DNA of 54,857 bases. Origin: a virus. The stretch covers positions 1 to 54,857 of IMG/VR virus record IMGVR_UViG_3300037635_001739, one strand, 5' to 3'. Of this stretch, positions 1 to 54,857 are shown piece by piece. The notes under the pieces are model-generated. The model was not told where the DNA came from, searched no databases, and saw only the letters and a list, made by a program, of their open reading frames with translations. The position numbers were made by a program, and so were the translations under genes. Position 1 is the first letter of the stretch. The number at the start of each line of letters is the position of its first letter.

Positions 1-1
1 T

Positions 2-58
2 ATGGAAGAAGGAGCTCATAACTTACCTTGGGAAGCCGAGGCATATAAAAAACAATAA
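2..58 (+). CDS. C-terminal end of a late protein (partial) or short peptide
   Basis: An open frame ends with TAA at 56-58 and reads ...HNLPWEAEAYKKQ. There is an ATG at position 2, but the gene probably begins before the window. The stop lies directly before the ATG at 60 (TAAGATG), the same tight coupling seen through the rest of this operon. No function can be assigned from 18 residues. Confidence 0.5.
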   Translation: MEEGAHNLPWEAEAYKKQ

Positions 59-59
59 G

Positions 60-872
60 ATGTATAAATCCACACCAATAACAAAAAAAGCTAAAACTGC
101 TGGAGAGTATAACTCTGCGTTAAAGCAGGCTGATTTAGTAAAAGGAGCAGGCGACGCTTACCGTACGACTTACAAAGAGGAAGGAAGCCCCGGCGAAACC
201 ATTACCGGTAGGAGAGAAAAAACTAAAACAGTAAACACTGACGATTATGATGGATCCGGAGGGTATATGGATAATGACAAATGGGAAGCATGGCTAAAAA
301 CTGAGGCCGGAAAAGCGTACACCGCTAAGAACACTAAAGAAGTGGGTACTGGGGAATTTGAGACATTCACTGAACAAAAACCTGGTACTGATGATTTTAT
401 AGGGGATATACAGGAATATAAAAAACAAAAGCGTAGAGTTCTTGGAGATCTTGAAACTAGAGAATTGAATCGTACTACCAAGAAAACAGAAAAAGATCTT
501 AGAAGAGTTAAAATAAAAGAAGCTAGAGAAGCTAGAAAACAAGCTAAAGCTGACGGTACATCAAGAAAAGAAAGAAGAAAAGCTTTTAATCAGTCTAAGC
601 GCACAGCTAAGCAAGAAGAAATAGCAAATGAAAGAGCGGCTTTTGAAACAAGATCAAAACTAAATCGAGAAGCTCAAGCGTTCGGAAGGAAAGCAGGAGA
701 AGCTTATGAGGTTGATGTTTTGAAAACGCAAGGTGATTACACTAAAAAAGAATTGATAGATGACGCAAAAAATAAAAGGAATAAAAACAGATTAGCTGCG
801 CAGAGTATAGGCCAAATACTTACTGGCTTTCCTATGCGAGCTCCTATGAAGAAAAACTATTTTAAAAAGTAA
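60..872 (+). CDS. Lysine-rich late protein, function unknown
   Basis: 270 residues, very rich in Lys, Arg and Glu. The middle (about residues 130-230) should form a long charged helix or coiled coil (for example KDLRRVKIKEAREARKQAK). The C-terminus ends in PMRAPMKKNYFKK; a PMKK motif recurs in the basic protein at 1429, so the two may share a targeting or binding tail. There is no signal peptide or membrane segment. It is first in a cluster of small basic proteins upstream of the holin and packaging genes. A virion-internal or DNA-binding role is possible from charge alone, but I do not recognise the family. Confidence 0.75.
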   Translation: MYKSTPITKKAKTAGEYNSALKQADLVKGAGDAYRTTYKEEGSPGETITGRREKTKTVNTDDYDGSGGYMDNDKWEAWLKTEAGKAYTAKNTKEVGTGEFETFTEQKPGTDDFIGDIQEYKKQKRRVLGDLETRELNRTTKKTEKDLRRVKIKEAREARKQAKADGTSRKERRKAFNQSKRTAKQEEIANERAAFETRSKLNREAQAFGRKAGEAYEVDVLKTQGDYTKKELIDDAKNKRNKNRLAAQSIGQILTGFPMRAPMKKNYFKK

Positions 873-877
873 TAATT

Positions 878-1276
878 ATGGCATACTCACAATCACCAAA
901 ATCACCATTGGCAAAAGCTTTAAAAGGCAAGCAACATAATTTGCCAGAGCATTTAAAAGCTAAAATAGAAGCAGCTCCCGAATCCCCAGTTAAAAAAAAA
1001 GGGGATGCTCCATCTCGTAAAAAATCTTTAGGGTATTATAATAAAGCTAACAAAACAGGAACTGGGGCAGCAGCAGGGGGAGGTATGACTGCTAAAGGAA
1101 CTGCCGAGTATAGACGAAAGAATCCGGGTAGTAAATTAAAAACAGCTGTTACTAAAGATCCTTCTAAATTAAAAAAAGGGGGTAAAGCTGCAAAACGTAG
1201 AAAAGCATTTTGTGCTAGATCTAAAAGTTGGACTTCAGAAAGAGGTAGAGCGGCTAGACGTAGATGGAATTGTTAA
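878..1276 (+). CDS. Small basic phage protein with C-terminal RKAFCARSKSW/RRWNC motif
   Basis: 132 residues, highly basic. The C-terminal third contains YRRKNPGSKLKTAV, then KAAKRRKAFCARSKSW and a terminal RRRWNC. This layout (lysine-rich linker, FCARS, RRWNC) is a recurrent uncharacterised small-protein signature in marine bacterial and algal viruses, related to the basic proteins at 34258 and 34500. The two conserved Cys could bind metal or form a disulfide. The start is ATG after taataatt, with no Shine-Dalgarno. Function unknown; an abundant virion or DNA-associated protein is a reasonable guess. Confidence 0.75.
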   Translation: MAYSQSPKSPLAKALKGKQHNLPEHLKAKIEAAPESPVKKKGDAPSRKKSLGYYNKANKTGTGAAAGGGMTAKGTAEYRRKNPGSKLKTAVTKDPSKLKKGGKAAKRRKAFCARSKSWTSERGRAARRRWNC

Positions 1277-1280
1277 TATT

Positions 1281-1427
1281 ATGAAATCAAAAGGCTTAGG
1301 AGATTCAATAGAAAAATTTACAAAAGCAACTGGCATAAAAAGATTAGCTGATAAAATACCAGGTGGCTGCGGCTGTAACAGAAGAAAAGAAACATTAAAC
1401 AAATTATTACCATATAAAAACAAATAA
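1281..1427 (+). CDS. Small conserved phage protein with CGCNRRKExLN motif
   Basis: 48 residues starting MKSKGLGDSIEKFTKATGI and containing GGCGCNRRKETLNKLLPYKNK. The CGC-x-RRKE-LN-L-PY tail recurs in small proteins of Bacteroidota phages, and its role is not known to me. A longer reading of this frame would start at 1212 inside the previous gene. I prefer ATG at 1281 because it falls just after the upstream stop (1274-1276) and gives the expected family start. The two close Cys suggest a metal or disulfide site. Confidence 0.7.
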   Translation: MKSKGLGDSIEKFTKATGIKRLADKIPGGCGCNRRKETLNKLLPYKNK

Positions 1428-1428
1428 G

Positions 1429-2238
1429 ATGGCATACAAACAAAAAGGCTGTACTCCGATTACAGCAAAGATTCAAAAGACTACCAAAGGCGGAGTTACA
1501 AACCCTCTGTTGAAATCGATGGGTGTGCCCATGAAGAAAAATCCTTCAATGGCAAAGCAAACAGAACCTGGCCCAAGAAAGCGTAAGGAAGGCGATGGGA
1601 TTATAGCGAATTTTCTAAAAGACGCAGTGTATAACTCTACGAGCGAGGGTAAAGCTTATAACAAAAATAAGCGCGAAAGCAGAAAAGCAAAAAATAAAAA
1701 AGAGTTATTAGAGGCAAGGGCTAAAGTGCCTAACAAAAGTAGAAATGCGGAAGTACCTAATAAAAATAAAAGCACCAAATCTGACTCAAAGCCAAAAGCA
1801 AATGATTTAAGCAAAATGAAGCAGGGATCTAAAGAAAGATACGATGAGTATACCAGACGAGGCTGGGCTCAAGATGCTACTACTAAAGGCTATGTTGCTA
1901 GCAAAAAACCGGTAAGTAAGGTTAAGACACAAACAATCAAAAAAGCCAAAGTAGAAAAAACTCCAGAAATAAAAATATCTGCCAAGGCAACCGCTAAACC
2001 AACTCCTAAGACTAAAAAAGATATTAGAGTTGAAAACAGAACTAACAAAAAGTCTGCTAGAGAAGAAAACAGAGCTAACAGAAAAGCAACGAGAGAAGAA
2101 AACAAAGCCAACAGAAAAGCTGCTAGAAATGCTTCACCGGCTAAGCAAACAATGCAACAGCAAACCAGAAAAAAAAGAAGAGAAGATAATAAAAAAAGTC
2201 CTGTAAAAAATTATAAGAAAGGTTATTACGGAAAATAA
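1429..2238 (+). CDS. Highly basic histone-H1-like protein with 11-residue repeats
   Basis: 269 residues, dominated by Lys, Arg, Asn and Ala. The N-terminus (MAYKQKGCTPITAKIQ) has a PMKK motif near residue 35. Residues 200-232 are three consecutive 11-residue repeats of the type REENRANRKAx. The C-terminus is KKSPVKNYKKGYYGK. SPVK and SPAK motifs and low complexity recall nucleic-acid-condensing tails of histone H1. No fold is recognisable. The stop codon overlaps the holin start (TAATG at 2236-2240), so translation is probably coupled. A capsid-internal DNA-binding role is inferred only from composition. Confidence 0.75.
   Translation: MAYKQKGCTPITAKIQKTTKGGVTNPLLKSMGVPMKKNPSMAKQTEPGPRKRKEGDGIIANFLKDAVYNSTSEGKAYNKNKRESRKAKNKKELLEARAKVPNKSRNAEVPNKNKSTKSDSKPKANDLSKMKQGSKERYDEYTRRGWAQDATTKGYVASKKPVSKVKTQTIKKAKVEKTPEIKISAKATAKPTPKTKKDIRVENRTNKKSAREENRANRKATREENKANRKAARNASPAKQTMQQQTRKKRREDNKKSPVKNYKKGYYGK
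2026..2124 (+). repeat. Three tandem 33-bp repeats encoding REENRANRKAx
   Basis: Three in-frame units encode RVENRTNKKSA, REENRANRKAT and REENKANRKAA (residues 200-232 of the basic protein). The DNA copies share agaagaaaac and aacagaaaagc blocks, so duplication by slippage is likely. Confidence 0.75.
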
Positions 2239-2639
2239 TGGATAAAATATGGTCATGGCTTACCGGGAACGTTATCAAAGAAGTTGGAGGCGTTCTCGAT
2301 AACCTTATAACAAGTAAGGAAGAAAAGCTAGAAGCTAAAAAAGCAATAGAGGTTATATTGCAACAAGCGGAGGCAGATGCGCAAAAGCAAGTAACTAGAA
2401 GATGGGAGTCAGATATGAAGTCTGATTCTTTTTTATCAAAGAATATAAGACCTATGGTGCTTATATATTTAACAGTTATATTTACAGCTTGTGCATTTTT
2501 TGATGGTAATATAGGTGAGTTTAAAGTAGCTGAAGAGTATATACCTATATTTCAAACTTTACTAGTTACTGTCTATGGCGCTTATTTTGTTGGGCGTTCG
2601 TATGAAAAAGCAAAATCAATAAGTAACAAAAACGCGTAA
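2238..2639 (+). CDS. Holin, 3-TM family
   Basis: 133 residues resembling the 3-TM holin family. The amphipathic N-terminus (MDKIWSWLTGNVIKEVGGVLDNL) is followed by a charged helix with EEKLEAKKA. Then comes the characteristic RWESDMKSDSFLSKNIRPM stretch and two clear hydrophobic segments, roughly residues 78-91 (LIYLTVIFTACAFF) and 104-121. Holins of this type permeabilise the inner membrane at the end of infection and let the endolysin reach peptidoglycan. The likely partner endolysin is 32 kb downstream at 34910, so the lysis genes are split. The start overlaps the previous stop (TAATG). Confidence 0.85.
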   Translation: MDKIWSWLTGNVIKEVGGVLDNLITSKEEKLEAKKAIEVILQQAEADAQKQVTRRWESDMKSDSFLSKNIRPMVLIYLTVIFTACAFFDGNIGEFKVAEEYIPIFQTLLVTVYGAYFVGRSYEKAKSISNKNA

Positions 2640-2678
2640 TAAATAAAATAACGGAATATTAATTTTAAATTTAATCAA

Positions 2679-2954
2679 ATGGCAAAAAAGAAAACAAAAA
2701 AAGAAGTACCTGTAATAGGTAAAAGATTCATTACAAGCGATGAATTAACTGGGGTTAAATCCGCAGTTGAAGCTGTTAACCGATTGCAAATGCAAGTTGG
2801 AGGTATTGAGCTACAAAAGCATGACTTAATGCACACCATGAAAATGAAAACAGATGTGCTAGAGTCAGTGCAAAAAGCACTAGAAGAAAAATACGGAGAT
2901 GTATCTATAGATATAGTTACCGGAGAAATGAAAGATAATGCACCTAGTACGTAA
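2679..2954 (+). CDS. Small coiled-coil late protein, unknown
   Basis: 91 residues. A basic start (MAKKKTKKEVP) is followed by an amphipathic helical stretch with heptad-like spacing from about residue 22 to 72 (LQMQVGGIELQKHDLMHTMK). It is preceded by a 39-bp AT-rich gap after the holin. The end overlaps the next gene by 17 bp. No recognisable domain. It sits in the run of small genes before the terminase. Confidence 0.7.
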   Translation: MAKKKTKKEVPVIGKRFITSDELTGVKSAVEAVNRLQMQVGGIELQKHDLMHTMKMKTDVLESVQKALEEKYGDVSIDIVTGEMKDNAPST

Positions 2955-3156
2955 GATAAGTATAGGTAGAGACTATAAAAATGACGCCATGCACTATTCT
3001 GTAGGTCAGGAAGTGTATGGTGGTCATATTATAGATAGTATAATTGAAGAAGAAGATAAGTATTCAATATATATAACTAAAAATAATGAAGTATTGCCTT
3101 GGAAAGATTTTAATAAAAATATGGCAATAGCAATAGAATATAATTTAGAGTATTAA
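2938..3156 (+). CDS. Small late protein, unknown
   Basis: 72 residues (MHLVRKISIGRDYKNDAMHY...). It is acidic in the middle (DSIIEEEDKYSIYITKNNE) and looks like a small beta-rich domain. Its start overlaps the preceding gene by 17 bp, and its stop overlaps the next start (TAATG at 3154), which supports a real translated gene. An internal ATG near 2989 is an alternative start. Function unknown. Confidence 0.65.
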   Translation: MHLVRKISIGRDYKNDAMHYSVGQEVYGGHIIDSIIEEEDKYSIYITKNNEVLPWKDFNKNMAIAIEYNLEY

Positions 3157-3755
3157 TGAAAGGATATACCGATTTTGTGGTAAGGCCATTGGAGGGTCGT
3201 TATCAAAACAAATTAAATATAGACGGTACAGAATTTATATTAAACACAGAATTACAGAATCATTCTTATGTGTCAAGAATAGGGCTAGTTATTTCAGAGC
3301 CCTATTTCAACGACACTAAAATACGTAAAGACGACATAATAATAATACATCACAATGTATTCAGAAGGTTTAGAGACATACGTGGTAAAGAAAAAAATTC
3401 AAGAAGTTTTTACGAAGAAGATAAATATTTTGTGCAACCTAATCAAATATTTGCTTACAAGCGAGATAACAAATGGCTGGCTTGCGAAGGATTTAATTTC
3501 GTGCAACCTATTAAAGAAACAAAAATGTTTTCTAGTTCTTTTGAAAAAGAAGGAATAGGCATAATAAAGTATAAAGATCCTGCGCTTAAATCTATAAAAG
3601 CGAATGACCTTATAGGGTTTAGACCCGGAGCTGAATACGAATTTATTGTGGAAGGCAAAAAAATGTATCGAGTTCCTACCAATCAAATCACAATTAAATA
3701 TGAATATAAAGGAAACGAAGAAGAATATAATCCAGGCTGGGCACAAAGCAGTTGA
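3156..3755 (+). CDS. GroES-like co-chaperonin candidate
   Basis: 199 residues. Residues about 5-125 follow the order of a GroES/gp31-type beta-barrel: an N-terminal VVRPLEGR strand, a polar loop, YVSRIGLVISEPY, KDDIIIIHHNVFRRF, then YFVQPNQIFAYKR and a final hydrophobic strand near FNFVQPI. The G-V/I-P and GD-I-HH spacing is what I associate with phage co-chaperonins, which help fold the major capsid protein with host GroEL. A second copy-like region (residues 130-180, IGIIKYKDPALKS...) may repeat part of the barrel. The identification rests on pattern only. The position just upstream of the packaging and capsid genes is consistent. Confidence 0.4.
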   Translation: MKGYTDFVVRPLEGRYQNKLNIDGTEFILNTELQNHSYVSRIGLVISEPYFNDTKIRKDDIIIIHHNVFRRFRDIRGKEKNSRSFYEEDKYFVQPNQIFAYKRDNKWLACEGFNFVQPIKETKMFSSSFEKEGIGIIKYKDPALKSIKANDLIGFRPGAEYEFIVEGKKMYRVPTNQITIKYEYKGNEEEYNPGWAQSS

Positions 3756-3975
3756 AGAATTAATTAAAGTAGCAAAAGAAGCTATTGTAGATTCAGACGA
3801 TGACATTTCTGCTGATAGACTTAAAAACGCAGCAGCTACAAAAAAGCTAGCTATATTTGACGCGTTTGAAATACTAAATAGAATACAAGCGGAAGAGGAT
3901 ATACTAAATGAAAAGCCTAAAGAAGAGTCTAAGGAAAAAACTTACAAAGGCTTTGCAGAAAGAAGAGCTAAGTAA
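3700..3975 (+). CDS. Terminase small subunit candidate
   Basis: 91 residues from ATG 3700, overlapping the end of the previous gene by 56 bp. A frame start at 3646 is possible but would overlap more. The protein is all-helical and charged, with SADRLKNAAATKKLAIFDAF followed by EILNRIQAEEDIL. A helix of this kind is typical of small terminase or DNA-recognition subunits encoded just before TerL in related phages. The stop overlaps the TerL start (TAATG at 3973), implying coupled translation. The assignment is by position and general character, not by a catalytic motif. Confidence 0.5.
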   Translation: MNIKETKKNIIQAGHKAVEELIKVAKEAIVDSDDDISADRLKNAAATKKLAIFDAFEILNRIQAEEDILNEKPKEESKEKTYKGFAERRAK

Positions 3976-6191
3976 TGTACAAGCAAGATCTATACTCAGT
4001 TATAACTCCTGTAAAAGGCAATGTGCTATCTAAGCGCAACAGCTTAAAAAACTGGAAATACGGATACGATAAAGATAACGACATAATTGTTATTAGTAAT
4101 ACCGGACAAATAGGGGAAATATATAATATACAAGGTTTAAAAATAGCTTTACCTAAGACGCCCAAAAAACTAACTAAAGGTAATAATTTATGGAAACCTG
4201 AAGAATACCCTAAAGAACTTAAAAGAATACAAAGCATATTTGAGTGGAAAGACTATCCGGATAGCTTTAAAGAAAAATGGGAACCCTATATAGATGAGCA
4301 ATTTGAAAGAAGAGAAAATGGTTACTGGTTTCTTAACAACAATATACCTACTTATATTACTGGTACTCACTACATGTATTTGCAGTGGTCAAAAATCGAT
4401 GTGGGGTTACCCGACTTTCGTGAATCAAACAGGTTATTCTATATATTCTGGGAAGCGTGCAAGGCAGACGCACGTTGTTACGGTATTTGTTACCTTAAAA
4501 ACAGACGTTCCGGATTTTCATTCATGGCGTCGGGAGAAACAATTAACCAAGCTACGGTGTCGAGTGATTCCAGATTTGGTATACTATCGAAATCGGGTGC
4601 TGATGCGAAGAAGATGTTCACGGATAAAGTCGTACCCATATCTATCAACTATCCGTTTTTCTTTAAACCGATCCAGGACGGTATGGATCGACCAAAGCAA
4701 GAATTAGCTTATAGGGTCCCGGCTTCTAGATTAACAAAAAGATCTATACAAAACACTGATTCGGATCAGATAATATTAGAGGGACTAGACACTACTATAG
4801 ATTACAAAAACACAGGGGACAATAGTTATGACGGTGAAAAGTTAAAACTTTTAGTTCACGATGAATCGGGTAAGTGGGAAAGACCTAACAATATATTAAA
4901 CAACTGGGGGGTTACCAAAACATGTTTACGTTTAGGTAGTAGAATTATCGGTAAGTGTATGATGGGGTCTACCTCGAACGCATTAGACAAAGGGGGTAGC
5001 AATTTTAAAAAATTATATCAAGCATCGAATATAGCTAAAAGAAATAAGAATGGACAAACCAAATCTGGACTATATAGTCTGTTCATTCCTATGGAATGGA
5101 ATTATGAAGGATTCATTGACAAATACGGAATGCCCGTATTCGATACTCCTGAAAAACCTTTAGAAGATCCATACGGCGACCCTATCGAGCTCGGAGTCAT
5201 TGAGCATTGGAATAATGAGGCAGATGGATTAAAAGGCGACCAGGACGGCTTAAATGAGCATTACAGGCAGTTTCCGCGTACAACAGAACATGCTTTCAGG
5301 GACGAGACTCAAAACAGCTTGTATAATTTAGTAAAGATATACGAGCAAATAGATTACAACGAAGACTTAAAACATTCAGGAGTATTAACGCGTGGAAGTT
5401 TTAGTTGGGAAAACGGAATAAAAGACACTAAAGTTAAATTTACACCTAATCCACAAGGAAGATTTAATATTTCTTGGGTGCCAAGTTTAAATTTACAAAA
5501 CAAGCAATATGTTAAGAATGGCTTTAAGTCGCCAGGCAATGATCACATTGGTGCTTTTGGCTGTGATAGTTATGATATTAGTGGTACAACAGATGGTAGA
5601 GGGTCTAAAGGCGCTCTTCATGGACTTACAAAGTTTTCAATGGAAGATGCTCCCCCTAATACCTTTTTTCTTGAATACCTAGCTAGACCTCAAACAGCGG
5701 AAATGTTTTTCGAAGATGTATTGATGGCTTTAGTGTTTTACGGTATGCCTTTGTTATGTGAAAATAACAAGCCTAGACTTTTGTATTATTTAAAAAGAAG
5801 AGGGTATAGAGGTTATTCAATGAATAGGCCGGATAGGCTTTGGAATAAATTATCTAAAACAGAAAAAGAAATTGGAGGAATACCAAACTCTAGTGAAGAT
5901 ATAAAGCAGGCACATGCCGCTGCAATTGAATCTTACATAGATAGATATGTGGGACTAAAAGAAGATGGACAGTATGGAGGAATGTATTTTAATACAACGC
6001 TAAATGATTGGGCTAAGTTCGATATTAATAACAGAACTAAATTTGATGCGGCTATAAGCTCAGGGTTAGCTATAATGGCTGTTAATAGAAATTTATATAG
6101 TCCAGCCGCTGAAAGGCAAAAGCAAAAACTAAATTTAAAAATAAGCAGATACTCCAACACAGGAAGTGTTTCGAAATTAATAGAAAAATAA
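3975..6191 (+). CDS. terL: Terminase large subunit (packaging ATPase/nuclease)
   Basis: 738 residues. The N-terminal ATPase has an atypical Walker A, LKNRRSGFSFMAS (residues 174-186), of the RRxGFS type seen in crAss-like and related phages. Walker B is LKLLVHDESGKW, with D296 and E297. The C-terminal RNase H-like nuclease begins around FGCDSYDISGT (D531), with further acidic residues downstream. TerL drives genome translocation into the procapsid through the portal and cuts concatemers. It is followed immediately by the portal gene. Codon use between about 4440 and 4740 is visibly richer in G and C than in the flanks. Confidence 0.9.
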   Translation: MYKQDLYSVITPVKGNVLSKRNSLKNWKYGYDKDNDIIVISNTGQIGEIYNIQGLKIALPKTPKKLTKGNNLWKPEEYPKELKRIQSIFEWKDYPDSFKEKWEPYIDEQFERRENGYWFLNNNIPTYITGTHYMYLQWSKIDVGLPDFRESNRLFYIFWEACKADARCYGICYLKNRRSGFSFMASGETINQATVSSDSRFGILSKSGADAKKMFTDKVVPISINYPFFFKPIQDGMDRPKQELAYRVPASRLTKRSIQNTDSDQIILEGLDTTIDYKNTGDNSYDGEKLKLLVHDESGKWERPNNILNNWGVTKTCLRLGSRIIGKCMMGSTSNALDKGGSNFKKLYQASNIAKRNKNGQTKSGLYSLFIPMEWNYEGFIDKYGMPVFDTPEKPLEDPYGDPIELGVIEHWNNEADGLKGDQDGLNEHYRQFPRTTEHAFRDETQNSLYNLVKIYEQIDYNEDLKHSGVLTRGSFSWENGIKDTKVKFTPNPQGRFNISWVPSLNLQNKQYVKNGFKSPGNDHIGAFGCDSYDISGTTDGRGSKGALHGLTKFSMEDAPPNTFFLEYLARPQTAEMFFEDVLMALVFYGMPLLCENNKPRLLYYLKRRGYRGYSMNRPDRLWNKLSKTEKEIGGIPNSSEDIKQAHAAAIESYIDRYVGLKEDGQYGGMYFNTTLNDWAKFDINNRTKFDAAISSGLAIMAVNRNLYSPAAERQKQKLNLKISRYSNTGSVSKLIEK

Positions 6192-6195
6192 AAAT

Positions 6196-8622
6196 ATGGC
6201 TGAGTCAGTTATAACAAGTTATTTTCCGAGCCAAATAGCTAGCGATTCTGAAAAGATGAGTCTAGACTATGGAACTAGAGTAGGTAGAGCGATAGAGAAC
6301 GAGTGGTTTCGTTCTGATAATGGTATTGGTCGTTTTAAAAGTAATCAAAACACTTTTCATAATTTAAGATTATACGCAAGAGGAGAGCAAGGGGTGCAAA
6401 AGTATAAAGATGAATTATCTATAAATGGGGATTTATCCTATCTTAATTTAGATTGGAAACCTGTACCTATAATACCTAAATTTGTAGACATACTAGTTAA
6501 TGGAATATCAGAGAGAATGTTTGATGTTAAAGCTTATTCTCAAGATCCTTATGGTGTAGACAAAAGAACTAAGTATATGGAATCTATACTTAGAGATATG
6601 CAAACGAAAGAACTAGGCGAATACGTAGAAGCTGAATTTGGTGTTAATTTATTTGAAAATAACCCAGACGATTTACCAAAGAACAAAGAGGAACTTAATT
6701 TGCACATGCAACTGTCTTATAAGCAAGAAGTTGAATTAGCTGAAGAGCAAGCCATAAATACATTGCTTCAGGGCAATAATTACGACCTAATCAAAAAAAG
6801 ATGCACGTACGACCTAGCTACTATAGGAATTGCTGCAGTTAAAAATGGATTTAGTAAATCCGAAGGAGCTACTATCGACTACGTAGATCCCGTTAATTTA
6901 ATATGGTCATACACCGAATCTCCCTATTTTGACGATATATATTATGTAGGAGAAGTTAAAAGTGTTCACATAAATGAATTAAAGAAACAATTTCCGTTTT
7001 TGACTAATGAAGATCTAAAAGAAATATCTAGTCAGTCATATCAAAATAATGGCTTTTACGATAGAACTTTAACTAATTACGACGAAGACGATTCTAATAC
7101 TGTTCAGGTTTTATATTATAACTATAAAACTTATGCTAATGAAGTGTATAAAGTAAAAGAGTCTGCTACAGGCGCTGCAAAATTAATACCGAAAGACGAT
7201 CAGTTTAATCCGCCTGAGGAATTATATGTTGAATATGGTATACAAAAATTGTCTAGATCATTAGAAGTTTTATATGAAGGAGTTAAAATATTAGGAGGTA
7301 AAACATTAAAGTGGGAAATGGCGGCTAATATGATACGTCCAAAAAGTGATTATACTAAAGTAAAAATGAATTATAGTATAGTCGCTCCAAGAATGTATAA
7401 AGGGCGTATAGAAAGTATTGTGTCAAGAATAACGGGGTTTGCTGACATGATTCAGTTAACACATTTGAAGTTACAACAAGTATTATCTAGGATGGTGCCG
7501 GATGGGGTTTATCTCGATGCAGACGGCCTGGCTGAAGTAGATTTGGGTAACGGAACAAACTATAACCCGCAGGAAGCGTTAAATATGTTCTTTCAAACAG
7601 GTTCTGTAATAGGTAGGTCATTTACACAAGAAGGAGATATGAATCCCGGTAAAGTACCTATTCAAGAATTACAATCTGGATCTGGGGGGGCTAAGTTGCA
7701 ATCATTAATTCAAACATATAATTATTATATGCAAATGATTAGAGACGTCACCGGGTTGAATGAAGCGAGAGACGGAAGTACTCCGGATGCTAGAGCTTTA
7801 GTGGGTGTGCAAAAATTAGCAGCTGCAAATTCTAATACGGCTACTAGGCATATATTAGACTCTACTTTGTTTTTAGCTCAAGATCTTTGCGAAAATTTGT
7901 CCTTGAGAATATCAGACATAATAGAATATTCCCCAACCAAAGAAGCATTTATACATAAAATAGGCAATCAAAATGTAGCAGTGTTAGAAGAAATGAGCGA
8001 TTTGTATTTATATGATTTTGGTATATTTATAGAATTACAGCCTGATGAGGAACAGAAAGCTGTATTAGAAAACAATATACAAACAGCATTACAAGCAGGC
8101 TTAATAGATCTTACTGACGCTATAGATATAAGGGAAATAAAAAACATAAACTTAGCTAATCAGCTTTTAAAAATAAGAAGAGTTGAGAAACAAGAAAGAG
8201 ATCAGCAAATGCAACAGCAAAATATTGAGGCGCAGTCTCAAGCTAATGCTCAAGCTCAACAAGTAGCTGCTCAAGCTGAGATTCAAAAGCAGCAAGCGTT
8301 AACTCAGCAAAAAATGGAATTAGCTCAGATGCAGGCTCAAATTGATTCGCAAAAAATGCAAGCTGAAGTTGCTGCTAAAAAAGAATTAATGAGTCTCGAG
8401 TTTCAAATGAACATGCAACTTAAAGGTATGGAGGTGCAAGGCAAAAAATCAGAGCTAACAGAGAGAGAAGACAGAAAAGACGAAAGAACTAAAATACAAG
8501 CAACGCAACAAAGCGAGTTAATAGATCAAAGGAAAAACGATTCAATGCCTAAAAACTTTGAATCATCAGGCAATGATGTACTTAACGGTAATTTCAATTT
8601 AGGATCAGGTGATCCTAGGTAA
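6196..8622 (+). CDS. Portal protein
   Basis: 808 residues, the expected size for a podovirus-type portal. The order TerL-portal-capsid and features such as the wing/stem-like helical region around residues 400-560 (IESIVSRITGFADMIQLTHL...) support it. DVTGLNEARDGSTPDARALVGVQK is near residue 515 and resembles the conserved V-TG-N region of many portals. Residues about 665-760 form a long Gln/Ala-rich coiled coil, followed by a charged disordered tail. The portal forms the dodecameric DNA channel at one capsid vertex. Confidence 0.85.
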   Translation: MAESVITSYFPSQIASDSEKMSLDYGTRVGRAIENEWFRSDNGIGRFKSNQNTFHNLRLYARGEQGVQKYKDELSINGDLSYLNLDWKPVPIIPKFVDILVNGISERMFDVKAYSQDPYGVDKRTKYMESILRDMQTKELGEYVEAEFGVNLFENNPDDLPKNKEELNLHMQLSYKQEVELAEEQAINTLLQGNNYDLIKKRCTYDLATIGIAAVKNGFSKSEGATIDYVDPVNLIWSYTESPYFDDIYYVGEVKSVHINELKKQFPFLTNEDLKEISSQSYQNNGFYDRTLTNYDEDDSNTVQVLYYNYKTYANEVYKVKESATGAAKLIPKDDQFNPPEELYVEYGIQKLSRSLEVLYEGVKILGGKTLKWEMAANMIRPKSDYTKVKMNYSIVAPRMYKGRIESIVSRITGFADMIQLTHLKLQQVLSRMVPDGVYLDADGLAEVDLGNGTNYNPQEALNMFFQTGSVIGRSFTQEGDMNPGKVPIQELQSGSGGAKLQSLIQTYNYYMQMIRDVTGLNEARDGSTPDARALVGVQKLAAANSNTATRHILDSTLFLAQDLCENLSLRISDIIEYSPTKEAFIHKIGNQNVAVLEEMSDLYLYDFGIFIELQPDEEQKAVLENNIQTALQAGLIDLTDAIDIREIKNINLANQLLKIRRVEKQERDQQMQQQNIEAQSQANAQAQQVAAQAEIQKQQALTQQKMELAQMQAQIDSQKMQAEVAAKKELMSLEFQMNMQLKGMEVQGKKSELTEREDRKDERTKIQATQQSELIDQRKNDSMPKNFESSGNDVLNGNFNLGSGDPR

Positions 8623-8654
8623 TAATAATAGTAATAATTATATAATATTTTATC

Positions 8655-9836
8655 ATGGAAGAAGAAGTAAAAACCGAGGTTGAGAAAACTGAAGAAACCC
8701 AACCTCAAGAAGCGTCTCCTATTACACAGGAAGATAGCGGATTAATTAAAGTAGACTTAGGTCAATTAAACAAAGTAGAAGCAAATGCCATTCCAGAGCA
8801 AGAAACAAATGCAAGCGATGTTCCTGTCAGAGAATCCGAAAACACGGAAAGTAGCGAAGAAGTGGTTCCAGAAGTACGGGAGCCCGTTTCAAATGAAGAG
8901 CAACCCGTTTTACAAGAAATAACAAACGAGGAAGTACAAGAAAAAGTAGAGGAAGTAAAAGAACAAGTTGCGGAGGCTATTGAAAATCAGGAGCCTGGAA
9001 TAGACCTACCTGAGAATATTCAAAAAGTCGTAGACTTTATGAATGATACAGGCGGAAGTTTGAAAGACTACGTGAATCTAAACACAGATTATGCGTCTTT
9101 AAACGAAGATCAGTTACTACGAGAGTATTACGAAAACACTAAGCCTCACTTAGATTCTGAAGAAATAGGGTTTGTTATGGAAGACAAATTCAGTTTTGAC
9201 GAAGACATGGACGAGGATAGAGATATACGCAGAAAAAAATTAGCTAGAAAAGAAGAGTTGGCAAAAGCTAAAAATCATCTAGAGAGTTTAAAAGACAAAT
9301 ATTACGAAGAGATAAAAGCTGGGTCTCGGTTAAATCCAGAACAAAAAAAGGCGGTTGAATTTTTCAATCGTTATAACCAAGATAGCGAGAAGTTGACAGA
9401 GGATAGAGAAAAGCAAGTTTCTATATTTAACGAAAAAACTGAAAAAGTATTTTCTAATGAATTCAAAGGTTTTGATTTCGAAGTTGGAGAAAAAAAGTTC
9501 AGGTATAAAGTTAATGATGTAGAGGGAGTTAAATCTAAGCAAGGAGACATTTCAAATTTTGTTAAGAAGTTCTTAAACGATAAAAACGAAATGGCAGATG
9601 CTAAAGGTTATCATAAATCTTTATTCACAGCAATGAACCCTGACGCAATTGCAAATCACTTTTACCAGCAAGGTAAAGCGGACGCAATGAAATCAAGCAT
9701 GGAAAAAGCTAAAAATATTGACATGGATCCGAGAGGGACTCATGAAGATGTTAAGCCACCTAACGGGTGGAAGGTTAGATCCGTACCGGGAAGTAATGAC
9801 TCAACTACTAAGCTTAGAATTAAAAAGAGAAAATAA
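8655..9836 (+). CDS. Acidic scaffold-like head protein
   Basis: 393 residues. The first ~120 residues are extremely acidic and low in complexity (many EE and EV repeats). The centre is rich in charged helices (about 150-260), and the C-terminus is basic, ending KLRIKKRK. Its position between portal and major capsid, acidic disordered start, coiled-coil body and basic end match a scaffolding protein that organises procapsid assembly and is later expelled or cleaved. No protease is encoded nearby. The leader TATAATATTTTATCATGG before the start is nearly repeated before the gene at 11372. Confidence 0.55.
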   Translation: MEEEVKTEVEKTEETQPQEASPITQEDSGLIKVDLGQLNKVEANAIPEQETNASDVPVRESENTESSEEVVPEVREPVSNEEQPVLQEITNEEVQEKVEEVKEQVAEAIENQEPGIDLPENIQKVVDFMNDTGGSLKDYVNLNTDYASLNEDQLLREYYENTKPHLDSEEIGFVMEDKFSFDEDMDEDRDIRRKKLARKEELAKAKNHLESLKDKYYEEIKAGSRLNPEQKKAVEFFNRYNQDSEKLTEDREKQVSIFNEKTEKVFSNEFKGFDFEVGEKKFRYKVNDVEGVKSKQGDISNFVKKFLNDKNEMADAKGYHKSLFTAMNPDAIANHFYQQGKADAMKSSMEKAKNIDMDPRGTHEDVKPPNGWKVRSVPGSNDSTTKLRIKKRK

Positions 9837-9858
9837 TAATTACTAAACTTTACAAATA

Positions 9859-11301
9859 ATGGCAAATGGATCATTTACTGGGAGTGCAGCGGCTTTAGCG
9901 CACTTAACTCCTAGACCAACACAAACGTTGTTTAACGACAACTACCTGGCCCTTGGGGACATGGATTTTACACAACAATTCTTACCAGAAGTATACGAAA
10001 AAGAAGTAGAGCGTTACGGAAACCGTACAATCTCTGGATTCTTACGTATGGTAGGAGCTGAAATGCCTATGGCATCTGATCAAGTAGTATGGTCTGAGCA
10101 AGGGCGTTTACACATTGCTTATGACGACGTTACTGTTGTATCAGCAACCTCAATTACAATTCCAGCAGGAGCTGGAGCTACTAGCAAAAACCTAATCGGA
10201 CCTGGAGATACTATCGTTATCGCTGATTCTACTGGATTAACAGTTGAAAAAGCTTACGTTAGCGAAGTGGCTGTTGCAGGAAACGGAGTAGCTACTTTAA
10301 CAATTGCAGGATACGCAGGAGCTGTTACAGTTACTGGTACTGGAAATGTAAAAGTATTCGTATACGGATCTGAATATGCAAAAGGAACTTCAAATGCAGG
10401 AACTTCTATTGATGCTGCTTTCGAACAGTTCAGCAACAAACCAATCATTTTACGTAATAAGTACGCGGTAAACGGGTCTGATACGGCACAGATTGGATGG
10501 GTAGAAGTAACTACTGAAGCTGGAACTTCAGGGTACTTATGGTATCTAAAGTCTGAGCACGAATCTCGTATACGTTTTGAAGATCACTTAGAAATGTCTA
10601 TGATTGAAGCTGAAAAAGCTGCGGCACCAATTACGCCAGCTGCTGGATTAGGAGGAGGAACTGAAATCACAGGTTCTGACGGACTTTTTGCTGCTTTAGA
10701 AAACCGAGGTCTTGTATATACAGACGCGGATTTTGGGAGCGGAGCTGATTTAGGATTAAGCGATTTTGACGCTATCCTAGGAGAACTTGACAAGCAAGGA
10801 GCTATCGAAGAGAACATGTTGTTCTTAGATCGTTCAACTTCTTTAGGTATTGACAATATGTTAGCGGCCCAAAATTCTTACGGAACTGGAGGAACATCTT
10901 ACGGTGTATTCGAAAATTCAGAAGATATGGCACTTAACTTAGGATTCAGTGGTTTCCGTAGAGGATCTTATGATTTCTACAAAACAGACTGGAAATACTT
11001 AAACGACGCTACAACTAGAGGATTAGTTGGAGATATTGAAGGTGTGGTTGTTCCTGCTGGAACTTCAACAGTTTACGATCAAATGTTAGGTAAAAACATC
11101 TCAAGACCTTTCTTACACATCCGTTACAGAGCTTCTGAAGCAGATGATAGAAAAATGAAGTCTTGGATCACAGGATCTGTAGGTGGAAACTTTACAAGCG
11201 ACGAGGATGCAATGAACGTTCACTTCTTATCAGAAAGATGTTTATGTGTACAAGCTGCAAACAACTTCATATTATTGAAGAATACTGCAACTACACCATA
11301 A
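9859..11301 (+). CDS. Major capsid protein
   Basis: 480 residues. It lies directly after the scaffold candidate. HK97-type character is suggested by an N-terminal arm, QFLPEVYEKEVERYGNRTISG as E-loop region, a small Ala/Gly/Thr-rich inserted domain (about residues 90-165), and a C-terminal half with GGNFTSDEDAMNVHFLSERC near the end. Codon usage differs from neighbours: Arg is often CGT, Gly GGA and Leu TTA, with higher GC, as expected of a very highly expressed gene. The gene is followed by a hairpin (11320-11336) in the gap. Confidence 0.8.
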   Translation: MANGSFTGSAAALAHLTPRPTQTLFNDNYLALGDMDFTQQFLPEVYEKEVERYGNRTISGFLRMVGAEMPMASDQVVWSEQGRLHIAYDDVTVVSATSITIPAGAGATSKNLIGPGDTIVIADSTGLTVEKAYVSEVAVAGNGVATLTIAGYAGAVTVTGTGNVKVFVYGSEYAKGTSNAGTSIDAAFEQFSNKPIILRNKYAVNGSDTAQIGWVEVTTEAGTSGYLWYLKSEHESRIRFEDHLEMSMIEAEKAAAPITPAAGLGGGTEITGSDGLFAALENRGLVYTDADFGSGADLGLSDFDAILGELDKQGAIEENMLFLDRSTSLGIDNMLAAQNSYGTGGTSYGVFENSEDMALNLGFSGFRRGSYDFYKTDWKYLNDATTRGLVGDIEGVVVPAGTSTVYDQMLGKNISRPFLHIRYRASEADDRKMKSWITGSVGGNFTSDEDAMNVHFLSERCLCVQAANNFILLKNTATTP

Positions 11302-11319
11302 TTAATTTATTAGTGTGCT

Positions 11320-11349
11320 GGGGATCATTGGTCCCTGGCCACTATTTTT
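11320..11349 (+). terminator. Hairpin with T-run after the capsid gene
   Basis: GGGGA (11320-11324) pairs with TCCCT (11332-11336), and eight bases downstream there is a TTTTT run. The stem is short and the spacing long, so termination would be partial. It could instead set the high ratio of capsid to downstream transcript. Confidence 0.35.
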
Positions 11350-11371
11350 ATCAATTTTATAATATTATATC

Positions 11372-12232
11372 ATGGCAAACAAGAAAAAGCCCGTAGCTAA
11401 AAAAGCTGCACCACAAGAACCTATCACAGATGGGTTACCAGTACAAATAGAAAAAGCAGAACCCGTGACAGTTAAGCCATCAAAACCGGCAAAACCAACG
11501 TGGGAATACAGAGATCGAACTTATGTTTTAAAAACCGGTAAGTCTCCGCTTTTATATACATTACCTTCTAAACATTCTCAAAGAAAACCTTTATTATGGT
11601 TTGACCCAGAAAAAGGATTTCAAAGGGAATTACGTTACGCTACTAATCAGAAGTCTCCCTTTGTAGATGAACAAAAGGGATCTGCAACATTAGGTAGAAT
11701 ATCTATGCGGAACGGTTTAATCAAAGTAAAAAAGGAAGATGTATCTTTACAAAAATTATTATCTTTATATCATCCACTGAAAGATAAAGTATATTACGAA
11801 TTTGATCCAGTGCAAGTTTCTGTAAATGAACTAGATTGGATTGAGTTAGAACTTGAAGCATTAACTTTAGCTAAGGATATGGAAATTGACACAGCTGAAG
11901 GAATATTAAGAGCTGAATACGGTAGTGCAGTTAATGATTTATCATCTAGTGAATTAAAAAGAGATCTAATGATATTTGCCAAAAGGCAACCTGCGTTATT
12001 TATAGAATTAGCTAATGACGACAACGTTCAATTACGTAATGTAGGTATTAAAGCTGTAGAAGCTAGAATAATAAACTTATCCGCTGATCAAAGAACGTTC
12101 ACTTACGGCGAAGGTAATAGAAAGTTAATGACTGTACCTTTTGACGAGCACCCTTATAGCGCTTTAGCTTCATTCTTTAAGACAGATGAAGGTATGGAGG
12201 TTTATAAGGTAATATTAAAGAGACTTTACTAA
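11372..12232 (+). CDS. Head-associated protein, unknown
   Basis: 286 residues. Residues 1-45 are a Lys/Pro/Ala-rich disordered arm (KKKPVAKKAAPQEP). A compact domain follows with LLYTLPSKHSQRKPLLWFD and FQRELRYATNQKSPFVDEQK. The C-terminal half (from residue 150) is helical (LELEALTLAKDMEIDTAEGI). It is encoded between the capsid and the duplicated neck/ring genes, so a head-completion or decoration role is likely. I recall similar proteins in marine phage genomes without a known role. The next gene follows a strong hairpin at 12242-12282. Confidence 0.7.
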   Translation: MANKKKPVAKKAAPQEPITDGLPVQIEKAEPVTVKPSKPAKPTWEYRDRTYVLKTGKSPLLYTLPSKHSQRKPLLWFDPEKGFQRELRYATNQKSPFVDEQKGSATLGRISMRNGLIKVKKEDVSLQKLLSLYHPLKDKVYYEFDPVQVSVNELDWIELELEALTLAKDMEIDTAEGILRAEYGSAVNDLSSSELKRDLMIFAKRQPALFIELANDDNVQLRNVGIKAVEARIINLSADQRTFTYGEGNRKLMTVPFDEHPYSALASFFKTDEGMEVYKVILKRLY

Positions 12233-12241
12233 GTTACTTTT

Positions 12242-12282
12242 TATAGCGATTAAGCCGCTTTAAATGTGGCTTAATCACTATA
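12242..12282 (+). terminator. Long near-perfect hairpin between head and neck genes
   Basis: TATAG (12242-12246) pairs with CTATA (12278-12282), and GATTAAGCC (12248-12256) with GGCTTAATC (12268-12276). There is one C/A mismatch, plus G.T and C-G closing pairs, and a 7-base loop. No T-run follows on the plus strand; the flank is A-rich. It may be an RNA-processing or mRNA-stability element rather than a classical terminator. Confidence 0.55.
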
Positions 12283-12300
12283 AATTTAAAAAATTAAAAA

Positions 12301-12999
12301 ATGGCTGGAACTATAAATATTAATTCAGTTTATAAAACTGTTCTAGTTATATTAGAACAAGAGAAAAGAGGCGCACTAATGCCTTCGGAGTTTAATAGGA
12401 TGGCCACTCAGGCTCAACAAGAAATATACACTCAATACTTTGACGACTTCAACCAAGTACTTAGGTTGCCGCAAACTAGTTTAGCTTATGCTGACAGATT
12501 TGCTCTGTTAGATGAAAAAATATCTTTATTTAAAAGGCTTGAAGCGTTTACATTAGATCAAGACCAAGAAGTCACTCTTCCTTCTAATGTTCAGGAGTTA
12601 GGAGTGGTTGTATATAATAATAGGGAAGCAGAAAGGATACAAACTCACGAAGTATACACAACAAACCTTTCGCCTTTAACTGCACCTACGGAATACTACC
12701 CAGTTTATACGTATGAAAATAATACATTAAAAATTTATCCCGAAACTGCATCTGGTAAAGTTTCTGTGAATTATTTAAAATATCCCGCCGACGTTAAATG
12801 GGGATTTACTATTGATAAAGAATTAGGAAACTACGTGTATAACGAATCTGATTCAACTTCTTTTGAAATACACCAGTTAGATCAACCGTTGCTTATTTCA
12901 AAAATACTTGGATTTGCAGGGGTTGTAACAAAAGATCAATTTGTTGGTGGCATAGCTCAACAAAAGGAGGTACAAATTAACGGAGATAACGTAAAATAA
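12301..12999 (+). CDS. Neck/ring-type virion protein, copy A1
   Basis: 232 residues. It is a clear paralogue of the protein at 13631: shared INSVYKTVLVILEQEKRG versus IDTVYQRVLSILNKEQRG, then EFNxxAxQAQ, QYF-D--Q-LRLP, LTAPTEYYPVY and a C-terminal KIL-F-G--KD. Proteins of this type follow the capsid genes in Bacteroidota podoviruses and are thought to form head-tail joining rings; that assignment is by position. Together with the next gene it forms a two-gene module that occurs twice. Confidence 0.65.
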   Translation: MAGTININSVYKTVLVILEQEKRGALMPSEFNRMATQAQQEIYTQYFDDFNQVLRLPQTSLAYADRFALLDEKISLFKRLEAFTLDQDQEVTLPSNVQELGVVVYNNREAERIQTHEVYTTNLSPLTAPTEYYPVYTYENNTLKIYPETASGKVSVNYLKYPADVKWGFTIDKELGNYVYNESDSTSFEIHQLDQPLLISKILGFAGVVTKDQFVGGIAQQKEVQINGDNVK

Positions 13000-13005
13000 T
13001 AATAA

Positions 13006-13611
13006 ATGGCAGATACACAATTAATCAATGCGTTTATATCTTTAAATGATATAATAAATAACTTCCTTATATCTTATACCGGACCTGGAAGAATGATACC
13101 TGACGCAGATAGGACAGAGGTTATACTACACGCTAGAAGGTGTTTGCAAGAATTTGCTTTTGAAACATTAAAAAGTCAATTTAATAAAACAACAACTATT
13201 CCTGCGAATGGCGAATATGAACAGCCGGACGACAACGTGGCTATCATTAGTATATTTAGAAGCGCTTCACCTGGAGGTGTCACTTATACAGTAGAAATGA
13301 GTGAGACAAAAGAATTAGCTAATATAGATGGTACAAACTATTATGTTGACTATAATAATAAAAAAATAATATTTGATACTTCCTTGGATGGGTATGGCTT
13401 ATCATACACGTATTTATCAAACGCATTAACTATTGATGAAACAGCAGCAGTTCCTAAATTAGCCGAAGAGGCTTTATACGCTTGTATGATATATGCAATA
13501 TTAGCAAATAGAGGAAGTACAGATCCAAACACACTCCAAAGACTTTTAATGGAAAAAATGCTAAAATTAGAAAAATCTAAATCTAGGCTGGTTTTTACAA
13601 ACTTCGAATAA
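13006..13611 (+). CDS. Neck/ring-type virion protein, copy B1
   Basis: 201 residues. Its N-terminus, LNDIINNFLISYTGPGRMIP, and the motif RTEVILHARRCLQEFAFETL are matched by LKDIINNFMISYVG and RTEVAFHAKRGIQEFSFDTL in the protein at 14324, so the two are paralogues. Its C-terminus (LAEEALYACMIYAILANRGS) also aligns with the partner. A small beta-rich centre lies between. It is likely a connector or tail-tube subunit by position after the capsid genes. Confidence 0.65.
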   Translation: MADTQLINAFISLNDIINNFLISYTGPGRMIPDADRTEVILHARRCLQEFAFETLKSQFNKTTTIPANGEYEQPDDNVAIISIFRSASPGGVTYTVEMSETKELANIDGTNYYVDYNNKKIIFDTSLDGYGLSYTYLSNALTIDETAAVPKLAEEALYACMIYAILANRGSTDPNTLQRLLMEKMLKLEKSKSRLVFTNFE

Positions 13612-13630
13612 TAAAGTAAAGTACATATAT

Positions 13631-14320
13631 ATGAGTATAAGCATAGATACAGTATATCAAAGAGTATTGAGTATACTTAATAAAGAACAACGAGGGTATG
13701 TTACGCCTCAGGAATTTAACTTATTTGCAAATCAAGCACAACTAGATTTATTTGAGCAATATTTTTATGATATAGGTCAATTTTTAAGGTTGCCTGCTAA
13801 TGGACACGCAAACGCCAGCATACCAAATCTAATTGAGGAAAAAATTTCTTTGTTTGAAAAAGAATTAAATGTCTCTATTAATAATGGCTATTATTTGCTG
13901 CCCTCTGATTTATACCGTTTAAATAATGTAGTTGTTCAAACTTCTGAAAATGAAGCCGAACAGGTAAGCTACCAGCATTTTTTAAAGTTAAATAAATCGG
14001 ATTTAACAGCGCCTTCGGAAACATATCCCGTATATATACAAAATGACAATAAAATTAATTTATTCCCAAATACTATAGTTCAAGATGTAACACTATACTA
14101 TGTTAAAAAACCCGCGGAGGTTGAATGGAAATATCAGATTGTATTTGGGGAGCCTTTATACGATTCATCGTCCTCGATAGACTTTGAATTACACGAGTCC
14201 GAAGAAACTGAGTTAGTTATAAAAATACTAGAGCTTTGTGGTATATTAATAAAAGATTTAAGTTTATACCAAGCTTTTGACAAGGAAGATCAAGAAACAA
14301 TACAACAACAAAAATTATAA
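13631..14320 (+). CDS. Neck/ring-type virion protein, copy A2
   Basis: 229 residues, a paralogue of the 12301 protein along its whole length, with the same VY-RVLSIL-KEQRG start and LTAPSETYPVYIQ, PAEVEWKYQ and IKILELCGILIKD blocks. Divergence is high (roughly a third of residues identical by eye), so the duplication is old and the copies have probably specialised, for instance as successive rings of the neck. It is separated from B1 by a short AT-rich gap. Confidence 0.65.
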   Translation: MSISIDTVYQRVLSILNKEQRGYVTPQEFNLFANQAQLDLFEQYFYDIGQFLRLPANGHANASIPNLIEEKISLFEKELNVSINNGYYLLPSDLYRLNNVVVQTSENEAEQVSYQHFLKLNKSDLTAPSETYPVYIQNDNKINLFPNTIVQDVTLYYVKKPAEVEWKYQIVFGEPLYDSSSSIDFELHESEETELVIKILELCGILIKDLSLYQAFDKEDQETIQQQKL

Positions 14321-14323
14321 TAT

Positions 14324-15229
14324 ATGGGCTTAATAACACAAACTGACGAACAATACTATTTAGGCCCTGACGGAGTATGGAATAGCTTTGACGAAAATTA
14401 TGGTAGTTATCAATTCATTTTATTAAAAGATATAATAAATAATTTCATGATTTCCTATGTGGGATTAGAAAAAAATATATCCAAAGTAAAAAGAACCGAA
14501 GTAGCCTTTCATGCTAAAAGAGGCATACAGGAATTTAGCTTTGACACGTTACCTTCTATAAAATCTCAAGAGATTGAGATAGGGCCCACCTTAAACTTTA
14601 TTTTACCTAAAGACTACGTAAACTATGTAAAATTAGTTTGGGTTGATTCTAAGGGCATAGAACGGATCATATACCCCACCAGTAAGACTTCCAATCCACT
14701 GCCTATACTCCAAGATGCTGAATTTGAGTATTTATTTGACGAGCAAACAGGAGAGATGTTAACAGCTGAAGAATCAGAAACTAGAAAAAAATTTCAAGCT
14801 CAGAATAATACAGGTGATAATAATAAAGAAGATTTAAGTGATCGATTAAATCAAGGTGGTTGGGGCAGACGTTACGGGCTTTCTCCTGAGCAAGCACAAT
14901 CGAATGGTGTGTTTTATATAGACCGAGTTGCTGGTATAATATATTTTGACTCTAGCTTTGTAGGGCAAGTTGTTACGCTAAAATACATATCCGATGGATT
15001 AGCCACCGATGAGGAAATGGTGGTTCATAAGTTTGCAGAAGAAGCAATATATAAATATATAGCTTACGGAATTTTATCTACAAAAGCGAACACTCCAGAA
15101 TATTTAGTTGCTAGGTACAAAAAAGAATTAGCGGCTACCAAAAGAAACACCAAATTAAGATTATCAAATATTAAAATAGAAGAGCTTACGCAGGTTATGC
15201 GTAACAAATCTAAAATTATAAAACACTAG
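14324..15229 (+). CDS. Neck/ring-type virion protein, copy B2 with insertion
   Basis: 301 residues, a paralogue of the 13006 protein but about 100 residues longer. The extra sequence lies in the middle (about residues 125-190) and is polar and disordered (LTAEESETRKKFQAQNNTGD...). The conserved ends are DIINNFMISYVG near residue 37 and FAEEAIYKYIAYGILSTKA near the C-terminus. The inserted loop may form a surface contact with the large tail protein encoded next. Confidence 0.65.
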   Translation: MGLITQTDEQYYLGPDGVWNSFDENYGSYQFILLKDIINNFMISYVGLEKNISKVKRTEVAFHAKRGIQEFSFDTLPSIKSQEIEIGPTLNFILPKDYVNYVKLVWVDSKGIERIIYPTSKTSNPLPILQDAEFEYLFDEQTGEMLTAEESETRKKFQAQNNTGDNNKEDLSDRLNQGGWGRRYGLSPEQAQSNGVFYIDRVAGIIYFDSSFVGQVVTLKYISDGLATDEEMVVHKFAEEAIYKYIAYGILSTKANTPEYLVARYKKELAATKRNTKLRLSNIKIEELTQVMRNKSKIIKH

Positions 15230-15232
15230 TAT

Positions 15233-18200
15233 ATGGGTGAATTTGTACATGTTTTCCAAAAAGGAAAGATGAACAAAGATCTTGACGAAAGACTTGTTCC
15301 TAATGGTGAATACCGAGATGCGTTAAATTTAGATTTAGCAAACTCAGACAACGGCAACATGGGTTCTTTGCAAAGTGTGAAGGGTAACCAACAGCTAAGA
15401 GGTAAGCCTCAATGGACAAGCGATTATATAGATTCCTTAACTAATGCAAAGTGTATAGGATCTTTTGTTGACGATAAATCAGATAAAATATATTGGTTTA
15501 TAACCTCTACAGAAGCTGATTGTATTGCTGAATACAATTTTGCAGGTGGCCAAATAAAACCGGTTATAGTAGACACTAATAATGTCTTAAATTTTTCTAC
15601 ACAATATTTAATTACAGGCATAAATATTATTGACAATCTATTGTTTTGGACAGATAACAATTCTGAACCGAAAACAATAAATATTGATAAATTTAAAAGA
15701 GGATCTGTAAACTTTGTAACGCATACTAAGATACCCGATTACGACAGTACAAGCCAAACATATAGCGCTAATTTAACAGGCAGACCCGATTTTAATGAAG
15801 CGGATGTAACTGTTATTAAAAAATCGCCTCTTACCGCGCTTACTTTAGATATGGCTGCAAGTAAGTACGGTAATTCACCTGGCACTGGAACTTCTGAAGT
15901 TCAATTTATTCCTGGCGGGGTATATAATCCAACGGGTAATAATGAAAAAAGAATTAATTTTACTTATGCAGAAGACACCGCTAGTCCTGAGATTAGAAGG
16001 TCTTTACCCACTAGATTTCAATGGGAAGATAATATAAGTAATGATCCTGATTATTATGACGAAACCAGTATAGAGGGATGGAACGGTTACTTGGAACTTG
16101 AATTCGGGTCTCCACTACCTTTAAATTGGCAGACAGGGGACATAGTAAATATAAATGCTGACTATGAAGACACTAATTTTACAGATTACGAATACGGGCT
16201 ATCTATAAGATTAGTAGAACCTCTAAATAGCACTAATATTAAATGGAAATGCGAAATACAATCTATATCATCTGATATAGGTACATTTATAGATGCTAAT
16301 GGAAATATAATTAAATTCGAATGGGAGTGCTTGTTAGAAGAAGATGATGCAATGTTTGAAGATGTATTTCCTAGGTTTGCTTATAGATGGAAGTTTATAG
16401 ACAACGAATACTCTACATTTTCGCCATTTTCAGAGGTAGCTTTTTTAGCGGGAGATTTTAGCTATGAGTCTAGAGAAGGCTACAATACAGGAATGATCAA
16501 TAGCATAAGAAAGCTTATACTTAAAGATATAAGCTGGGGGCATGTGGATGTTACCGAAGTGGACATATTATACAAAGAATCTAACAGCTCTGCAGTATAT
16601 GTTGTAGACACTTTAGTTAAAGATGAATCGTATGATACGTCCGGAAATCTCATAACTGAGTTTGAAGTTAAAACAGAATTAATAGGAGCCTTGATAGAAG
16701 GAAACCAAATATTAAGACCCTGGGATAATGTGCCTAGAAAAGCTCAAGCTCAGGAGATAATTGGAAATAGAATAGTTTACGGAAATTATCTACAAAACTA
16801 TAATGTGCCTACCTCTGAAATAACATTAAGTTCTATATCAAATCAATACACTGTGCCGATGATAGTTGGCGAGCCCACTTTTTCTGTAAAGTCCATCAGA
16901 ACATATCAAGCGGGAGTAGTTTATTTAGATAAATACGGAAGAGAAACGCCGGTGTTTACGAGTAAAGAAGCTGGTACTAAACTAAACATATCTAGTTCGA
17001 GTACATTCAATAGGCTCATAGCTCAACCCACAAATACCCCGCCCGACTGGGCTACCCATTATAAAATATTCATAAAAGAAAATTCTAATGAATACTATAA
17101 TTTAGCCCTAGACAGATATTATGATGCTGAGGATGGCAACGTATGGTTATCTTTTCCCTCTTCTGAAAGAAACAAAATATCAGAAGAATCGTATTTAATA
17201 TCAAAAAAACAGCACGATAATAACACACCTATAGAGTCACTTTCAAGGTATAGAGTTCTGTCTATATCTAATGAAGCCCCTGATTTTATAAGAACTGTAG
17301 ATAAAAATTTAGGTACCGAAGCTGTTGAAAATATATCTTTGATTAGCGTTGGTTCGCTAGGTTTCGCTTTTAAAGGGCCTTCTCCTAGTGCTAATCCTGA
17401 GTTTGCCCCAAATTTTGCAGGAAATAGTGTAATTTTTGCTTTAGGAGCTTTTAAATCCGAAAAGTATAAGGTTATAGATTATAAAGTTGTTAACACAGTA
17501 GGAGATGAAACTAATTATGAATTAACTATAGGCAGAGGGTTAGGAGCAGATGCTACTTTTTTAGAAGTAGTAGGCGTTGGTCAGAACTTTGACATAACAG
17601 TTGTAGCTGAGCAGGAAGAAACAAAACCTGAGTATCAAGGTAGATTTTTTGTAAAAATACCAAGAGACGCAGCTTTTGACACTCACATAATGACCTCATT
17701 CCAAGCTTTAGATCCTCAATTTTCTATACTTGGAAGTATATCTTTTACGGAAAGTGGTACACGGGGACTAGTAGGAGAAAATGGGACTGGTCGTACCGGG
17801 GAGCCGGGGTATTATTGGATTGATTGGGGGTTCAAAGGAGACGGTGCTGAAACAGAAACTCCTACTGAAATGTTTGTAGCTGGCACAGGCGTTTGGATGA
17901 ACGGGGTTCCGTATGGAGGGGCTAATCCATCTAATGGCCCCATAGGTCGTAGGCTTAATGACATACAGCCTCAAAGGGCTTTTTTCCAAAATTTTGGACC
18001 TATAACTAAAAACAACAGATTTGTTGGTTTTTCTTATGTTAAAGTAAAACAACGTACTAATGGGGTGCCTACCTATATAGATGCAATGTCGGGAACAGTA
18101 CCCACCCCTTTTGACCCGGATATTGAAGACGGAAGGGCTACACGGCCCGTAACCCCTAATGGATTTATAACAACCGGAGGATCTGTAAGGTTTGAACATA

Positions 18201-21200
18201 CTCCTACTGGGGAACTTTCGCCTGTTTATCAAATAGTTAAAGCTCAAGCTTTTCACCATAGAAGAGCGCAAGACGATAATGAAGGAGACGCTCGTAATTA
18301 TGCTTATGTTATATTATTAGAGCTAAATGAAGACGTGGATTGGGAGTATGCTCCTGATTCTAACGTTTATACAACAAGATTATCACAAGCGGCTGATATA
18401 GCAATACAAGCAATAAAGCCGGTTGTACCCCAAGGGAATAGACTTCTTACGTCTAATAATCCAGCTATATTTGAAACGGAGCCTAAAGAAGCTGTAGACC
18501 TAGATTTATATTATCAAGCAAGTAATGCATTGCCTATATCTGGATATAATGACCCAGTTCAACTAGATTGGTATAACTGCTTTAGCTTCGGTAATGGAGT
18601 AGAGTCAAACAGAATTAGAGATGATTACAATGCGGTCACCATGGATAAAGGGGCTACCGTATCATCCATATTAGCAGACCCTTATGGAGAAGAGAGAAGG
18701 GGTAGTGGCTATATATTTTCTCAAATATACAATTCCACATCGGGAATAAATAGATTAAATCAATTCATACAAGCATTGCCTATAACAAAGGATCTCAATC
18801 CTATATATGGCACCATACAAAAATTACATGCTAGAGATACCGATTTAATAACTTTCTGCGAAGACAAGTGTTTTAGAGTACTAGCTAATAAAGACGCTTT
18901 ATTTAATGCAGACGGCAACGCTAATGTTACATCGAATAATAACGTTTTAGGGCAGGCTACGCCTTATGCAGGAGAGTTTGGAATATCTAAAAACCCAGAA
19001 TCTTTTGCGGATTATGGTTTTAGACTATATTTTACCGACAAAAATAGAGGTAGCGTTATGAGATTATCAAGAGACGGCTTAACACAAATATCTGAAAAAG
19101 GTATGAGTAGTTTCTTTGCTGATAATTTAAAAGCTAATAATAAATTAATAGGATCTTATGATGCAGATAAAGGGTTATATAATCTAACTTTAAATAGTCT
19201 TACTTCCGATTGGCAAACTAAATTTAACCCTATCCAAGCGGATAACTTAGCTATTGCCTGCGAAGACAATATACAAAACCCGCCTTTTCAAGAAAATTAT
19301 ATAAGCACCACCGTATCTTTTAAAGAATCCGTAGACGGTTGGACTAGTAGAAAATCATTCGTTCCTGAATCGGGAGTTTCTTTAAATGACAGGTATTTTA
19401 CATTTAAAGATGGGTTAATGTGGGCTCATAATGAAAATCCTATATATAACAAATTTTATGGCGAACAATACATTAGTTCTTTTAATGTTCTTATAAACGA
19501 ACTACCTAACTCTGTCAAAGGTTATACCGCTTTAAATTATACCGGTACAAAATCTAGAGTTTTAGAATATGAAAAAGCAAGTAGTAACAAATGGTATTCT
19601 ATAGCTGAGGTGAACGCGGGTGGTTGGCTGCCAACATCTTTAAGGATAAAAAACCCAGGATGGTATGTAAACTATATAAGAACAAATTTAGAAGGAGGAG
19701 AAGTAAAAGAATTTGAAGACAAAGAAGGTAAGTATTTTAATTATATAAAAGCACTAGCGGTATGTAACGAAGCCTTTGGTATAGGTTATCCTACTGGAAC
19801 AGATTCTGGCTCTCAAAATTATCTATTAACTACTTTTATAGATCTCACTTGCAGCAACACAGGCTCTACTACGGATCCAGATGCGGATCTATTCTTATGG
19901 ACTAATTGGGATGAGATTATAGGTAACAATGATGTTACAATAGCTAATGAAACAACCGCTCTTTCCGCTAAGTGTATAATAGAAGGATTTTATAATACTC
20001 TAAGCGATTACACTAACATAGATAAATCAGGGGTTGAGTTTAAATATTTTGCTACAGCTGGATTAGTTGTGGGAACTCAATTATATGATTATAACACTGA
20101 AGAACCTTTAACTTCCGCTGGACTTGGGCTTTACGTGCCTAGTAATTTAGGGGAGCCTAATGATTCCGGCTTAGATCCCAATAATCTTGCTACTGTCCTA
20201 GACAGTTATGATATAATAATATATAATTCTAGTGGGGTTATAACAGATATAATTCAATACAACACTATAACAGGGTCTTGTGGGGATGCTCCCTTAACAA
20301 ATCCACTTACTTTTGAAGTTACTACAACAGTAAATTCTACAAGTGTAGAGTTACCTTATGATGCTTCGGGGACATATTCAGGCACTATTAATTGGGGAGA
20401 TGGAAATACCTCTGTTAATTCTTACGCTAATAGAACCCACACATATACGGCGGCAGGTGTTTATACAATAGAAATATCCGGTAGATCATCAAGAATAATA
20501 TTCAGTAATCTATCTAATTCTATAGCGGCACTTTATACTAAGTTGGTAAAATTTGGATCTCCTATGGATTTTGAAAGGTTAAGCTTTGGAGCTAGTTCGT
20601 CTGTTATTGATGGGGCAGTTAACATGGATTTTTCTACGGTAGAAGATGTACCTAGTTTTATTTTTAATGCTCATATAGAGAATCTCACGAGAGGCTTATC
20701 TATTAACAACTTTAATAATATAAGTAATTGGGATGTGAGTAATGTGACTGGTATGGAGGCCGCATTCCGTGATAATACTTCTTTTAATCAGAACATCGGT
20801 TCATGGGACGTTAGTAGTGTTACCGCAACGGAGAGTATGTTTCACAATGCCGCAGCTTTCAATCAAAACATAAATTCTTGGGACATGAGTAGTGCTGTTA
20901 ATGTAACTACTATGTTTTATCAGGCAACGTCGTTTAATCAGCCATTAAACTCATGGAATATGAGTAGTGTTAAATATACTAGTAGTATGTTTAGGGATGC
21001 AATCGCTTTTAACCAACCTCTAAATAACTGGGATGTGAGTAATGTGATTAGCATGAGCTTTATGTTTGCAGCCAATAGTGCTTCTTCGCCGACTATATTT
21101 AATCAAGATATAAGTTCTTGGGATGTGAGTAATGTAACTATTATGCAGAGGATGTTTTTACATAATCATTATTTCAATCAGAATATAAATTCTTGGAATA

Positions 21201-22075
21201 CCAGCAGCTTAACGTCCCTATCATGGGCGTTTTACGACGCTCGCGCATTTAATCAACCTCTTAATAGCTGGAACACTAGTAACCTTAACAATTTAACATC
21301 CACATTTACTGATGCTATTGTTTTTAACCAACCTCTAAATAACTGGGATGTGAGTAGTGTGACCACTATGTACGGAACGTTTAATAATGCCGAGGCTTTT
21401 AACCAACCTCTAAACAGCTGGGACGTGAGCAGTGTGGCTAGTATGGAAAGCATGTTTGAAGACACCCTTTCTTTTAATCAAGATATAAACTCATGGAATG
21501 TTAGTAGTGTAACTTCTATGAAAAAAATGTTTAGGGCCGCAACCGCTTTTAATAAGCCTTTATACAATTGGAACACTAGCAATGTTACCACTATGAATAG
21601 TATGTTCTCAAGCAACAGTATATTTAATCAACCATTAAACACTCAATCAGTTACAGCTGGAGGAAGTACTTACACTGCTTGGGATGTGAGTAATGTGACC
21701 GATATGAACAGTATGTTTAGTTTTTGCAGTGCTTTTGATGGTAATATAGTCAATTGGGATGTGAGCAGTGTTACTAATATGAGTAGTGTGTTTTTAAGTG
21801 CGACTGCTTTTAATCAAGATATTGGCTCTTGGAATGTCAGCAGTGTTACTAATATGAATAAAATGTTTCAAGATGCTAATTCTTTTAATCAAAATATTAG
21901 CTCTTGGAACGTGAGCAGTGTGACTAATATGGAACGCATGTTTCGTGGTGTAAGTTCGTTTAATCAAAATCTAAGTGGCTGGAACGTTGTTAATGTAACA
22001 GCTTGTTTAAATTTTAGTTTACTATCAACCGGATGGACATTAGCAAAACCTAACTTTACAAATTGTACTCCATAA
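15233..22075 (+). CDS. Giant tail stabilisation/receptor-type protein with BspA-like repeats
   Basis: 2280 residues. The N-terminus (GEFVHVFQKGKMNKDLDERL, NGEYRDALNLDLANSDNGN) matches the start of P22 gp10-like tail stabilisation proteins of podoviruses. Residues to about 1690 are beta-rich. Around residue 1721 a PKD-like unit (GTINWGDGNTS ... HTYTAAGVYTIEISG) is followed, from about 1830 to 2265, by sixteen to seventeen copies of a 25-residue repeat of the form WDVSSVTxMxxMFxxAxxFNQ. These are DUF285/BspA-type leucine-rich-like repeats, otherwise common in surface and adhesion proteins of Bacteroidota and Mycoplasma. The protein probably stabilises the tail hub through its first part and contacts the host surface through the repeats. 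Confidence 0.75.
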   Translation: MGEFVHVFQKGKMNKDLDERLVPNGEYRDALNLDLANSDNGNMGSLQSVKGNQQLRGKPQWTSDYIDSLTNAKCIGSFVDDKSDKIYWFITSTEADCIAEYNFAGGQIKPVIVDTNNVLNFSTQYLITGINIIDNLLFWTDNNSEPKTINIDKFKRGSVNFVTHTKIPDYDSTSQTYSANLTGRPDFNEADVTVIKKSPLTALTLDMAASKYGNSPGTGTSEVQFIPGGVYNPTGNNEKRINFTYAEDTASPEIRRSLPTRFQWEDNISNDPDYYDETSIEGWNGYLELEFGSPLPLNWQTGDIVNINADYEDTNFTDYEYGLSIRLVEPLNSTNIKWKCEIQSISSDIGTFIDANGNIIKFEWECLLEEDDAMFEDVFPRFAYRWKFIDNEYSTFSPFSEVAFLAGDFSYESREGYNTGMINSIRKLILKDISWGHVDVTEVDILYKESNSSAVYVVDTLVKDESYDTSGNLITEFEVKTELIGALIEGNQILRPWDNVPRKAQAQEIIGNRIVYGNYLQNYNVPTSEITLSSISNQYTVPMIVGEPTFSVKSIRTYQAGVVYLDKYGRETPVFTSKEAGTKLNISSSSTFNRLIAQPTNTPPDWATHYKIFIKENSNEYYNLALDRYYDAEDGNVWLSFPSSERNKISEESYLISKKQHDNNTPIESLSRYRVLSISNEAPDFIRTVDKNLGTEAVENISLISVGSLGFAFKGPSPSANPEFAPNFAGNSVIFALGAFKSEKYKVIDYKVVNTVGDETNYELTIGRGLGADATFLEVVGVGQNFDITVVAEQEETKPEYQGRFFVKIPRDAAFDTHIMTSFQALDPQFSILGSISFTESGTRGLVGENGTGRTGEPGYYWIDWGFKGDGAETETPTEMFVAGTGVWMNGVPYGGANPSNGPIGRRLNDIQPQRAFFQNFGPITKNNRFVGFSYVKVKQRTNGVPTYIDAMSGTVPTPFDPDIEDGRATRPVTPNGFITTGGSVRFEHTPTGELSPVYQIVKAQAFHHRRAQDDNEGDARNYAYVILLELNEDVDWEYAPDSNVYTTRLSQAADIAIQAIKPVVPQGNRLLTSNNPAIFETEPKEAVDLDLYYQASNALPISGYNDPVQLDWYNCFSFGNGVESNRIRDDYNAVTMDKGATVSSILADPYGEERRGSGYIFSQIYNSTSGINRLNQFIQALPITKDLNPIYGTIQKLHARDTDLITFCEDKCFRVLANKDALFNADGNANVTSNNNVLGQATPYAGEFGISKNPESFADYGFRLYFTDKNRGSVMRLSRDGLTQISEKGMSSFFADNLKANNKLIGSYDADKGLYNLTLNSLTSDWQTKFNPIQADNLAIACEDNIQNPPFQENYISTTVSFKESVDGWTSRKSFVPESGVSLNDRYFTFKDGLMWAHNENPIYNKFYGEQYISSFNVLINELPNSVKGYTALNYTGTKSRVLEYEKASSNKWYSIAEVNAGGWLPTSLRIKNPGWYVNYIRTNLEGGEVKEFEDKEGKYFNYIKALAVCNEAFGIGYPTGTDSGSQNYLLTTFIDLTCSNTGSTTDPDADLFLWTNWDEIIGNNDVTIANETTALSAKCIIEGFYNTLSDYTNIDKSGVEFKYFATAGLVVGTQLYDYNTEEPLTSAGLGLYVPSNLGEPNDSGLDPNNLATVLDSYDIIIYNSSGVITDIIQYNTITGSCGDAPLTNPLTFEVTTTVNSTSVELPYDASGTYSGTINWGDGNTSVNSYANRTHTYTAAGVYTIEISGRSSRIIFSNLSNSIAALYTKLVKFGSPMDFERLSFGASSSVIDGAVNMDFSTVEDVPSFIFNAHIENLTRGLSINNFNNISNWDVSNVTGMEAAFRDNTSFNQNIGSWDVSSVTATESMFHNAAAFNQNINSWDMSSAVNVTTMFYQATSFNQPLNSWNMSSVKYTSSMFRDAIAFNQPLNNWDVSNVISMSFMFAANSASSPTIFNQDISSWDVSNVTIMQRMFLHNHYFNQNINSWNTSSLTSLSWAFYDARAFNQPLNSWNTSNLNNLTSTFTDAIVFNQPLNNWDVSSVTTMYGTFNNAEAFNQPLNSWDVSSVASMESMFEDTLSFNQDINSWNVSSVTSMKKMFRAATAFNKPLYNWNTSNVTTMNSMFSSNSIFNQPLNTQSVTAGGSTYTAWDVSNVTDMNSMFSFCSAFDGNIVNWDVSSVTNMSSVFLSATAFNQDIGSWNVSSVTNMNKMFQDANSFNQNISSWNVSSVTNMERMFRGVSSFNQNLSGWNVVNVTACLNFSLLSTGWTLAKPNFTNCTP
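20720..22050 (+). repeat. Array of ~75-bp coding repeats (BspA/DUF285 type)
   Basis: Sixteen to seventeen in-frame units of about 75 bp, each carrying a variant of tgggatgtgagtaatgtgac and of tttaatcaa. Unit 5 has a 5-residue insertion and unit 13 a 12-residue one; the others keep 25 residues. Some DNA blocks, for example ttttaaccaacctctaaa, are identical between distant units. This indicates recent unequal exchange or gene conversion. Confidence 0.85.
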
Positions 22076-22093
22076 TTAATTAAAAAATAAAAA

Positions 22094-23932
22094 ATGGCAG
22101 AAGATTTATCATCAGAATTTAATTACACCGCTACGGTAGTACAATATACTATATTAGAAGGGACTAATATTTCTAGTCAACACCCTACGGCAGTTATAAA
22201 AATAACAGCTAACCCGGGGTATACAGTAACAGCTGGAGACTTTTCTTGGAATGGCCCTTTAGCAGGGGTTACTAGCGTAGCTTTTACTCAGGATGGAGAG
22301 TTTGTTTTGTGTACAGTTACGTATGATACTACGTCTGTAATGCCTGCCTATAATGTGAATATAGGTCTGTGTATAATAGGAGACGCTGTTCTAGCAGGAG
22401 TAAATATAGCAGGTACGTTAACGACATTAGTGGATCCTAACACAGTAACGACTACGCCGTCTGAAACTAACACCCCGTATAGTGCGTCAGGAGCAGAAGG
22501 AGCTACCTCTGGAACATTGTTTACTAGAACTTACACTGCGGCATCTGGTAATTATTGGCCTGATAACAATAGTCCCAGCATACAGCTTACCAATGGCAAT
22601 TTGGGTCAATATAATATTACTCAGACACCTACCTATACGGCTAACGATGAGCTTATAGCTATAACCTATACGGTAACTTATATATTTACAGATCAAGATG
22701 TAGCTGGAGATAGTTTTGATATAGTAATTCCTAAACAAGTATTAATTTTAGTACCAGCTACCGGAATCACAGCATTTTTGGGAGACAACCGAACCGTATC
22801 AGCTGATGGAACTAATTATATAATGAGAGTGCAAGGTGCTCCCGGAGCTACGTATAGCATTTCCATGAGCGACGGAACAACCTCCGCCGCTGTAGTAACT
22901 AATGTAGTAATGGGAGATGCTGGTAGTGCTCAACATAATTTTATAATACCTAATAATACCGGCGCTTCAAACATAACTTGGACAGCAACTATATCTGGGG
23001 ATATAGAACCTGGAGTCCCAACTACTATAATATTCGATCAAGCACATCCAGTAGCTCCAGCCCCACCTATTGATGTGTGTACAACGTTTAGCTCTACTTC
23101 AGCAACATTATCGTCTAATATAATATCTCCACTAGCGGTGGCAGAGAGACAGCTATTTATGAGAGCTGACGGATTGGCATTTTATGTACAAAGATTCGGA
23201 GATCAATCAGTGTCTCAAGCGAGTTTAGCAGTTGCTAATGATCCTACATCTACAATATCTTACGTGAATGTTTCGCCTACATTAACCAGTATACCCCTAT
23301 ATAAATCGGAGGGTCTTAGGTTTTCTTCAGACGGGAGCAAAATGTTTATAGGTGACACCTCTTCAGCAAATTTTAAAATACATAGGTTTATATTGTCAAC
23401 ACCTTGGGATATATCTACCGCTTCTAGCACTTCTGACCAACAAGTTTCTTTTACTAATGGGGGAGGGGGAACTTATGACAATGTTACCTTTGTACTTAGC
23501 GCCGATGGCACAAAAATATTTGGCTTTATGAGAGATGCGGCTAGTGTCAATACTTATGAATCCATTAAGATCGTATTGACAACCCCTTACGATCTTTCTA
23601 CAGCGCAGGCTCCTGTAAACACAGTTCTTGATAGTTTGTTTGCGCTACCGGGTATGTCCTCTCCCTTAGGAGCATCCGGGTCTGCGTATTTTCCCGCTTC
23701 TGCCTTAGGGGGTGATGATTACATACTTTTTGGAAGAGCAAGTTCTATAACAGCGTTTGCTAATGACGTAACAATACCTGATTTTGCAAGTAATAGCGGG
23801 ACTGCAAGCTGTGGTAGTTCAGCAATTTCTCCAGCTTGGAATAGCTCAGATGAAAGTTATCTGTTTACAATCCTTAGAACCGGACAATCACCATATACAT
23901 ATACTTTATCAAAATATACATTAGGACCGTAA
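22094..23932 (+). CDS. Tail appendage protein, Ig-like plus propeller-like
   Basis: 612 residues. The N-terminal 330 residues are Thr/Ala/Val-rich and look like several immunoglobulin-type beta domains (for example PGYTVTAGDFSWNG, YTVTYIFTDQDVAGDSFDIV). The C-terminal half has beta-propeller-style blades: GLRFSSDGSKMFIGD ... HRFILSTPWDISTAS and FVLSADGTKIFGFM ... TTPYDLSTAQ. The S-DG-K-(M/I)F-G pattern recurs. Following the BspA-repeat protein, it is most simply a tail fibre, spike or decoration protein. No enzymatic motif was seen. Confidence 0.6.
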   Translation: MAEDLSSEFNYTATVVQYTILEGTNISSQHPTAVIKITANPGYTVTAGDFSWNGPLAGVTSVAFTQDGEFVLCTVTYDTTSVMPAYNVNIGLCIIGDAVLAGVNIAGTLTTLVDPNTVTTTPSETNTPYSASGAEGATSGTLFTRTYTAASGNYWPDNNSPSIQLTNGNLGQYNITQTPTYTANDELIAITYTVTYIFTDQDVAGDSFDIVIPKQVLILVPATGITAFLGDNRTVSADGTNYIMRVQGAPGATYSISMSDGTTSAAVVTNVVMGDAGSAQHNFIIPNNTGASNITWTATISGDIEPGVPTTIIFDQAHPVAPAPPIDVCTTFSSTSATLSSNIISPLAVAERQLFMRADGLAFYVQRFGDQSVSQASLAVANDPTSTISYVNVSPTLTSIPLYKSEGLRFSSDGSKMFIGDTSSANFKIHRFILSTPWDISTASSTSDQQVSFTNGGGGTYDNVTFVLSADGTKIFGFMRDAASVNTYESIKIVLTTPYDLSTAQAPVNTVLDSLFALPGMSSPLGASGSAYFPASALGGDDYILFGRASSITAFANDVTIPDFASNSGTASCGSSAISPAWNSSDESYLFTILRTGQSPYTYTLSKYTLGP

Positions 23933-23966
23933 AAAACATAATTTGCACAACATAAATAAATAAAAT

Positions 23967-24317
23967 ATGGCAGCAGGAATACCTATACAAATAAACTTTG
24001 CAAATCATCTTCCAATAGGATTAGATTTAAACGACATAATATGGTACTTAGACGCGTCTACAGAAGAGGACGTAATGATGGGCCCAGTAACTACAATAGT
24101 AAACAACGATGAGACTTCTACATATTATATAATAGTAGATGCGGGAGCGGGCGTTTCTGCCCCTACTACAGAAGATTTTGTTTACTACAAGAAAAACCCA
24201 ATAGGATATGCTAGCTCTTTAAAAGGATATTTTGCAGAGGCACAGTTTGTAAACACAGAAACTAAATACGCGGAATTGTTTTCAGTTGGCGCTGAAGTAT
24301 TTGAGAGCAGTAAATAA
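23967..24317 (+). CDS. Small virion-associated protein, unknown
   Basis: 116 residues, mildly acidic and beta-rich (MAAGIPIQINFANHLPIGLD...). The body contains GPVTTIVNNDETSTYYIIVD and ends YAELFSVGAEVFESSK. This style (hydrophobic start, late NTETKYAELFSVG) suggests a small structural protein such as a tail or fibre accessory. It lies between the appendage and ejection-protein genes. No family recognised. Confidence 0.6.
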   Translation: MAAGIPIQINFANHLPIGLDLNDIIWYLDASTEEDVMMGPVTTIVNNDETSTYYIIVDAGAGVSAPTTEDFVYYKKNPIGYASSLKGYFAEAQFVNTETKYAELFSVGAEVFESSK

Positions 24318-24347
24318 TGTGTAATAATATAATATAAAACATAAGAA

Positions 24348-25004
24348 ATGATAGGAATGATAACAGGCAGCGTAAGCGGCTTAGCAAACATAGCGGGAGG
24401 TATAATAGGGTCTAGAAAAAGAAAGCGAGAACAAAGGGAGGCTCAAAAGCAAATGAATATGCGTATGGCGCAGTTTGAAATGGCTGATACCTCTAATTTA
24501 TATAAGGACATGGAAAATACCATGGAAGATTTAACAGTAAATACTCAGCAAGCGGATTTCCAGGCACAGCAAGCAAATCAAGGTATTGCAAATACTATGA
24601 ACACAATGCAAGGAGCTGCGGGGGGTAGCGGTATTGCAGCTATGGCTCAAGCTATGGCAGGTCAACAAGCTCAAAACATGCGTCAAGCCAGCATATCTAT
24701 AGGGCAGCAGGAGCAAGCTAACCAAATGGCTGAAAGACAACAAGCGGACGCGTTAGCTATGAGAGAACGTAGAGGCGAAGAAGATTCCAGAAGGCTAGAA
24801 AGACAAAAAACTAATACATTACTTGGGATGTCTCAGCAAAGACTTTCTGCTGCTAATGCCGCTAGAGAGCAAGCTAAACAAAGCATTATGTCAGGTGTAG
24901 GAGATATATTTAGCGGAGCAATGTCAGGTGCCGCTAGTGGAATAATGGGGCCAGGTGTAGAGAAGCTTTTAGGTAAAACAGGTGACTTACCAGTAGAACA
25001 ATAA
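24348..25004 (+). CDS. Putative ejection/internal virion protein
   Basis: 218 residues. The N-terminal Gly/Ile-rich hydrophobic segment (MIGMITGSVSGLANIAGGII) is followed by a basic patch (SRKRKREQREAQKQ), a Gln/Ala/Met-rich coiled coil (residues 40-165), and a Gly/Ala-rich C-terminal amphipathic stretch (GVGDIFSGAMSGAASGIMG). This pattern is like the small internal core/ejection protein of T7-type phages (gp14-like), which is injected and forms a channel across the envelope. It precedes two larger proteins that fit the same ejectosome idea. Inference from architecture and order. Confidence 0.5.
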   Translation: MIGMITGSVSGLANIAGGIIGSRKRKREQREAQKQMNMRMAQFEMADTSNLYKDMENTMEDLTVNTQQADFQAQQANQGIANTMNTMQGAAGGSGIAAMAQAMAGQQAQNMRQASISIGQQEQANQMAERQQADALAMRERRGEEDSRRLERQKTNTLLGMSQQRLSAANAAREQAKQSIMSGVGDIFSGAMSGAASGIMGPGVEKLLGKTGDLPVEQ

Positions 25005-25013
25005 AAAATAAAG

Positions 25014-26342
25014 ATGGCAAATTCAGATTTAATAAAAGGAGCAGGTCAGCTGTATGCTACAGAAACCGGGGACATGGGAGCGTCTTTAGTTAAAAGTATA
25101 AAGCAAGGAGCACAACAGGCGCAATCAGCTGCTGCAGCTAGGAAGCGAGAAAAAGCTAATATAAATGCAAAAACAGCAAATTATATAAACAGGTTACAAT
25201 CTAGTGTTGACGTTAGCGAGCTAGATCAAAACCAGCAAAATTCCGTAACTGAATTTTTACTTAAAGGTAGAAATGACTATGCTTATTCTGCCAGTACAAT
25301 AGCTAAATTAGACGCAGATGATCCTAGGTATATGGAGGAAGTTACTAAAATGAACGACATACAAATGAGCTTCCGTAACTTAGCTAATAATATAAACACG
25401 TTTAAAAAAGACAAATCTGAGTTTTTGCAGGACTTTGATAATGGAATGTTATCTGAAGGTAACGAGGTAAACACATTAGGTGAAGCCTCTAATATATATA
25501 CCACAGGCGGTGATTTCAAAGTAGGCAATGGAGGAGTACTAGAGTTTTTTGATGCTGCTTCAGGTTCTCTAAAAAGTTATTCTGATATAAATAAACCATT
25601 CCTTAAAGATTTCGCGGCTGCCGACGCAATACTACAAATGAATGAAAGTCTATATAAATCAGGACAATCATTAACAGGAGCTAGAAGAAACATGATAGCG
25701 CAAAAACTAAAAAACTTAATAAGCAAAGGAGGCAGAAACACTCTTATGTCTTTAGCATCGGATGATTTTATCATGGAGGGCGGTTTAGGATTGCAAGATC
25801 CTATGTTATTTGAGCCAGAAAATCAAGACGCTTTAAAACAAGCTGTACTGGATGGTTACATGAACGTGTTAGATGCATCCGCTGCTCAAGGGGCTGCAGA
25901 TAAAGCGCCTAAAACTTCAAAAAACTCAGGGCTGTCAATGACCCCTGGCCTTAGACAAGAACTTGCTTTACAAGGAACAGATGTTGTGGAAAGAGCAAAT
26001 TCTTTTGTGTCTACGAACGATCCGGTAGAATTAGTAGAAATTCTTAATGGCGGAGCTCTTAAAACAGAGTTTTTTACGCCTGAAGATTTTATAAAACAAG
26101 TGCCCGACGATGAGGTTGGAAACAAAGAAAAATGGCTTGAAGAACATAAAGATAAAATAATATACGACCCAGGGTCAGGTGGCAGACCTATAAAAGTGGA
26201 CCTTTCGGACCCCAATGCTAAATATAAGTTTTTCATAAAAGAAATTTCGGGGTTAAGCGATAATGCTAAAGGTTATATTCTACAACAATACCAGCCTCAA
26301 ACTACTGAAAGTACAGGAGGAGCATCTCAATTTAATAAATAA
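25014..26342 (+). CDS. Putative internal virion protein
   Basis: 442 residues, soluble and mostly helical. It opens with MANSDLIKGAGQLYATETGD and an Ala/Gln/Lys-rich region (residues 25-60). A central SQSLTGARRNMIAQKLKNLI is followed by Asp/Glu-rich turns, and the protein ends in QPQTTESTGGASQFNK. SQFNK at the end resembles QFSK motifs in the next protein. It sits between the small ejection-like protein and the giant virion protein, so it is probably carried in the capsid. No domain recognised. Confidence 0.55.
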   Translation: MANSDLIKGAGQLYATETGDMGASLVKSIKQGAQQAQSAAAARKREKANINAKTANYINRLQSSVDVSELDQNQQNSVTEFLLKGRNDYAYSASTIAKLDADDPRYMEEVTKMNDIQMSFRNLANNINTFKKDKSEFLQDFDNGMLSEGNEVNTLGEASNIYTTGGDFKVGNGGVLEFFDAASGSLKSYSDINKPFLKDFAAADAILQMNESLYKSGQSLTGARRNMIAQKLKNLISKGGRNTLMSLASDDFIMEGGLGLQDPMLFEPENQDALKQAVLDGYMNVLDASAAQGAADKAPKTSKNSGLSMTPGLRQELALQGTDVVERANSFVSTNDPVELVEILNGGALKTEFFTPEDFIKQVPDDEVGNKEKWLEEHKDKIIYDPGSGGRPIKVDLSDPNAKYKFFIKEISGLSDNAKGYILQQYQPQTTESTGGASQFNK

Positions 26343-26348
26343 TAAAGC

Positions 26349-29300
26349 ATGAACGAAGAAGCATTAAAGTACTCATTTGATCTGTTTGTGAAAGATGGAT
26401 ACAATGGCACCATAGACGATTATAAAGAGCTTATTAAAACAAATGATAAGGCTAGATCAGTTTCTTATAATTTGTTCACCAGTGATGGCTATAATGGCTC
26501 TGACGCTGACTTCAATAATTTAATGGGTATAGATAACACTATAATGTTATCAGATGAAGAATTGGGAAAGACAAACGACTCTGCGAATGTGGATCCAAGT
26601 GTGGAGTCAGACACTACGGGATCTGGATTGGACGATGGTTTTTCGGAGTCTCAAGAAAAAGATACGGGAATTGAAAGATTATTCGGTAAGAACGAAGTTA
26701 CTGATTTTTTCGGGGATATAGCTAGGGCTTGGCAATCAGGTACAGCTCAAGGAAGATCTTTAGATTCCGCTATAGAAATATTTAAGAGTGGCAAAGACAT
26801 GACTGAAGATCAGTATGTTGAATTTGTTGAGCAAGCTCGGGCTATGGAAGATGCTGGTCAAACAGATGAAATGATAGAATTTGGCAAGCAATATGCTAAA
26901 GATAAAGAAGAATATGGAAGTGTAGGTGGGTTTTTTACAAGTTGGTGGAAAAATCCAACAGTAATGACTCAATACACTGCACAGTCATTAGCTAATATGG
27001 CTTCTAGCGCAAGAAACAGTGAAGAAGCTGCCTTAATGGCTGCTGGCGGTGTTGTAACCGGAGCAGGAATTGGTTCTGCTATTCCAGTTGTTGGGACTAT
27101 TTTAGGAGGACTATCAGGCGGGATGGGGGCTTTGTCTGGAACTATGGAAGTAGGTTTTACTACCGCCCAGTTATTACAAGAAGCTGCAATCGATGCCGGT
27201 AAAGATTGGAATACTATGTCCAACAAAGAGCGAATAGACTGGACTAAAGAAGTTGTAAATAATGAAGAACTATATAACGATCTAACCAACAAGGCTTTAA
27301 GAAGAGGTATTGCTATAGGATCTATAGATGCGGTTACCGGAGCTTTGACTGGCGGTATAGGTGGAGCTGCTAGAACAGGTGTTACTGCAACAACTAAAAG
27401 TGCTCTTGCTGGAGCTGCTGAAGTTGCTGCTGTTGCTGCTACTGAAACAGCTGGAGGATTAGCTAGTGAAATAGCTGGACAGTTAGCCGCTGAACAAGAA
27501 TTAGATGCTCAAGAAATACTTACTGAAGGATTTGCAGATAAAACGTTTACACTTGTAAATGTAGCTAGAGGAGGTTTAAAAGGCCCTAAGTATACATTAG
27601 AAGGTGAAAAAATGAATGGTAAAAGATTCAGAGAGGCTGTTCAAACAATGGACGATGCTACCGTTGCTACTGTGAAGTTTGAAATATCTAATGACCCTTT
27701 AATGGAGAAGATAATTCAGAACAGAAAACAAGATATAAAAATAGATCAAGAGATCGATGCCACTATAAGCGGAGTTGATGATAGAGCTGAAATAATTAAG
27801 CTACAAAAAAAATTAAACAAATTAAAAGGTAACGACAGTGTAACTGCGAGCAATACTAAAAAAGAAATACGATCTCAAATAACTGAAATACAAGATAAGT
27901 ATAAAGGCTCTGAAGTTGATGTAACTATTAAGCAACGCCAAGAAGCGGTGGCTAAGGCGGTTGATACTAAATTTGAAGAAAACTTTAATAAATACTATAA
28001 AGGGGCTAAGCAAGCAGCTAAAGATTTAGGATTTAAGCAAGGTCCTAAAATTTACAAAACAACTAAGGGGTACGAAAAAGCTATAGCTGCCAAAGAGGGA
28101 TTTGACTCTTTTGATAAATATATAGCTGATGTAGCTAAAAGAAAAAACATATCTATTGAAAAAGCCGCTGAAATATCAAGAGGATCAGATGGTGTATTCT
28201 TAGGTGAGGGCGTTATGTTCATTGATAAACAAAAAGCTAAAGAAGTAGGTGCTATTACAGTTGCTTCTCACGAACTATTACACCCTGTGTTTAATGCAGC
28301 TATTGGTGATGCTAAAGCACAAGGTAAAATAGTTAGAGAGTTTAAGAAGGCAATGACTTCTAAACAAAAAAGATTTGTTAGGAATAAACTTAAAGCTAAT
28401 GTGAATCCAGCAGACTGGAACACAGAATATCTAAATTACTTTTCTGATGCAATATTAAAAGGAGAGATCAATTACGACAAAACTCTATTTGAAAAACTAA
28501 AAGATGTTGTCTTAAGAGTATTAAAAGGAGCTGGATTTGAAAATGTTTCTTTTGATAGCGGTAGAGAAGTATATAACTTTTTAAAAGAATACAATACTAG
28601 CTTAAAAGAAACTGGACAGGTAAGTGAAAAAGCAGTTGAAGCTATTAAGACTGCAGAAACAAAACGTACTACTAAGCTTAGAAAAGAAAATGCAGATGCT
28701 CCTGAAGTAAAAGCAGCTACTATAAATAGATCAGGAGATATACAAAAATCGGTTAATCAAGAAATACTAGATTTAACGGAGGCATTAGATGCCGCGGAAG
28801 ACGCTTATGCAGCGGATCCAAATAATCCTACATTGGAAAAAAATGTAGAGCTAGCTGAAAAAGCTTTAGACGAAGCTGAAGAAAGAGCTATATCTGGTGC
28901 TCCAAAACCTAAAGTTGTAGCTCCTAAACCTAAGAAAGAAGTTAAAAAAGAAGTTAAGAAAGAGGATAAGCCTAAAGCTAAAAAAGAAACAACTAGCAAG
29001 CAAAAAGAACTTAATGAAAAAGTTGATAAGCTAGCTGGTAAAAAAGACGAAGACGGTAATTACGTAATGTCTAAAAAAGAATGGGATAGAACTGGTATAG
29101 GTAAAGCTAGTCAATCCATTATTTATGGTGACATATTAAATCCGTTAATAACAAGAGGTATAACTGGAGAAGGAGTACAAGGAAAGTCTTTACAGGACTT
29201 CATACAGGCTGTTAAAGATGAATTATTACCTGTGCTAATGAATTTTAATCCTGAGAAAAACAACAGTTTAATAGGGTGGATTAATAGTCAATTACGTTTC

Positions 29301-32300
29301 AAAAAAGGTAATGTACTAAAAAGATTCAAGAAAGAGGCTGATCTTGGAGGTAAATCTTTAGACGTAGAAGCTGGAGAAACAGGTTTTGCAGGAAATATAT
29401 CAGGAGACGCTGGTGTTATTAGAAACTTTGCAGATGAAAAGCAAATTGCGCCAGACAAACTTGTAAAAGCATCGAAAGTAATAACCTCTAAAGTTAGAGC
29501 GGACTTAGCGAACATGCTAAAAACTTGGGCTAGCCAAAATAATATAGATTTCGATACATTTAGATTTGGAGATGTAGATGCTAATGCTACTGTTAAAATA
29601 GACGGCAAAGATGTTAAAGTATTAAACGAAGTATTAAAAGAATTATTCCCAGGCGTTGATCCTGAAAAGTTTTTAGATAGTCGTACTATGTTCACCAGTG
29701 GAGAAGCCTCTATTGTTCTAGGTAAATTAGCTGAGAACGATCAAGAATTAATAGAACTATTTATAAATCTTCTGCCTAGAGGGGCGGTAATGCCTAAAGG
29801 CAAGAATAAAGCTGTAGTTAAAGACGATAATTATGGTAAATCTACTAAGCTAGATGGTTCCATATTGAAAAACTTTTACGATAAAGGTACAGAAAGATTC
29901 ACTAAAAAAGCTGGACTTACACCATTTATATTGAAAGATAATATTCGTTACAGTGACGTACACAAAGCTTTTGGAATGGATTCATCCGGTAATAAACTAA
30001 ATTACCAAAGAGCCAAATCTGGGATTGTATTATCTTCTGCTTACAAAATGTTAGGTAAACTAATAATGAATGAAGTTATTAGAACAGACTTAGGGTTAAC
30101 CGCTGAGCAGAAAATGAATGTGGGCGCTGGTAAAAGTGATTTACAATTTAGTAAAAGTGCGAGTGTCCTTGAGGCTTTAAATGTTGAGGGAACTGAAAGT
30201 TTTAGAAATAACTTTTACCATACACGCGAAAAATATAGAAAAGCAGGCCAAGATTTATTAATTGAATTATCTTTTAGGTTTACTCCAGAAGAAGTTAGAG
30301 ATTACATACTGCCTTTAATTTCTGATGTAGACGGCTCTAACTATAAGCAAGAAGCAAGGTTACTTTTTAGAAACAAAACTCATTTTTTTAGAAAACTAAA
30401 AGAGCAAGCAAAAAGTAAATTTGGAGATTACAAGCCTAATCAACGAAGAATATCTGTTGAAGGCGGAGCCGAGTTAAAATTAGCAAAAGTTACTAGCGAA
30501 TATTACCAGGGAGCTTCTTTTATACAAGACATTAAGGCTTTTGTAGGAAATATAAAAGATAGACAAACATTTGCAAAAGAGCAGCAAAAAGGGTTACTTA
30601 AAATAGTTAAAACATTGTCAGAAATTTTAGATGAAACTTCTTCTAAAAAAGGAGGGTTTGATCGTAAAGATTTTGAGAATATATCATTAGGTATATTTGC
30701 TTATTTTAACTATTTAAACACTAAAAATAAGAACGGAATACTTCGTACCTCAGCTGTTCCTACGCAAATGGCTATAATTCCAAGGCTTTTAGGATTTAAA
30801 GATACACCTGTAAAATATATTTACGAACATACTCAAACCGCTTCCGATACATCGGGAGAATTAATGCAATTAGTCTTTAATAAATTTGCGAAAAATCAAA
30901 AATTTGGCAAAAACCCAAATATTGAAAAAGAATTTAAGGAAATTATGGATGGGTATACGGTTGCGTTGATACCAAAAATCTATGATAAATTATTAAATAC
31001 AATAGCTAAAGAAAACGGAGACAGAGAAGGTACTAAAACTAGGAAAGATTACATTAAAAAATTATTGAAGCCAGGAAAAGACGGCATTCCCACTAGGTAT
31101 AAAATACCTGCTTTTGAAAAGCTACTGGAAGAGAACGGGTTAGAACCTTTACAGAATATACTTACGCCTATTGATCAAGCTAATTACGACGCTATCGTAA
31201 ATGGGAGAGAAGCTCAGTTTTCTATAAATAGAGTAGAAGTTACTGAAACCTTAAACAAGGCTAACAATAACGCTAATAATATCAATGCTAAACCTAAAGG
31301 TATAAGTGTTTGGGATTTTGACGATACACTAGCTAAGACTAAAAGTAATGTATTATATACAATGCCCGGGGAAATTAGAATATTCCACGGCGGTGATATA
31401 AAATCAGTCAAAGACATTGCTGGATTTGTATATTTTTCAGAAGATAAAAAACAAGCTGCAGCCTACGCTAAAGGCAATCAAGGAGAGATTAGTAGTTTTA
31501 AGATAGACGAAGCATCTATTGCAACAGAAGATCAAGTGTTTGATGTTATTAACAACTTAGATATTAAGCCAAGAGCTGGTTATGCGGTAGACGAATCTAA
31601 CTTATATGAACTTATTGATCCTAGATTTGAGCAATCATTTTCTAAAAAAGATCTTGAAAAACTAGCAGTAGCGCTTAAAAGAAAAGGAATAAAGGCTGCA
31701 CGATTTACAGATACCAATATTAGCCAAGGTAAAAATGAAGGAAGAGAAACTGAGAACGTTGTGGTATTTGACAAGAAAGTTGTGCAGGAACAAAATAAAC
31801 TAGATGCTGAACAGTTTGCAAAAGAAGGCGATAAGTTAATGGCTGAGGGGGCTGATTTTGACTTTAGTGAATTCAGTAAAGTTGTTAATGGAAGCAAGGG
31901 GCCTTTCTTTGAAAAGGCTATGGCTAGAAATAAAAAGTTTGGAAACAAAAATGTTTTTATACTTACAGCTAGACCGGCAAACAGCGCAAATGCTATACAC
32001 GAGTTTTTAAAAGGTATTGGATTAAACATACCTTTAGAAAATATTACTGGCTTAGCTAATTCATCACCTCAAGCTAAAGCTGATTGGGTTGTAGGAAAAG
32101 CTGCAGAAGGTTATAATGACTTTTATTTTGCAGACGACGCCATTCAAAATGTTAAAGCAGTAGCTAAGGCATTAGAGGTGCTAGACGTTAAGAGTAAGGT
32201 TAGACAAGCGAATGTACAGTTTTCTAAAAGCATGAACAGTGAGTTCAATCAAATGATTGAAAAGAAAAGCGGTATTGATGCTAGAGGTACTATATCTAAA

Positions 32301-34250
32301 TACAAAGCATCGGTAATGGGCCGTAAAAAAGGTCGATTCCAGTTCTTTATACCACCTGGAGCCGAAGATTTTGAAGGTCTAATGTATAAGTTACTAGATA
32401 AGGGAAAGATTGGGGAGCAACAAAAAGAGTGGTTTAAGAAAGCATTGTTTGATCCTTTTGCTAGAGGAATAAACGAATTTGACACATATAAGCTGCAAGT
32501 AGCTAATGCTGTTAGGCAACTTAAAAAGTCTTTAAAGAATATACCTAAAGAATTAGGAAAAAGAGATCCTAAGACAGATTTTAAATATGAAGATGCGGTT
32601 AGAGTATATCTTTGGCAATTAAACGGCCACGAAATAAAGGGAATATCCGAATCCGACATTAAGGCTTTAGTAGACATTGTTAAAAATTCTCCTAACTTAA
32701 AAAGATTTGCAAGACAACTAAATAAAACCATGGGTGGCTACCCCGCTCCTCAAGAAAGTTGGTTAGCTGGTACTATTACAACTGACGCTATAAATATGGT
32801 TAACACCATAAAAAGAAAAGAGTTTTTAGAAACTTGGCAGCAGAATGCAGACATAATATTTTCAGAAGATAATCTAAATAAACTAGAAGCTACTTTTGGA
32901 GAAGATTATGTTGAAGCTTTAAAAGATTCTTTATATAGAATGAAATCTGGGCGTAACAGGCCATCTGGAGCCAACAAGTTAACCAATAGATTTATGAATT
33001 GGGTTAATGATTCTGTAGCAACCATAATGTTCTTTAATACAAGATCGGCATTGCTACAAACATTGTCAACCGTAAACTTTATAAACTGGGGTGATAATAA
33101 TCCATTATTAGCAGCTAAAGCTTTTAGTAATCAAAAACAATTTTGGAGTGATTTTTCAATGTTATTCAATTCTGACTTTTTAAAATCTAGACGTACAGGA
33201 TTAAAGAACGATGTAAATGCCGATGAAATTGCTAATGCTGCTGCTACACAAACTAATAAAGCTAAAGCCGTCTTAGCTGTTTTACTTAAAGCCGGGTTTT
33301 TACCCACACAAATGGCAGATAGTTTCGCTATTGCAATGGGTGGAGCATCTTTTTACAGGAATAGAGTTAATACTTATATGCAAAAAGGTGAAGGTAAACC
33401 GGGTATGGGTAGACTAGCAGCAGAGGAACAAGCATTTTTAGATTTTCAAGAAATAGCTGAAGCTACTCAGCAATCATCTAGACCTGATAGAGTATCACAA
33501 CAACAAGCTAGTCCGCTGGGACGTATTATATTAGCTTTTGCGAATACACCTATGCAATACATGAGATTAACTAAAAAAGCTTTCTTGGATCTTAAGAATG
33601 GGCGTGGCAGTGCTAAAGAGAATATTACTAAAATGCTTTATTATGCGGCAATACAAAATGTTATATTTAGTAGTTTACAAGCTGCTTTGTTTGCGATGCT
33701 ATTTGACGACGAAGAAGAAGAAGAAACTAAAAAGAAAGGAACTAGGGTGGCTAATACCATGTTGGATTCCATGCTTAGAGGTTTAGGTATATACGGAGCT
33801 GTAGCTTCTACGGTAAAAAACATTGCGCTCGAGATTGATAAGCAATCTAAAAAAGATCGCCCTGACTATTCAGAAGCAGCGGTAAAAGCATTAGATTTAT
33901 CTCCGCCTATATCTTCTAAAATAAGAAAAGGCAGGAGTGCCGGTAGAGCTTTTAGCTATAAAAAAACTAGAGAAAAAATGGTTGGGTTTGGGTTAGACAA
34001 TCCTGCTTACTACGCAGTAGGTCAAATAACTTCGGCAACTGCTAACATACCATTAGATAGAGCAATAGGAAAAGCAAATCATGTTAGACTAGCATTTGCT
34101 CAGGAAACTAAATTTTGGCAATCGGTATCTTTATTATTAGGATTTAGCGAATGGGATCTTAATATGATAGAAAAAGATAAAAAGAAAACTAAATTTGGAA
34201 AAAAAATGAAGTGGAAAAAAAGAAAACTTAAGAAAAGAAAACTTAAATAA
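26349..34250 (+). CDS. Giant polyvalent virion protein: metalloprotease, ART-in-HAD, membrane-active
   Basis: 2633 residues. Residues 1-75 contain two copies of a ~33-residue DGYNG-DDYKELI-type motif. Residues about 215-275 are a Gly/Ala-rich hydrophobic segment suited to membrane insertion. HELLH at 641-645 inside ITVASHELLHPVF is a zincin-type HExxH metalloprotease motif. Residues 1622-1956 hold a HAD phosphatase: WDFDDTLA (1655-1662), ILTARP with T1873 and FADDAIQN with D1929/D1930. It is interrupted after motif I by an ADP-ribosyltransferase-like domain starting IRIFHGGD (H1680), with YFSEDKKQAAAYAKG. A C-terminal hydrophobic helix (YYAAIQNVIFSSLQAALFAML) and a lysine-rich end follow. Such multi-effector injected proteins are called polyvalent proteins. 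It probably enters the cell with the DNA. Confidence 0.75.
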   Translation: MNEEALKYSFDLFVKDGYNGTIDDYKELIKTNDKARSVSYNLFTSDGYNGSDADFNNLMGIDNTIMLSDEELGKTNDSANVDPSVESDTTGSGLDDGFSESQEKDTGIERLFGKNEVTDFFGDIARAWQSGTAQGRSLDSAIEIFKSGKDMTEDQYVEFVEQARAMEDAGQTDEMIEFGKQYAKDKEEYGSVGGFFTSWWKNPTVMTQYTAQSLANMASSARNSEEAALMAAGGVVTGAGIGSAIPVVGTILGGLSGGMGALSGTMEVGFTTAQLLQEAAIDAGKDWNTMSNKERIDWTKEVVNNEELYNDLTNKALRRGIAIGSIDAVTGALTGGIGGAARTGVTATTKSALAGAAEVAAVAATETAGGLASEIAGQLAAEQELDAQEILTEGFADKTFTLVNVARGGLKGPKYTLEGEKMNGKRFREAVQTMDDATVATVKFEISNDPLMEKIIQNRKQDIKIDQEIDATISGVDDRAEIIKLQKKLNKLKGNDSVTASNTKKEIRSQITEIQDKYKGSEVDVTIKQRQEAVAKAVDTKFEENFNKYYKGAKQAAKDLGFKQGPKIYKTTKGYEKAIAAKEGFDSFDKYIADVAKRKNISIEKAAEISRGSDGVFLGEGVMFIDKQKAKEVGAITVASHELLHPVFNAAIGDAKAQGKIVREFKKAMTSKQKRFVRNKLKANVNPADWNTEYLNYFSDAILKGEINYDKTLFEKLKDVVLRVLKGAGFENVSFDSGREVYNFLKEYNTSLKETGQVSEKAVEAIKTAETKRTTKLRKENADAPEVKAATINRSGDIQKSVNQEILDLTEALDAAEDAYAADPNNPTLEKNVELAEKALDEAEERAISGAPKPKVVAPKPKKEVKKEVKKEDKPKAKKETTSKQKELNEKVDKLAGKKDEDGNYVMSKKEWDRTGIGKASQSIIYGDILNPLITRGITGEGVQGKSLQDFIQAVKDELLPVLMNFNPEKNNSLIGWINSQLRFKKGNVLKRFKKEADLGGKSLDVEAGETGFAGNISGDAGVIRNFADEKQIAPDKLVKASKVITSKVRADLANMLKTWASQNNIDFDTFRFGDVDANATVKIDGKDVKVLNEVLKELFPGVDPEKFLDSRTMFTSGEASIVLGKLAENDQELIELFINLLPRGAVMPKGKNKAVVKDDNYGKSTKLDGSILKNFYDKGTERFTKKAGLTPFILKDNIRYSDVHKAFGMDSSGNKLNYQRAKSGIVLSSAYKMLGKLIMNEVIRTDLGLTAEQKMNVGAGKSDLQFSKSASVLEALNVEGTESFRNNFYHTREKYRKAGQDLLIELSFRFTPEEVRDYILPLISDVDGSNYKQEARLLFRNKTHFFRKLKEQAKSKFGDYKPNQRRISVEGGAELKLAKVTSEYYQGASFIQDIKAFVGNIKDRQTFAKEQQKGLLKIVKTLSEILDETSSKKGGFDRKDFENISLGIFAYFNYLNTKNKNGILRTSAVPTQMAIIPRLLGFKDTPVKYIYEHTQTASDTSGELMQLVFNKFAKNQKFGKNPNIEKEFKEIMDGYTVALIPKIYDKLLNTIAKENGDREGTKTRKDYIKKLLKPGKDGIPTRYKIPAFEKLLEENGLEPLQNILTPIDQANYDAIVNGREAQFSINRVEVTETLNKANNNANNINAKPKGISVWDFDDTLAKTKSNVLYTMPGEIRIFHGGDIKSVKDIAGFVYFSEDKKQAAAYAKGNQGEISSFKIDEASIATEDQVFDVINNLDIKPRAGYAVDESNLYELIDPRFEQSFSKKDLEKLAVALKRKGIKAARFTDTNISQGKNEGRETENVVVFDKKVVQEQNKLDAEQFAKEGDKLMAEGADFDFSEFSKVVNGSKGPFFEKAMARNKKFGNKNVFILTARPANSANAIHEFLKGIGLNIPLENITGLANSSPQAKADWVVGKAAEGYNDFYFADDAIQNVKAVAKALEVLDVKSKVRQANVQFSKSMNSEFNQMIEKKSGIDARGTISKYKASVMGRKKGRFQFFIPPGAEDFEGLMYKLLDKGKIGEQQKEWFKKALFDPFARGINEFDTYKLQVANAVRQLKKSLKNIPKELGKRDPKTDFKYEDAVRVYLWQLNGHEIKGISESDIKALVDIVKNSPNLKRFARQLNKTMGGYPAPQESWLAGTITTDAINMVNTIKRKEFLETWQQNADIIFSEDNLNKLEATFGEDYVEALKDSLYRMKSGRNRPSGANKLTNRFMNWVNDSVATIMFFNTRSALLQTLSTVNFINWGDNNPLLAAKAFSNQKQFWSDFSMLFNSDFLKSRRTGLKNDVNADEIANAAATQTNKAKAVLAVLLKAGFLPTQMADSFAIAMGGASFYRNRVNTYMQKGEGKPGMGRLAAEEQAFLDFQEIAEATQQSSRPDRVSQQQASPLGRIILAFANTPMQYMRLTKKAFLDLKNGRGSAKENITKMLYYAAIQNVIFSSLQAALFAMLFDDEEEEETKKKGTRVANTMLDSMLRGLGIYGAVASTVKNIALEIDKQSKKDRPDYSEAAVKALDLSPPISSKIRKGRSAGRAFSYKKTREKMVGFGLDNPAYYAVGQITSATANIPLDRAIGKANHVRLAFAQETKFWQSVSLLLGFSEWDLNMIEKDKKKTKFGKKMKWKKRKLKKRKLK

Positions 34251-34257
34251 TAAAACT

Positions 34258-34500
34258 ATGAAACCTATAACAACTAGAGTTAAAGAAAGTAGAAGCAGAA
34301 CTTTATATCCTGCTAATCAAGAAGTAACTATGAATGCAGATGGTAGTGGCGGACCTATAGATACCTGCGGTTGTAGCTCTCCAGCTAAACTGAAGGATGC
34401 TTGCTACCGCAAAGCCAAAGCTAAATACGATAAATTTCCGTCCGCTTATGCTTCTGGGTACATAGCTAAATGTAGGAAACGTAAAGGCAACATAAAGTAA
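34258..34500 (+). CDS. Small Cys-containing basic protein of the algal/marine-virus type
   Basis: 80 residues. The signature DACYRKAKAKYDKFPSAYAS followed by GYIAKCRKRKG is a widespread small phage/virus protein (I associate it with DUF5872-like families). There are four Cys (CGCSS, DACY, AKC), which could bind a metal or form disulfides. ATG is preceded by AATAAAACT. The stop overlaps the next start (TAATG). Function unknown; a DNA-packaging or virion-internal role has never been shown as far as I know. Confidence 0.75.
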   Translation: MKPITTRVKESRSRTLYPANQEVTMNADGSGGPIDTCGCSSPAKLKDACYRKAKAKYDKFPSAYASGYIAKCRKRKGNIK

Positions 34501-34757
34501 TGGGATTTAAAATGAGATCTTCGCCGTTTAAGGTAAGAAAAACTAAAGAAGGATTAGCTTTAAAGCGCTGGTTCAAAGAAGACTGGAAAACTCCTGAAGG
34601 TAATGAGGACTATAGTAAAGGAGGAAATACCTTTAGACCAACCAAAAGGGTTTCGAAAGATACTCCTGCTACGTGGGACGAGCTTACTCCTGCTGAAAAA
34701 GCAAGAGGTCAAAGAGAAAAAAATACAAAAGGAAGAGTTAGTAAATATAAAAAATAA
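34500..34757 (+). CDS. Small basic protein, RWFKEDW family
   Basis: 85 residues: LALKRWFKEDWKTPEGN, then FRPTKRVSKDTPATWDELTP and a basic end KGRVSKYKK. The RWFKE-W ... RP-KRVS-TP-TW-EL pattern is the partner of the preceding family; in other viruses the two motifs can occur in one protein. Its start overlaps the preceding stop, so it is co-translated. Function unknown. Confidence 0.75.
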   Translation: MGFKMRSSPFKVRKTKEGLALKRWFKEDWKTPEGNEDYSKGGNTFRPTKRVSKDTPATWDELTPAEKARGQREKNTKGRVSKYKK

Positions 34758-34761
34758 AACT

Positions 34762-34908
34762 ATGAGCCTACAAGAAATAAAACTATACTTAATTAACGGC
34801 AGCACATTAAGTATAACTACCTTTACTCACATAGAAGACTGGTTAAAAATAATACTTTTACTAGTAACTATTGGCTATACTATCTCTAAGTGGAATAAAA
34901 TAAAATAA
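34762..34908 (+). CDS. Small single-TM protein, possible lysis accessory
   Basis: 48 residues, ATG at 34762 in the AAAACTATG context. An N-terminal polar part (MSLQEIKLYLINGSTLSITT) is followed by a hydrophobic helix (WLKIILLLVTIGYTI) and a short basic tail KWNKIK. It lies between the small basic proteins and the M15 endolysin, so it may assist lysis (antiholin, second holin or spanin-like). Only the membrane segment is seen; the role is inference from position. Confidence 0.6.
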   Translation: MSLQEIKLYLINGSTLSITTFTHIEDWLKIILLLVTIGYTISKWNKIK

Positions 34909-34909
34909 T

Positions 34910-35236
34910 ATGAGTATATATTTTAAAGAGTGTGAAAAAAACATGGACGAAGACTTCCTAGCTAAACTAGACAACGCTAGAGTTATAGCTGATATGCCGT
35001 TCATAATAAATTCAGCATGGCGAAGCCCCGAACACAACAAAGATGTTGGAGGGAAACCTAATTCTTCACATTTAAAGGGTTTAGCTGTAGACATAAAAAT
35101 AGAAAACAGCAGACAAAGATTTATTGTATTACAATCTTTAATAGCTGCAGGATTTAATAGAATAGGAATTGCAAAAACATTTATTCACGTCGACGGAGAT
35201 AAAGATAAAGATCCGCGAGTAACTTGGTTATATTAA
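34910..35236 (+). CDS. Endolysin, M15 peptidase (D-Ala-D-Ala carboxypeptidase type)
   Basis: 108 residues of peptidase M15A character. Zinc-binding residues are visible in SSHLKGLAVDI (H54, D61) and FIHVDGD (H93), and SAWRSPEHN is at residues 35-43. It is the short, single-domain form with no signal peptide, so it would need the holin for export. It cleaves peptide bonds in peptidoglycan. Its position at the end of the late operon, just before a strong terminator, is a normal place for a lysis gene. Confidence 0.85.
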   Translation: MSIYFKECEKNMDEDFLAKLDNARVIADMPFIINSAWRSPEHNKDVGGKPNSSHLKGLAVDIKIENSRQRFIVLQSLIAAGFNRIGIAKTFIHVDGDKDKDPRVTWLY

Positions 35237-35246
35237 AGCAAAAATT

Positions 35247-35348
35247 ATGAAAAACAAAAAAGATTCTAAATTTAGAAAATTACTTATAGTATTAATGAAA
35301 AAATGGAATTCGTTTCTTTACTTATTAATGTTTAAAAAGTATGATTAA
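35247..35348 (+). CDS. 33-residue basic amphipathic peptide
   Basis: Reads MKNKKDSKFRKLLIVLMKKW...LYLLMFKKYD. Two hydrophobic stretches (LLIVLM and FLYLLMF) are flanked by lysines, like a small membrane-active peptide. It follows the endolysin by 10 bp and ends 4 bp before the terminator stem, so it is the last gene of the late transcript. Too short to be sure it is translated. Confidence 0.45.
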   Translation: MKNKKDSKFRKLLIVLMKKWNSFLYLLMFKKYD

Positions 35349-35352
35349 AATT

Positions 35353-35384
35353 AAAGCCGCTACAATTAAGTAACGGCTTTTTTT
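35353..35384. terminator. Bidirectional intrinsic terminator between convergent late and early/middle genes
   Basis: AAAGCCG (35353-35359) pairs with CGGCTTT (35374-35380). The stem is extended by TAC/GTA past one mismatch, has loop AATTAA, and runs into TTTTTTT on the plus strand. On the minus strand the stem is followed by a weaker GCTTTAATTTTAA. It stops the late plus-strand transcript and, less well, the minus-strand RNR transcript. Confidence 0.85.
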
Positions 35385-35386
35385 AT

Positions 35387-37249
35387 TTAAGTAATTTCAC
35401 AAGCTCCTCCAGCGCAGGCAAGTTCTCCTGACAAATCAGTTTCGTCATCGTCTTCTTCAATCTTTGCGATGTCAACTAGCCGCAAGGTTTCCATCATTTC
35501 ATTATACTTAGACTCATCTATATCTTCAAAGGGCGCTTGTACATAAGTGCCTCCATTGTAAGGCAATACAGATAGACCGTTATAAAACTTCTTATTATCC
35601 CACATCCATTCACCAATCATATCCCACTCATCTTCTTTAATAGATACAGTAGCAGATATATTGTGTGTGTTCCTGCCATCTCTGTGTCCTGGTTTAACCC
35701 ACATCTCAGATACAAACTTTACCCGCTCTAATAATTCTACAGGGTGCTCTGTTCTAAGCATAGATCCTTTTGGTGCTTTTTGCGGTATAGATATTACAGC
35801 TGTGTCGTGAGGTCTAAAGTATTCATCTTCAACTAACTCAGGATGGTTTTCAGCAAGGAACTTATACATTGACTCGTTCTTACCTACACGTATTCTTCTT
35901 ACATAATAATCATTATGCCAAGCGTGAATACCAGATGACGTTCCTAGCGTCAATGATGTAGTCCCTGCTGGTTTAACCGTTGTCGATCTAGCTGATGGAT
36001 TAATACCTATTAATTTTGCAACACGTTTATTCTCTGCTTTAACAAGTAAAGCCGCTTTATCCATGTCTAATTTTAAAACCTTCCCTGATCCAATTCCTGT
36101 TATTGAAACTCCAATTAAAGCATCTTTTTCTGTTGTAGTTCTCCATATATCTCTAAGATAATGAAAGCTCGTGTACGAGGCTTGTAATGTCCCTATGAGG
36201 GCTGCATTAGTTACACGCCTGTCAAACTCTTCTTGAGTATCTAAGTCCGATCCATTTACTTCACATAAATTACAAAATTGATAAGGTCTAAGTGCAATTT
36301 CACAACAAGGATTAGTACCCCAATCTTTATCATTAGTTAAATAAAAACCTGGCTCACCAGATCCGGATAACTCAATACGTTTCCACAAATCCATAAAGTA
36401 GGACTTAGTAAGCTTCTGTCGCATAAGCACAGCTGAATTATTAGCTCTACCACGCTGTGGATTTTTCTCCCACCAATCTCCTGACTTACAACCAATCATT
36501 TCAACATCATCAGATGAGAATAAAGATATTAAAGCTGCTCTTCTTATTCCTCCAGCTAAAACTGAATCGGCAATGTGACATATAATATCATGTGCTTGCA
36601 CTGTACTTAAGTAATCCCCGTCTTTTAATGAATCCAATATACCTGTTATTTTAACTATAGCTTCTTTAAGAGGTTGTGGTCCAGGTGCTTTACCACCTGA
36701 TGTTACAAGCCTTGCTCCTTTAGCGCGAATGTCAGAATAATCAAAGTCAATTCTAGAACTCCGTTTGTTACCTAAATATGATTTCATTAATACTTTAATA
36801 GCATCGGCCCAGCCCTCAATAGAATCCATAACTAAGAATCTTCTTGTGCGTTTTTCAAACGGCACGGTTACGGATGGCAACTTAGCTACATGATGCTTTT
36901 GCACTGAATAACCCACGCCTGTTCCACCTAATAATAAAAACATTGTTTCGCTAAATGCCGCTACAGATTCTACTGGCAAATAAGCGCAATTATATATCCT
37001 ATTAGGAGATATCTCGATAGGCTTGCCACCAAATTGTAGGCTACGCATGCTTGGTAATATATTTTTGCTATACACATCTTCATAAGCTGCTCTTATTTCT
37101 TTTTCTAAATTTGGAAACTTTTTTATATGCATTGATTCATTTCTAAACACAAGTTGATCCCATGTTTCTCTACGCTTTGTCTCTGGTATATATTTAGCAT
37201 ATTTCATAAATACCGTTATGTCACTTAATATTCTGTTAGATTTGTTCAT
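35387..37249 (-). CDS. nrdJ: Class II (B12-dependent) ribonucleotide reductase, monomeric type
   Basis: 620 residues. Markers in order are LPSMRSLQFGG, NCAYLPVESVAAF, LLGGTGVGYSVQKHH, CCEIALRPYQFCNLCEVNG with the thiyl-radical Cys region, STTVKPAGTTSLTLGTSSGI, and a C-terminal CAGGACEIT with the redox Cys pair. The length and absence of an R2 partner nearby fit adenosylcobalamin-dependent class II, the monomeric RTPR-like form. It makes deoxynucleotides for phage replication, alongside ThyA and the MazG-type protein in the same operon. It needs cobalamin from the host or environment. Its start touches the stop of a 49-aa gene. Confidence 0.9.
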   Translation of the reverse strand: MNKSNRILSDITVFMKYAKYIPETKRRETWDQLVFRNESMHIKKFPNLEKEIRAAYEDVYSKNILPSMRSLQFGGKPIEISPNRIYNCAYLPVESVAAFSETMFLLLGGTGVGYSVQKHHVAKLPSVTVPFEKRTRRFLVMDSIEGWADAIKVLMKSYLGNKRSSRIDFDYSDIRAKGARLVTSGGKAPGPQPLKEAIVKITGILDSLKDGDYLSTVQAHDIICHIADSVLAGGIRRAALISLFSSDDVEMIGCKSGDWWEKNPQRGRANNSAVLMRQKLTKSYFMDLWKRIELSGSGEPGFYLTNDKDWGTNPCCEIALRPYQFCNLCEVNGSDLDTQEEFDRRVTNAALIGTLQASYTSFHYLRDIWRTTTEKDALIGVSITGIGSGKVLKLDMDKAALLVKAENKRVAKLIGINPSARSTTVKPAGTTSLTLGTSSGIHAWHNDYYVRRIRVGKNESMYKFLAENHPELVEDEYFRPHDTAVISIPQKAPKGSMLRTEHPVELLERVKFVSEMWVKPGHRDGRNTHNISATVSIKEDEWDMIGEWMWDNKKFYNGLSVLPYNGGTYVQAPFEDIDESKYNEMMETLRLVDIAKIEEDDDETDLSGELACAGGACEIT

Positions 37250-37399
37250 TTATAATACTCTAATTTTAAATTCATCTTGTTTTTTAACTAATTCTTTCCA
37301 TGAGATTTTACCCTTATTATTCCAGGACCATTTAACCCATTTAGCTATTTGTCTTTCGGCATAAGCTTTACGAGCTAATCGTTTATTGTTTCCTACCAT
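37250..37399 (-). CDS. Small basic protein, unknown
   Basis: 49 residues beginning MVGNNKRLARKAYAERQIAK, Trp-rich in the centre (WVKWSWNN), ending KKQDEFKIRVL. The start lies within the last 17 bp of the endonuclease gene, and the stop is directly adjacent to the RNR ATG, so it fills the only gap in the operon. It is basic and possibly DNA-binding; no family recognised. Confidence 0.6.
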   Translation of the reverse strand: MVGNNKRLARKAYAERQIAKWVKWSWNNKGKISWKELVKKQDEFKIRVL

Positions 37400-37835
37400 C
37401 TAATATAAGTTTAATCATTAATGCTACATCTTTTTGGTTTTGAGGTTTGTATAAAGTTCGTTTTTCATTATTAAGTGTACACCAAAGTTTAAATAACTTC
37501 CAGCGAAGCGGAAATTGTTCATTGGCTCTTCCTTTACATTCTATTATATAATCTTTACCTGTAAAGTCAGGAGTATATTTAATACCTAGTATTTTTTTCT
37601 GTCCTCTGTCTTTCATATCGCCTTTACCGTTTGATTGTTTCTCAAATGATATATTTGGAAAACGAAAACCTTCTAGCGTTTGAAATACTTCATCTTCATA
37701 CTTTTCAAATAACCCAGCCTCTTTCAAGGCTAAGTATGTATGTTTTTCTAAACCTGATCGAAAGCTGATCCCATCCGCAGTAGCTTTTTTAGCGCGGACA
37801 GGACCTTTTTTCTTTGATCTTTTAAAGCGTTTCAT
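37383..37835 (-). CDS. Endonuclease I-like Holliday-junction resolvase (PD-(D/E)XK)
   Basis: 150 residues. The nuclease core is SFRSGLEKHTYLAL (E30), then GIKYTPDF (D90) and DYIIECKGRA (E99, K101). That is the E...D-x8-E-x-K arrangement of phage T7 endonuclease I. The N-terminus is basic (KRFKRSKKKGPVRAKK). It would cut branched replication and recombination intermediates before packaging and could degrade host DNA. It overlaps the upstream gene by 14 bp and sits with replication and nucleotide genes. Confidence 0.8.
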   Translation of the reverse strand: MKRFKRSKKKGPVRAKKATADGISFRSGLEKHTYLALKEAGLFEKYEDEVFQTLEGFRFPNISFEKQSNGKGDMKDRGQKKILGIKYTPDFTGKDYIIECKGRANEQFPLRWKLFKLWCTLNNEKRTLYKPQNQKDVALMIKLILDGRKQ

Positions 37836-38775
37836 TCTTTACAAATGATCCGTTAATCATAGAGCCCTTACGCTTGCTTATAACATCGTAAGCGGTAGAA
37901 ATACAATCTTCTATATTGTGTCCTGCTAAATGAGCTAGGTTTGTTAGTACAATAACAATATCACCTATTGCATCGACAATCTCAGGCTCATCTGCTTTAA
38001 TGATTGCTCTTGCAAGTTCGCCAGCTTCTTCTTGCATTTTTATGAATTGCGTCTTAATATCACCCTCTTCATATAAACCGCGCTCATTAGCCCATTCACG
38101 TATTGCAGGAAATATACATTGCTCACAGTTAGTTTCAGGCTTAACAAGATCATATATAACATCCCCGTCAATGTATGAATCACTTGTTGAGATATGACTA
38201 AGGGCGGGATGGCTAATAGATGGGCTTTGGAATAAAACAGGAGGTTCGGGTAATACACTTGACCTATTAATGTATTGCTTTAAGTTGCCAGTGAGCTTCA
38301 TTGCTTTAGTTAATGCTTTATTATATACATAACACCTGCTACTGTTGTACATCGATGTTCTAACATGCTCCTTGCACCAGCTAATTAAATCGTCGTCAAC
38401 AACAACTACTGCTCCGTCGTTTAAAGTAATCTGTTCGCCTCTGTTGTTCATAAGATATGCTGCTAGCTCTCTTGCATAACAAGGAAATGTTGTAGTCATA
38501 TCGGTAACATTAATTTTAAATTCAGTCATAGTTTTTGGTTTTTGTTTTTTCATTAAGTCTTTGTAGCTTTGCCTATCTACAGTGTAACCGTAAAATTTTT
38601 GGTATTCTATTTCTTTAATAGAAGCTGCTTCTAAATCTCTAGATACAAAAAGCAACTCAACTTCGTCGGGTTCATATCCTTGTTGTTCAAATACTCGATC
38701 TCCTAAATCTTTTGTCATACCTACTTTTATTTTAGGTATATGATAAACGTAATACATTGGTTTTGTTTTACTCAT
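37822..38775 (-). CDS. GIY-YIG-like domain fused to MazG-type pyrophosphohydrolase
   Basis: 317 residues with two recognisable parts. Residues 8-65 (YYVYHIPKIKVGMTKDLGDR, then AASIKEIEYQKFYGY) have the Y-Y/KVG-MT/R/E spacing of GIY-YIG-type domains. A degenerate middle follows (PALSHISTSD linker). From about residue 215 (CEQCIFPAIREWANERGLYE, KMQEEAGELARAI, EIVDAIGDIVIVL) it is a MazG-like all-alpha NTP pyrophosphohydrolase with the EEAGE and D--GD metal-binding residues. MazG-like enzymes hydrolyse NTPs/dNTPs or lower ppGpp. The fusion to GIY-YIG is unusual. It is next to thyA, in a nucleotide-metabolism operon. Confidence 0.7.
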   Translation of the reverse strand: MSKTKPMYYVYHIPKIKVGMTKDLGDRVFEQQGYEPDEVELLFVSRDLEAASIKEIEYQKFYGYTVDRQSYKDLMKKQKPKTMTEFKINVTDMTTTFPCYARELAAYLMNNRGEQITLNDGAVVVVDDDLISWCKEHVRTSMYNSSRCYVYNKALTKAMKLTGNLKQYINRSSVLPEPPVLFQSPSISHPALSHISTSDSYIDGDVIYDLVKPETNCEQCIFPAIREWANERGLYEEGDIKTQFIKMQEEAGELARAIIKADEPEIVDAIGDIVIVLTNLAHLAGHNIEDCISTAYDVISKRKGSMINGSFVKNETL

Positions 38776-38786
38776 AGGGTTTTGTT

Positions 38787-39614
38787 TTATTTACCTACAC
38801 TCAGCGGGGCTGATATAGCAGGCAAAGGATTATAATTTTTTATTCTTATTTCATTTAATTCAGGTATATGTAATATAAATTTCGAATCTATAAATATACC
38901 ATAGTCTAATTCTAATTCAGCACATTTAGGATTGTTATGTCTGTATAAAAATTCATTAGCTTGATCTATATGATTATTATATAAATGACAATCACCTAAC
39001 TGCCCTATTAACCTACCCGGCTTTAAACCAGCGCCTTTAGCTAACATTTCTAACAACATTCCATACATTGCAATATCATAAGGCAATCCTAAGAATACAT
39101 CAGCAGATCGTTGCTGCCACATTAAATCTAGCTTACCATCATTAATATATACTTGAAACGCATAATGACAGGGGGGTAAAGCCATTTCCGGCATATCAAT
39201 TGGATTCCACGCACTAACCAATAATCTTCTTGACTTGGGATTATAATTTATATCATGTACTAACTTGTAAAACTGATCAAGTCCTCCAAAATCTCGCCAT
39301 TGCTTACCATATACTGGGCCTAATGTTTCATCCGTACGGCTAGATCTTTCATAGTCTGGCCTCCAATATTTAACACCATTATCTTCAAGATATTTTAAGT
39401 CTGTCCTACCGTTAAGAATCCATAATAATTCAGTTCTTGCTGCGTTGAAACTAATACGCTTTGCATTAATGATAGGGAACCCAAGAGACATGTCGTGTTC
39501 AATACTCCTTCCGAAGACTGATCTAGTTCCAGTTCCCGTACGATCTGCTTTAGCTTTTCCTCCATGCAATATAGCTGATAGTAACGCTCTGTATTCATCT
39601 TGTATATTATTCAT
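38787..39614 (-). CDS. thyA: Thymidylate synthase
   Basis: 275 residues, usual ThyA length. DRTGTGT (24-30) is the phosphate-binding start, FNAARTELLWILNG the folate-site helix, LPPCHY contains catalytic C149, and QRSADVFLGLPYDIAMYG plus GDCHLYNNH are family hallmarks. It methylates dUMP to dTMP with methylene-tetrahydrofolate. It is co-transcribed with RNR and MazG-like genes, and overlaps the upstream 70-aa gene by 8 bp. There is no dUTPase or dihydrofolate reductase in the window. Confidence 0.93.
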   Translation of the reverse strand: MNNIQDEYRALLSAILHGGKAKADRTGTGTRSVFGRSIEHDMSLGFPIINAKRISFNAARTELLWILNGRTDLKYLEDNGVKYWRPDYERSSRTDETLGPVYGKQWRDFGGLDQFYKLVHDINYNPKSRRLLVSAWNPIDMPEMALPPCHYAFQVYINDGKLDLMWQQRSADVFLGLPYDIAMYGMLLEMLAKGAGLKPGRLIGQLGDCHLYNNHIDQANEFLYRHNNPKCAELELDYGIFIDSKFILHIPELNEIRIKNYNPLPAISAPLSVGK

Positions 39615-39819
39615 TGCTTAGTACTGATTTAATTTTCTCAACGTAATTAGCCGCATCTAACAGCTCTTCTTGCAAATGTTGTAACCAAGTTAATAAACTT
39701 GAATTGTCGCCATCTAATGTGACCTTGTACTTATTAAAGCCAACATCTGATCTACTAACTAATTGATCAACGACCTTCTCAATTATTGGGTCTCTAAATT
39801 CTATTTCTTTTTTTGTCAT
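39607..39819 (-). CDS. Small MazG-like/all-alpha phage protein
   Basis: 70 residues: RDPIIEKVVDQLVSRSDVGF, a polar turn with SLLTWLQHLQ and EELLDAANYVEKI. The EEL-DAANY helix and the start are typical of small phage relatives of all-alpha NTP pyrophosphatases, though only part of the catalytic set is present. It overlaps thyA (8 bp) and the gene upstream (4 bp). A house-cleaning role for dNTP pools is suggested by position; activity is uncertain. Confidence 0.65.
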   Translation of the reverse strand: MTKKEIEFRDPIIEKVVDQLVSRSDVGFNKYKVTLDGDNSSLLTWLQHLQEELLDAANYVEKIKSVLSNE

Positions 39820-40070
39820 TTATTATATTTTTTATAGTAATAGTTATAAAATTCATACATCTTTTGCCATACTTTATTTCTAGGATATTCTTCTGGCGAT
39901 TGGTTAACGCGTTTATTAACTTCAATTATCAACCACCATTTAGTAGGTGTTCCTCTAACAGTAGGCTTAGGATAAATCCTTATTCCGTTCTTGTTACACC
40001 ATATTCTGGCAGCCTCTTCATAATCTTCTGCATTATACATACCCATCATTGATGTTTTTTTTCTAGGCAT
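39816..40070 (-). CDS. Small phage protein, unknown
   Basis: 84 residues. A basic start (MPRKKTSMMGMYNAEDYEEA) precedes a body with RIWCNKNGIRIYPKPTVRGT, WWLIIEVNKRVNQS and a Tyr/Lys-rich tail YNYYYKKYNK. It lies immediately after the primase-helicase stop with no gap, so it is very likely co-translated. No family recognised. Confidence 0.6.
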   Translation of the reverse strand: MPRKKTSMMGMYNAEDYEEAARIWCNKNGIRIYPKPTVRGTPTKWWLIIEVNKRVNQSPEEYPRNKVWQKMYEFYNYYYKKYNK

Positions 40071-41780
40071 CTATTCCCAAGGCATTGATTGATCTTCAGC
40101 AGGCACATGAGGAATGTAACAGCCACTGTTTCTATCCCAAGTAAAGTGGCATTCAGCTCCGTTGGTTCCTAAGTTTTGAAACTTACATTTTAGTATCTTA
40201 ACTTTAACGGTATTAAGATCATAATTTCTATGAACTAATAAACCGTGATAACTTGCATCATACCATTCACCTCCACCTTTAATAGAATACATTGTTGGTT
40301 CGTCAATCTCACCGGTCTTTTGATTCTTATACATTTTAGTAGGGTGAGCAACAACAAAAACTAACACATCGTACTTCTTAGCAAAGACTTCAATCTTTGT
40401 TAAGTAATCCATAGTATATCTATTAACGTCGTCAGATTCAGCGTTAATATCTCTTACTTTGTTAAATGGATCAATAACCAGGCATTTAATACCTTTTCTT
40501 TTCACCAGCTCGGCTCCTTTCTTCAAGACAGCTTCAAGTGAATAGCGCTCCATATCAATGTGAAAGTAGTTGTCATTGCAATGATCTGCAATATGATTCC
40601 ATTTTTCTGTGTCAATATCTTCTTTAGCTGGCATACCTTGCCAGTGCTTACGCATTAATTTATGTGCGTGGAGAAACGTTGGTACATTTTCAGGCGAAGC
40701 ATAAGCTGTTTTCCAACCATACTTTTGATTATAGCCGACAACCATTTGATCGACAAAATCAGATTTACCGGAACTAGGTATGCCAGTGACAGTAATGAAC
40801 TGACCAGTATAAGTTGAAAATATGTCATCAAAGTTATCAAGGCCGATTTGAAATCCTGGTGTAAAACCATTGCGAACAAAGTCCGTAACCTCATCTTCAA
40901 TATCCCGGAACGTTGTAACGTTCTCCATTGGTACAGGTTTTGCCCCTGTAATACGCTTTGATAATTCTTCTTTTCCATATTTTATTAAGTATTCGTTTGC
41001 ATCTTTACAATCGTCGAATGTTGTTATATAACATACTTCAGATCCTAAACGTCTGATCATTTCATTTTGCAATGCTAAACCAGCATCGTCGGTATCTACT
41101 GCTAAGATTATCCTTTCTTTATCATCAAAGTAATCAATACAGTTATCTAAATAATCTAGGTTGTTTTGACCCAGTGTTGCACCGTTAGGCACAGATATTA
41201 CATTAGTTATGCCAGCTTCATGTAGTGCTAAAGCATCCATTTCACCTTCCACAATTACACAATAGCTATATCCAACTATCGAATCAATATTATAAAATAC
41301 TTTCTCAGCTCCTTTAACTAACTTAAAGTTTTTACGCCCGTCTCTGTATTTGACGTTTGTTAGCTTGCCACCCATGAAGTAATTGAAATGTATAGCATTT
41401 TCTTCCTTCTGTGTTTGAGGCATCCATTCCTTGCCCTCTGTAACTTTCATATCTACTAGTGTAGACTTTGATATTCCTCTACCTTTAAACCATTCAACAA
41501 CCGCATCTGACACTGCGTATTGTGAATCCTCTTTAAAAGGCTTAGGCATTTCATATACTTTCTCGGCCTTACCTTTTCTTTTATATGTGTGTAATTGAAA
41601 TGGCGTATTACAGTTATGGCATGTGCCAATACCCCTCTCCCAATCATAAGAGGCACACTTTGCTTTTTGATTTTTAGGTTTTCGATCATGAGAACACAGC
41701 GGGCATATACCTTGACTCTTCTCGTCTAGCTTATGCTGATTGTATACATCAATCTGAAAGCCGTTTATTTCGGTGATCAT
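40071..41780 (-). CDS. T7-type bifunctional primase-helicase
   Basis: 569 residues. The N-terminal zinc ribbon has CPLC (26-29) and CHNC (54-57), with C42 possible. The TOPRIM primase core has VEGEMDAL (E178/E180) and AVDTDDAG (D229-D232). A linker leads to a DnaB/RecA-fold helicase with Walker A TGIPSSGKS (332-340), KRKGIKCLVIDPFNKV as Walker B region, and VFVVAHPTK as sensor near residue 465. It makes RNA primers and unwinds DNA at the fork, like T7 gp4. No DNA polymerase is visible in this window. A terminator lies between this gene and the SSB gene upstream, so a further promoter is likely close to its start. Confidence 0.92.
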   Translation of the reverse strand: MITEINGFQIDVYNQHKLDEKSQGICPLCSHDRKPKNQKAKCASYDWERGIGTCHNCNTPFQLHTYKRKGKAEKVYEMPKPFKEDSQYAVSDAVVEWFKGRGISKSTLVDMKVTEGKEWMPQTQKEENAIHFNYFMGGKLTNVKYRDGRKNFKLVKGAEKVFYNIDSIVGYSYCVIVEGEMDALALHEAGITNVISVPNGATLGQNNLDYLDNCIDYFDDKERIILAVDTDDAGLALQNEMIRRLGSEVCYITTFDDCKDANEYLIKYGKEELSKRITGAKPVPMENVTTFRDIEDEVTDFVRNGFTPGFQIGLDNFDDIFSTYTGQFITVTGIPSSGKSDFVDQMVVGYNQKYGWKTAYASPENVPTFLHAHKLMRKHWQGMPAKEDIDTEKWNHIADHCNDNYFHIDMERYSLEAVLKKGAELVKRKGIKCLVIDPFNKVRDINAESDDVNRYTMDYLTKIEVFAKKYDVLVFVVAHPTKMYKNQKTGEIDEPTMYSIKGGGEWYDASYHGLLVHRNYDLNTVKVKILKCKFQNLGTNGAECHFTWDRNSGCYIPHVPAEDQSMPWE

Positions 41781-41802
41781 ATATTATTTAATTATTTGAG
41801 TT

Positions 41803-41837
41803 AAAAAAAGGAGAGCACACATTTCTATATACTCTCC
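41803..41837 (-). terminator. Intrinsic terminator after SSB
   Basis: On the minus strand GGAGAG pairs with CTCTCC (plus positions 41832-41837 and 41810-41815). The loop is 16 bases and a run of seven Ts follows (41803-41809). It lies just after the SSB gene and before the primase-helicase gene, so it probably reduces read-through into the replication/nucleotide operon. Confidence 0.8.
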
Positions 41838-41866
41838 GATAAATTTAATTAGATTAGTTAAAATCT

Positions 41867-42181
41867 TTAGAATGGTAGATCATCTTCTACCGCCGCAGGT
41901 GCTGCTGCTGCTGGTGCAGCCGGAGCGCCTTCTCTTGGTGCAGTCGCAACGTTTGTTCCGTTGGTCCATACAACTTTTACATTTCCTAAGTAAACTTTAT
42001 CTACTTTTGCTTCTCGCTCTTCTTTAGATTGTTCTACAATGATAGGTCCGTTATCGCCATAGTTACCAAGCTCGTCATTGATTGTAATTGTTATTGGTAA
42101 ATAAGACCCTTTCTTTCCTTTGTAAATCTTGTCTTTAGGAATTGCTGCTAAGTTTAGATTAGCTTTAATAATTGATGCCAT
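41867..42181 (-). CDS. Single-stranded DNA-binding protein
   Basis: 104 residues. An OB-type core is suggested by SYLPITITINDELGNYG and VDKVYLGNVKVVWTNG. A flexible Ala/Pro-rich linker leads to the acidic tail DDLPF, equivalent to the DDDIPF protein-interaction tip of bacterial SSB. It would coat ssDNA at forks and recruit the primase-helicase and nuclease. The core is shorter than bacterial SSB, so the assignment depends mainly on the tail and on the replication context. Confidence 0.7.
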   Translation of the reverse strand: MASIIKANLNLAAIPKDKIYKGKKGSYLPITITINDELGNYGDNGPIIVEQSKEEREAKVDKVYLGNVKVVWTNGTNVATAPREGAPAAPAAAAPAAVEDDLPF

Positions 42182-42184
42182 AAA

Positions 42185-42346
42185 TTAATAAGTTTGTAAT
42201 TGGTTAAACATTCGTGTTAATTGTTCTTTTGTCGCGCCCGTGGTTCGTCGAATGTTATCGACCGCTTTGACGTGGTTCTGGTTTGTGTAAAAGTTACTAG
42301 CTTTTGTTTTCATTCCGGTAACTGTACAGGTTCTTTTGTTTGTCAT
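42185..42346 (-). CDS. Small basic protein, unknown
   Basis: 53 residues: MTNKRTCTVTGMKTKASNFY, then a helix KAVDNIRRTTGATKEQLTRM. I place the start at 42346 rather than at an upstream ATG (42478), because the upstream part contains the promoter at 42374-42393 and overlaps the 56-aa gene. The -TGATKEQLTRMFNQL end looks like a small DNA-binding helix pair. It is the first gene after the promoter, directly ahead of SSB. Confidence 0.6.
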   Translation of the reverse strand: MTNKRTCTVTGMKTKASNFYTNQNHVKAVDNIRRTTGATKEQLTRMFNQLQTY

Positions 42347-42373
42347 TTTTAAAAATTTAATTAGATTCAATAT

Positions 42374-42393
42374 TATTATCATTTTGTATGCGT
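42374..42393 (-). promoter_or_regulatory. Promoter of the ACG-N10-KATAATA family
   Basis: Minus strand reads ACG, ten bases, GATAATA, with TTGCAG 20 bases before the GATAAT (plus 42400-42407). It sits between the 56-aa gene and the SSB transcription unit, 27 bases before the 53-aa gene start. Confidence 0.65.
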
Positions 42394-42437
42394 GTTTAAT
42401 CTGCAACTTATAATGTCCCAGAATATAAATAATAAAA

Positions 42438-42608
42438 TTACTCTCGGTAATCGTTGTAAACTTCAATCGTGTCACCATTAAAAACCACCTGATTAAATCT
42501 GAAAATAACTTTTTCTAATTCTTTTAAGGTTATTTCTTTTCCTTTCCATTCTTTTACTAATGCAGGTCGGATTTGATCGTTTGTAAAAATTATTTTATAT
42601 TTTTTCAT
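42438..42608 (-). CDS. Small protein, unknown
   Basis: 56 residues: MKKYKIIFTNDQIRPALVKEW, with KGKEITLKELEKVIFRFNQ and an end NGDTIEVYNDYRE. The start lies within a base or two of the upstream nuclease gene stop (42610), indicating coupling. Alternating helices and a short beta end are seen; no family recognised. Confidence 0.55.
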   Translation of the reverse strand: MKKYKIIFTNDQIRPALVKEWKGKEITLKELEKVIFRFNQVVFNGDTIEVYNDYRE

Positions 42609-42609
42609 A

Positions 42610-43359
42610 TTATAATGTTCCAGACTTTACGTAATCCTTTAAATCGAATAGTGGATCAGCTATTAAGGTTTCGTATGCGTCCATAGCCCAAGCTACTTTG
42701 GCCTCACCTCTTTCATAAAATTCATCAGAGCAATCATATATTCCTATTTGATGTGTCTTTTTACATATAACTAAGAACACCAAGTCATAACCAAATATTT
42801 CTTTATAAATGTATGCTTGACTGTCATAATTATATATATTTGCGCTCTTTTTAAATTTGTTAATATCACCAGTTGTTTTTATATCTATGATCAGGCCTTG
42901 ATCTTTGTTAATACAATCGGCTTTACCTTTCCACCAAGTACCATTAATTTCTTTGATACCAGGCTCTTCGTTAATTGTGTCACCTTTTAAAAGCGAAGTA
43001 CAAACATCGTTGTTCAAGATTTTACTTATCATCTCTTCACATTTGTCGACTTCTTTTTTAAGTAGTAACATTTCTTTACCTGATTCTTTTAGCGCTTCCT
43101 TATATAATTTAGTTGTTCTTGTCGTTGCATCAACATAAGGGTAATTAGCTTTTAGTTTTTCAGGTTCGAGTATTGCTGTGTGGAGATATCCACCGATAAG
43201 AAAATTAATATTCGTACCGGTCGATTTTCCAAATTGCTCAGGATCGTTTAGTAATTTATATATGTCACTATTAGATCTATATTGTCTTCCCACTCCATTA
43301 TAATACTCTTCATCATTGCGTAGTAATTCAACTACTTTTTTTTGTTCTGCTTTAGTCAT
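42610..43359 (-). CDS. RecE-like exonuclease (PD-(D/E)XK family)
   Basis: 249 residues. The N-terminal GGYLHTAILEP (H60) is the hallmark of phage RecE/YqaJ-type nucleases, with E131/E132 near NEEPG. The catalytic core is KGKADCINKDQGLIIDIKTT (D148, D159, K161), with the Q motif in YDSQAYIY. It resects DNA ends to give 3' single strands. It shares its transcript with the ERF annealing protein, whose stop overlaps its start, forming a two-component single-strand-annealing recombination system. Confidence 0.85.
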   Translation of the reverse strand: MTKAEQKKVVELLRNDEEYYNGVGRQYRSNSDIYKLLNDPEQFGKSTGTNINFLIGGYLHTAILEPEKLKANYPYVDATTRTTKLYKEALKESGKEMLLLKKEVDKCEEMISKILNNDVCTSLLKGDTINEEPGIKEINGTWWKGKADCINKDQGLIIDIKTTGDINKFKKSANIYNYDSQAYIYKEIFGYDLVFLVICKKTHQIGIYDCSDEFYERGEAKVAWAMDAYETLIADPLFDLKDYVKSGTL

Positions 43360-43931
43360 TAAAGTGTTTCAGTTGTAACTGGTTTTGCCGCTTCTAAGGC
43401 TTTCTTAATTGCAGCTGTCATATCATACTTACTGGCTATTGCGCTCACGTCACCTCCTGATTCTACAAATTTCAACGCCTTCTTATATAAAGCTGAGGTC
43501 TTACTTGTTATTTGCTCCTTTGCTTTCTTACCAGAGTGATCGTTGGAAGCGTCCGCATCTGCAGTGTCGTCGATTAGGAATAAATTACCTAAAGCGTATT
43601 TCTTTGCATAACTGGAGGCTGCTCCATATCTTTGTGGCATACTCATGCCTTTAATTAATAGGTCGACACCAACGATCGCTACAGCTTGTATAGAGACTTC
43701 CTCTTCTCCGTCCATAATTTTTGCAGTTGATTGCATGACCGGAGGATCAATACTAACCATCTCTTCAGATACAGTTACCGTTACATTGTGTTTAACGCAA
43801 AACGGTTTTACAGCCTCCAGTATATCTTCTGCTGCTCGGTAGTAATATTTACCGAAGCCATTGTATCTGGATTTTTTAGCTTTCATTTCTGCCTGAATTG
43901 TTGCTAATTTAGTTATTAAATTTGATTTCAT
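43359..43931 (-). CDS. ERF-family single-strand DNA annealing protein
   Basis: 190 residues. The start KLATIQAEMKAKKSRYNGFGK and the block YYYRAAEDILEAVKPFCVKH match ERF (essential recombination function) proteins. GVDLLIKGMSMPQRYGAASS and YAKKYALGNLFLIDDTADAD are the conserved second half, and the tail SGGDVSAIASKYDMTAAI is typical. It anneals complementary strands exposed by the adjacent nuclease and may promote genome concatemer formation or circularisation. The following gene overlaps its stop by 1 bp. Confidence 0.85.
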   Translation of the reverse strand: MKSNLITKLATIQAEMKAKKSRYNGFGKYYYRAAEDILEAVKPFCVKHNVTVTVSEEMVSIDPPVMQSTAKIMDGEEEVSIQAVAIVGVDLLIKGMSMPQRYGAASSYAKKYALGNLFLIDDTADADASNDHSGKKAKEQITSKTSALYKKALKFVESGGDVSAIASKYDMTAAIKKALEAAKPVTTETL

Positions 43932-44016
43932 TTATATAGGGTTTATTGGTTTATAATTTGTGAACTTTGGTACATTATAATTATTACACATTTTTACAAT
44001 TAATTAAGCGTGTAAC

Positions 44017-44769
44017 TTACAGATAATCAACCACTTGCGACGGTGAAACATTAGCTATTAATTTATCTATTGCTTCCTTTTTTATTTGCGAAATTCTTAC
44101 GTTAGCGGTATTAACTTGAATGCCTAAAAATTTAGCGATTTCGTTAGCTCGCATTTTATCGCAGTCAAGCCCGTAAAATAATCTTATTACCTGAAATTGT
44201 GTATCATCTAAATGGGATTTCATTATGCTCATTAAATAAGCGTTTAATATATTTAAGTTATATTTTGGATGGTTATCCTCTATCTGGTGGTATATATTTT
44301 CTCCATTAGAATCTACACCTGTTTCCAGCTTATTAAATATAGAATTAAAGAACATTGACACAATAGCCTCATCATTGGGATTTTTGCGTATTTCGTTTAT
44401 CTTATGCTCAGGGATTCTCATATCGCCTCTATTAATGTCTATAGCTCTTCGTATGGCTCCTTTGATTCTTTTGCTAAAGAAACTTTTTAATGTTTTTTCT
44501 ATATCCCCGGATTTATTAAGAGATTCCCAATCTAATTTATCAACTGCTTGTATTAACCCTGCGCTTCCTTCCTGAATAAGATCATTTATAGTCATTACAC
44601 CGGACGCTTGCTGTGATGTAGAAAATTTTCTAGCTAAATTCTCTACAAGATACATGAATTTAATTATAAGCTCATCTCTAGTGTACTCATCCCAAAATTT
44701 ACCTTCAGGCATAGATAGTTTTAAATCTTCTTTATATCTTACGTAATTTTGTACGTTGTATTTTTTCAT
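44017..44769 (-). CDS. Phage sigma-70-family RNA polymerase sigma factor
   Basis: 250 residues. Region 2 has FMYLVENLARKFSTSQ and LIQEGSAGLIQAVDKLDW (the TIxxLI/EGxxGLI hallmark), followed by a region 3 helix with AIRRAIDINRGDMRIP. C-terminal region 4 is HLDDTQFQVIRLFYGLDCDK with the HTH MRANEIAKFLGIQVNTANVR. It directs host RNA polymerase to phage promoters, probably late ones or those of the shared element family described here. It is located in the middle of the minus-strand region with small genes, and a 40-aa membrane peptide ends just before its start. Confidence 0.85.
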   Translation of the reverse strand: MKKYNVQNYVRYKEDLKLSMPEGKFWDEYTRDELIIKFMYLVENLARKFSTSQQASGVMTINDLIQEGSAGLIQAVDKLDWESLNKSGDIEKTLKSFFSKRIKGAIRRAIDINRGDMRIPEHKINEIRKNPNDEAIVSMFFNSIFNKLETGVDSNGENIYHQIEDNHPKYNLNILNAYLMSIMKSHLDDTQFQVIRLFYGLDCDKMRANEIAKFLGIQVNTANVRISQIKKEAIDKLIANVSPSQVVDYL

Positions 44770-44770
44770 G

Positions 44771-44893
44771 TTATTGTATTAATACGGATAGTAGCACCAT
44801 CCCTGTTAGCGTAAATAACATGATCCATTGCCATGCTATTATATTTTTTTCGGTAGGATTTTTTTTATCCCACCACTTTTTTATTTTCTTCAT
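44771..44893 (-). CDS. Small single-TM protein
   Basis: 40 residues: MKKIKKWWDKKNPTEKNII, then the hydrophobic WQWIMLFTLTGMVLLSVLI. The basic N-terminus and one membrane helix indicate an inner-membrane peptide. It ends 1 bp before the sigma gene start, so translation may be coupled. Role unknown; membrane reporter, anti-sigma tether or superinfection function are possible. Confidence 0.5.
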   Translation of the reverse strand: MKKIKKWWDKKNPTEKNIIAWQWIMLFTLTGMVLLSVLIQ

Positions 44894-44957
44894 CTGTTTC
44901 AGTTTTACATAAGCAATATCCTTTGTCCAGCGTGCAATCGCATAGCCTCCATTGCAT
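44865..44957 (-). CDS. Cys-rich 30-residue peptide
   Basis: Reads MQWRLCDCTLDKGYCLCKTE and then DEENKKVVG. Two CxC pairs nine residues apart suggest a tiny zinc-binding knuckle. It overlaps the next gene by 29 bp in another frame. The start could lie further upstream in frame. Evidence for translation is only the motif and compact arrangement. Confidence 0.35.
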   Translation of the reverse strand: MQWRLCDCTLDKGYCLCKTETDEENKKVVG

Positions 44958-44983
44958 ATTCTTATTTATTATATCTTCTTGCT

Positions 44984-45607
44984 TCAATTCAATTGTTTAT
45001 TAAGTAATTTATACTCTTTTTTAAGTTCATTAGTAATATTTCTGTATATGGTTCTAGTGGAACAATCAAGTATATTAGCCAATTTATTTATAGTTATCTT
45101 TTCTTTATTGTCATGCAGCAATAGCATAGTCTCATATATTTCTGAGTCAGTAACTTTTGATCTACCAATTAGTTTACCTACAATAGAAAGCTTTTCACTA
45201 GTAGTTAATCCTGTATTATCCTTAAAAATAATTTTACGTATTTTATTAGGAGGAGGAGTATCTAATTCCTTCATTGAAACATCATATATTATACTTTCCA
45301 TAATATGATCGGATATATTAAACGTTGTAAACCCATTAGATTTATTACATATAAATCTTGCAATGCGATTAAACTCTTCTGGATCCATATTTGGATTCAA
45401 GTACCATAACACATACAAATGCCATTTAAGACTTTTGTAAGTAGTTATTTTAGCTTTAGATCCGAAAAGTGTATAGCATTCGCGAGTACCCTCTTCATAA
45501 AACCAGCCCCAAGAATGTTCTTCAGTAGGTTTATCGTTTACTGGGTTGTTCCTATATATTATACGATGTTTCACTAGATATTTTATGTTTCTTTCTATAT
45601 GCGACAT
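44984..45607 (-). CDS. HTH-domain regulator or replication initiator
   Basis: 207 residues. The first 110 residues (ERNIKYLVKHRIIYRNNPVND...) are of unknown fold, with a Trp-rich HSWGWFYEEG. The C-terminal 60 residues contain NKEKITINKLANILDCSTRT and IYRNITNELKKEY, a clear helix-turn-helix with recognition helix CSTRTIYRNI. It could be an early transcription switch or a replication-organising protein. It follows a degenerate promoter-like stretch (45620-45650) and heads the cluster that leads into the sigma gene. Confidence 0.65.
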   Translation of the reverse strand: MSHIERNIKYLVKHRIIYRNNPVNDKPTEEHSWGWFYEEGTRECYTLFGSKAKITTYKSLKWHLYVLWYLNPNMDPEEFNRIARFICNKSNGFTTFNISDHIMESIIYDVSMKELDTPPPNKIRKIIFKDNTGLTTSEKLSIVGKLIGRSKVTDSEIYETMLLLHDNKEKITINKLANILDCSTRTIYRNITNELKKEYKLLNKQLN

Positions 45608-45631
45608 TAGCCTCTTACTATAATATATTAA

Positions 45632-45757
45632 CTATCTTTTGTCGCGTTTCGGTTTACTGTTTCTTTTAGAAACAAATGGCTTCCTGTATTTATTTATCTT
45701 AGTAGCTATATTTAAAAAGTCTACTGAAATCATGTGTTCATAAAGTTTTTTACTCAT
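45632..45757 (-). CDS. Small basic protein, unknown
   Basis: 41 residues: MSKKLYEHMISVDFLNIATK, then KYRKPFVSKRNSKPKRDKR. The start overlaps the stop of the 102-aa gene by 8 bp. The C-terminal half is almost all basic and may bind nucleic acid. No family recognised. Confidence 0.5.
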   Translation of the reverse strand: MSKKLYEHMISVDFLNIATKINKYRKPFVSKRNSKPKRDKR

Positions 45758-46058
45758 CTTGCTTATTTTTTAGTTGTCTTTCTATTTCAGTTATTTTTTC
45801 TTTAATCTGAGATGCTGCTATATAATTTTCATCATCTATAGCTTGCTGTAACTCATTCTCTAAGTATTTTTTAGATATAACAAGACCTTCTTGTGTAGGT
45901 CCTGGTTCTGTTATGTGTAGATCAACACCATCTTGATCTTCTACGACACCTCCAGCAGCAACCCACTTACCAATAAATTCCTCATCTAATTCTTTTTGTT
46001 TGTTTACAATTTTTTTTACTATTAGCTCAGCTAATTTTTCAATTTCTTGTTCAGTCAT
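45750..46058 (-). CDS. Small acidic protein with UVR-like helix
   Basis: 102 residues. The N-terminal helix is TEQEIEKLAELIVKKIVNKQ, the centre is acidic with DGVDLHITEPGPTQEGL, and the C-terminal helix LENELQQAIDDENYIAASQI-KEKITEIERQL has the pattern of the UVR (UvrB/UvrC) interaction motif. Similar helices occur in unrelated proteins, so a repair link is only a possibility. It overlaps the genes on both sides by 8 bp. Confidence 0.55.
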   Translation of the reverse strand: MTEQEIEKLAELIVKKIVNKQKELDEEFIGKWVAAGGVVEDQDGVDLHITEPGPTQEGLVISKKYLENELQQAIDDENYIAASQIKEKITEIERQLKNKQDE

Positions 46059-46398
46059 TTCTATTTTTGTTTAGTGATATTTTAACATTTCTCCACTTGC
46101 CTAAGACGATCTCATTATCTACAAGAAAGTCTATAGCAAATACAAATCTTTTATTCATTCGGTCTTCTACAGTCCAAATTCCATTCATCTCACCTGCATT
46201 CTCAACACAAACCTCAGCGCCAAAAGTAAAGCCAAAAGCTTCAAGATCCCGTGATACAGCCAGCCACCGGTGTTTACCTGGGTTATCAGCATCGATCTTT
46301 TTGTTTGACGCCGTGATTAGAGGTGTCGAGTCAGTTTGTGAGGGTACAGCGTTGTAAACCGTAGCGTGTACGAGTATGTATAGCAACAGCGTTTTCAT
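46051..46398 (-). CDS. Secreted 3D-domain (double-psi beta-barrel) protein
   Basis: 115 residues. The N-terminal hydrophobic MKTLLLYILVHA is likely a signal peptide. The rest matches the 3D/RlpA-like barrel: ATVYNAVPSQTDSTPLITAS (D23), HRWLAVSRDLEAFGFTFGAE (D51), then EDRMNKRF (D79) and AIDFLV (D90), the three-Asp pattern. Such domains occur in lytic transglycosylase-like cell-wall enzymes. Its place in an early/middle operon rather than with the lysis genes is odd, and suggests envelope remodelling during infection. Confidence 0.65.
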   Translation of the reverse strand: MKTLLLYILVHATVYNAVPSQTDSTPLITASNKKIDADNPGKHRWLAVSRDLEAFGFTFGAEVCVENAGEMNGIWTVEDRMNKRFVFAIDFLVDNEIVLGKWRNVKISLNKNRND

Positions 46399-46685
46399 CG
46401 ATCTAGTTGGTATATTAGATTATTAATTACTTCTCTTGAAACATATCCAGCAACCATATCGCCATGACAATTTATAAACTGAGGAGTAATGAACTCACCT
46501 TTAATATCCAGTAATGCGACTTCAAATGCAGTATATGAATACAGCTCTAGATCATTCTCACGAGGTATAGAGTATAAACCCTCACCCGCTTGAATGCTTA
46601 TGGTTACTTTACTTTTAGTTTTTAGCACGGATCCAATACCACCGTGCGTCTGTTTTCTGAATCTTAAATCATCAAATGTTATCAT
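46395..46685 (-). CDS. Small protein, unknown
   Basis: 96 residues: MITFDDLRFRKQTHGGIGSVL, then KVTISIQAGEGLYSIPREND, and an end GYVSREVINNLIYQLDR. A beta-rich first half and helical end are seen. It starts in the AAAACTATG context and overlaps the 3D-domain gene by 4 bp. No family recognised. Confidence 0.6.
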   Translation of the reverse strand: MITFDDLRFRKQTHGGIGSVLKTKSKVTISIQAGEGLYSIPRENDLELYSYTAFEVALLDIKGEFITPQFINCHGDMVAGYVSREVINNLIYQLDR

Positions 46686-46695
46686 AGTTTTAGTT

Positions 46696-47301
46696 TTAGT
46701 GGAATATTAATCCAATTTTATTATTAGTGTTATACCATTTAGTCGCTTTTAGATCATACTCACTGCTATCGATATAGCCAGCACTGTTGAGATCGTCAGC
46801 AGAGCTAAAAATTCGGGTGTGACGGTCGGTTTTTTCATTGATTAAATGTTTTTGTTTACCTGAGTCGCTGTATATAATGTCATAGTTATCAGGCAGTTGT
46901 ACTTCTTTAGTTAATTGTACCATATTGGTATAAGAATAAAACTTAACATCTGGATTATCTTTAGCAATTTGAATCCATTTGTTTAAGTATGCACGGCTGT
47001 AATAATCGCCACTATCATGTACTCTTACAAAGTCAGGTTTCTTACGTCTGATCTCATCATTCATGGTTGGTATGAATTCATCAGTTTTACTTAACTCATA
47101 TCGCTTTTCAAAAGCGGGTTGGACGTTGGACCAAATGTAAGCGCCTTTCTTAGCATAACAGAACTTAACACACTCATCAGCCATAGGACAAGTAAGCTTA
47201 CCTGATGCAGATTTGTACGCGGGAATACCGAAGTTCATTAGCTTAACACCGAAGTATTTACTAGTCTTTTTGATTTTAGAATTTTGTGTAAGTAAGTTCA
47301 T
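46696..47301 (-). CDS. GP88-family phage protein
   Basis: 201 residues. The start KTSKYFGVKLMNFGIPAYKS and the Cys block LTCPMADECVKFCYAKKGAY match the GP88 phage protein family, as do VRVHDSGDYYSRAYLNKWIQ and VKFYSYTNMVQLTK. Three closely spaced Cys plus conserved His/Asp suggest a metal centre or Fe-S-like site, but the activity is unknown to me. It is the first gene after the promoter at 47320-47339. Confidence 0.7.
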   Translation of the reverse strand: MNLLTQNSKIKKTSKYFGVKLMNFGIPAYKSASGKLTCPMADECVKFCYAKKGAYIWSNVQPAFEKRYELSKTDEFIPTMNDEIRRKKPDFVRVHDSGDYYSRAYLNKWIQIAKDNPDVKFYSYTNMVQLTKEVQLPDNYDIIYSDSGKQKHLINEKTDRHTRIFSSADDLNSAGYIDSSEYDLKATKWYNTNNKIGLIFH

Positions 47302-47319
47302 ATTGTTATTATTTAGTTA

Positions 47320-47339
47320 TATTATCTTTATAGTTACGT
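47320..47339 (-). promoter_or_regulatory. Promoter of the ACG-N10-KATAATA family
   Basis: Minus strand ACG, ten bases TAACTATAAA, GATAATA; GTTGCAG lies upstream (plus 47347-47353). Drives the GP88 gene, whose start is 19 bases away. Confidence 0.75.
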
Positions 47340-47352
47340 ATTCTATCTGCAA

Positions 47353-47418
47353 CTAGACATCATCCATCCAAAGCCATATAGCCAAGGAAATCATAGCTAA
47401 TACTATTCCTATTAACAT
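47353..47418 (-). CDS. 21-residue hydrophobic peptide
   Basis: Reads MLIGIVLAMISLAIWLWMDDV. It starts at TAATG overlapping the stop of the 85-aa gene, which supports translation by re-initiation. It is almost entirely hydrophobic and would insert in a membrane. Function unknown. Confidence 0.4.
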   Translation of the reverse strand: MLIGIVLAMISLAIWLWMDDV

Positions 47419-47675
47419 TAGTCTAGTAGTACCATGTAAGCTTCCGGATTTGTTTTGCGGAACCAACTACATGCTTTGTTAAATTGGTTAATAAGTTTGT
47501 TATCTCTGTTGGTGTACATTACTACTTCGCATCCTTTTATGAAATCATACATAGATAACTCTAGGTTATTTAATCTTATAGATTCTCCAGAAAACGGGTT
47601 TTCCACATCAGCGCCATGGGGATATAACTTACCCCCACCTTTAGTAAACCATTTAGGTAATTCTTGATCTTTCAT
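47418..47675 (-). CDS. Small phage protein, unknown
   Basis: 85 residues: QELPKWFTKGGGKLYPHGAD, IRLNNLELSMYDFIKGCEV, and an end NKACSWFRKTNPEAYMVLLD. The final block (KAxxWFxxxNPxAYxVLL) looks like a conserved family tail that I have seen in marine phages but cannot name. Coupled to the genes around it. Confidence 0.6.
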   Translation of the reverse strand: MKDQELPKWFTKGGGKLYPHGADVENPFSGESIRLNNLELSMYDFIKGCEVVMYTNRDNKLINQFNKACSWFRKTNPEAYMVLLD

Positions 47676-47676
47676 A

Positions 47677-47904
47677 TTATAGTTTTGTAAAATTAAAGTT
47701 TAAAGTTTTTATTATGGTATTTATAAAGTTACCGGCTGAGGGGGCAGCTCTTAGTCCTTCCCATACAAATTTGGGTACGTCGTAATAGTCATAAGCATAG
47801 CCGTTAGTAAACATTACAAATAATGTTTTAGTTCTGTGGTAGTACGTCGCATATTGGATCGCACTGGATTCGACAATAAAGTCTTCTTTTAGTATTGTAC
47901 TCAT
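47677..47904 (-). CDS. KTSC-domain protein
   Basis: 75 residues matching the KTSC domain: SSAIQYATYYHRTKTLFVMF, TNGYAYDYYDVPKFVWEGLR, APSAGNFINTIIK. The family is small, widespread in phages and bacteria, and of uncertain function, sometimes next to RNA or nucleotide enzymes. It spans the whole length of this protein. It is co-transcribed with the 160-aa gene before it. Confidence 0.8.
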   Translation of the reverse strand: MSTILKEDFIVESSAIQYATYYHRTKTLFVMFTNGYAYDYYDVPKFVWEGLRAAPSAGNFINTIIKTLNFNFTKL

Positions 47905-47907
47905 AGG

Positions 47908-48390
47908 TTATTCGAATTGCGAAGCGCAGGTGTATAGCACTTCTTTGTTAGTATTAGCACAGTGTGCTTTCTCATTAATATAATAGTTACGGTATGCAGC
48001 AACAGAATCGTTTTCAACTTTGTATTCATCAGGCATACATTGAGGCATTTCAGTAGGACCAATATTAAATATAGGACCGGGTGTTTGTGACAATACGTCG
48101 CGACATTTAGCTATAGTTAAGTGTTCTTTACCATAACGCTTTTTGTATTCTTCACCAAGAGCCATCATGTGAAAGTACAACCAAGCGTAATTAGATCTTG
48201 ATGTTCGTACCCACACGGCAGATGGATGGTTTTTATGCGTTAACTTGTAAGGAACATCGATTTCACTGTCAAGCATTATATGTGCAGAACAGAGTAGTTG
48301 AGCTGACTCAAGGATCATTTTAACAACGTGCTTGTTGTATTGTAATTGTGCAGCACGCTCAGGGTCGGAGTTTAAATAAAATATATTCAT
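47908..48390 (-). CDS. Conserved phage protein, KHVVKMILE family
   Basis: 160 residues: MNIFYLNSDPERAAQLQYNK, HVVKMILESAQLLCSAH, YKLTHKNHPSAVWVRTS, then MPQCMPDEYKVENDSVAAYR and YYINEKAHCA. This combination (DKHVVKM-LE-AQ, THK-HP--W, MPDEYK) is a widespread phage and cyanobacterial family of unproved function; a DNA-repair glycosylase relationship has sometimes been suggested, which I cannot confirm. His and Asp-rich motifs suggest a metal or phosphate-binding enzyme. It is the first gene after the promoter at 48396. Confidence 0.65.
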   Translation of the reverse strand: MNIFYLNSDPERAAQLQYNKHVVKMILESAQLLCSAHIMLDSEIDVPYKLTHKNHPSAVWVRTSRSNYAWLYFHMMALGEEYKKRYGKEHLTIAKCRDVLSQTPGPIFNIGPTEMPQCMPDEYKVENDSVAAYRNYYINEKAHCANTNKEVLYTCASQFE

Positions 48391-48395
48391 ACAGT

Positions 48396-48415
48396 TATTA
48401 TCTTTAGAGTTACGT
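48396..48415 (-). promoter_or_regulatory. Promoter of the ACG-N10-KATAATA family
   Basis: Minus strand ACG, TAACTCTAAA, GATAATA, with TTGCAG at plus 48424-48429. It is nearly identical to the 47320 copy over 30 bases. It lies just before the 160-aa gene (start 48390) and after the stop of the 192-aa gene. Confidence 0.75.
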
Positions 48416-48429
48416 ATTTAGTCTGCAAC

Positions 48430-49008
48430 TTAAACAGTTGGTTTTGGTAATGGATTATCAGGATCGATATTTAATTGCTCTTTAGTAAGAGTTATTTGAT
48501 CCAGTAACTCATTGTATTTACCATCATCATTGTGGCGCATTATAGCTTCCTGACACATATCTAACATACGTACTACTTTAATTGGCCAGGCATAACCGGC
48601 TTCAATCAAATTATTTTCAACTTCGGCGTATACATCGTCGTATACTGTTTCACACATATCTTCGATAGCCTCGTTGATCGTAGCTTCTTCGTCGCAGTAT
48701 ATAGACAGACCGTTGCGTATAGCATCTTGTACTTCGCTAACAATATAGGTATTGTGTTCGGAGTAATAAACATCCTCAGCAATGTTTATACTATTAGGAT
48801 TGTGTGTACATATCCATACAGAATAGCCATCACGTGTAGATTCTTCATACACATATAGATCTTGATCAGTCCAGTGGTCGTCAACACGTGCACCGTAATG
48901 ATCTAGCACAAGTTGTTTGAAGTCACCATCTTGTTCGCTTATTTGTTTTTCGCTAAAGCCTAACTCGTGTAGCTTAGCTTCCATTAATTCAGGGGTAATT
49001 AGTTTCAT
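48430..49008 (-). CDS. Acidic protein, unknown
   Basis: 192 residues, strongly acidic (many D/E): MEAKLHELGFSEKQISEQD, YGARVDDHWTDQDLYVYEES, and VYAEVENNLIEAGYAWPIKV. Helical overall. It ends DNPLPKPTV. The acidic, partly DNA-mimic-like composition suggests a host-takeover role, but this is only composition. It is the sole gene between promoters at 49034 and 48396. Confidence 0.6.
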   Translation of the reverse strand: MKLITPELMEAKLHELGFSEKQISEQDGDFKQLVLDHYGARVDDHWTDQDLYVYEESTRDGYSVWICTHNPNSINIAEDVYYSEHNTYIVSEVQDAIRNGLSIYCDEEATINEAIEDMCETVYDDVYAEVENNLIEAGYAWPIKVVRMLDMCQEAIMRHNDDGKYNELLDQITLTKEQLNIDPDNPLPKPTV

Positions 49009-49033
49009 ATTTATTATATTTAAAGGTTTATTA

Positions 49034-49053
49034 TATTATCTTTTGGTTGTCGT
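49034..49053 (-). promoter_or_regulatory. Promoter of the ACG-N10-KATAATA family
   Basis: Minus strand ACG, ACAACCAAAA, GATAATA, with TTTGCAGA at plus 49061-49067. It directs the 192-aa gene. A switchable hairpin element (49079-49137) precedes it. Confidence 0.75.
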
Positions 49054-49078
49054 GTTCTGTCTGCAAAGAATGACTTAT

Positions 49079-49137
49079 CATACCTTATCGGGTATAATAC
49101 GGGTTAATGTATCATATATTATACCCTATTGGGTATG
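49079..49137 (-). promoter_or_regulatory. Alternating hairpins at an operon end
   Basis: ATACC (49080-49084) pairs with GGTAT (49091-49095), and ATACCC (49121-49126) with GGGTAT (49131-49136), giving two local hairpins. Alternatively GGGTATAAT (49090-49098) pairs with ATTATACCC (49118-49126), and CATACC with GGTATG closes the whole. The two arrangements exclude each other. The element covers the stop of the 107-aa gene and precedes a promoter, so it may be a terminator or a switch. Confidence 0.5.
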
Positions 49138-49449
49138 AGCATTATCTTGCAGTATATCGATAGCGCGATCAAAGCCTACGCCCGTGTAACCAGACCTACC
49201 TGGTAACATTGATAAATTAGTGTTATTAAAATTATCAAGTGCATCAAGTATGTACTCGTATATTTCTTTTTCTTTTTGTTCGCTATCAAGTATTAATCGC
49301 TGTTCTTCTTCAGTTATACCGCCATATATTCTATTTTTTAACGCTTTTTTAGCATCTTCAATAGAGAACATAATGTTTACCAGTTTGGCTTCGATCTTGT
49401 CGGTGGCCAAAGTGTGTATAGCAGGGTAGAAATTATTTTCTTCATTCAT
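49126..49449 (-). CDS. Small helical protein, unknown
   Basis: 107 residues: NNFYPAIHTLATDKIEAKLV, then a helical Glu/Lys-rich centre (IYGGITEEEQRLILDSEQKE) and an end SGYTGVGFDRAIDILQDNAH. The codons for AIHT include one GTGTATAGCA/TGCTATACAC 10-mer. No family recognised. A 26-aa peptide is encoded just upstream. Confidence 0.6.
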   Translation of the reverse strand: MNEENNFYPAIHTLATDKIEAKLVNIMFSIEDAKKALKNRIYGGITEEEQRLILDSEQKEKEIYEYILDALDNFNNTNLSMLPGRSGYTGVGFDRAIDILQDNAHTQ

Positions 49450-49453
49450 AGGT

Positions 49454-49534
49454 TTATTTGTTATTATTTTGGTTAATAATTTGTAAAATTTGGTTGAAGT
49501 AGCGATCTGCTAATTCGTCAGTTTCGTAATTCAT
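49454..49534 (-). CDS. 26-residue peptide
   Basis: Reads MNYETDELADRYFNQILQII and then NQNNNK. The stop is 5 bp before the next gene start, which supports a coupled short leader or small protein. It may be a leader peptide since its 3' part overlaps a leader-like A-rich sequence. Function unknown. Confidence 0.4.
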   Translation of the reverse strand: MNYETDELADRYFNQILQIINQNNNK

Positions 49535-49660
49535 AATATTATTTATTTAGTTGTTAAAAATTTTATATATTAAGTATATACTACTTATATATGATATTGT
49601 TATCGTTAGTATTATTATTGTATCCATAGTTATTTATTTAATTGGTTTTAATAATATTTT

Positions 49661-49720
49661 CAATACACCCGCGTTATCATGGGTTATCGCCCGTAGCCTA
49701 AAAGGTTAACGAGTGTATTG
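49661..49720 (-). ncRNA. 60-nt closed two-hairpin structured element
   Basis: CAATACAC (49661-49668) pairs perfectly with GTGTATTG (49713-49720). CGTTA (49672-49676) pairs with TAACG (49707-49711). Inside lie hairpins GGG-TTATCG-CCC (49681-49692) and CCT-AAA-AGG (49697-49705). This is a compact three-way-junction shape. The outer 8-bp stem and the complete closure make chance unlikely. The strand is assumed from the neighbouring genes; the fold is equally possible on the plus strand. Confidence 0.55.
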
Positions 49721-49725
49721 ATTAG

Positions 49726-49835
49726 TGGATAGCGGGGGAATCGAACCCCCATACTTTTTAGTAGTAAGTGCTTCAGGTCTCTGGCTTTGAACAGTATTCA
49801 AAGGTGCTTGTACCAATAGCGCTCCATACCTATCC
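49726..49835 (-). tRNA. tRNA-like element, non-canonical
   Basis: On the minus strand a 6-bp acceptor stem (GGATAG...CTATCC) and a perfect T-arm GGGGG-TTCGATT-CCCCC (plus 49734-49750) are standard. A D-loop-like ATTGGTA follows the acceptor. The expected anticodon arm is a TTTGA/TCAAA stem with a 7-base loop ATACTGT (U33 in place), whose anticodon would be ACU. But about 35 bases then separate it from the T-arm, and position 7-66 is a G/G mismatch. It is a degenerate, intron-bearing or novel tRNA-like RNA; no CCA is encoded. Confidence 0.45.
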
Positions 49836-49836
49836 G

Positions 49837-49893
49837 ATCGTAGACATTTGCTAGCAGCTTAAAGAAAGCGCTCGGTTATTTATTCGCTACGAT
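49837..49893 (-). ncRNA. Hairpin element beside the tRNA-like RNA
   Basis: ATCGTAG (49837-49843) pairs with CTACGAT (49887-49893) and encloses the palindrome TGCTAGCA (49849-49856) and a GCTT/AAGC hairpin (49857-49869). Its 5' end on the minus strand leads directly into the tRNA-like element, one base apart. It may form part of one longer transcript. Confidence 0.4.
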
Positions 49894-50011
49894 AATGTGT
49901 GGCTGGTTTCTTCTTAAGACATTTAATAAACACTAATCCCAGTGTATCACCACTTAATATTTTATGTACTACACGGCAATGTACATTGATCACATTTTCG
50001 CCGAACCACAA
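49880..50011 (-). CDS. Possible short protein without ATG
   Basis: A 43-residue frame with TTG as first usable start: MWFGENVINVHCRVVHKILS, then GDTLGLVFIKCLKKKPATHY and ends RSE. The composition is protein-like, but there is no ATG and no good start context, and its end overlaps the hairpin element at 49837-49893. It may be a remnant or chance. Confidence 0.2.
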   Translation of the reverse strand: MWFGENVINVHCRVVHKILSGDTLGLVFIKCLKKKPATHYRSE

Positions 50012-50055
50012 AGGGCTGTGAACTAACTAATAAATAATAAACTATAGGGTTATTT

Positions 50056-50082
50056 GCGTATAGCATACGCCGCCGCCCGGGC
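50056..50082. other. GC-rich hairpin plus GCCCGGGC palindrome
   Basis: GCGTAT (50056-50061) and ATACGC (50065-50070) form a perfect stem with loop AGC, and the palindrome GCCCGGGC follows at 50075-50082. The stem contains the recurrent GTATAGCA. It is an unusually GC-rich spot in AT-rich DNA, just below the 63-aa gene stop. It could be a terminator-like or protein-binding structure. Confidence 0.5.
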
Positions 50083-50098
50083 ACAGTCAGTTAAAAAT

Positions 50099-50290
50099 TT
50101 ATTTAATTTCTTCATATTCATTTATTGATTCGGTTAATGTATTCATTCGTCTTCTTAAGTACTTAAGATCTATCTCGCTAATAATGTTATCAGGGTTAGC
50201 TAATATGTCTTTGGTTATGTAGTCTAATAAAAACTTACCGCGATAAACAGATTGTAGTAATGTAGTGTATTCTTTAGTTGTAATTTGCAT
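50099..50290 (-). CDS. Small helical early protein, unknown
   Basis: 63 residues: MQITTKEYTTLLQSVYRGKF, then DILANPDNIISEIDLKYLRR and NTLTESINEYEEIK. All-helical with a heptad-like second half. It starts in an AACTATG context and ends just before the structured region. Function unknown. Confidence 0.55.
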   Translation of the reverse strand: MQITTKEYTTLLQSVYRGKFLLDYITKDILANPDNIISEIDLKYLRRRMNTLTESINEYEEIK

Positions 50291-50315
50291 AGTTATATTA
50301 TTTTAAATTCATATA

Positions 50316-50335
50316 TATTATCTTATGTAGTACGT
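50316..50335 (-). promoter_or_regulatory. Promoter of the ACG-N10-KATAATA family
   Basis: Minus strand ACG, TACTACATAA, GATAATA, with GTTGCA at plus 50341-50346. It directs the 63-aa gene at 50290, which leads toward the structured RNA region. Confidence 0.7.
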
Positions 50336-50350
50336 ATTCAAATTGCAACG

Positions 50351-50542
50351 CTATAGATCTTTCTTGCGTATCCAGGTTAAACCTTTGTAATTGAACCACT
50401 TAGTTATACCGTCTCGATCTTCAGCGTCGTCGTATATATAGGCAAACTTGTTTGGTAGGTTAGCTAGATCGAAGCCAACGTGAATATCACCGTTTAATTT
50501 TAACTCTTTTTTAGTGCGTGAGAATTTTATAGTATTTTCCAT
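50351..50542 (-). CDS. Small early protein, unknown
   Basis: 63 residues: MENTIKFSRTKKELKLNGDI, HVGFDLANLPNKFAYIYDD and KWFNYKGLTWIRKKDL. A beta-rich small domain is suggested. It starts in the AAACTATG context, 4 bp after the upstream stop. Function unknown. Confidence 0.6.
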   Translation of the reverse strand: MENTIKFSRTKKELKLNGDIHVGFDLANLPNKFAYIYDDAEDRDGITKWFNYKGLTWIRKKDL

Positions 50543-50545
50543 AGT

Positions 50546-50884
50546 TTATTTTAGTTCTTCGTTAATAATGTCTTTGAATTTATTAGATACTCTGAGTTCA
50601 ATTAATTTTTCGGCTTCGGTACATACATCCTTTTGAAGTTTATGAAGTTTATCTTCACCATATAGTTTAGTATATAGATCGCGGAATCCCTCGGATTTAA
50701 CGGGTTCACCGTTTAATAGCCAATCAATTTCACAATCCATAGCGTCAGTTTTAAAACCACCATCTTTTGTTGGATATACGTAAGTATATACAGTTATATT
50801 TGCGGATATTAGAGAATCGACGTGTATAGCAACGTTAGCGTTAACGTTAAAACTTATATAGTCATTTAAGTGTACTGCTTTCAT
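50546..50884 (-). CDS. Early protein, unknown
   Basis: 112 residues: MKAVHLNDYISFNVNANVAI, YVYPTKDGGFKTDAMDCEID and helices to NKFKDIINEELK. A beta N-terminal half and a helical C-terminal half. One GTGTATAGCA copy (50822-50831) lies within the codons for AIHV. AAACTATG start. Function unknown. Confidence 0.6.
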   Translation of the reverse strand: MKAVHLNDYISFNVNANVAIHVDSLISANITVYTYVYPTKDGGFKTDAMDCEIDWLLNGEPVKSEGFRDLYTKLYGEDKLHKLQKDVCTEAEKLIELRVSNKFKDIINEELK

Positions 50885-50887
50885 AGT

Positions 50888-51094
50888 TTATTTATTTAAA
50901 GTGTTTATAATATTTTTTATAGTTTTATTAGTAATTAATTCTAGCATGTCATAGTAGTCGTCGCCATCAAGGTCGATGCCTGCATATTCCAGTTGATGAC
51001 TTATAGTATAAACCATATAATCTATGGTTACTTCAGCGATTTGTTGCGCTAAAATACCTGCGTTGTTGGATAATTGCTCGTTAGTTGTAGTCAT
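50888..51094 (-). CDS. Small acidic early protein, unknown
   Basis: 68 residues: MTTTNEQLSNNAGILAQQIA, VTIDYMVYTISHQLEYAGID, then LDGDDYYDMLELITNKTIKN. A helical, acidic peptide of the size common in phage early regions, where such proteins often inhibit or redirect host processes. Function unknown. Confidence 0.55.
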   Translation of the reverse strand: MTTTNEQLSNNAGILAQQIAEVTIDYMVYTISHQLEYAGIDLDGDDYYDMLELITNKTIKNIINTLNK

Positions 51095-51197
51095 TATATT
51101 CGTTCATTACATTAGAAATTTGTTCTTTAGTTAGTGACCAATAGCTGATACCTGGGTATAGTCGGTCGGCGATTTGAAACATTTGTGTTGCGCTCAT
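51081..51197 (-). CDS. 38-residue early protein, unknown
   Basis: Reads MSATQMFQIADRLYPGISYW, then SLTKEQISNVMNEYNDYN. The AAAACTATG start and a 14-bp overlap with the next gene argue for translation. One amphipathic helix is likely. Function unknown. Confidence 0.5.
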   Translation of the reverse strand: MSATQMFQIADRLYPGISYWSLTKEQISNVMNEYNDYN

Positions 51198-51218
51198 AGT
51201 TTTATTAGTTTTATAGGT

Positions 51219-51410
51219 TTATAATTCTTCAGTTAAGTGATCAAGGGCTAATTGGTAGCCATAGTTTTTTGCCATTTGCATTAGTAAAAAGTCGTTTGTA
51301 CCGTTATTTGCTTTAGCGAAGGCTTCTAGGTAATTTTCGGTTGGCGTGGCAACAATACCACGATCTAACATTTGTTGTTTGGTTGATATAAAGTCTTGTA
51401 TAATTTTCAT
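51219..51410 (-). CDS. Small early protein, unknown
   Basis: 63 residues: MKIIQDFISTKQQMLDRGIV, then FAKANNGTNDFLLMQMAKNY, ending HLTEEL. Helical with a conserved-looking NDFLLMQMAKNYGYQLAL. A similar pattern (TQALNYDYELALAVEYL) is seen in the 34-aa peptide at 54688, so the two may be related. AAAACTATG start. Confidence 0.55.
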   Translation of the reverse strand: MKIIQDFISTKQQMLDRGIVATPTENYLEAFAKANNGTNDFLLMQMAKNYGYQLALDHLTEEL

Positions 51411-51649
51411 AGTTTTATTGAGGTTTTAGGGTTAAAAAATTGCATTTTAGGTCGTATTTCATCTAGTATAACACCACATGGATCAGTTAATTGATGGTAG
51501 CACTGATCAAAACAGTCGCTTAAGTATTTAACTTGCTCAGGTGTGAATGGTGGATCAATTTGAGTGAGATCATCTTCAGGGTGAACAAAGGGGTAAAGGT
51601 GTTGCATTGTAGTTAAAAACTGAATGGCTTGGTTTTTTGTAGTAATCAT
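51407..51649 (-). CDS. Small early protein, unknown
   Basis: 80 residues: MITTKNQAIQFLTTMQHLYP, DPPFTPEQVKYLSDCFDQCY and ILDEIRPKMQFFNPKTSIKL. Helical first two thirds. Its stop overlaps the next start by 4 bp. AAACTATG start. Function unknown. Confidence 0.55.
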   Translation of the reverse strand: MITTKNQAIQFLTTMQHLYPFVHPEDDLTQIDPPFTPEQVKYLSDCFDQCYHQLTDPCGVILDEIRPKMQFFNPKTSIKL

Positions 51650-51683
51650 AGTTTATAGTATTTATTATTATTAATTTCAGTAT

Positions 51684-51703
51684 TATTATATATTATATGT
51701 CGT
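51684..51703 (-). promoter_or_regulatory. Promoter of the ACG-N10-KATAATA family
   Basis: Minus strand AAAAACG, ACATATAATA, TATAATA. It directs the 80-aa and following genes and lies 2 bp after the stop of the 99-aa gene. Confidence 0.7.
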
Positions 51704-51705
51704 TT

Positions 51706-52005
51706 TTAATATTTCGCTCTAATTTGGTCAGCACTACAATATGCCCACATTACTTTGTTTATGAAGGACACACGGTCAACCGATTTTTGCTCGATCGGAA
51801 AGGTGTATAGCATGGTTTCATAAAATTCCATTAGTCCGGGGTCATTATCGGCATAGTTGTGTTTGAATACATCGTATTCGTCACCTTGCATGAAACTCAT
51901 ACCGAGTATTTTATAGTCTTCGTTGTATTCTAGGTATATCCACCGATCATTCTTTTCACACCAAATGTGTTCTACTTTAGTTACTTTATTATTCTTCATA
52001 TTCAT
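51706..52005 (-). CDS. Early protein, unknown
   Basis: 99 residues: NKVTKVEHIWCEKNDRWIYL, KILGMSFMQGDEYDVFKHNY and FYETMLYTFPIEQKSVDRVS. The stretch MLYT is encoded by one GTGTATAGCA copy on the opposite strand. A small alpha/beta protein of unknown role. AAACTATG start. Confidence 0.6.
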   Translation of the reverse strand: MNMKNNKVTKVEHIWCEKNDRWIYLEYNEDYKILGMSFMQGDEYDVFKHNYADNDPGLMEFYETMLYTFPIEQKSVDRVSFINKVMWAYCSADQIRAKY

Positions 52006-52008
52006 AGT

Positions 52009-52170
52009 TTAATTATTTTTTATTTTAGTTCTTGCAGTATTCACCGCTTCCATTCTTAACTTGTAAGTGTCTTCGGTTATACAACCGTCTAGTTCGATAG
52101 CTTCAAGGTGTTCTTCCATGTGATCGAGTGCTACCAAGATCACATTTTGTTCATAGTTACTCAGTTTCAT
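52009..52170 (-). CDS. 53-residue helical early protein, unknown
   Basis: Reads MKLSNYEQNVILVALDHMEE, then HLEAIELDGCITEDTYKLRM. Helical and acidic in the middle, basic at the end (ARTKIKNN). It is 3 bp from the neighbours on either side, indicating an operon. ACTATG start. Function unknown. Confidence 0.55.
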   Translation of the reverse strand: MKLSNYEQNVILVALDHMEEHLEAIELDGCITEDTYKLRMEAVNTARTKIKNN

Positions 52171-52173
52171 AGT

Positions 52174-52452
52174 CTACTTATTTTGACAGTTTTTAAGGTC
52201 GAAGTTGTATAGCATACGTAGTCGATCTAGTCCGTTAGGTACTAATGTTCTAGTGTAATAGTAGTTATCACGGTTTTTATTATAGTGTTTAACTTTAGTG
52301 TTAATTTGGTAGAGTTTTACACCACGTCTTCTGAAGTGTGGTTGATCTTTGCAACTCACTCTAACGTAACCGGACTTGTAGGTGTAACCTAATCGACCGT
52401 CACTCATTTCACATTTAATTGTACCGTTTTTACTGATGTTTAATACTTTCAT
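52174..52452 (-). CDS. Basic early protein, unknown
   Basis: 92 residues: MKVLNISKNGTIKCEMSDGR, YTYKSGYVRVSCKDQPHFRR and NKNRDNYYYTRTLVPNGLDR. Beta-rich and basic with two Cys, and a Tyr-rich region. One TGTATAGCA copy lies in its last third, under MLYNFDL. First gene after the promoter at 52485. AAACTATG start. Confidence 0.6.
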   Translation of the reverse strand: MKVLNISKNGTIKCEMSDGRLGYTYKSGYVRVSCKDQPHFRRRGVKLYQINTKVKHYNKNRDNYYYTRTLVPNGLDRLRMLYNFDLKNCQNK

Positions 52453-52484
52453 AGTTTATTATATTTAATTATTATTATTTACTT

Positions 52485-52504
52485 TATTATATATTTATTA
52501 TCGT
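52485..52504 (-). promoter_or_regulatory. Promoter of the ACG-N10-KATAATA family
   Basis: Minus strand AAAAACG, ATAATAAATA, TATAATA. It starts 6 bp after the stop of the 51-aa gene and directs the 92-aa, 53-aa and 99-aa genes. Confidence 0.7.
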
Positions 52505-52509
52505 TTTTA

Positions 52510-52665
52510 TTATATTATATTTAACTCCATTAATATGGATTCTTCTATATCTTCTTCAAGAAACATGTCACTATCATATTCTAGTTTCATAGTTTCTATT
52601 AATTCTTCTATCTCCCGTAATCTACCGGGATATTGTAGTTCGATTTGACTTTGTATTCTATTCAT
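52510..52665 (-). CDS. 51-residue acidic early protein
   Basis: Reads MNRIQSQIELQYPGRLREIE, then ELIETMKLEYDSDMFLEEDI and ends SILMELNII. Strongly acidic and helical. It overlaps the upstream gene by 8 bp. Such small acidic proteins are common phage inhibitors of host enzymes; the role here is unknown. Confidence 0.5.
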   Translation of the reverse strand: MNRIQSQIELQYPGRLREIEELIETMKLEYDSDMFLEEDIEESILMELNII

Positions 52666-52834
52666 ATACTGTTTCTATTAGGTCATTTACTAAGTCTTCT
52701 TCAGTTTCCCCGTCTTCCGGTATACAGTCAAGTTCTACAAATTCTTTAATTCTTTGTTCGATCTTTTCTCTACCTTCATAGAAAGATTCGAATTTAAAGT
52801 GTTGCACCGTTTCTTCATTCCAATTGTACTTCAT
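52658..52834 (-). CDS. 58-residue acidic early protein
   Basis: Reads MKYNWNEETVQHFKFESFYE, then GREKIEQRIKEFVELDCIPE and LVNDLIETVYE. Acidic and helical. ATAACTATG start; overlaps the 51-aa gene by 8 bp. Function unknown. Confidence 0.5.
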   Translation of the reverse strand: MKYNWNEETVQHFKFESFYEGREKIEQRIKEFVELDCIPEDGETEEDLVNDLIETVYE

Positions 52835-52848
52835 AGTTATAGTTTTAA

Positions 52849-52989
52849 TTAATTAATAAATTCTTGTTCTTTAGCGTATTCTAGAGTATTTATAGCGATT
52901 TCTATATCGTCAGAGATCGGTTGACAACCCAATTCTTCGGTTGCATTCATACACATAGTTAATAAAGTTTTAATTTCAGAGTAATTCAT
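52849..52989 (-). CDS. 46-residue early protein
   Basis: Reads MNYSEIKTLLTMCMNATEEL, then GCQPISDDIEIAINTLEYAK, ending EQEFIN. Helical, three Cys or Met-rich positions, acidic. First gene after the promoter at 53025. ATAACTATG start. Function unknown. Confidence 0.5.
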   Translation of the reverse strand: MNYSEIKTLLTMCMNATEELGCQPISDDIEIAINTLEYAKEQEFIN

Positions 52990-53024
52990 AGTTATTATAT
53001 TTATAGTTATTAATTATTTAAATT

Positions 53025-53044
53025 TATTATATATTTATAGTCGT
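53025..53044 (-). promoter_or_regulatory. Promoter of the ACG-N10-KATAATA family
   Basis: Minus strand AAAAACG, ACTATAAATA, TATAATA. It heads the 46-aa to 51-aa gene group. A 270-bp gene-free stretch lies upstream. Confidence 0.75.
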
Positions 53045-53316
53045 TTTTGTTATTTTACTTTGTGACAAGGCATTTGTAGTCACTTGTAAACACTTATATT
53101 CTCTTATTACCTAAAATAATTCTTTAAATACTGTAGTTTTACCCAAAAGTACGTAATTATAATAGTATTTATAAAAAACTCTAGTTATTAGTGTAACTTT
53201 ATTAGTATAGTTAAATTATAGTACACTACTAATAGAGAGTGTCTTCACTCTACTATCTTAAGTTTTAAACAACTATACTTTAGTTTATTACTTAAATTAC
53301 TCTAATGGGAACCGTT
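53045..53316. other. AT-rich intergenic region
   Basis: About 270 bp with no plausible gene on either strand. It contains a perfect AGAGTG-TCTT-CACTCT hairpin at 53236-53251, flanking tacactactaat and gtgtaactttattag sequences, and a CTAGAGTTTTTTAT run on the minus strand. The hairpin may terminate the 71-aa transcript. An origin-like role is possible from AT content but not shown. Confidence 0.4.
53236..53251. terminator. AGAGTG-TCTT-CACTCT hairpin
   Basis: A perfect 6-bp stem with a stable tetra-loop lies 65 bp after the 71-aa gene stop on the minus strand. There is no T-run next to it, so it is termed terminator-like only by position. Confidence 0.35.
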
Positions 53317-53532
53317 TTAACAACAATTACATCGATCCCACTCTTTACCGTTTCTACATGTTTCACCTAAGACTTCTAAATCTAAGAATTCACGGTGATA
53401 AAACTCTATTAACTCTGTTGTAGTGAACTTCTTCCTCCACTGGGTTGTCTGTTCGATCCAGTGATAGTCACCGCATTTCTCTACATTTCCGTCATTCATC
53501 CATTCTAACATTTCTTTAGTTACTTCATACAT
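53317..53532 (-). CDS. Early protein with C-terminal Cys cluster
   Basis: 71 residues: MYEVTKEMLEWMNDGNVEKC, GDYHWIEQTTQWRKKFTTTE and a C-terminal ETCRNGKEWDRCNCC. The four Cys near the end, plus C20, could bind zinc. AACTATG start after promoter 53574. Function unknown. Confidence 0.55.
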   Translation of the reverse strand: MYEVTKEMLEWMNDGNVEKCGDYHWIEQTTQWRKKFTTTELIEFYHREFLDLEVLGETCRNGKEWDRCNCC

Positions 53533-53573
53533 AGTTATATTATTTAATTATTAGTATTTATTAATTTCAATAT

Positions 53574-53593
53574 TATTATATATATTCTATCGT
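53574..53593 (-). promoter_or_regulatory. Promoter of the ACG-N10-KATAATA family, with 10-mer
   Basis: Minus strand AAAAACG, ATAGAATATA, TATAATA. Directly upstream is TGTGTATAGCA, giving a 20-base match (TGTGTATAGCAAAAACGATA) with the copy at 54409-54425. Directs the 71-aa gene. Confidence 0.75.
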
Positions 53594-53596
53594 TTT

Positions 53597-53606
53597 TGCT
53601 ATACAC
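53597..53606 (+). repeat. TGCTATACAC 10-mer
   Basis: One of the perfect copies in non-coding DNA; part of the promoter at 53574. See the over-representation finding. Confidence 0.7.
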
Positions 53607-53674
53607 ACGTACTCTGTTTTGCGGTGGAATCTCGATCTTTTTAGCTAAAATACGGTGATTTTGACTAAAGAACA

Positions 53675-53734
53675 TAGGTATGCTATACACGCGGTGTAGA
53701 TTACCGCATGTTACAGTCCGTTTTGGACTACCTA
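53675..53734 (-). ncRNA. Two-hairpin structured element
   Basis: Outer TAGGT (53675-53679) and ACCTA (53730-53734) close hairpins GCGGT-GTAGATT-ACCGC (53691-53707) and AGTCC-GTTTT-GGACT (53715-53729). A TGCTATACAC copy lies at 53681-53690 in the junction. It follows the stop of the 43-aa gene and precedes the promoter at 53574. The outer stem is short, so the closed form is less certain than the two hairpins. Confidence 0.45.
53681..53690 (+). repeat. TGCTATACAC 10-mer
   Basis: Perfect copy inside the two-hairpin element at 53675-53734, not in any gene. Confidence 0.65.
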
Positions 53735-53863
53735 GCCAATAATTAATTTATGGTGGTAGTCTCTGGCATACTCAATCATGCCCTCATCTGTAATATTACC
53801 CAGTAAATACTGGTTTAAGTTGTCAATCATAGCAATAGTTTCAATTTTGATCTGGTTATCCAT
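53732..53863 (-). CDS. 43-residue early protein
   Basis: Reads MDNQIKIETIAMIDNLNQYL, then LGNITDEGMIEYARDYHHKL and ends IIG. Helical. The stop overlaps the two-hairpin element. GTATAGCA lies just upstream of its start (53866-53873). Function unknown. Confidence 0.5.
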   Translation of the reverse strand: MDNQIKIETIAMIDNLNQYLLGNITDEGMIEYARDYHHKLIIG

Positions 53864-53913
53864 AGGTATAGCATTTTAAGTTATTAATTATTAATTATTA
53901 GTTGGGCAAAAGC

Positions 53914-54231
53914 CTACTTTTCAGTAGACTTCTGTTCAACAATCTCAGCTAGATGTCTAACTGTGCTCGGTAGGTTAGTACTCTGCGACCAGTATTTGCG
54001 CTTAATCCAGCAGGCTTGCAGTTGTAGCTTAGGGAGCATAGCATTTAGTATTGTATCATGATTATAAGTAACTTTTTGATTTTTATTATTTATAAAAGTT
54101 ATTATTTGATTTCTACCGAGCCAACTTTCTCTCACTACAAAGTTTTTTCTTACAAGTGGCGGCCAGATTGCTGCTTTTTCTTTGTTTGACATTGTTTTTA
54201 GTGCTTTTTGCATAATTTCATTTGTGTTCAT
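53914..54231 (-). CDS. Early protein, unknown
   Basis: 105 residues: MNTNEIMQKALKTMSNKEKA, IWPPLVRKNFVVRESWLGR and a basic centre HDTILNAMLPKLQLQACWIK, ending EIVEQKSTEK. It may be DNA-binding by charge. First gene after the promoters at 54279 and 54392. Function unknown. Confidence 0.6.
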   Translation of the reverse strand: MNTNEIMQKALKTMSNKEKAAIWPPLVRKNFVVRESWLGRNQIITFINNKNQKVTYNHDTILNAMLPKLQLQACWIKRKYWSQSTNLPSTVRHLAEIVEQKSTEK

Positions 54232-54278
54232 AATTTTTAGTTTTTAGTTTATTATTATTATTTAGTTATTTATATATA

Positions 54279-54298
54279 TATTATATTATATATATCGT
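54279..54298 (-). promoter_or_regulatory. Promoter of the ACG-N10-KATAATA family
   Basis: Minus strand AAAACG, ATATATATAA, TATAATA. It directs the 105-aa and 43-aa genes. Confidence 0.65.
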
Positions 54299-54391
54299 TT
54301 TAGTTATTTTATATAAATTAATTAAATTTATTATTTTATTTTTTATAATTATTTTAATTATATTAATTATATTTATTATTAACTACATTTA
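54299..54391. other. Extremely AT-rich spacer between two promoters
   Basis: About 93 bp, nearly all A and T (taattaattaaatttattatt...), between promoters 54279 and 54392 and next to TGCTATAC repeats and the structured element at 54464. It could be an unwinding region for replication or part of strong early promoters. No gene. Confidence 0.4.
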
Positions 54392-54411
54392 TATTATATT
54401 TATAGTATCGT
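54392..54411 (-). promoter_or_regulatory. Promoter of the ACG-N10-KATAATA family, with 10-mer
   Basis: Minus strand AAAAACG, ATACTATAAA, TATAATA, with TGTGTATAGCA directly upstream. Together with 54279 it forms a double promoter for the 105-aa gene. Confidence 0.75.
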
Positions 54412-54414
54412 TTT

Positions 54415-54461
54415 TGCTATACACAATGCTATACGCATTTGCCCACAAAAATGCTATACAC
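54415..54461 (+). repeat. Cluster of three TGCTATAC(A/G)C copies
   Basis: Copies at 54415-54424, 54427-54436 (with one G) and 54452-54461, all in the same direction and in non-coding DNA between a promoter and the structured element at 54464. Iteron-like spacing of 12 and 25 bases. Confidence 0.7.
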
Positions 54462-54463
54462 GC

Positions 54464-54528
54464 CGGACCCCGGCTGGTTACCTCCGAGGTCAATTAGCTG
54501 AGATCATCCCATCTCACACCAAGGTCCG
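54464..54528 (-). ncRNA. Closed two-hairpin structured element
   Basis: CGGACC (54464-54469) pairs with GGTCCG (54523-54528), and TGGT (54475-54478) with ACCA (54518-54521). Inside are hairpins ACCTC-C-GAGGT (54480-54490) and TGAGAT-CATCCC-ATCTCA (54499-54516). This has the same general form as the element at 49661: outer stem, second stem, two hairpins. It follows the stop of the 50-aa gene and precedes the TGCTATAC cluster and the double promoter. Confidence 0.55.
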
Positions 54529-54533
54529 ATGCG

Positions 54534-54686
54534 CTAGACTGAAGCCCAGAACAGATCTTGCTGGTCTGGAGTTAGTCCTTTTAGATTATCCTGACCAAAC
54601 ATATCTTGGCAGATTAGAGTTCTTCGATCCGATTCAGCTATGCCTCGCATAACCTCATCCCATACGTTATAATTTTTTTCGTACAT
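54534..54686 (-). CDS. 50-residue early protein, unknown
   Basis: Reads MYEKNYNVWDEVMRGIAESD, then RRTLICQDMFGQDNLKGLTP and ends DQQDLFWASV. A helical small protein. It lies 1 bp from the 34-aa gene upstream; the stop leads into the structured element. Function unknown. Confidence 0.5.
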   Translation of the reverse strand: MYEKNYNVWDEVMRGIAESDRRTLICQDMFGQDNLKGLTPDQQDLFWASV

Positions 54687-54687
54687 A

Positions 54688-54792
54688 TTAATTTATTTGT
54701 GTTAGTGAGTTAAGATATTCTACTGCGAGCGCTAGCTCATAGTCATAGTTCAGTGCTTGTGTGTACAGGTACTCTTCATTGTAATTTTTCAT
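54688..54792 (-). CDS. 34-residue early protein, unknown
   Basis: Reads MKNYNEEYLYTQALNYDYEL, then ALAVEYLNSLTQIN. A single helix with a pattern similar to the end of the 63-aa protein at 51219. The start is 1 bp after the upstream stop. Function unknown. Confidence 0.5.
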   Translation of the reverse strand: MKNYNEEYLYTQALNYDYELALAVEYLNSLTQIN

Positions 54793-54793
54793 A

Positions 54794-54857
54794 TTAGTTT
54801 CGTATTGCGGCAGCTGCTGCAGCTCCCAGGTTAGACATTACTTCATTGATTTTAATT
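54794..54857 (-). CDS. C-terminal end of an early protein (partial)
   Basis: The frame reads ...IKINEVMSNLGAAAAAAIRN and stops at 54794-54796; its start lies beyond the window. The alanine run is the only notable feature. The next start follows 1 bp after the stop. Confidence 0.5.
   Translation of the reverse strand, partial: IKINEVMSNLGAAAAAAIRN

Follow-up and report, generated by a model that had tools for sequence, protein, structure and literature searches.

Eleven short elements on the minus strand of the window, the whole 54,857-base stretch of viral DNA analysed here, look like real promoters that recur across some eighty related marine phages, where they keep to the early-gene strand, and by every sequence test available they form a promoter family. 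The joint explanation that we favour, and regard as fairly probable, is that one class of these elements (M) would serve as early promoters read by a phage sigma factor with the host core RNA polymerase, the host promoter code being largely displaced, and that a second class (E) would be derived. Promoter activity, the match between the sigma factor and class M, and timing are the parts of this explanation that we infer.

Genome layout and host

The plus-strand genes of the window (60 to 35,236) are structural (terminase, portal and capsid), and the minus strand, from 35,387 to the right end, carries the replication and early genes, among them that of the sigma factor. Relatives of the terminase and portal were found in podophages of Flavobacterium, Cellulophaga, Tenacibaculum and Maribacter, and a Shine-Dalgarno-like word occurs at only one of 51 start codons, as expected for a Bacteroidota host (PMC6847099). 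The hosts of this marine podophage lineage are most likely Flavobacteriia. A search for the host via genome assemblies yielded five small contigs, which belong to unrelated MAGs and are probably contaminants.

Hairpin-like inverted repeats follow the capsid gene (11302-11371) and the next gene (12233-12300), e.g. TTACCCTCGTT...ACGGGGGTAA; their position and form are kept in relatives, and they are likely to be terminators or attenuators. A virion protein of 2633 aa (26349-34250), perhaps injected, carries a zinc-protease-like HELLH and a phosphatase-like WDFDDTLAK stretch and gave no informative family match. A 2280-aa protein (15233-22075) has a weak match to the crAss muzzle and a C-terminal run of DUF285 repeats with a 75-nt period.

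Two classes of predicted promoters in the window

The pattern ACG-N10-KATAATA gave 11 exact matches in the window, all on the minus strand and exactly where a preliminary description of this DNA had placed them, compared with 0.43 expected by chance and a maximum of three in any of 100 dinucleotide shuffles. The same description located the copies just before genes; indeed, none of the 11 overlaps a called gene, and the gap to the start codon is 5-47 nt for nine sites. Its division into two subclasses was confirmed from the window sequences, class M (five sites, 42.4-50.3 kb) having the form TTGCAR-N7-ACG-N10-GATAATA and class E (six sites, 51.7-54.4 kb) the form (A)AAACG-N10-TATAATA. The wording of each subclass needed some correction: TTGCAG, ascribed to all five copies at 42-50 kb, is exact in four and reads TTGCAA at 50316, and AAAAACG, ascribed with TATAATA to the copies at 51-54 kb, is exact in five of six and reads TAAAACG at 54279. 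The predicted promoters are listed below with scores from the class M weight matrix and with the class of the orthologous site in two relatives, G051 (IMGVR_UViG_3300047157_000138, the closest) and G063.

42374-42406, minus strand: predicted class M promoter, TTGCAG-N7-ACG-N10-GATAATA; score 26.6; class E in G051
47320-47352, minus strand: predicted class M promoter before a 201-aa gene; score 25.4; also M in G051
48396-48428, minus strand: predicted class M promoter, 5 nt before a 160-aa gene; score 24.2
49034-49066, minus strand: predicted class M promoter before a 192-aa gene; score 36.0; also M in G051
50316-50348, minus strand: predicted class M promoter, TTGCAA form; score 26.9; M in G051 and G063
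51684-51707, minus strand: predicted class E promoter, AAAAACG-N10-TATAATA; class M in G051
52485-52508, minus strand: predicted class E promoter before a 92-aa gene; class M in G063
53025-53048, minus strand: predicted class E promoter about 35 nt before a 46-aa ORF (52849-52989); exact pattern match
53574-53597, minus strand: predicted class E promoter before a 71-aa gene; exact pattern match
54279-54301, minus strand: predicted class E promoter, proximal of a tandem pair before a 105-aa gene; class M in G063
54392-54415, minus strand: predicted class E promoter, distal (upstream) of the same pair; weak score of 8.9; class M in G063

When the matrix was built without the window, the five M sites still scored 23-35, and only one E site, 54392, exceeded 8 (8.8). 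A short repeat, (T)GTATAGCA, lies upstream of early sites at 54459, 54434, 54422, 53688 and 53604 (minus strand) and directly abuts class E twice; in relatives it is commoner on the late strand (158 vs 358).

The element in related phages

Eighty contigs were fetched by similarity to the sigma factor, with no use of the motif. The fetched pieces contained 358 exact matches to the M pattern on the sigma strand and none on the opposite strand, and 42 of 50 whole records contained matches, all but one of the 42 having every copy on one strand. The unit ACG-N10-KATAATA of the preliminary description proved real and incomplete, as the unit conserved in relatives spans about 41 nt, with the weight-matrix consensus TTTACAAAcwaAAtACGA-N9-GATAATATAWWTR; the TTGCAG of the window is a variant of TTACAA at -38 to -33. 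Equal abundance inside genes or on the plus strand had been named at the outset as the outcome that would speak against promoters. The relatives gave a decisively different picture: across 81 sigma-bearing contigs the matrix found 471 sites on the early (sigma-gene) strand vs 0-2 on the other, and a matrix trained on half the contigs found 233 vs 0 in the held-out half.

The median gap from an M site to the start codon is 25 nt in the relatives. Six bases past GATAATA, at the distance expected of a transcription start, the matrix sites have only a purine at +1, preceded by T at -1 (63%), and the G at -12 is invariant. One subclade has lost the CG of ACG and kept the remainder of the element, so that ACG is part of the element and not indispensable to it.

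A phage sigma factor as candidate reader of class M

44017-44769, minus strand: sigma-70 family factor of 250 aa with regions 2 and 4, candidate reader of class M (profile matches, alignment and fold model)

The preliminary description had proposed this protein as a candidate reader of one subclass, and it has emerged as the best candidate for class M, given that sigma-less relatives use the host-type element TAHHTTTG and that an invariant Arg aligns with Thr440 of sigma70. Its Pfam scores lie just under the cut-off, and PDB profile matches reach 1e-8; the latter include the FliA structure 1rp3, and several primary SigA chains score better. The fold model is of moderate confidence overall (pLDDT 77); its matches to primary sigma factors combine a high probability with a low whole-chain TM-score, which is expected if the sigma domains are placed differently. 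In the region 2.4 alignment to sigma70, KR 99-100 correspond to Trp433-434, Gly103 to Gln437 and Arg106 to Thr440, and both Gly103 and Arg106 are invariant among 37 sequences. Residues 437 and 440 of sigma70 contact base -12. The invariant Arg106 opposite the invariant G-12 of class M would thus fit a sigma factor reading these sites, which is suggestive and no proof.

The genomic association points the same way with certain limits. The element and the sigma gene co-occur within one phage lineage only, so their association is not independent evidence. Arrays detected by the motif only either carry the sigma gene or run off the contig end downstream; in the four sigma-less arrays checked, the contig ends 568-1531 bases past the last site, and the listed positions of the others are also near a contig end. 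Covariation between sigma residues and motif letters, for which primase and Erf were also run, was inseparable from shared ancestry, and a neighbouring helix-turn-helix (HTH) protein scored as high. Taken together, the phage sigma factor appears to be the best-supported reader of class M.

Host promoter code versus phage code

The primary-sigma promoter consensus of Bacteroidota, the presumed host phylum of the window phage, is TTTG / TAHHTTTG (PMC6847099). Gene-upstream DNA of the sigma-less relatives (12.9 kb) contains 47 copies of TAHHTTTG vs a mean of 5.4 for 40 scrambled controls, nine times the control, whereas 61.3 kb from 30 sigma-bearing genomes contains 7 vs 15.1. Host-type promoters were ruled out as the basis of the array, since TAHHTTTG stands in register in only four of 471 M sites; classes M and E alike are without the host element, in keeping with the original remark that the motif is unlike the -33/-7 promoter of Bacteroidota. 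Conversely, the exact M pattern is absent from the sigma-less phages MW202828 and elemoA, and the GATAAT count is low in the four others. The phage sigma factor thus seems to have replaced the host promoter code in the sigma-bearing lineage. In all six sigma-less relatives (MW202828, elemoA, Panino, phi38:1, phi18:3 and Gundel_1) TAHHTTTG stands out by counting alone, so that these counts provide a ready promoter map.

These data bear directly on an alternative, which we judge unlikely, that M and E are ordinary early promoters for the host housekeeping holoenzyme and that the phage sigma factor, itself one of their products, acts on other (late) promoters. Such an arrangement would agree with the M sites beginning at the early/late divide and preceding the first early genes and the sigma gene, with the lack of a virion RNA polymerase motif, and with the use of host promoters for the first genes of phiEco32 and 7-11 (PMC4331800). 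However, the host element T-12 A-11 T-8 T-7 T-6 G-5 is rare at M sites, as counted above, their invariant G occupies -12, and it is the sigma-less relatives, not the sigma-bearing ones, that use the host element.

Other candidate readers

44984-45607, minus strand: helix-turn-helix protein of 207 aa next to the sigma gene, candidate regulator, rejected as a general reader of class M

That the HTH protein reads class M, or is an obligatory co-activator binding the ACG block, is improbable. It is conserved and adjoins the sigma factor, and the covariation of its columns with motif letters is as strong as that of sigma columns; however, it is missing from G051, G053 and G054, all of which carry arrays, and it has its own inverted-repeat site elsewhere, excluding it as a general reader. 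Its fold model is confident (pLDDT 90), and the fold search gave no significant match. The site in question is a 40-42-nt inverted repeat, GACaaTAGCC-N20-GGCTAaTGTC (as a candidate HTH-protein site, GACAATAGCC-N20-GGCTAATGTC), with 100 copies in 59 of 87 contigs and none for four scrambled controls. Some 35-36 copies overlap or abut the start codon of the HTH protein and others lie at the early/late divide, e.g. in L088 (oriented positions 37244 and 45037); the window has a degenerate copy at about 45600-45645, and three long records without the HTH protein lack the repeat. Repeat and protein probably constitute an autoregulated switch.

A virion-borne RNA polymerase reading the elements is more improbable still. 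Such a polymerase is present in some crAss-like phages, to which the related Cellulophaga podophages are close, but the 2633-aa virion protein has neither a D-x-D-x-D motif nor a polymerase match, and the -35/-10 layout points to a sigma factor. The 2280-aa protein contains one chance DPDAD, and the window misses several kb. Finally, copies within one genome share letters, as spreading cassettes would, but the short fixed distance to start codons, the initiator signature and the strict strand bias over whole genomes make it very improbable indeed that the elements are spreading repeats, or sites bound during replication or packaging, instead of promoters.

Class E and switching between E and M

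A class E array was seen only in the window and in G051, which has six E and four M sites and whose primase/helicase and Erf match those of the window at 96% and 92%; none occurred in the 80 sigma-fetched relatives. A scan of IMG/VR for AAAAACG-N10-TATAATA in other phages gave one copy per contig among the matches listed, which reads as chance. The many frameshifts in conserved genes of G051 (terminase, portal and sigma) suggest sequencing errors in that record.

Orthologous sites differ in class between close relatives. The site at 51684 is E in the window and M in G051, and the reverse holds at 42374; the site preceding the 92-aa gene and both members of the pair upstream of the 105-aa gene are E in the window and G051 but M in G063 (terminase 95%, portal 97% relative to the window). 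At such sites a change of base -12 between G and T goes with a change of the -35 block, which E has in a form shorter by 8-9 bp, suggesting that E and M are two functional units and not the drift of one. The TATAATA of class E is closer to a primary-sigma -10 than the GATAATA of M, yet also without TTTG. The earlier suggestion that the subclasses act at different times is unsupported as stated, given that in most relatives M serves the whole early region, from the first genes at the early/late divide onwards, and that orthologous sites of close relatives can belong to different classes.

Comparison with known systems and proposed mechanism

Promoters of sigma-28 (FliA) have the form TAAAGTTT-N11-GCCGATAA and share a GATAA core in the -10 with class M, but the -35 of M differs; the M matrix has TTTACAAA and NGATAATA in place of TAAAGTTT and GCCGATAA. 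Like the MotA-dependent middle promoters of T4, M has a phage-specific block between -35 and -10, but it also keeps a -35-like block. The nearest parallel is with phiEco32 and 7-11 (tAATGTAtA), podophages whose functional-gene cluster contains both a distant sigma-70 family factor and repeated phage-specific promoters, and whose structural and functional blocks are opposed (PMC4331800). In those phages host promoters give the first genes and the initial sigma factor, and the phage sigma factor serves middle and late genes (PMC4331800). The lineage of the window differs from them in its -10 sequence, in the use of M for the whole early block by most relatives, and in the absence of host-type promoters. 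The window elements are therefore likely to be phage sigma promoters as in phiEco32 and 7-11, unusual in serving the whole early block and in the displaced host code.

On the explanation that we favour, host core RNA polymerase with the phage sigma factor would read class M, region 4 contacting TTGCAR/TTACAAA at about -38 to -32 and region 2.4, through the invariant Arg106, contacting the -10 GATAATA with its G at -12. The AAYACG block at -28 to -23 would provide an extra spacer contact, and transcription would start at the purine six bases beyond GATAATA. The sigma factor would largely have replaced the TAHHTTTG code in this lineage, and class E would have arisen in the window and its closest relative through loss of 8-9 bp from the -35 region and gain of TATAATA. 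Class E would probably be read with a different or relaxed specificity able to act earlier, which is the weakest step.

The start of infection deserves separate consideration. The sigma gene usually lacks a dedicated promoter and is located downstream of M promoters, and in M-only genomes both the first early genes and the sigma gene stand behind M promoters, with no obvious pre-sigma start except in L110 and L113. In these two, a host-type TATATTTG or TATCTTTG stands some 17 nt upstream of the sigma gene, a possible host-read start. Transcription in M-only genomes may begin by weak host reading of M, with sigma carried in the virion, or from a host-type start near the sigma gene. It is conceivable, if rather doubtful, that the phage sigma factor took over all early transcription, including that of its own gene (through virion entry or leaky host reading), with promoters switching as whole units to the E specificity.

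The literature yielded no map of promoters for this phage group. The present analysis offers a promoter code that is precise and testable, together with its likely reader, for an uncultured lineage that has many relatives in metagenomes, and the sigma-less relatives with host-type promoters provide a natural contrast to the sigma-bearing lineage. Switching between E and M shows close relatives diverging in promoter specificity by the change of whole units, and how a phage may start transcription with a promoter code that its host does not use becomes a directly testable question.
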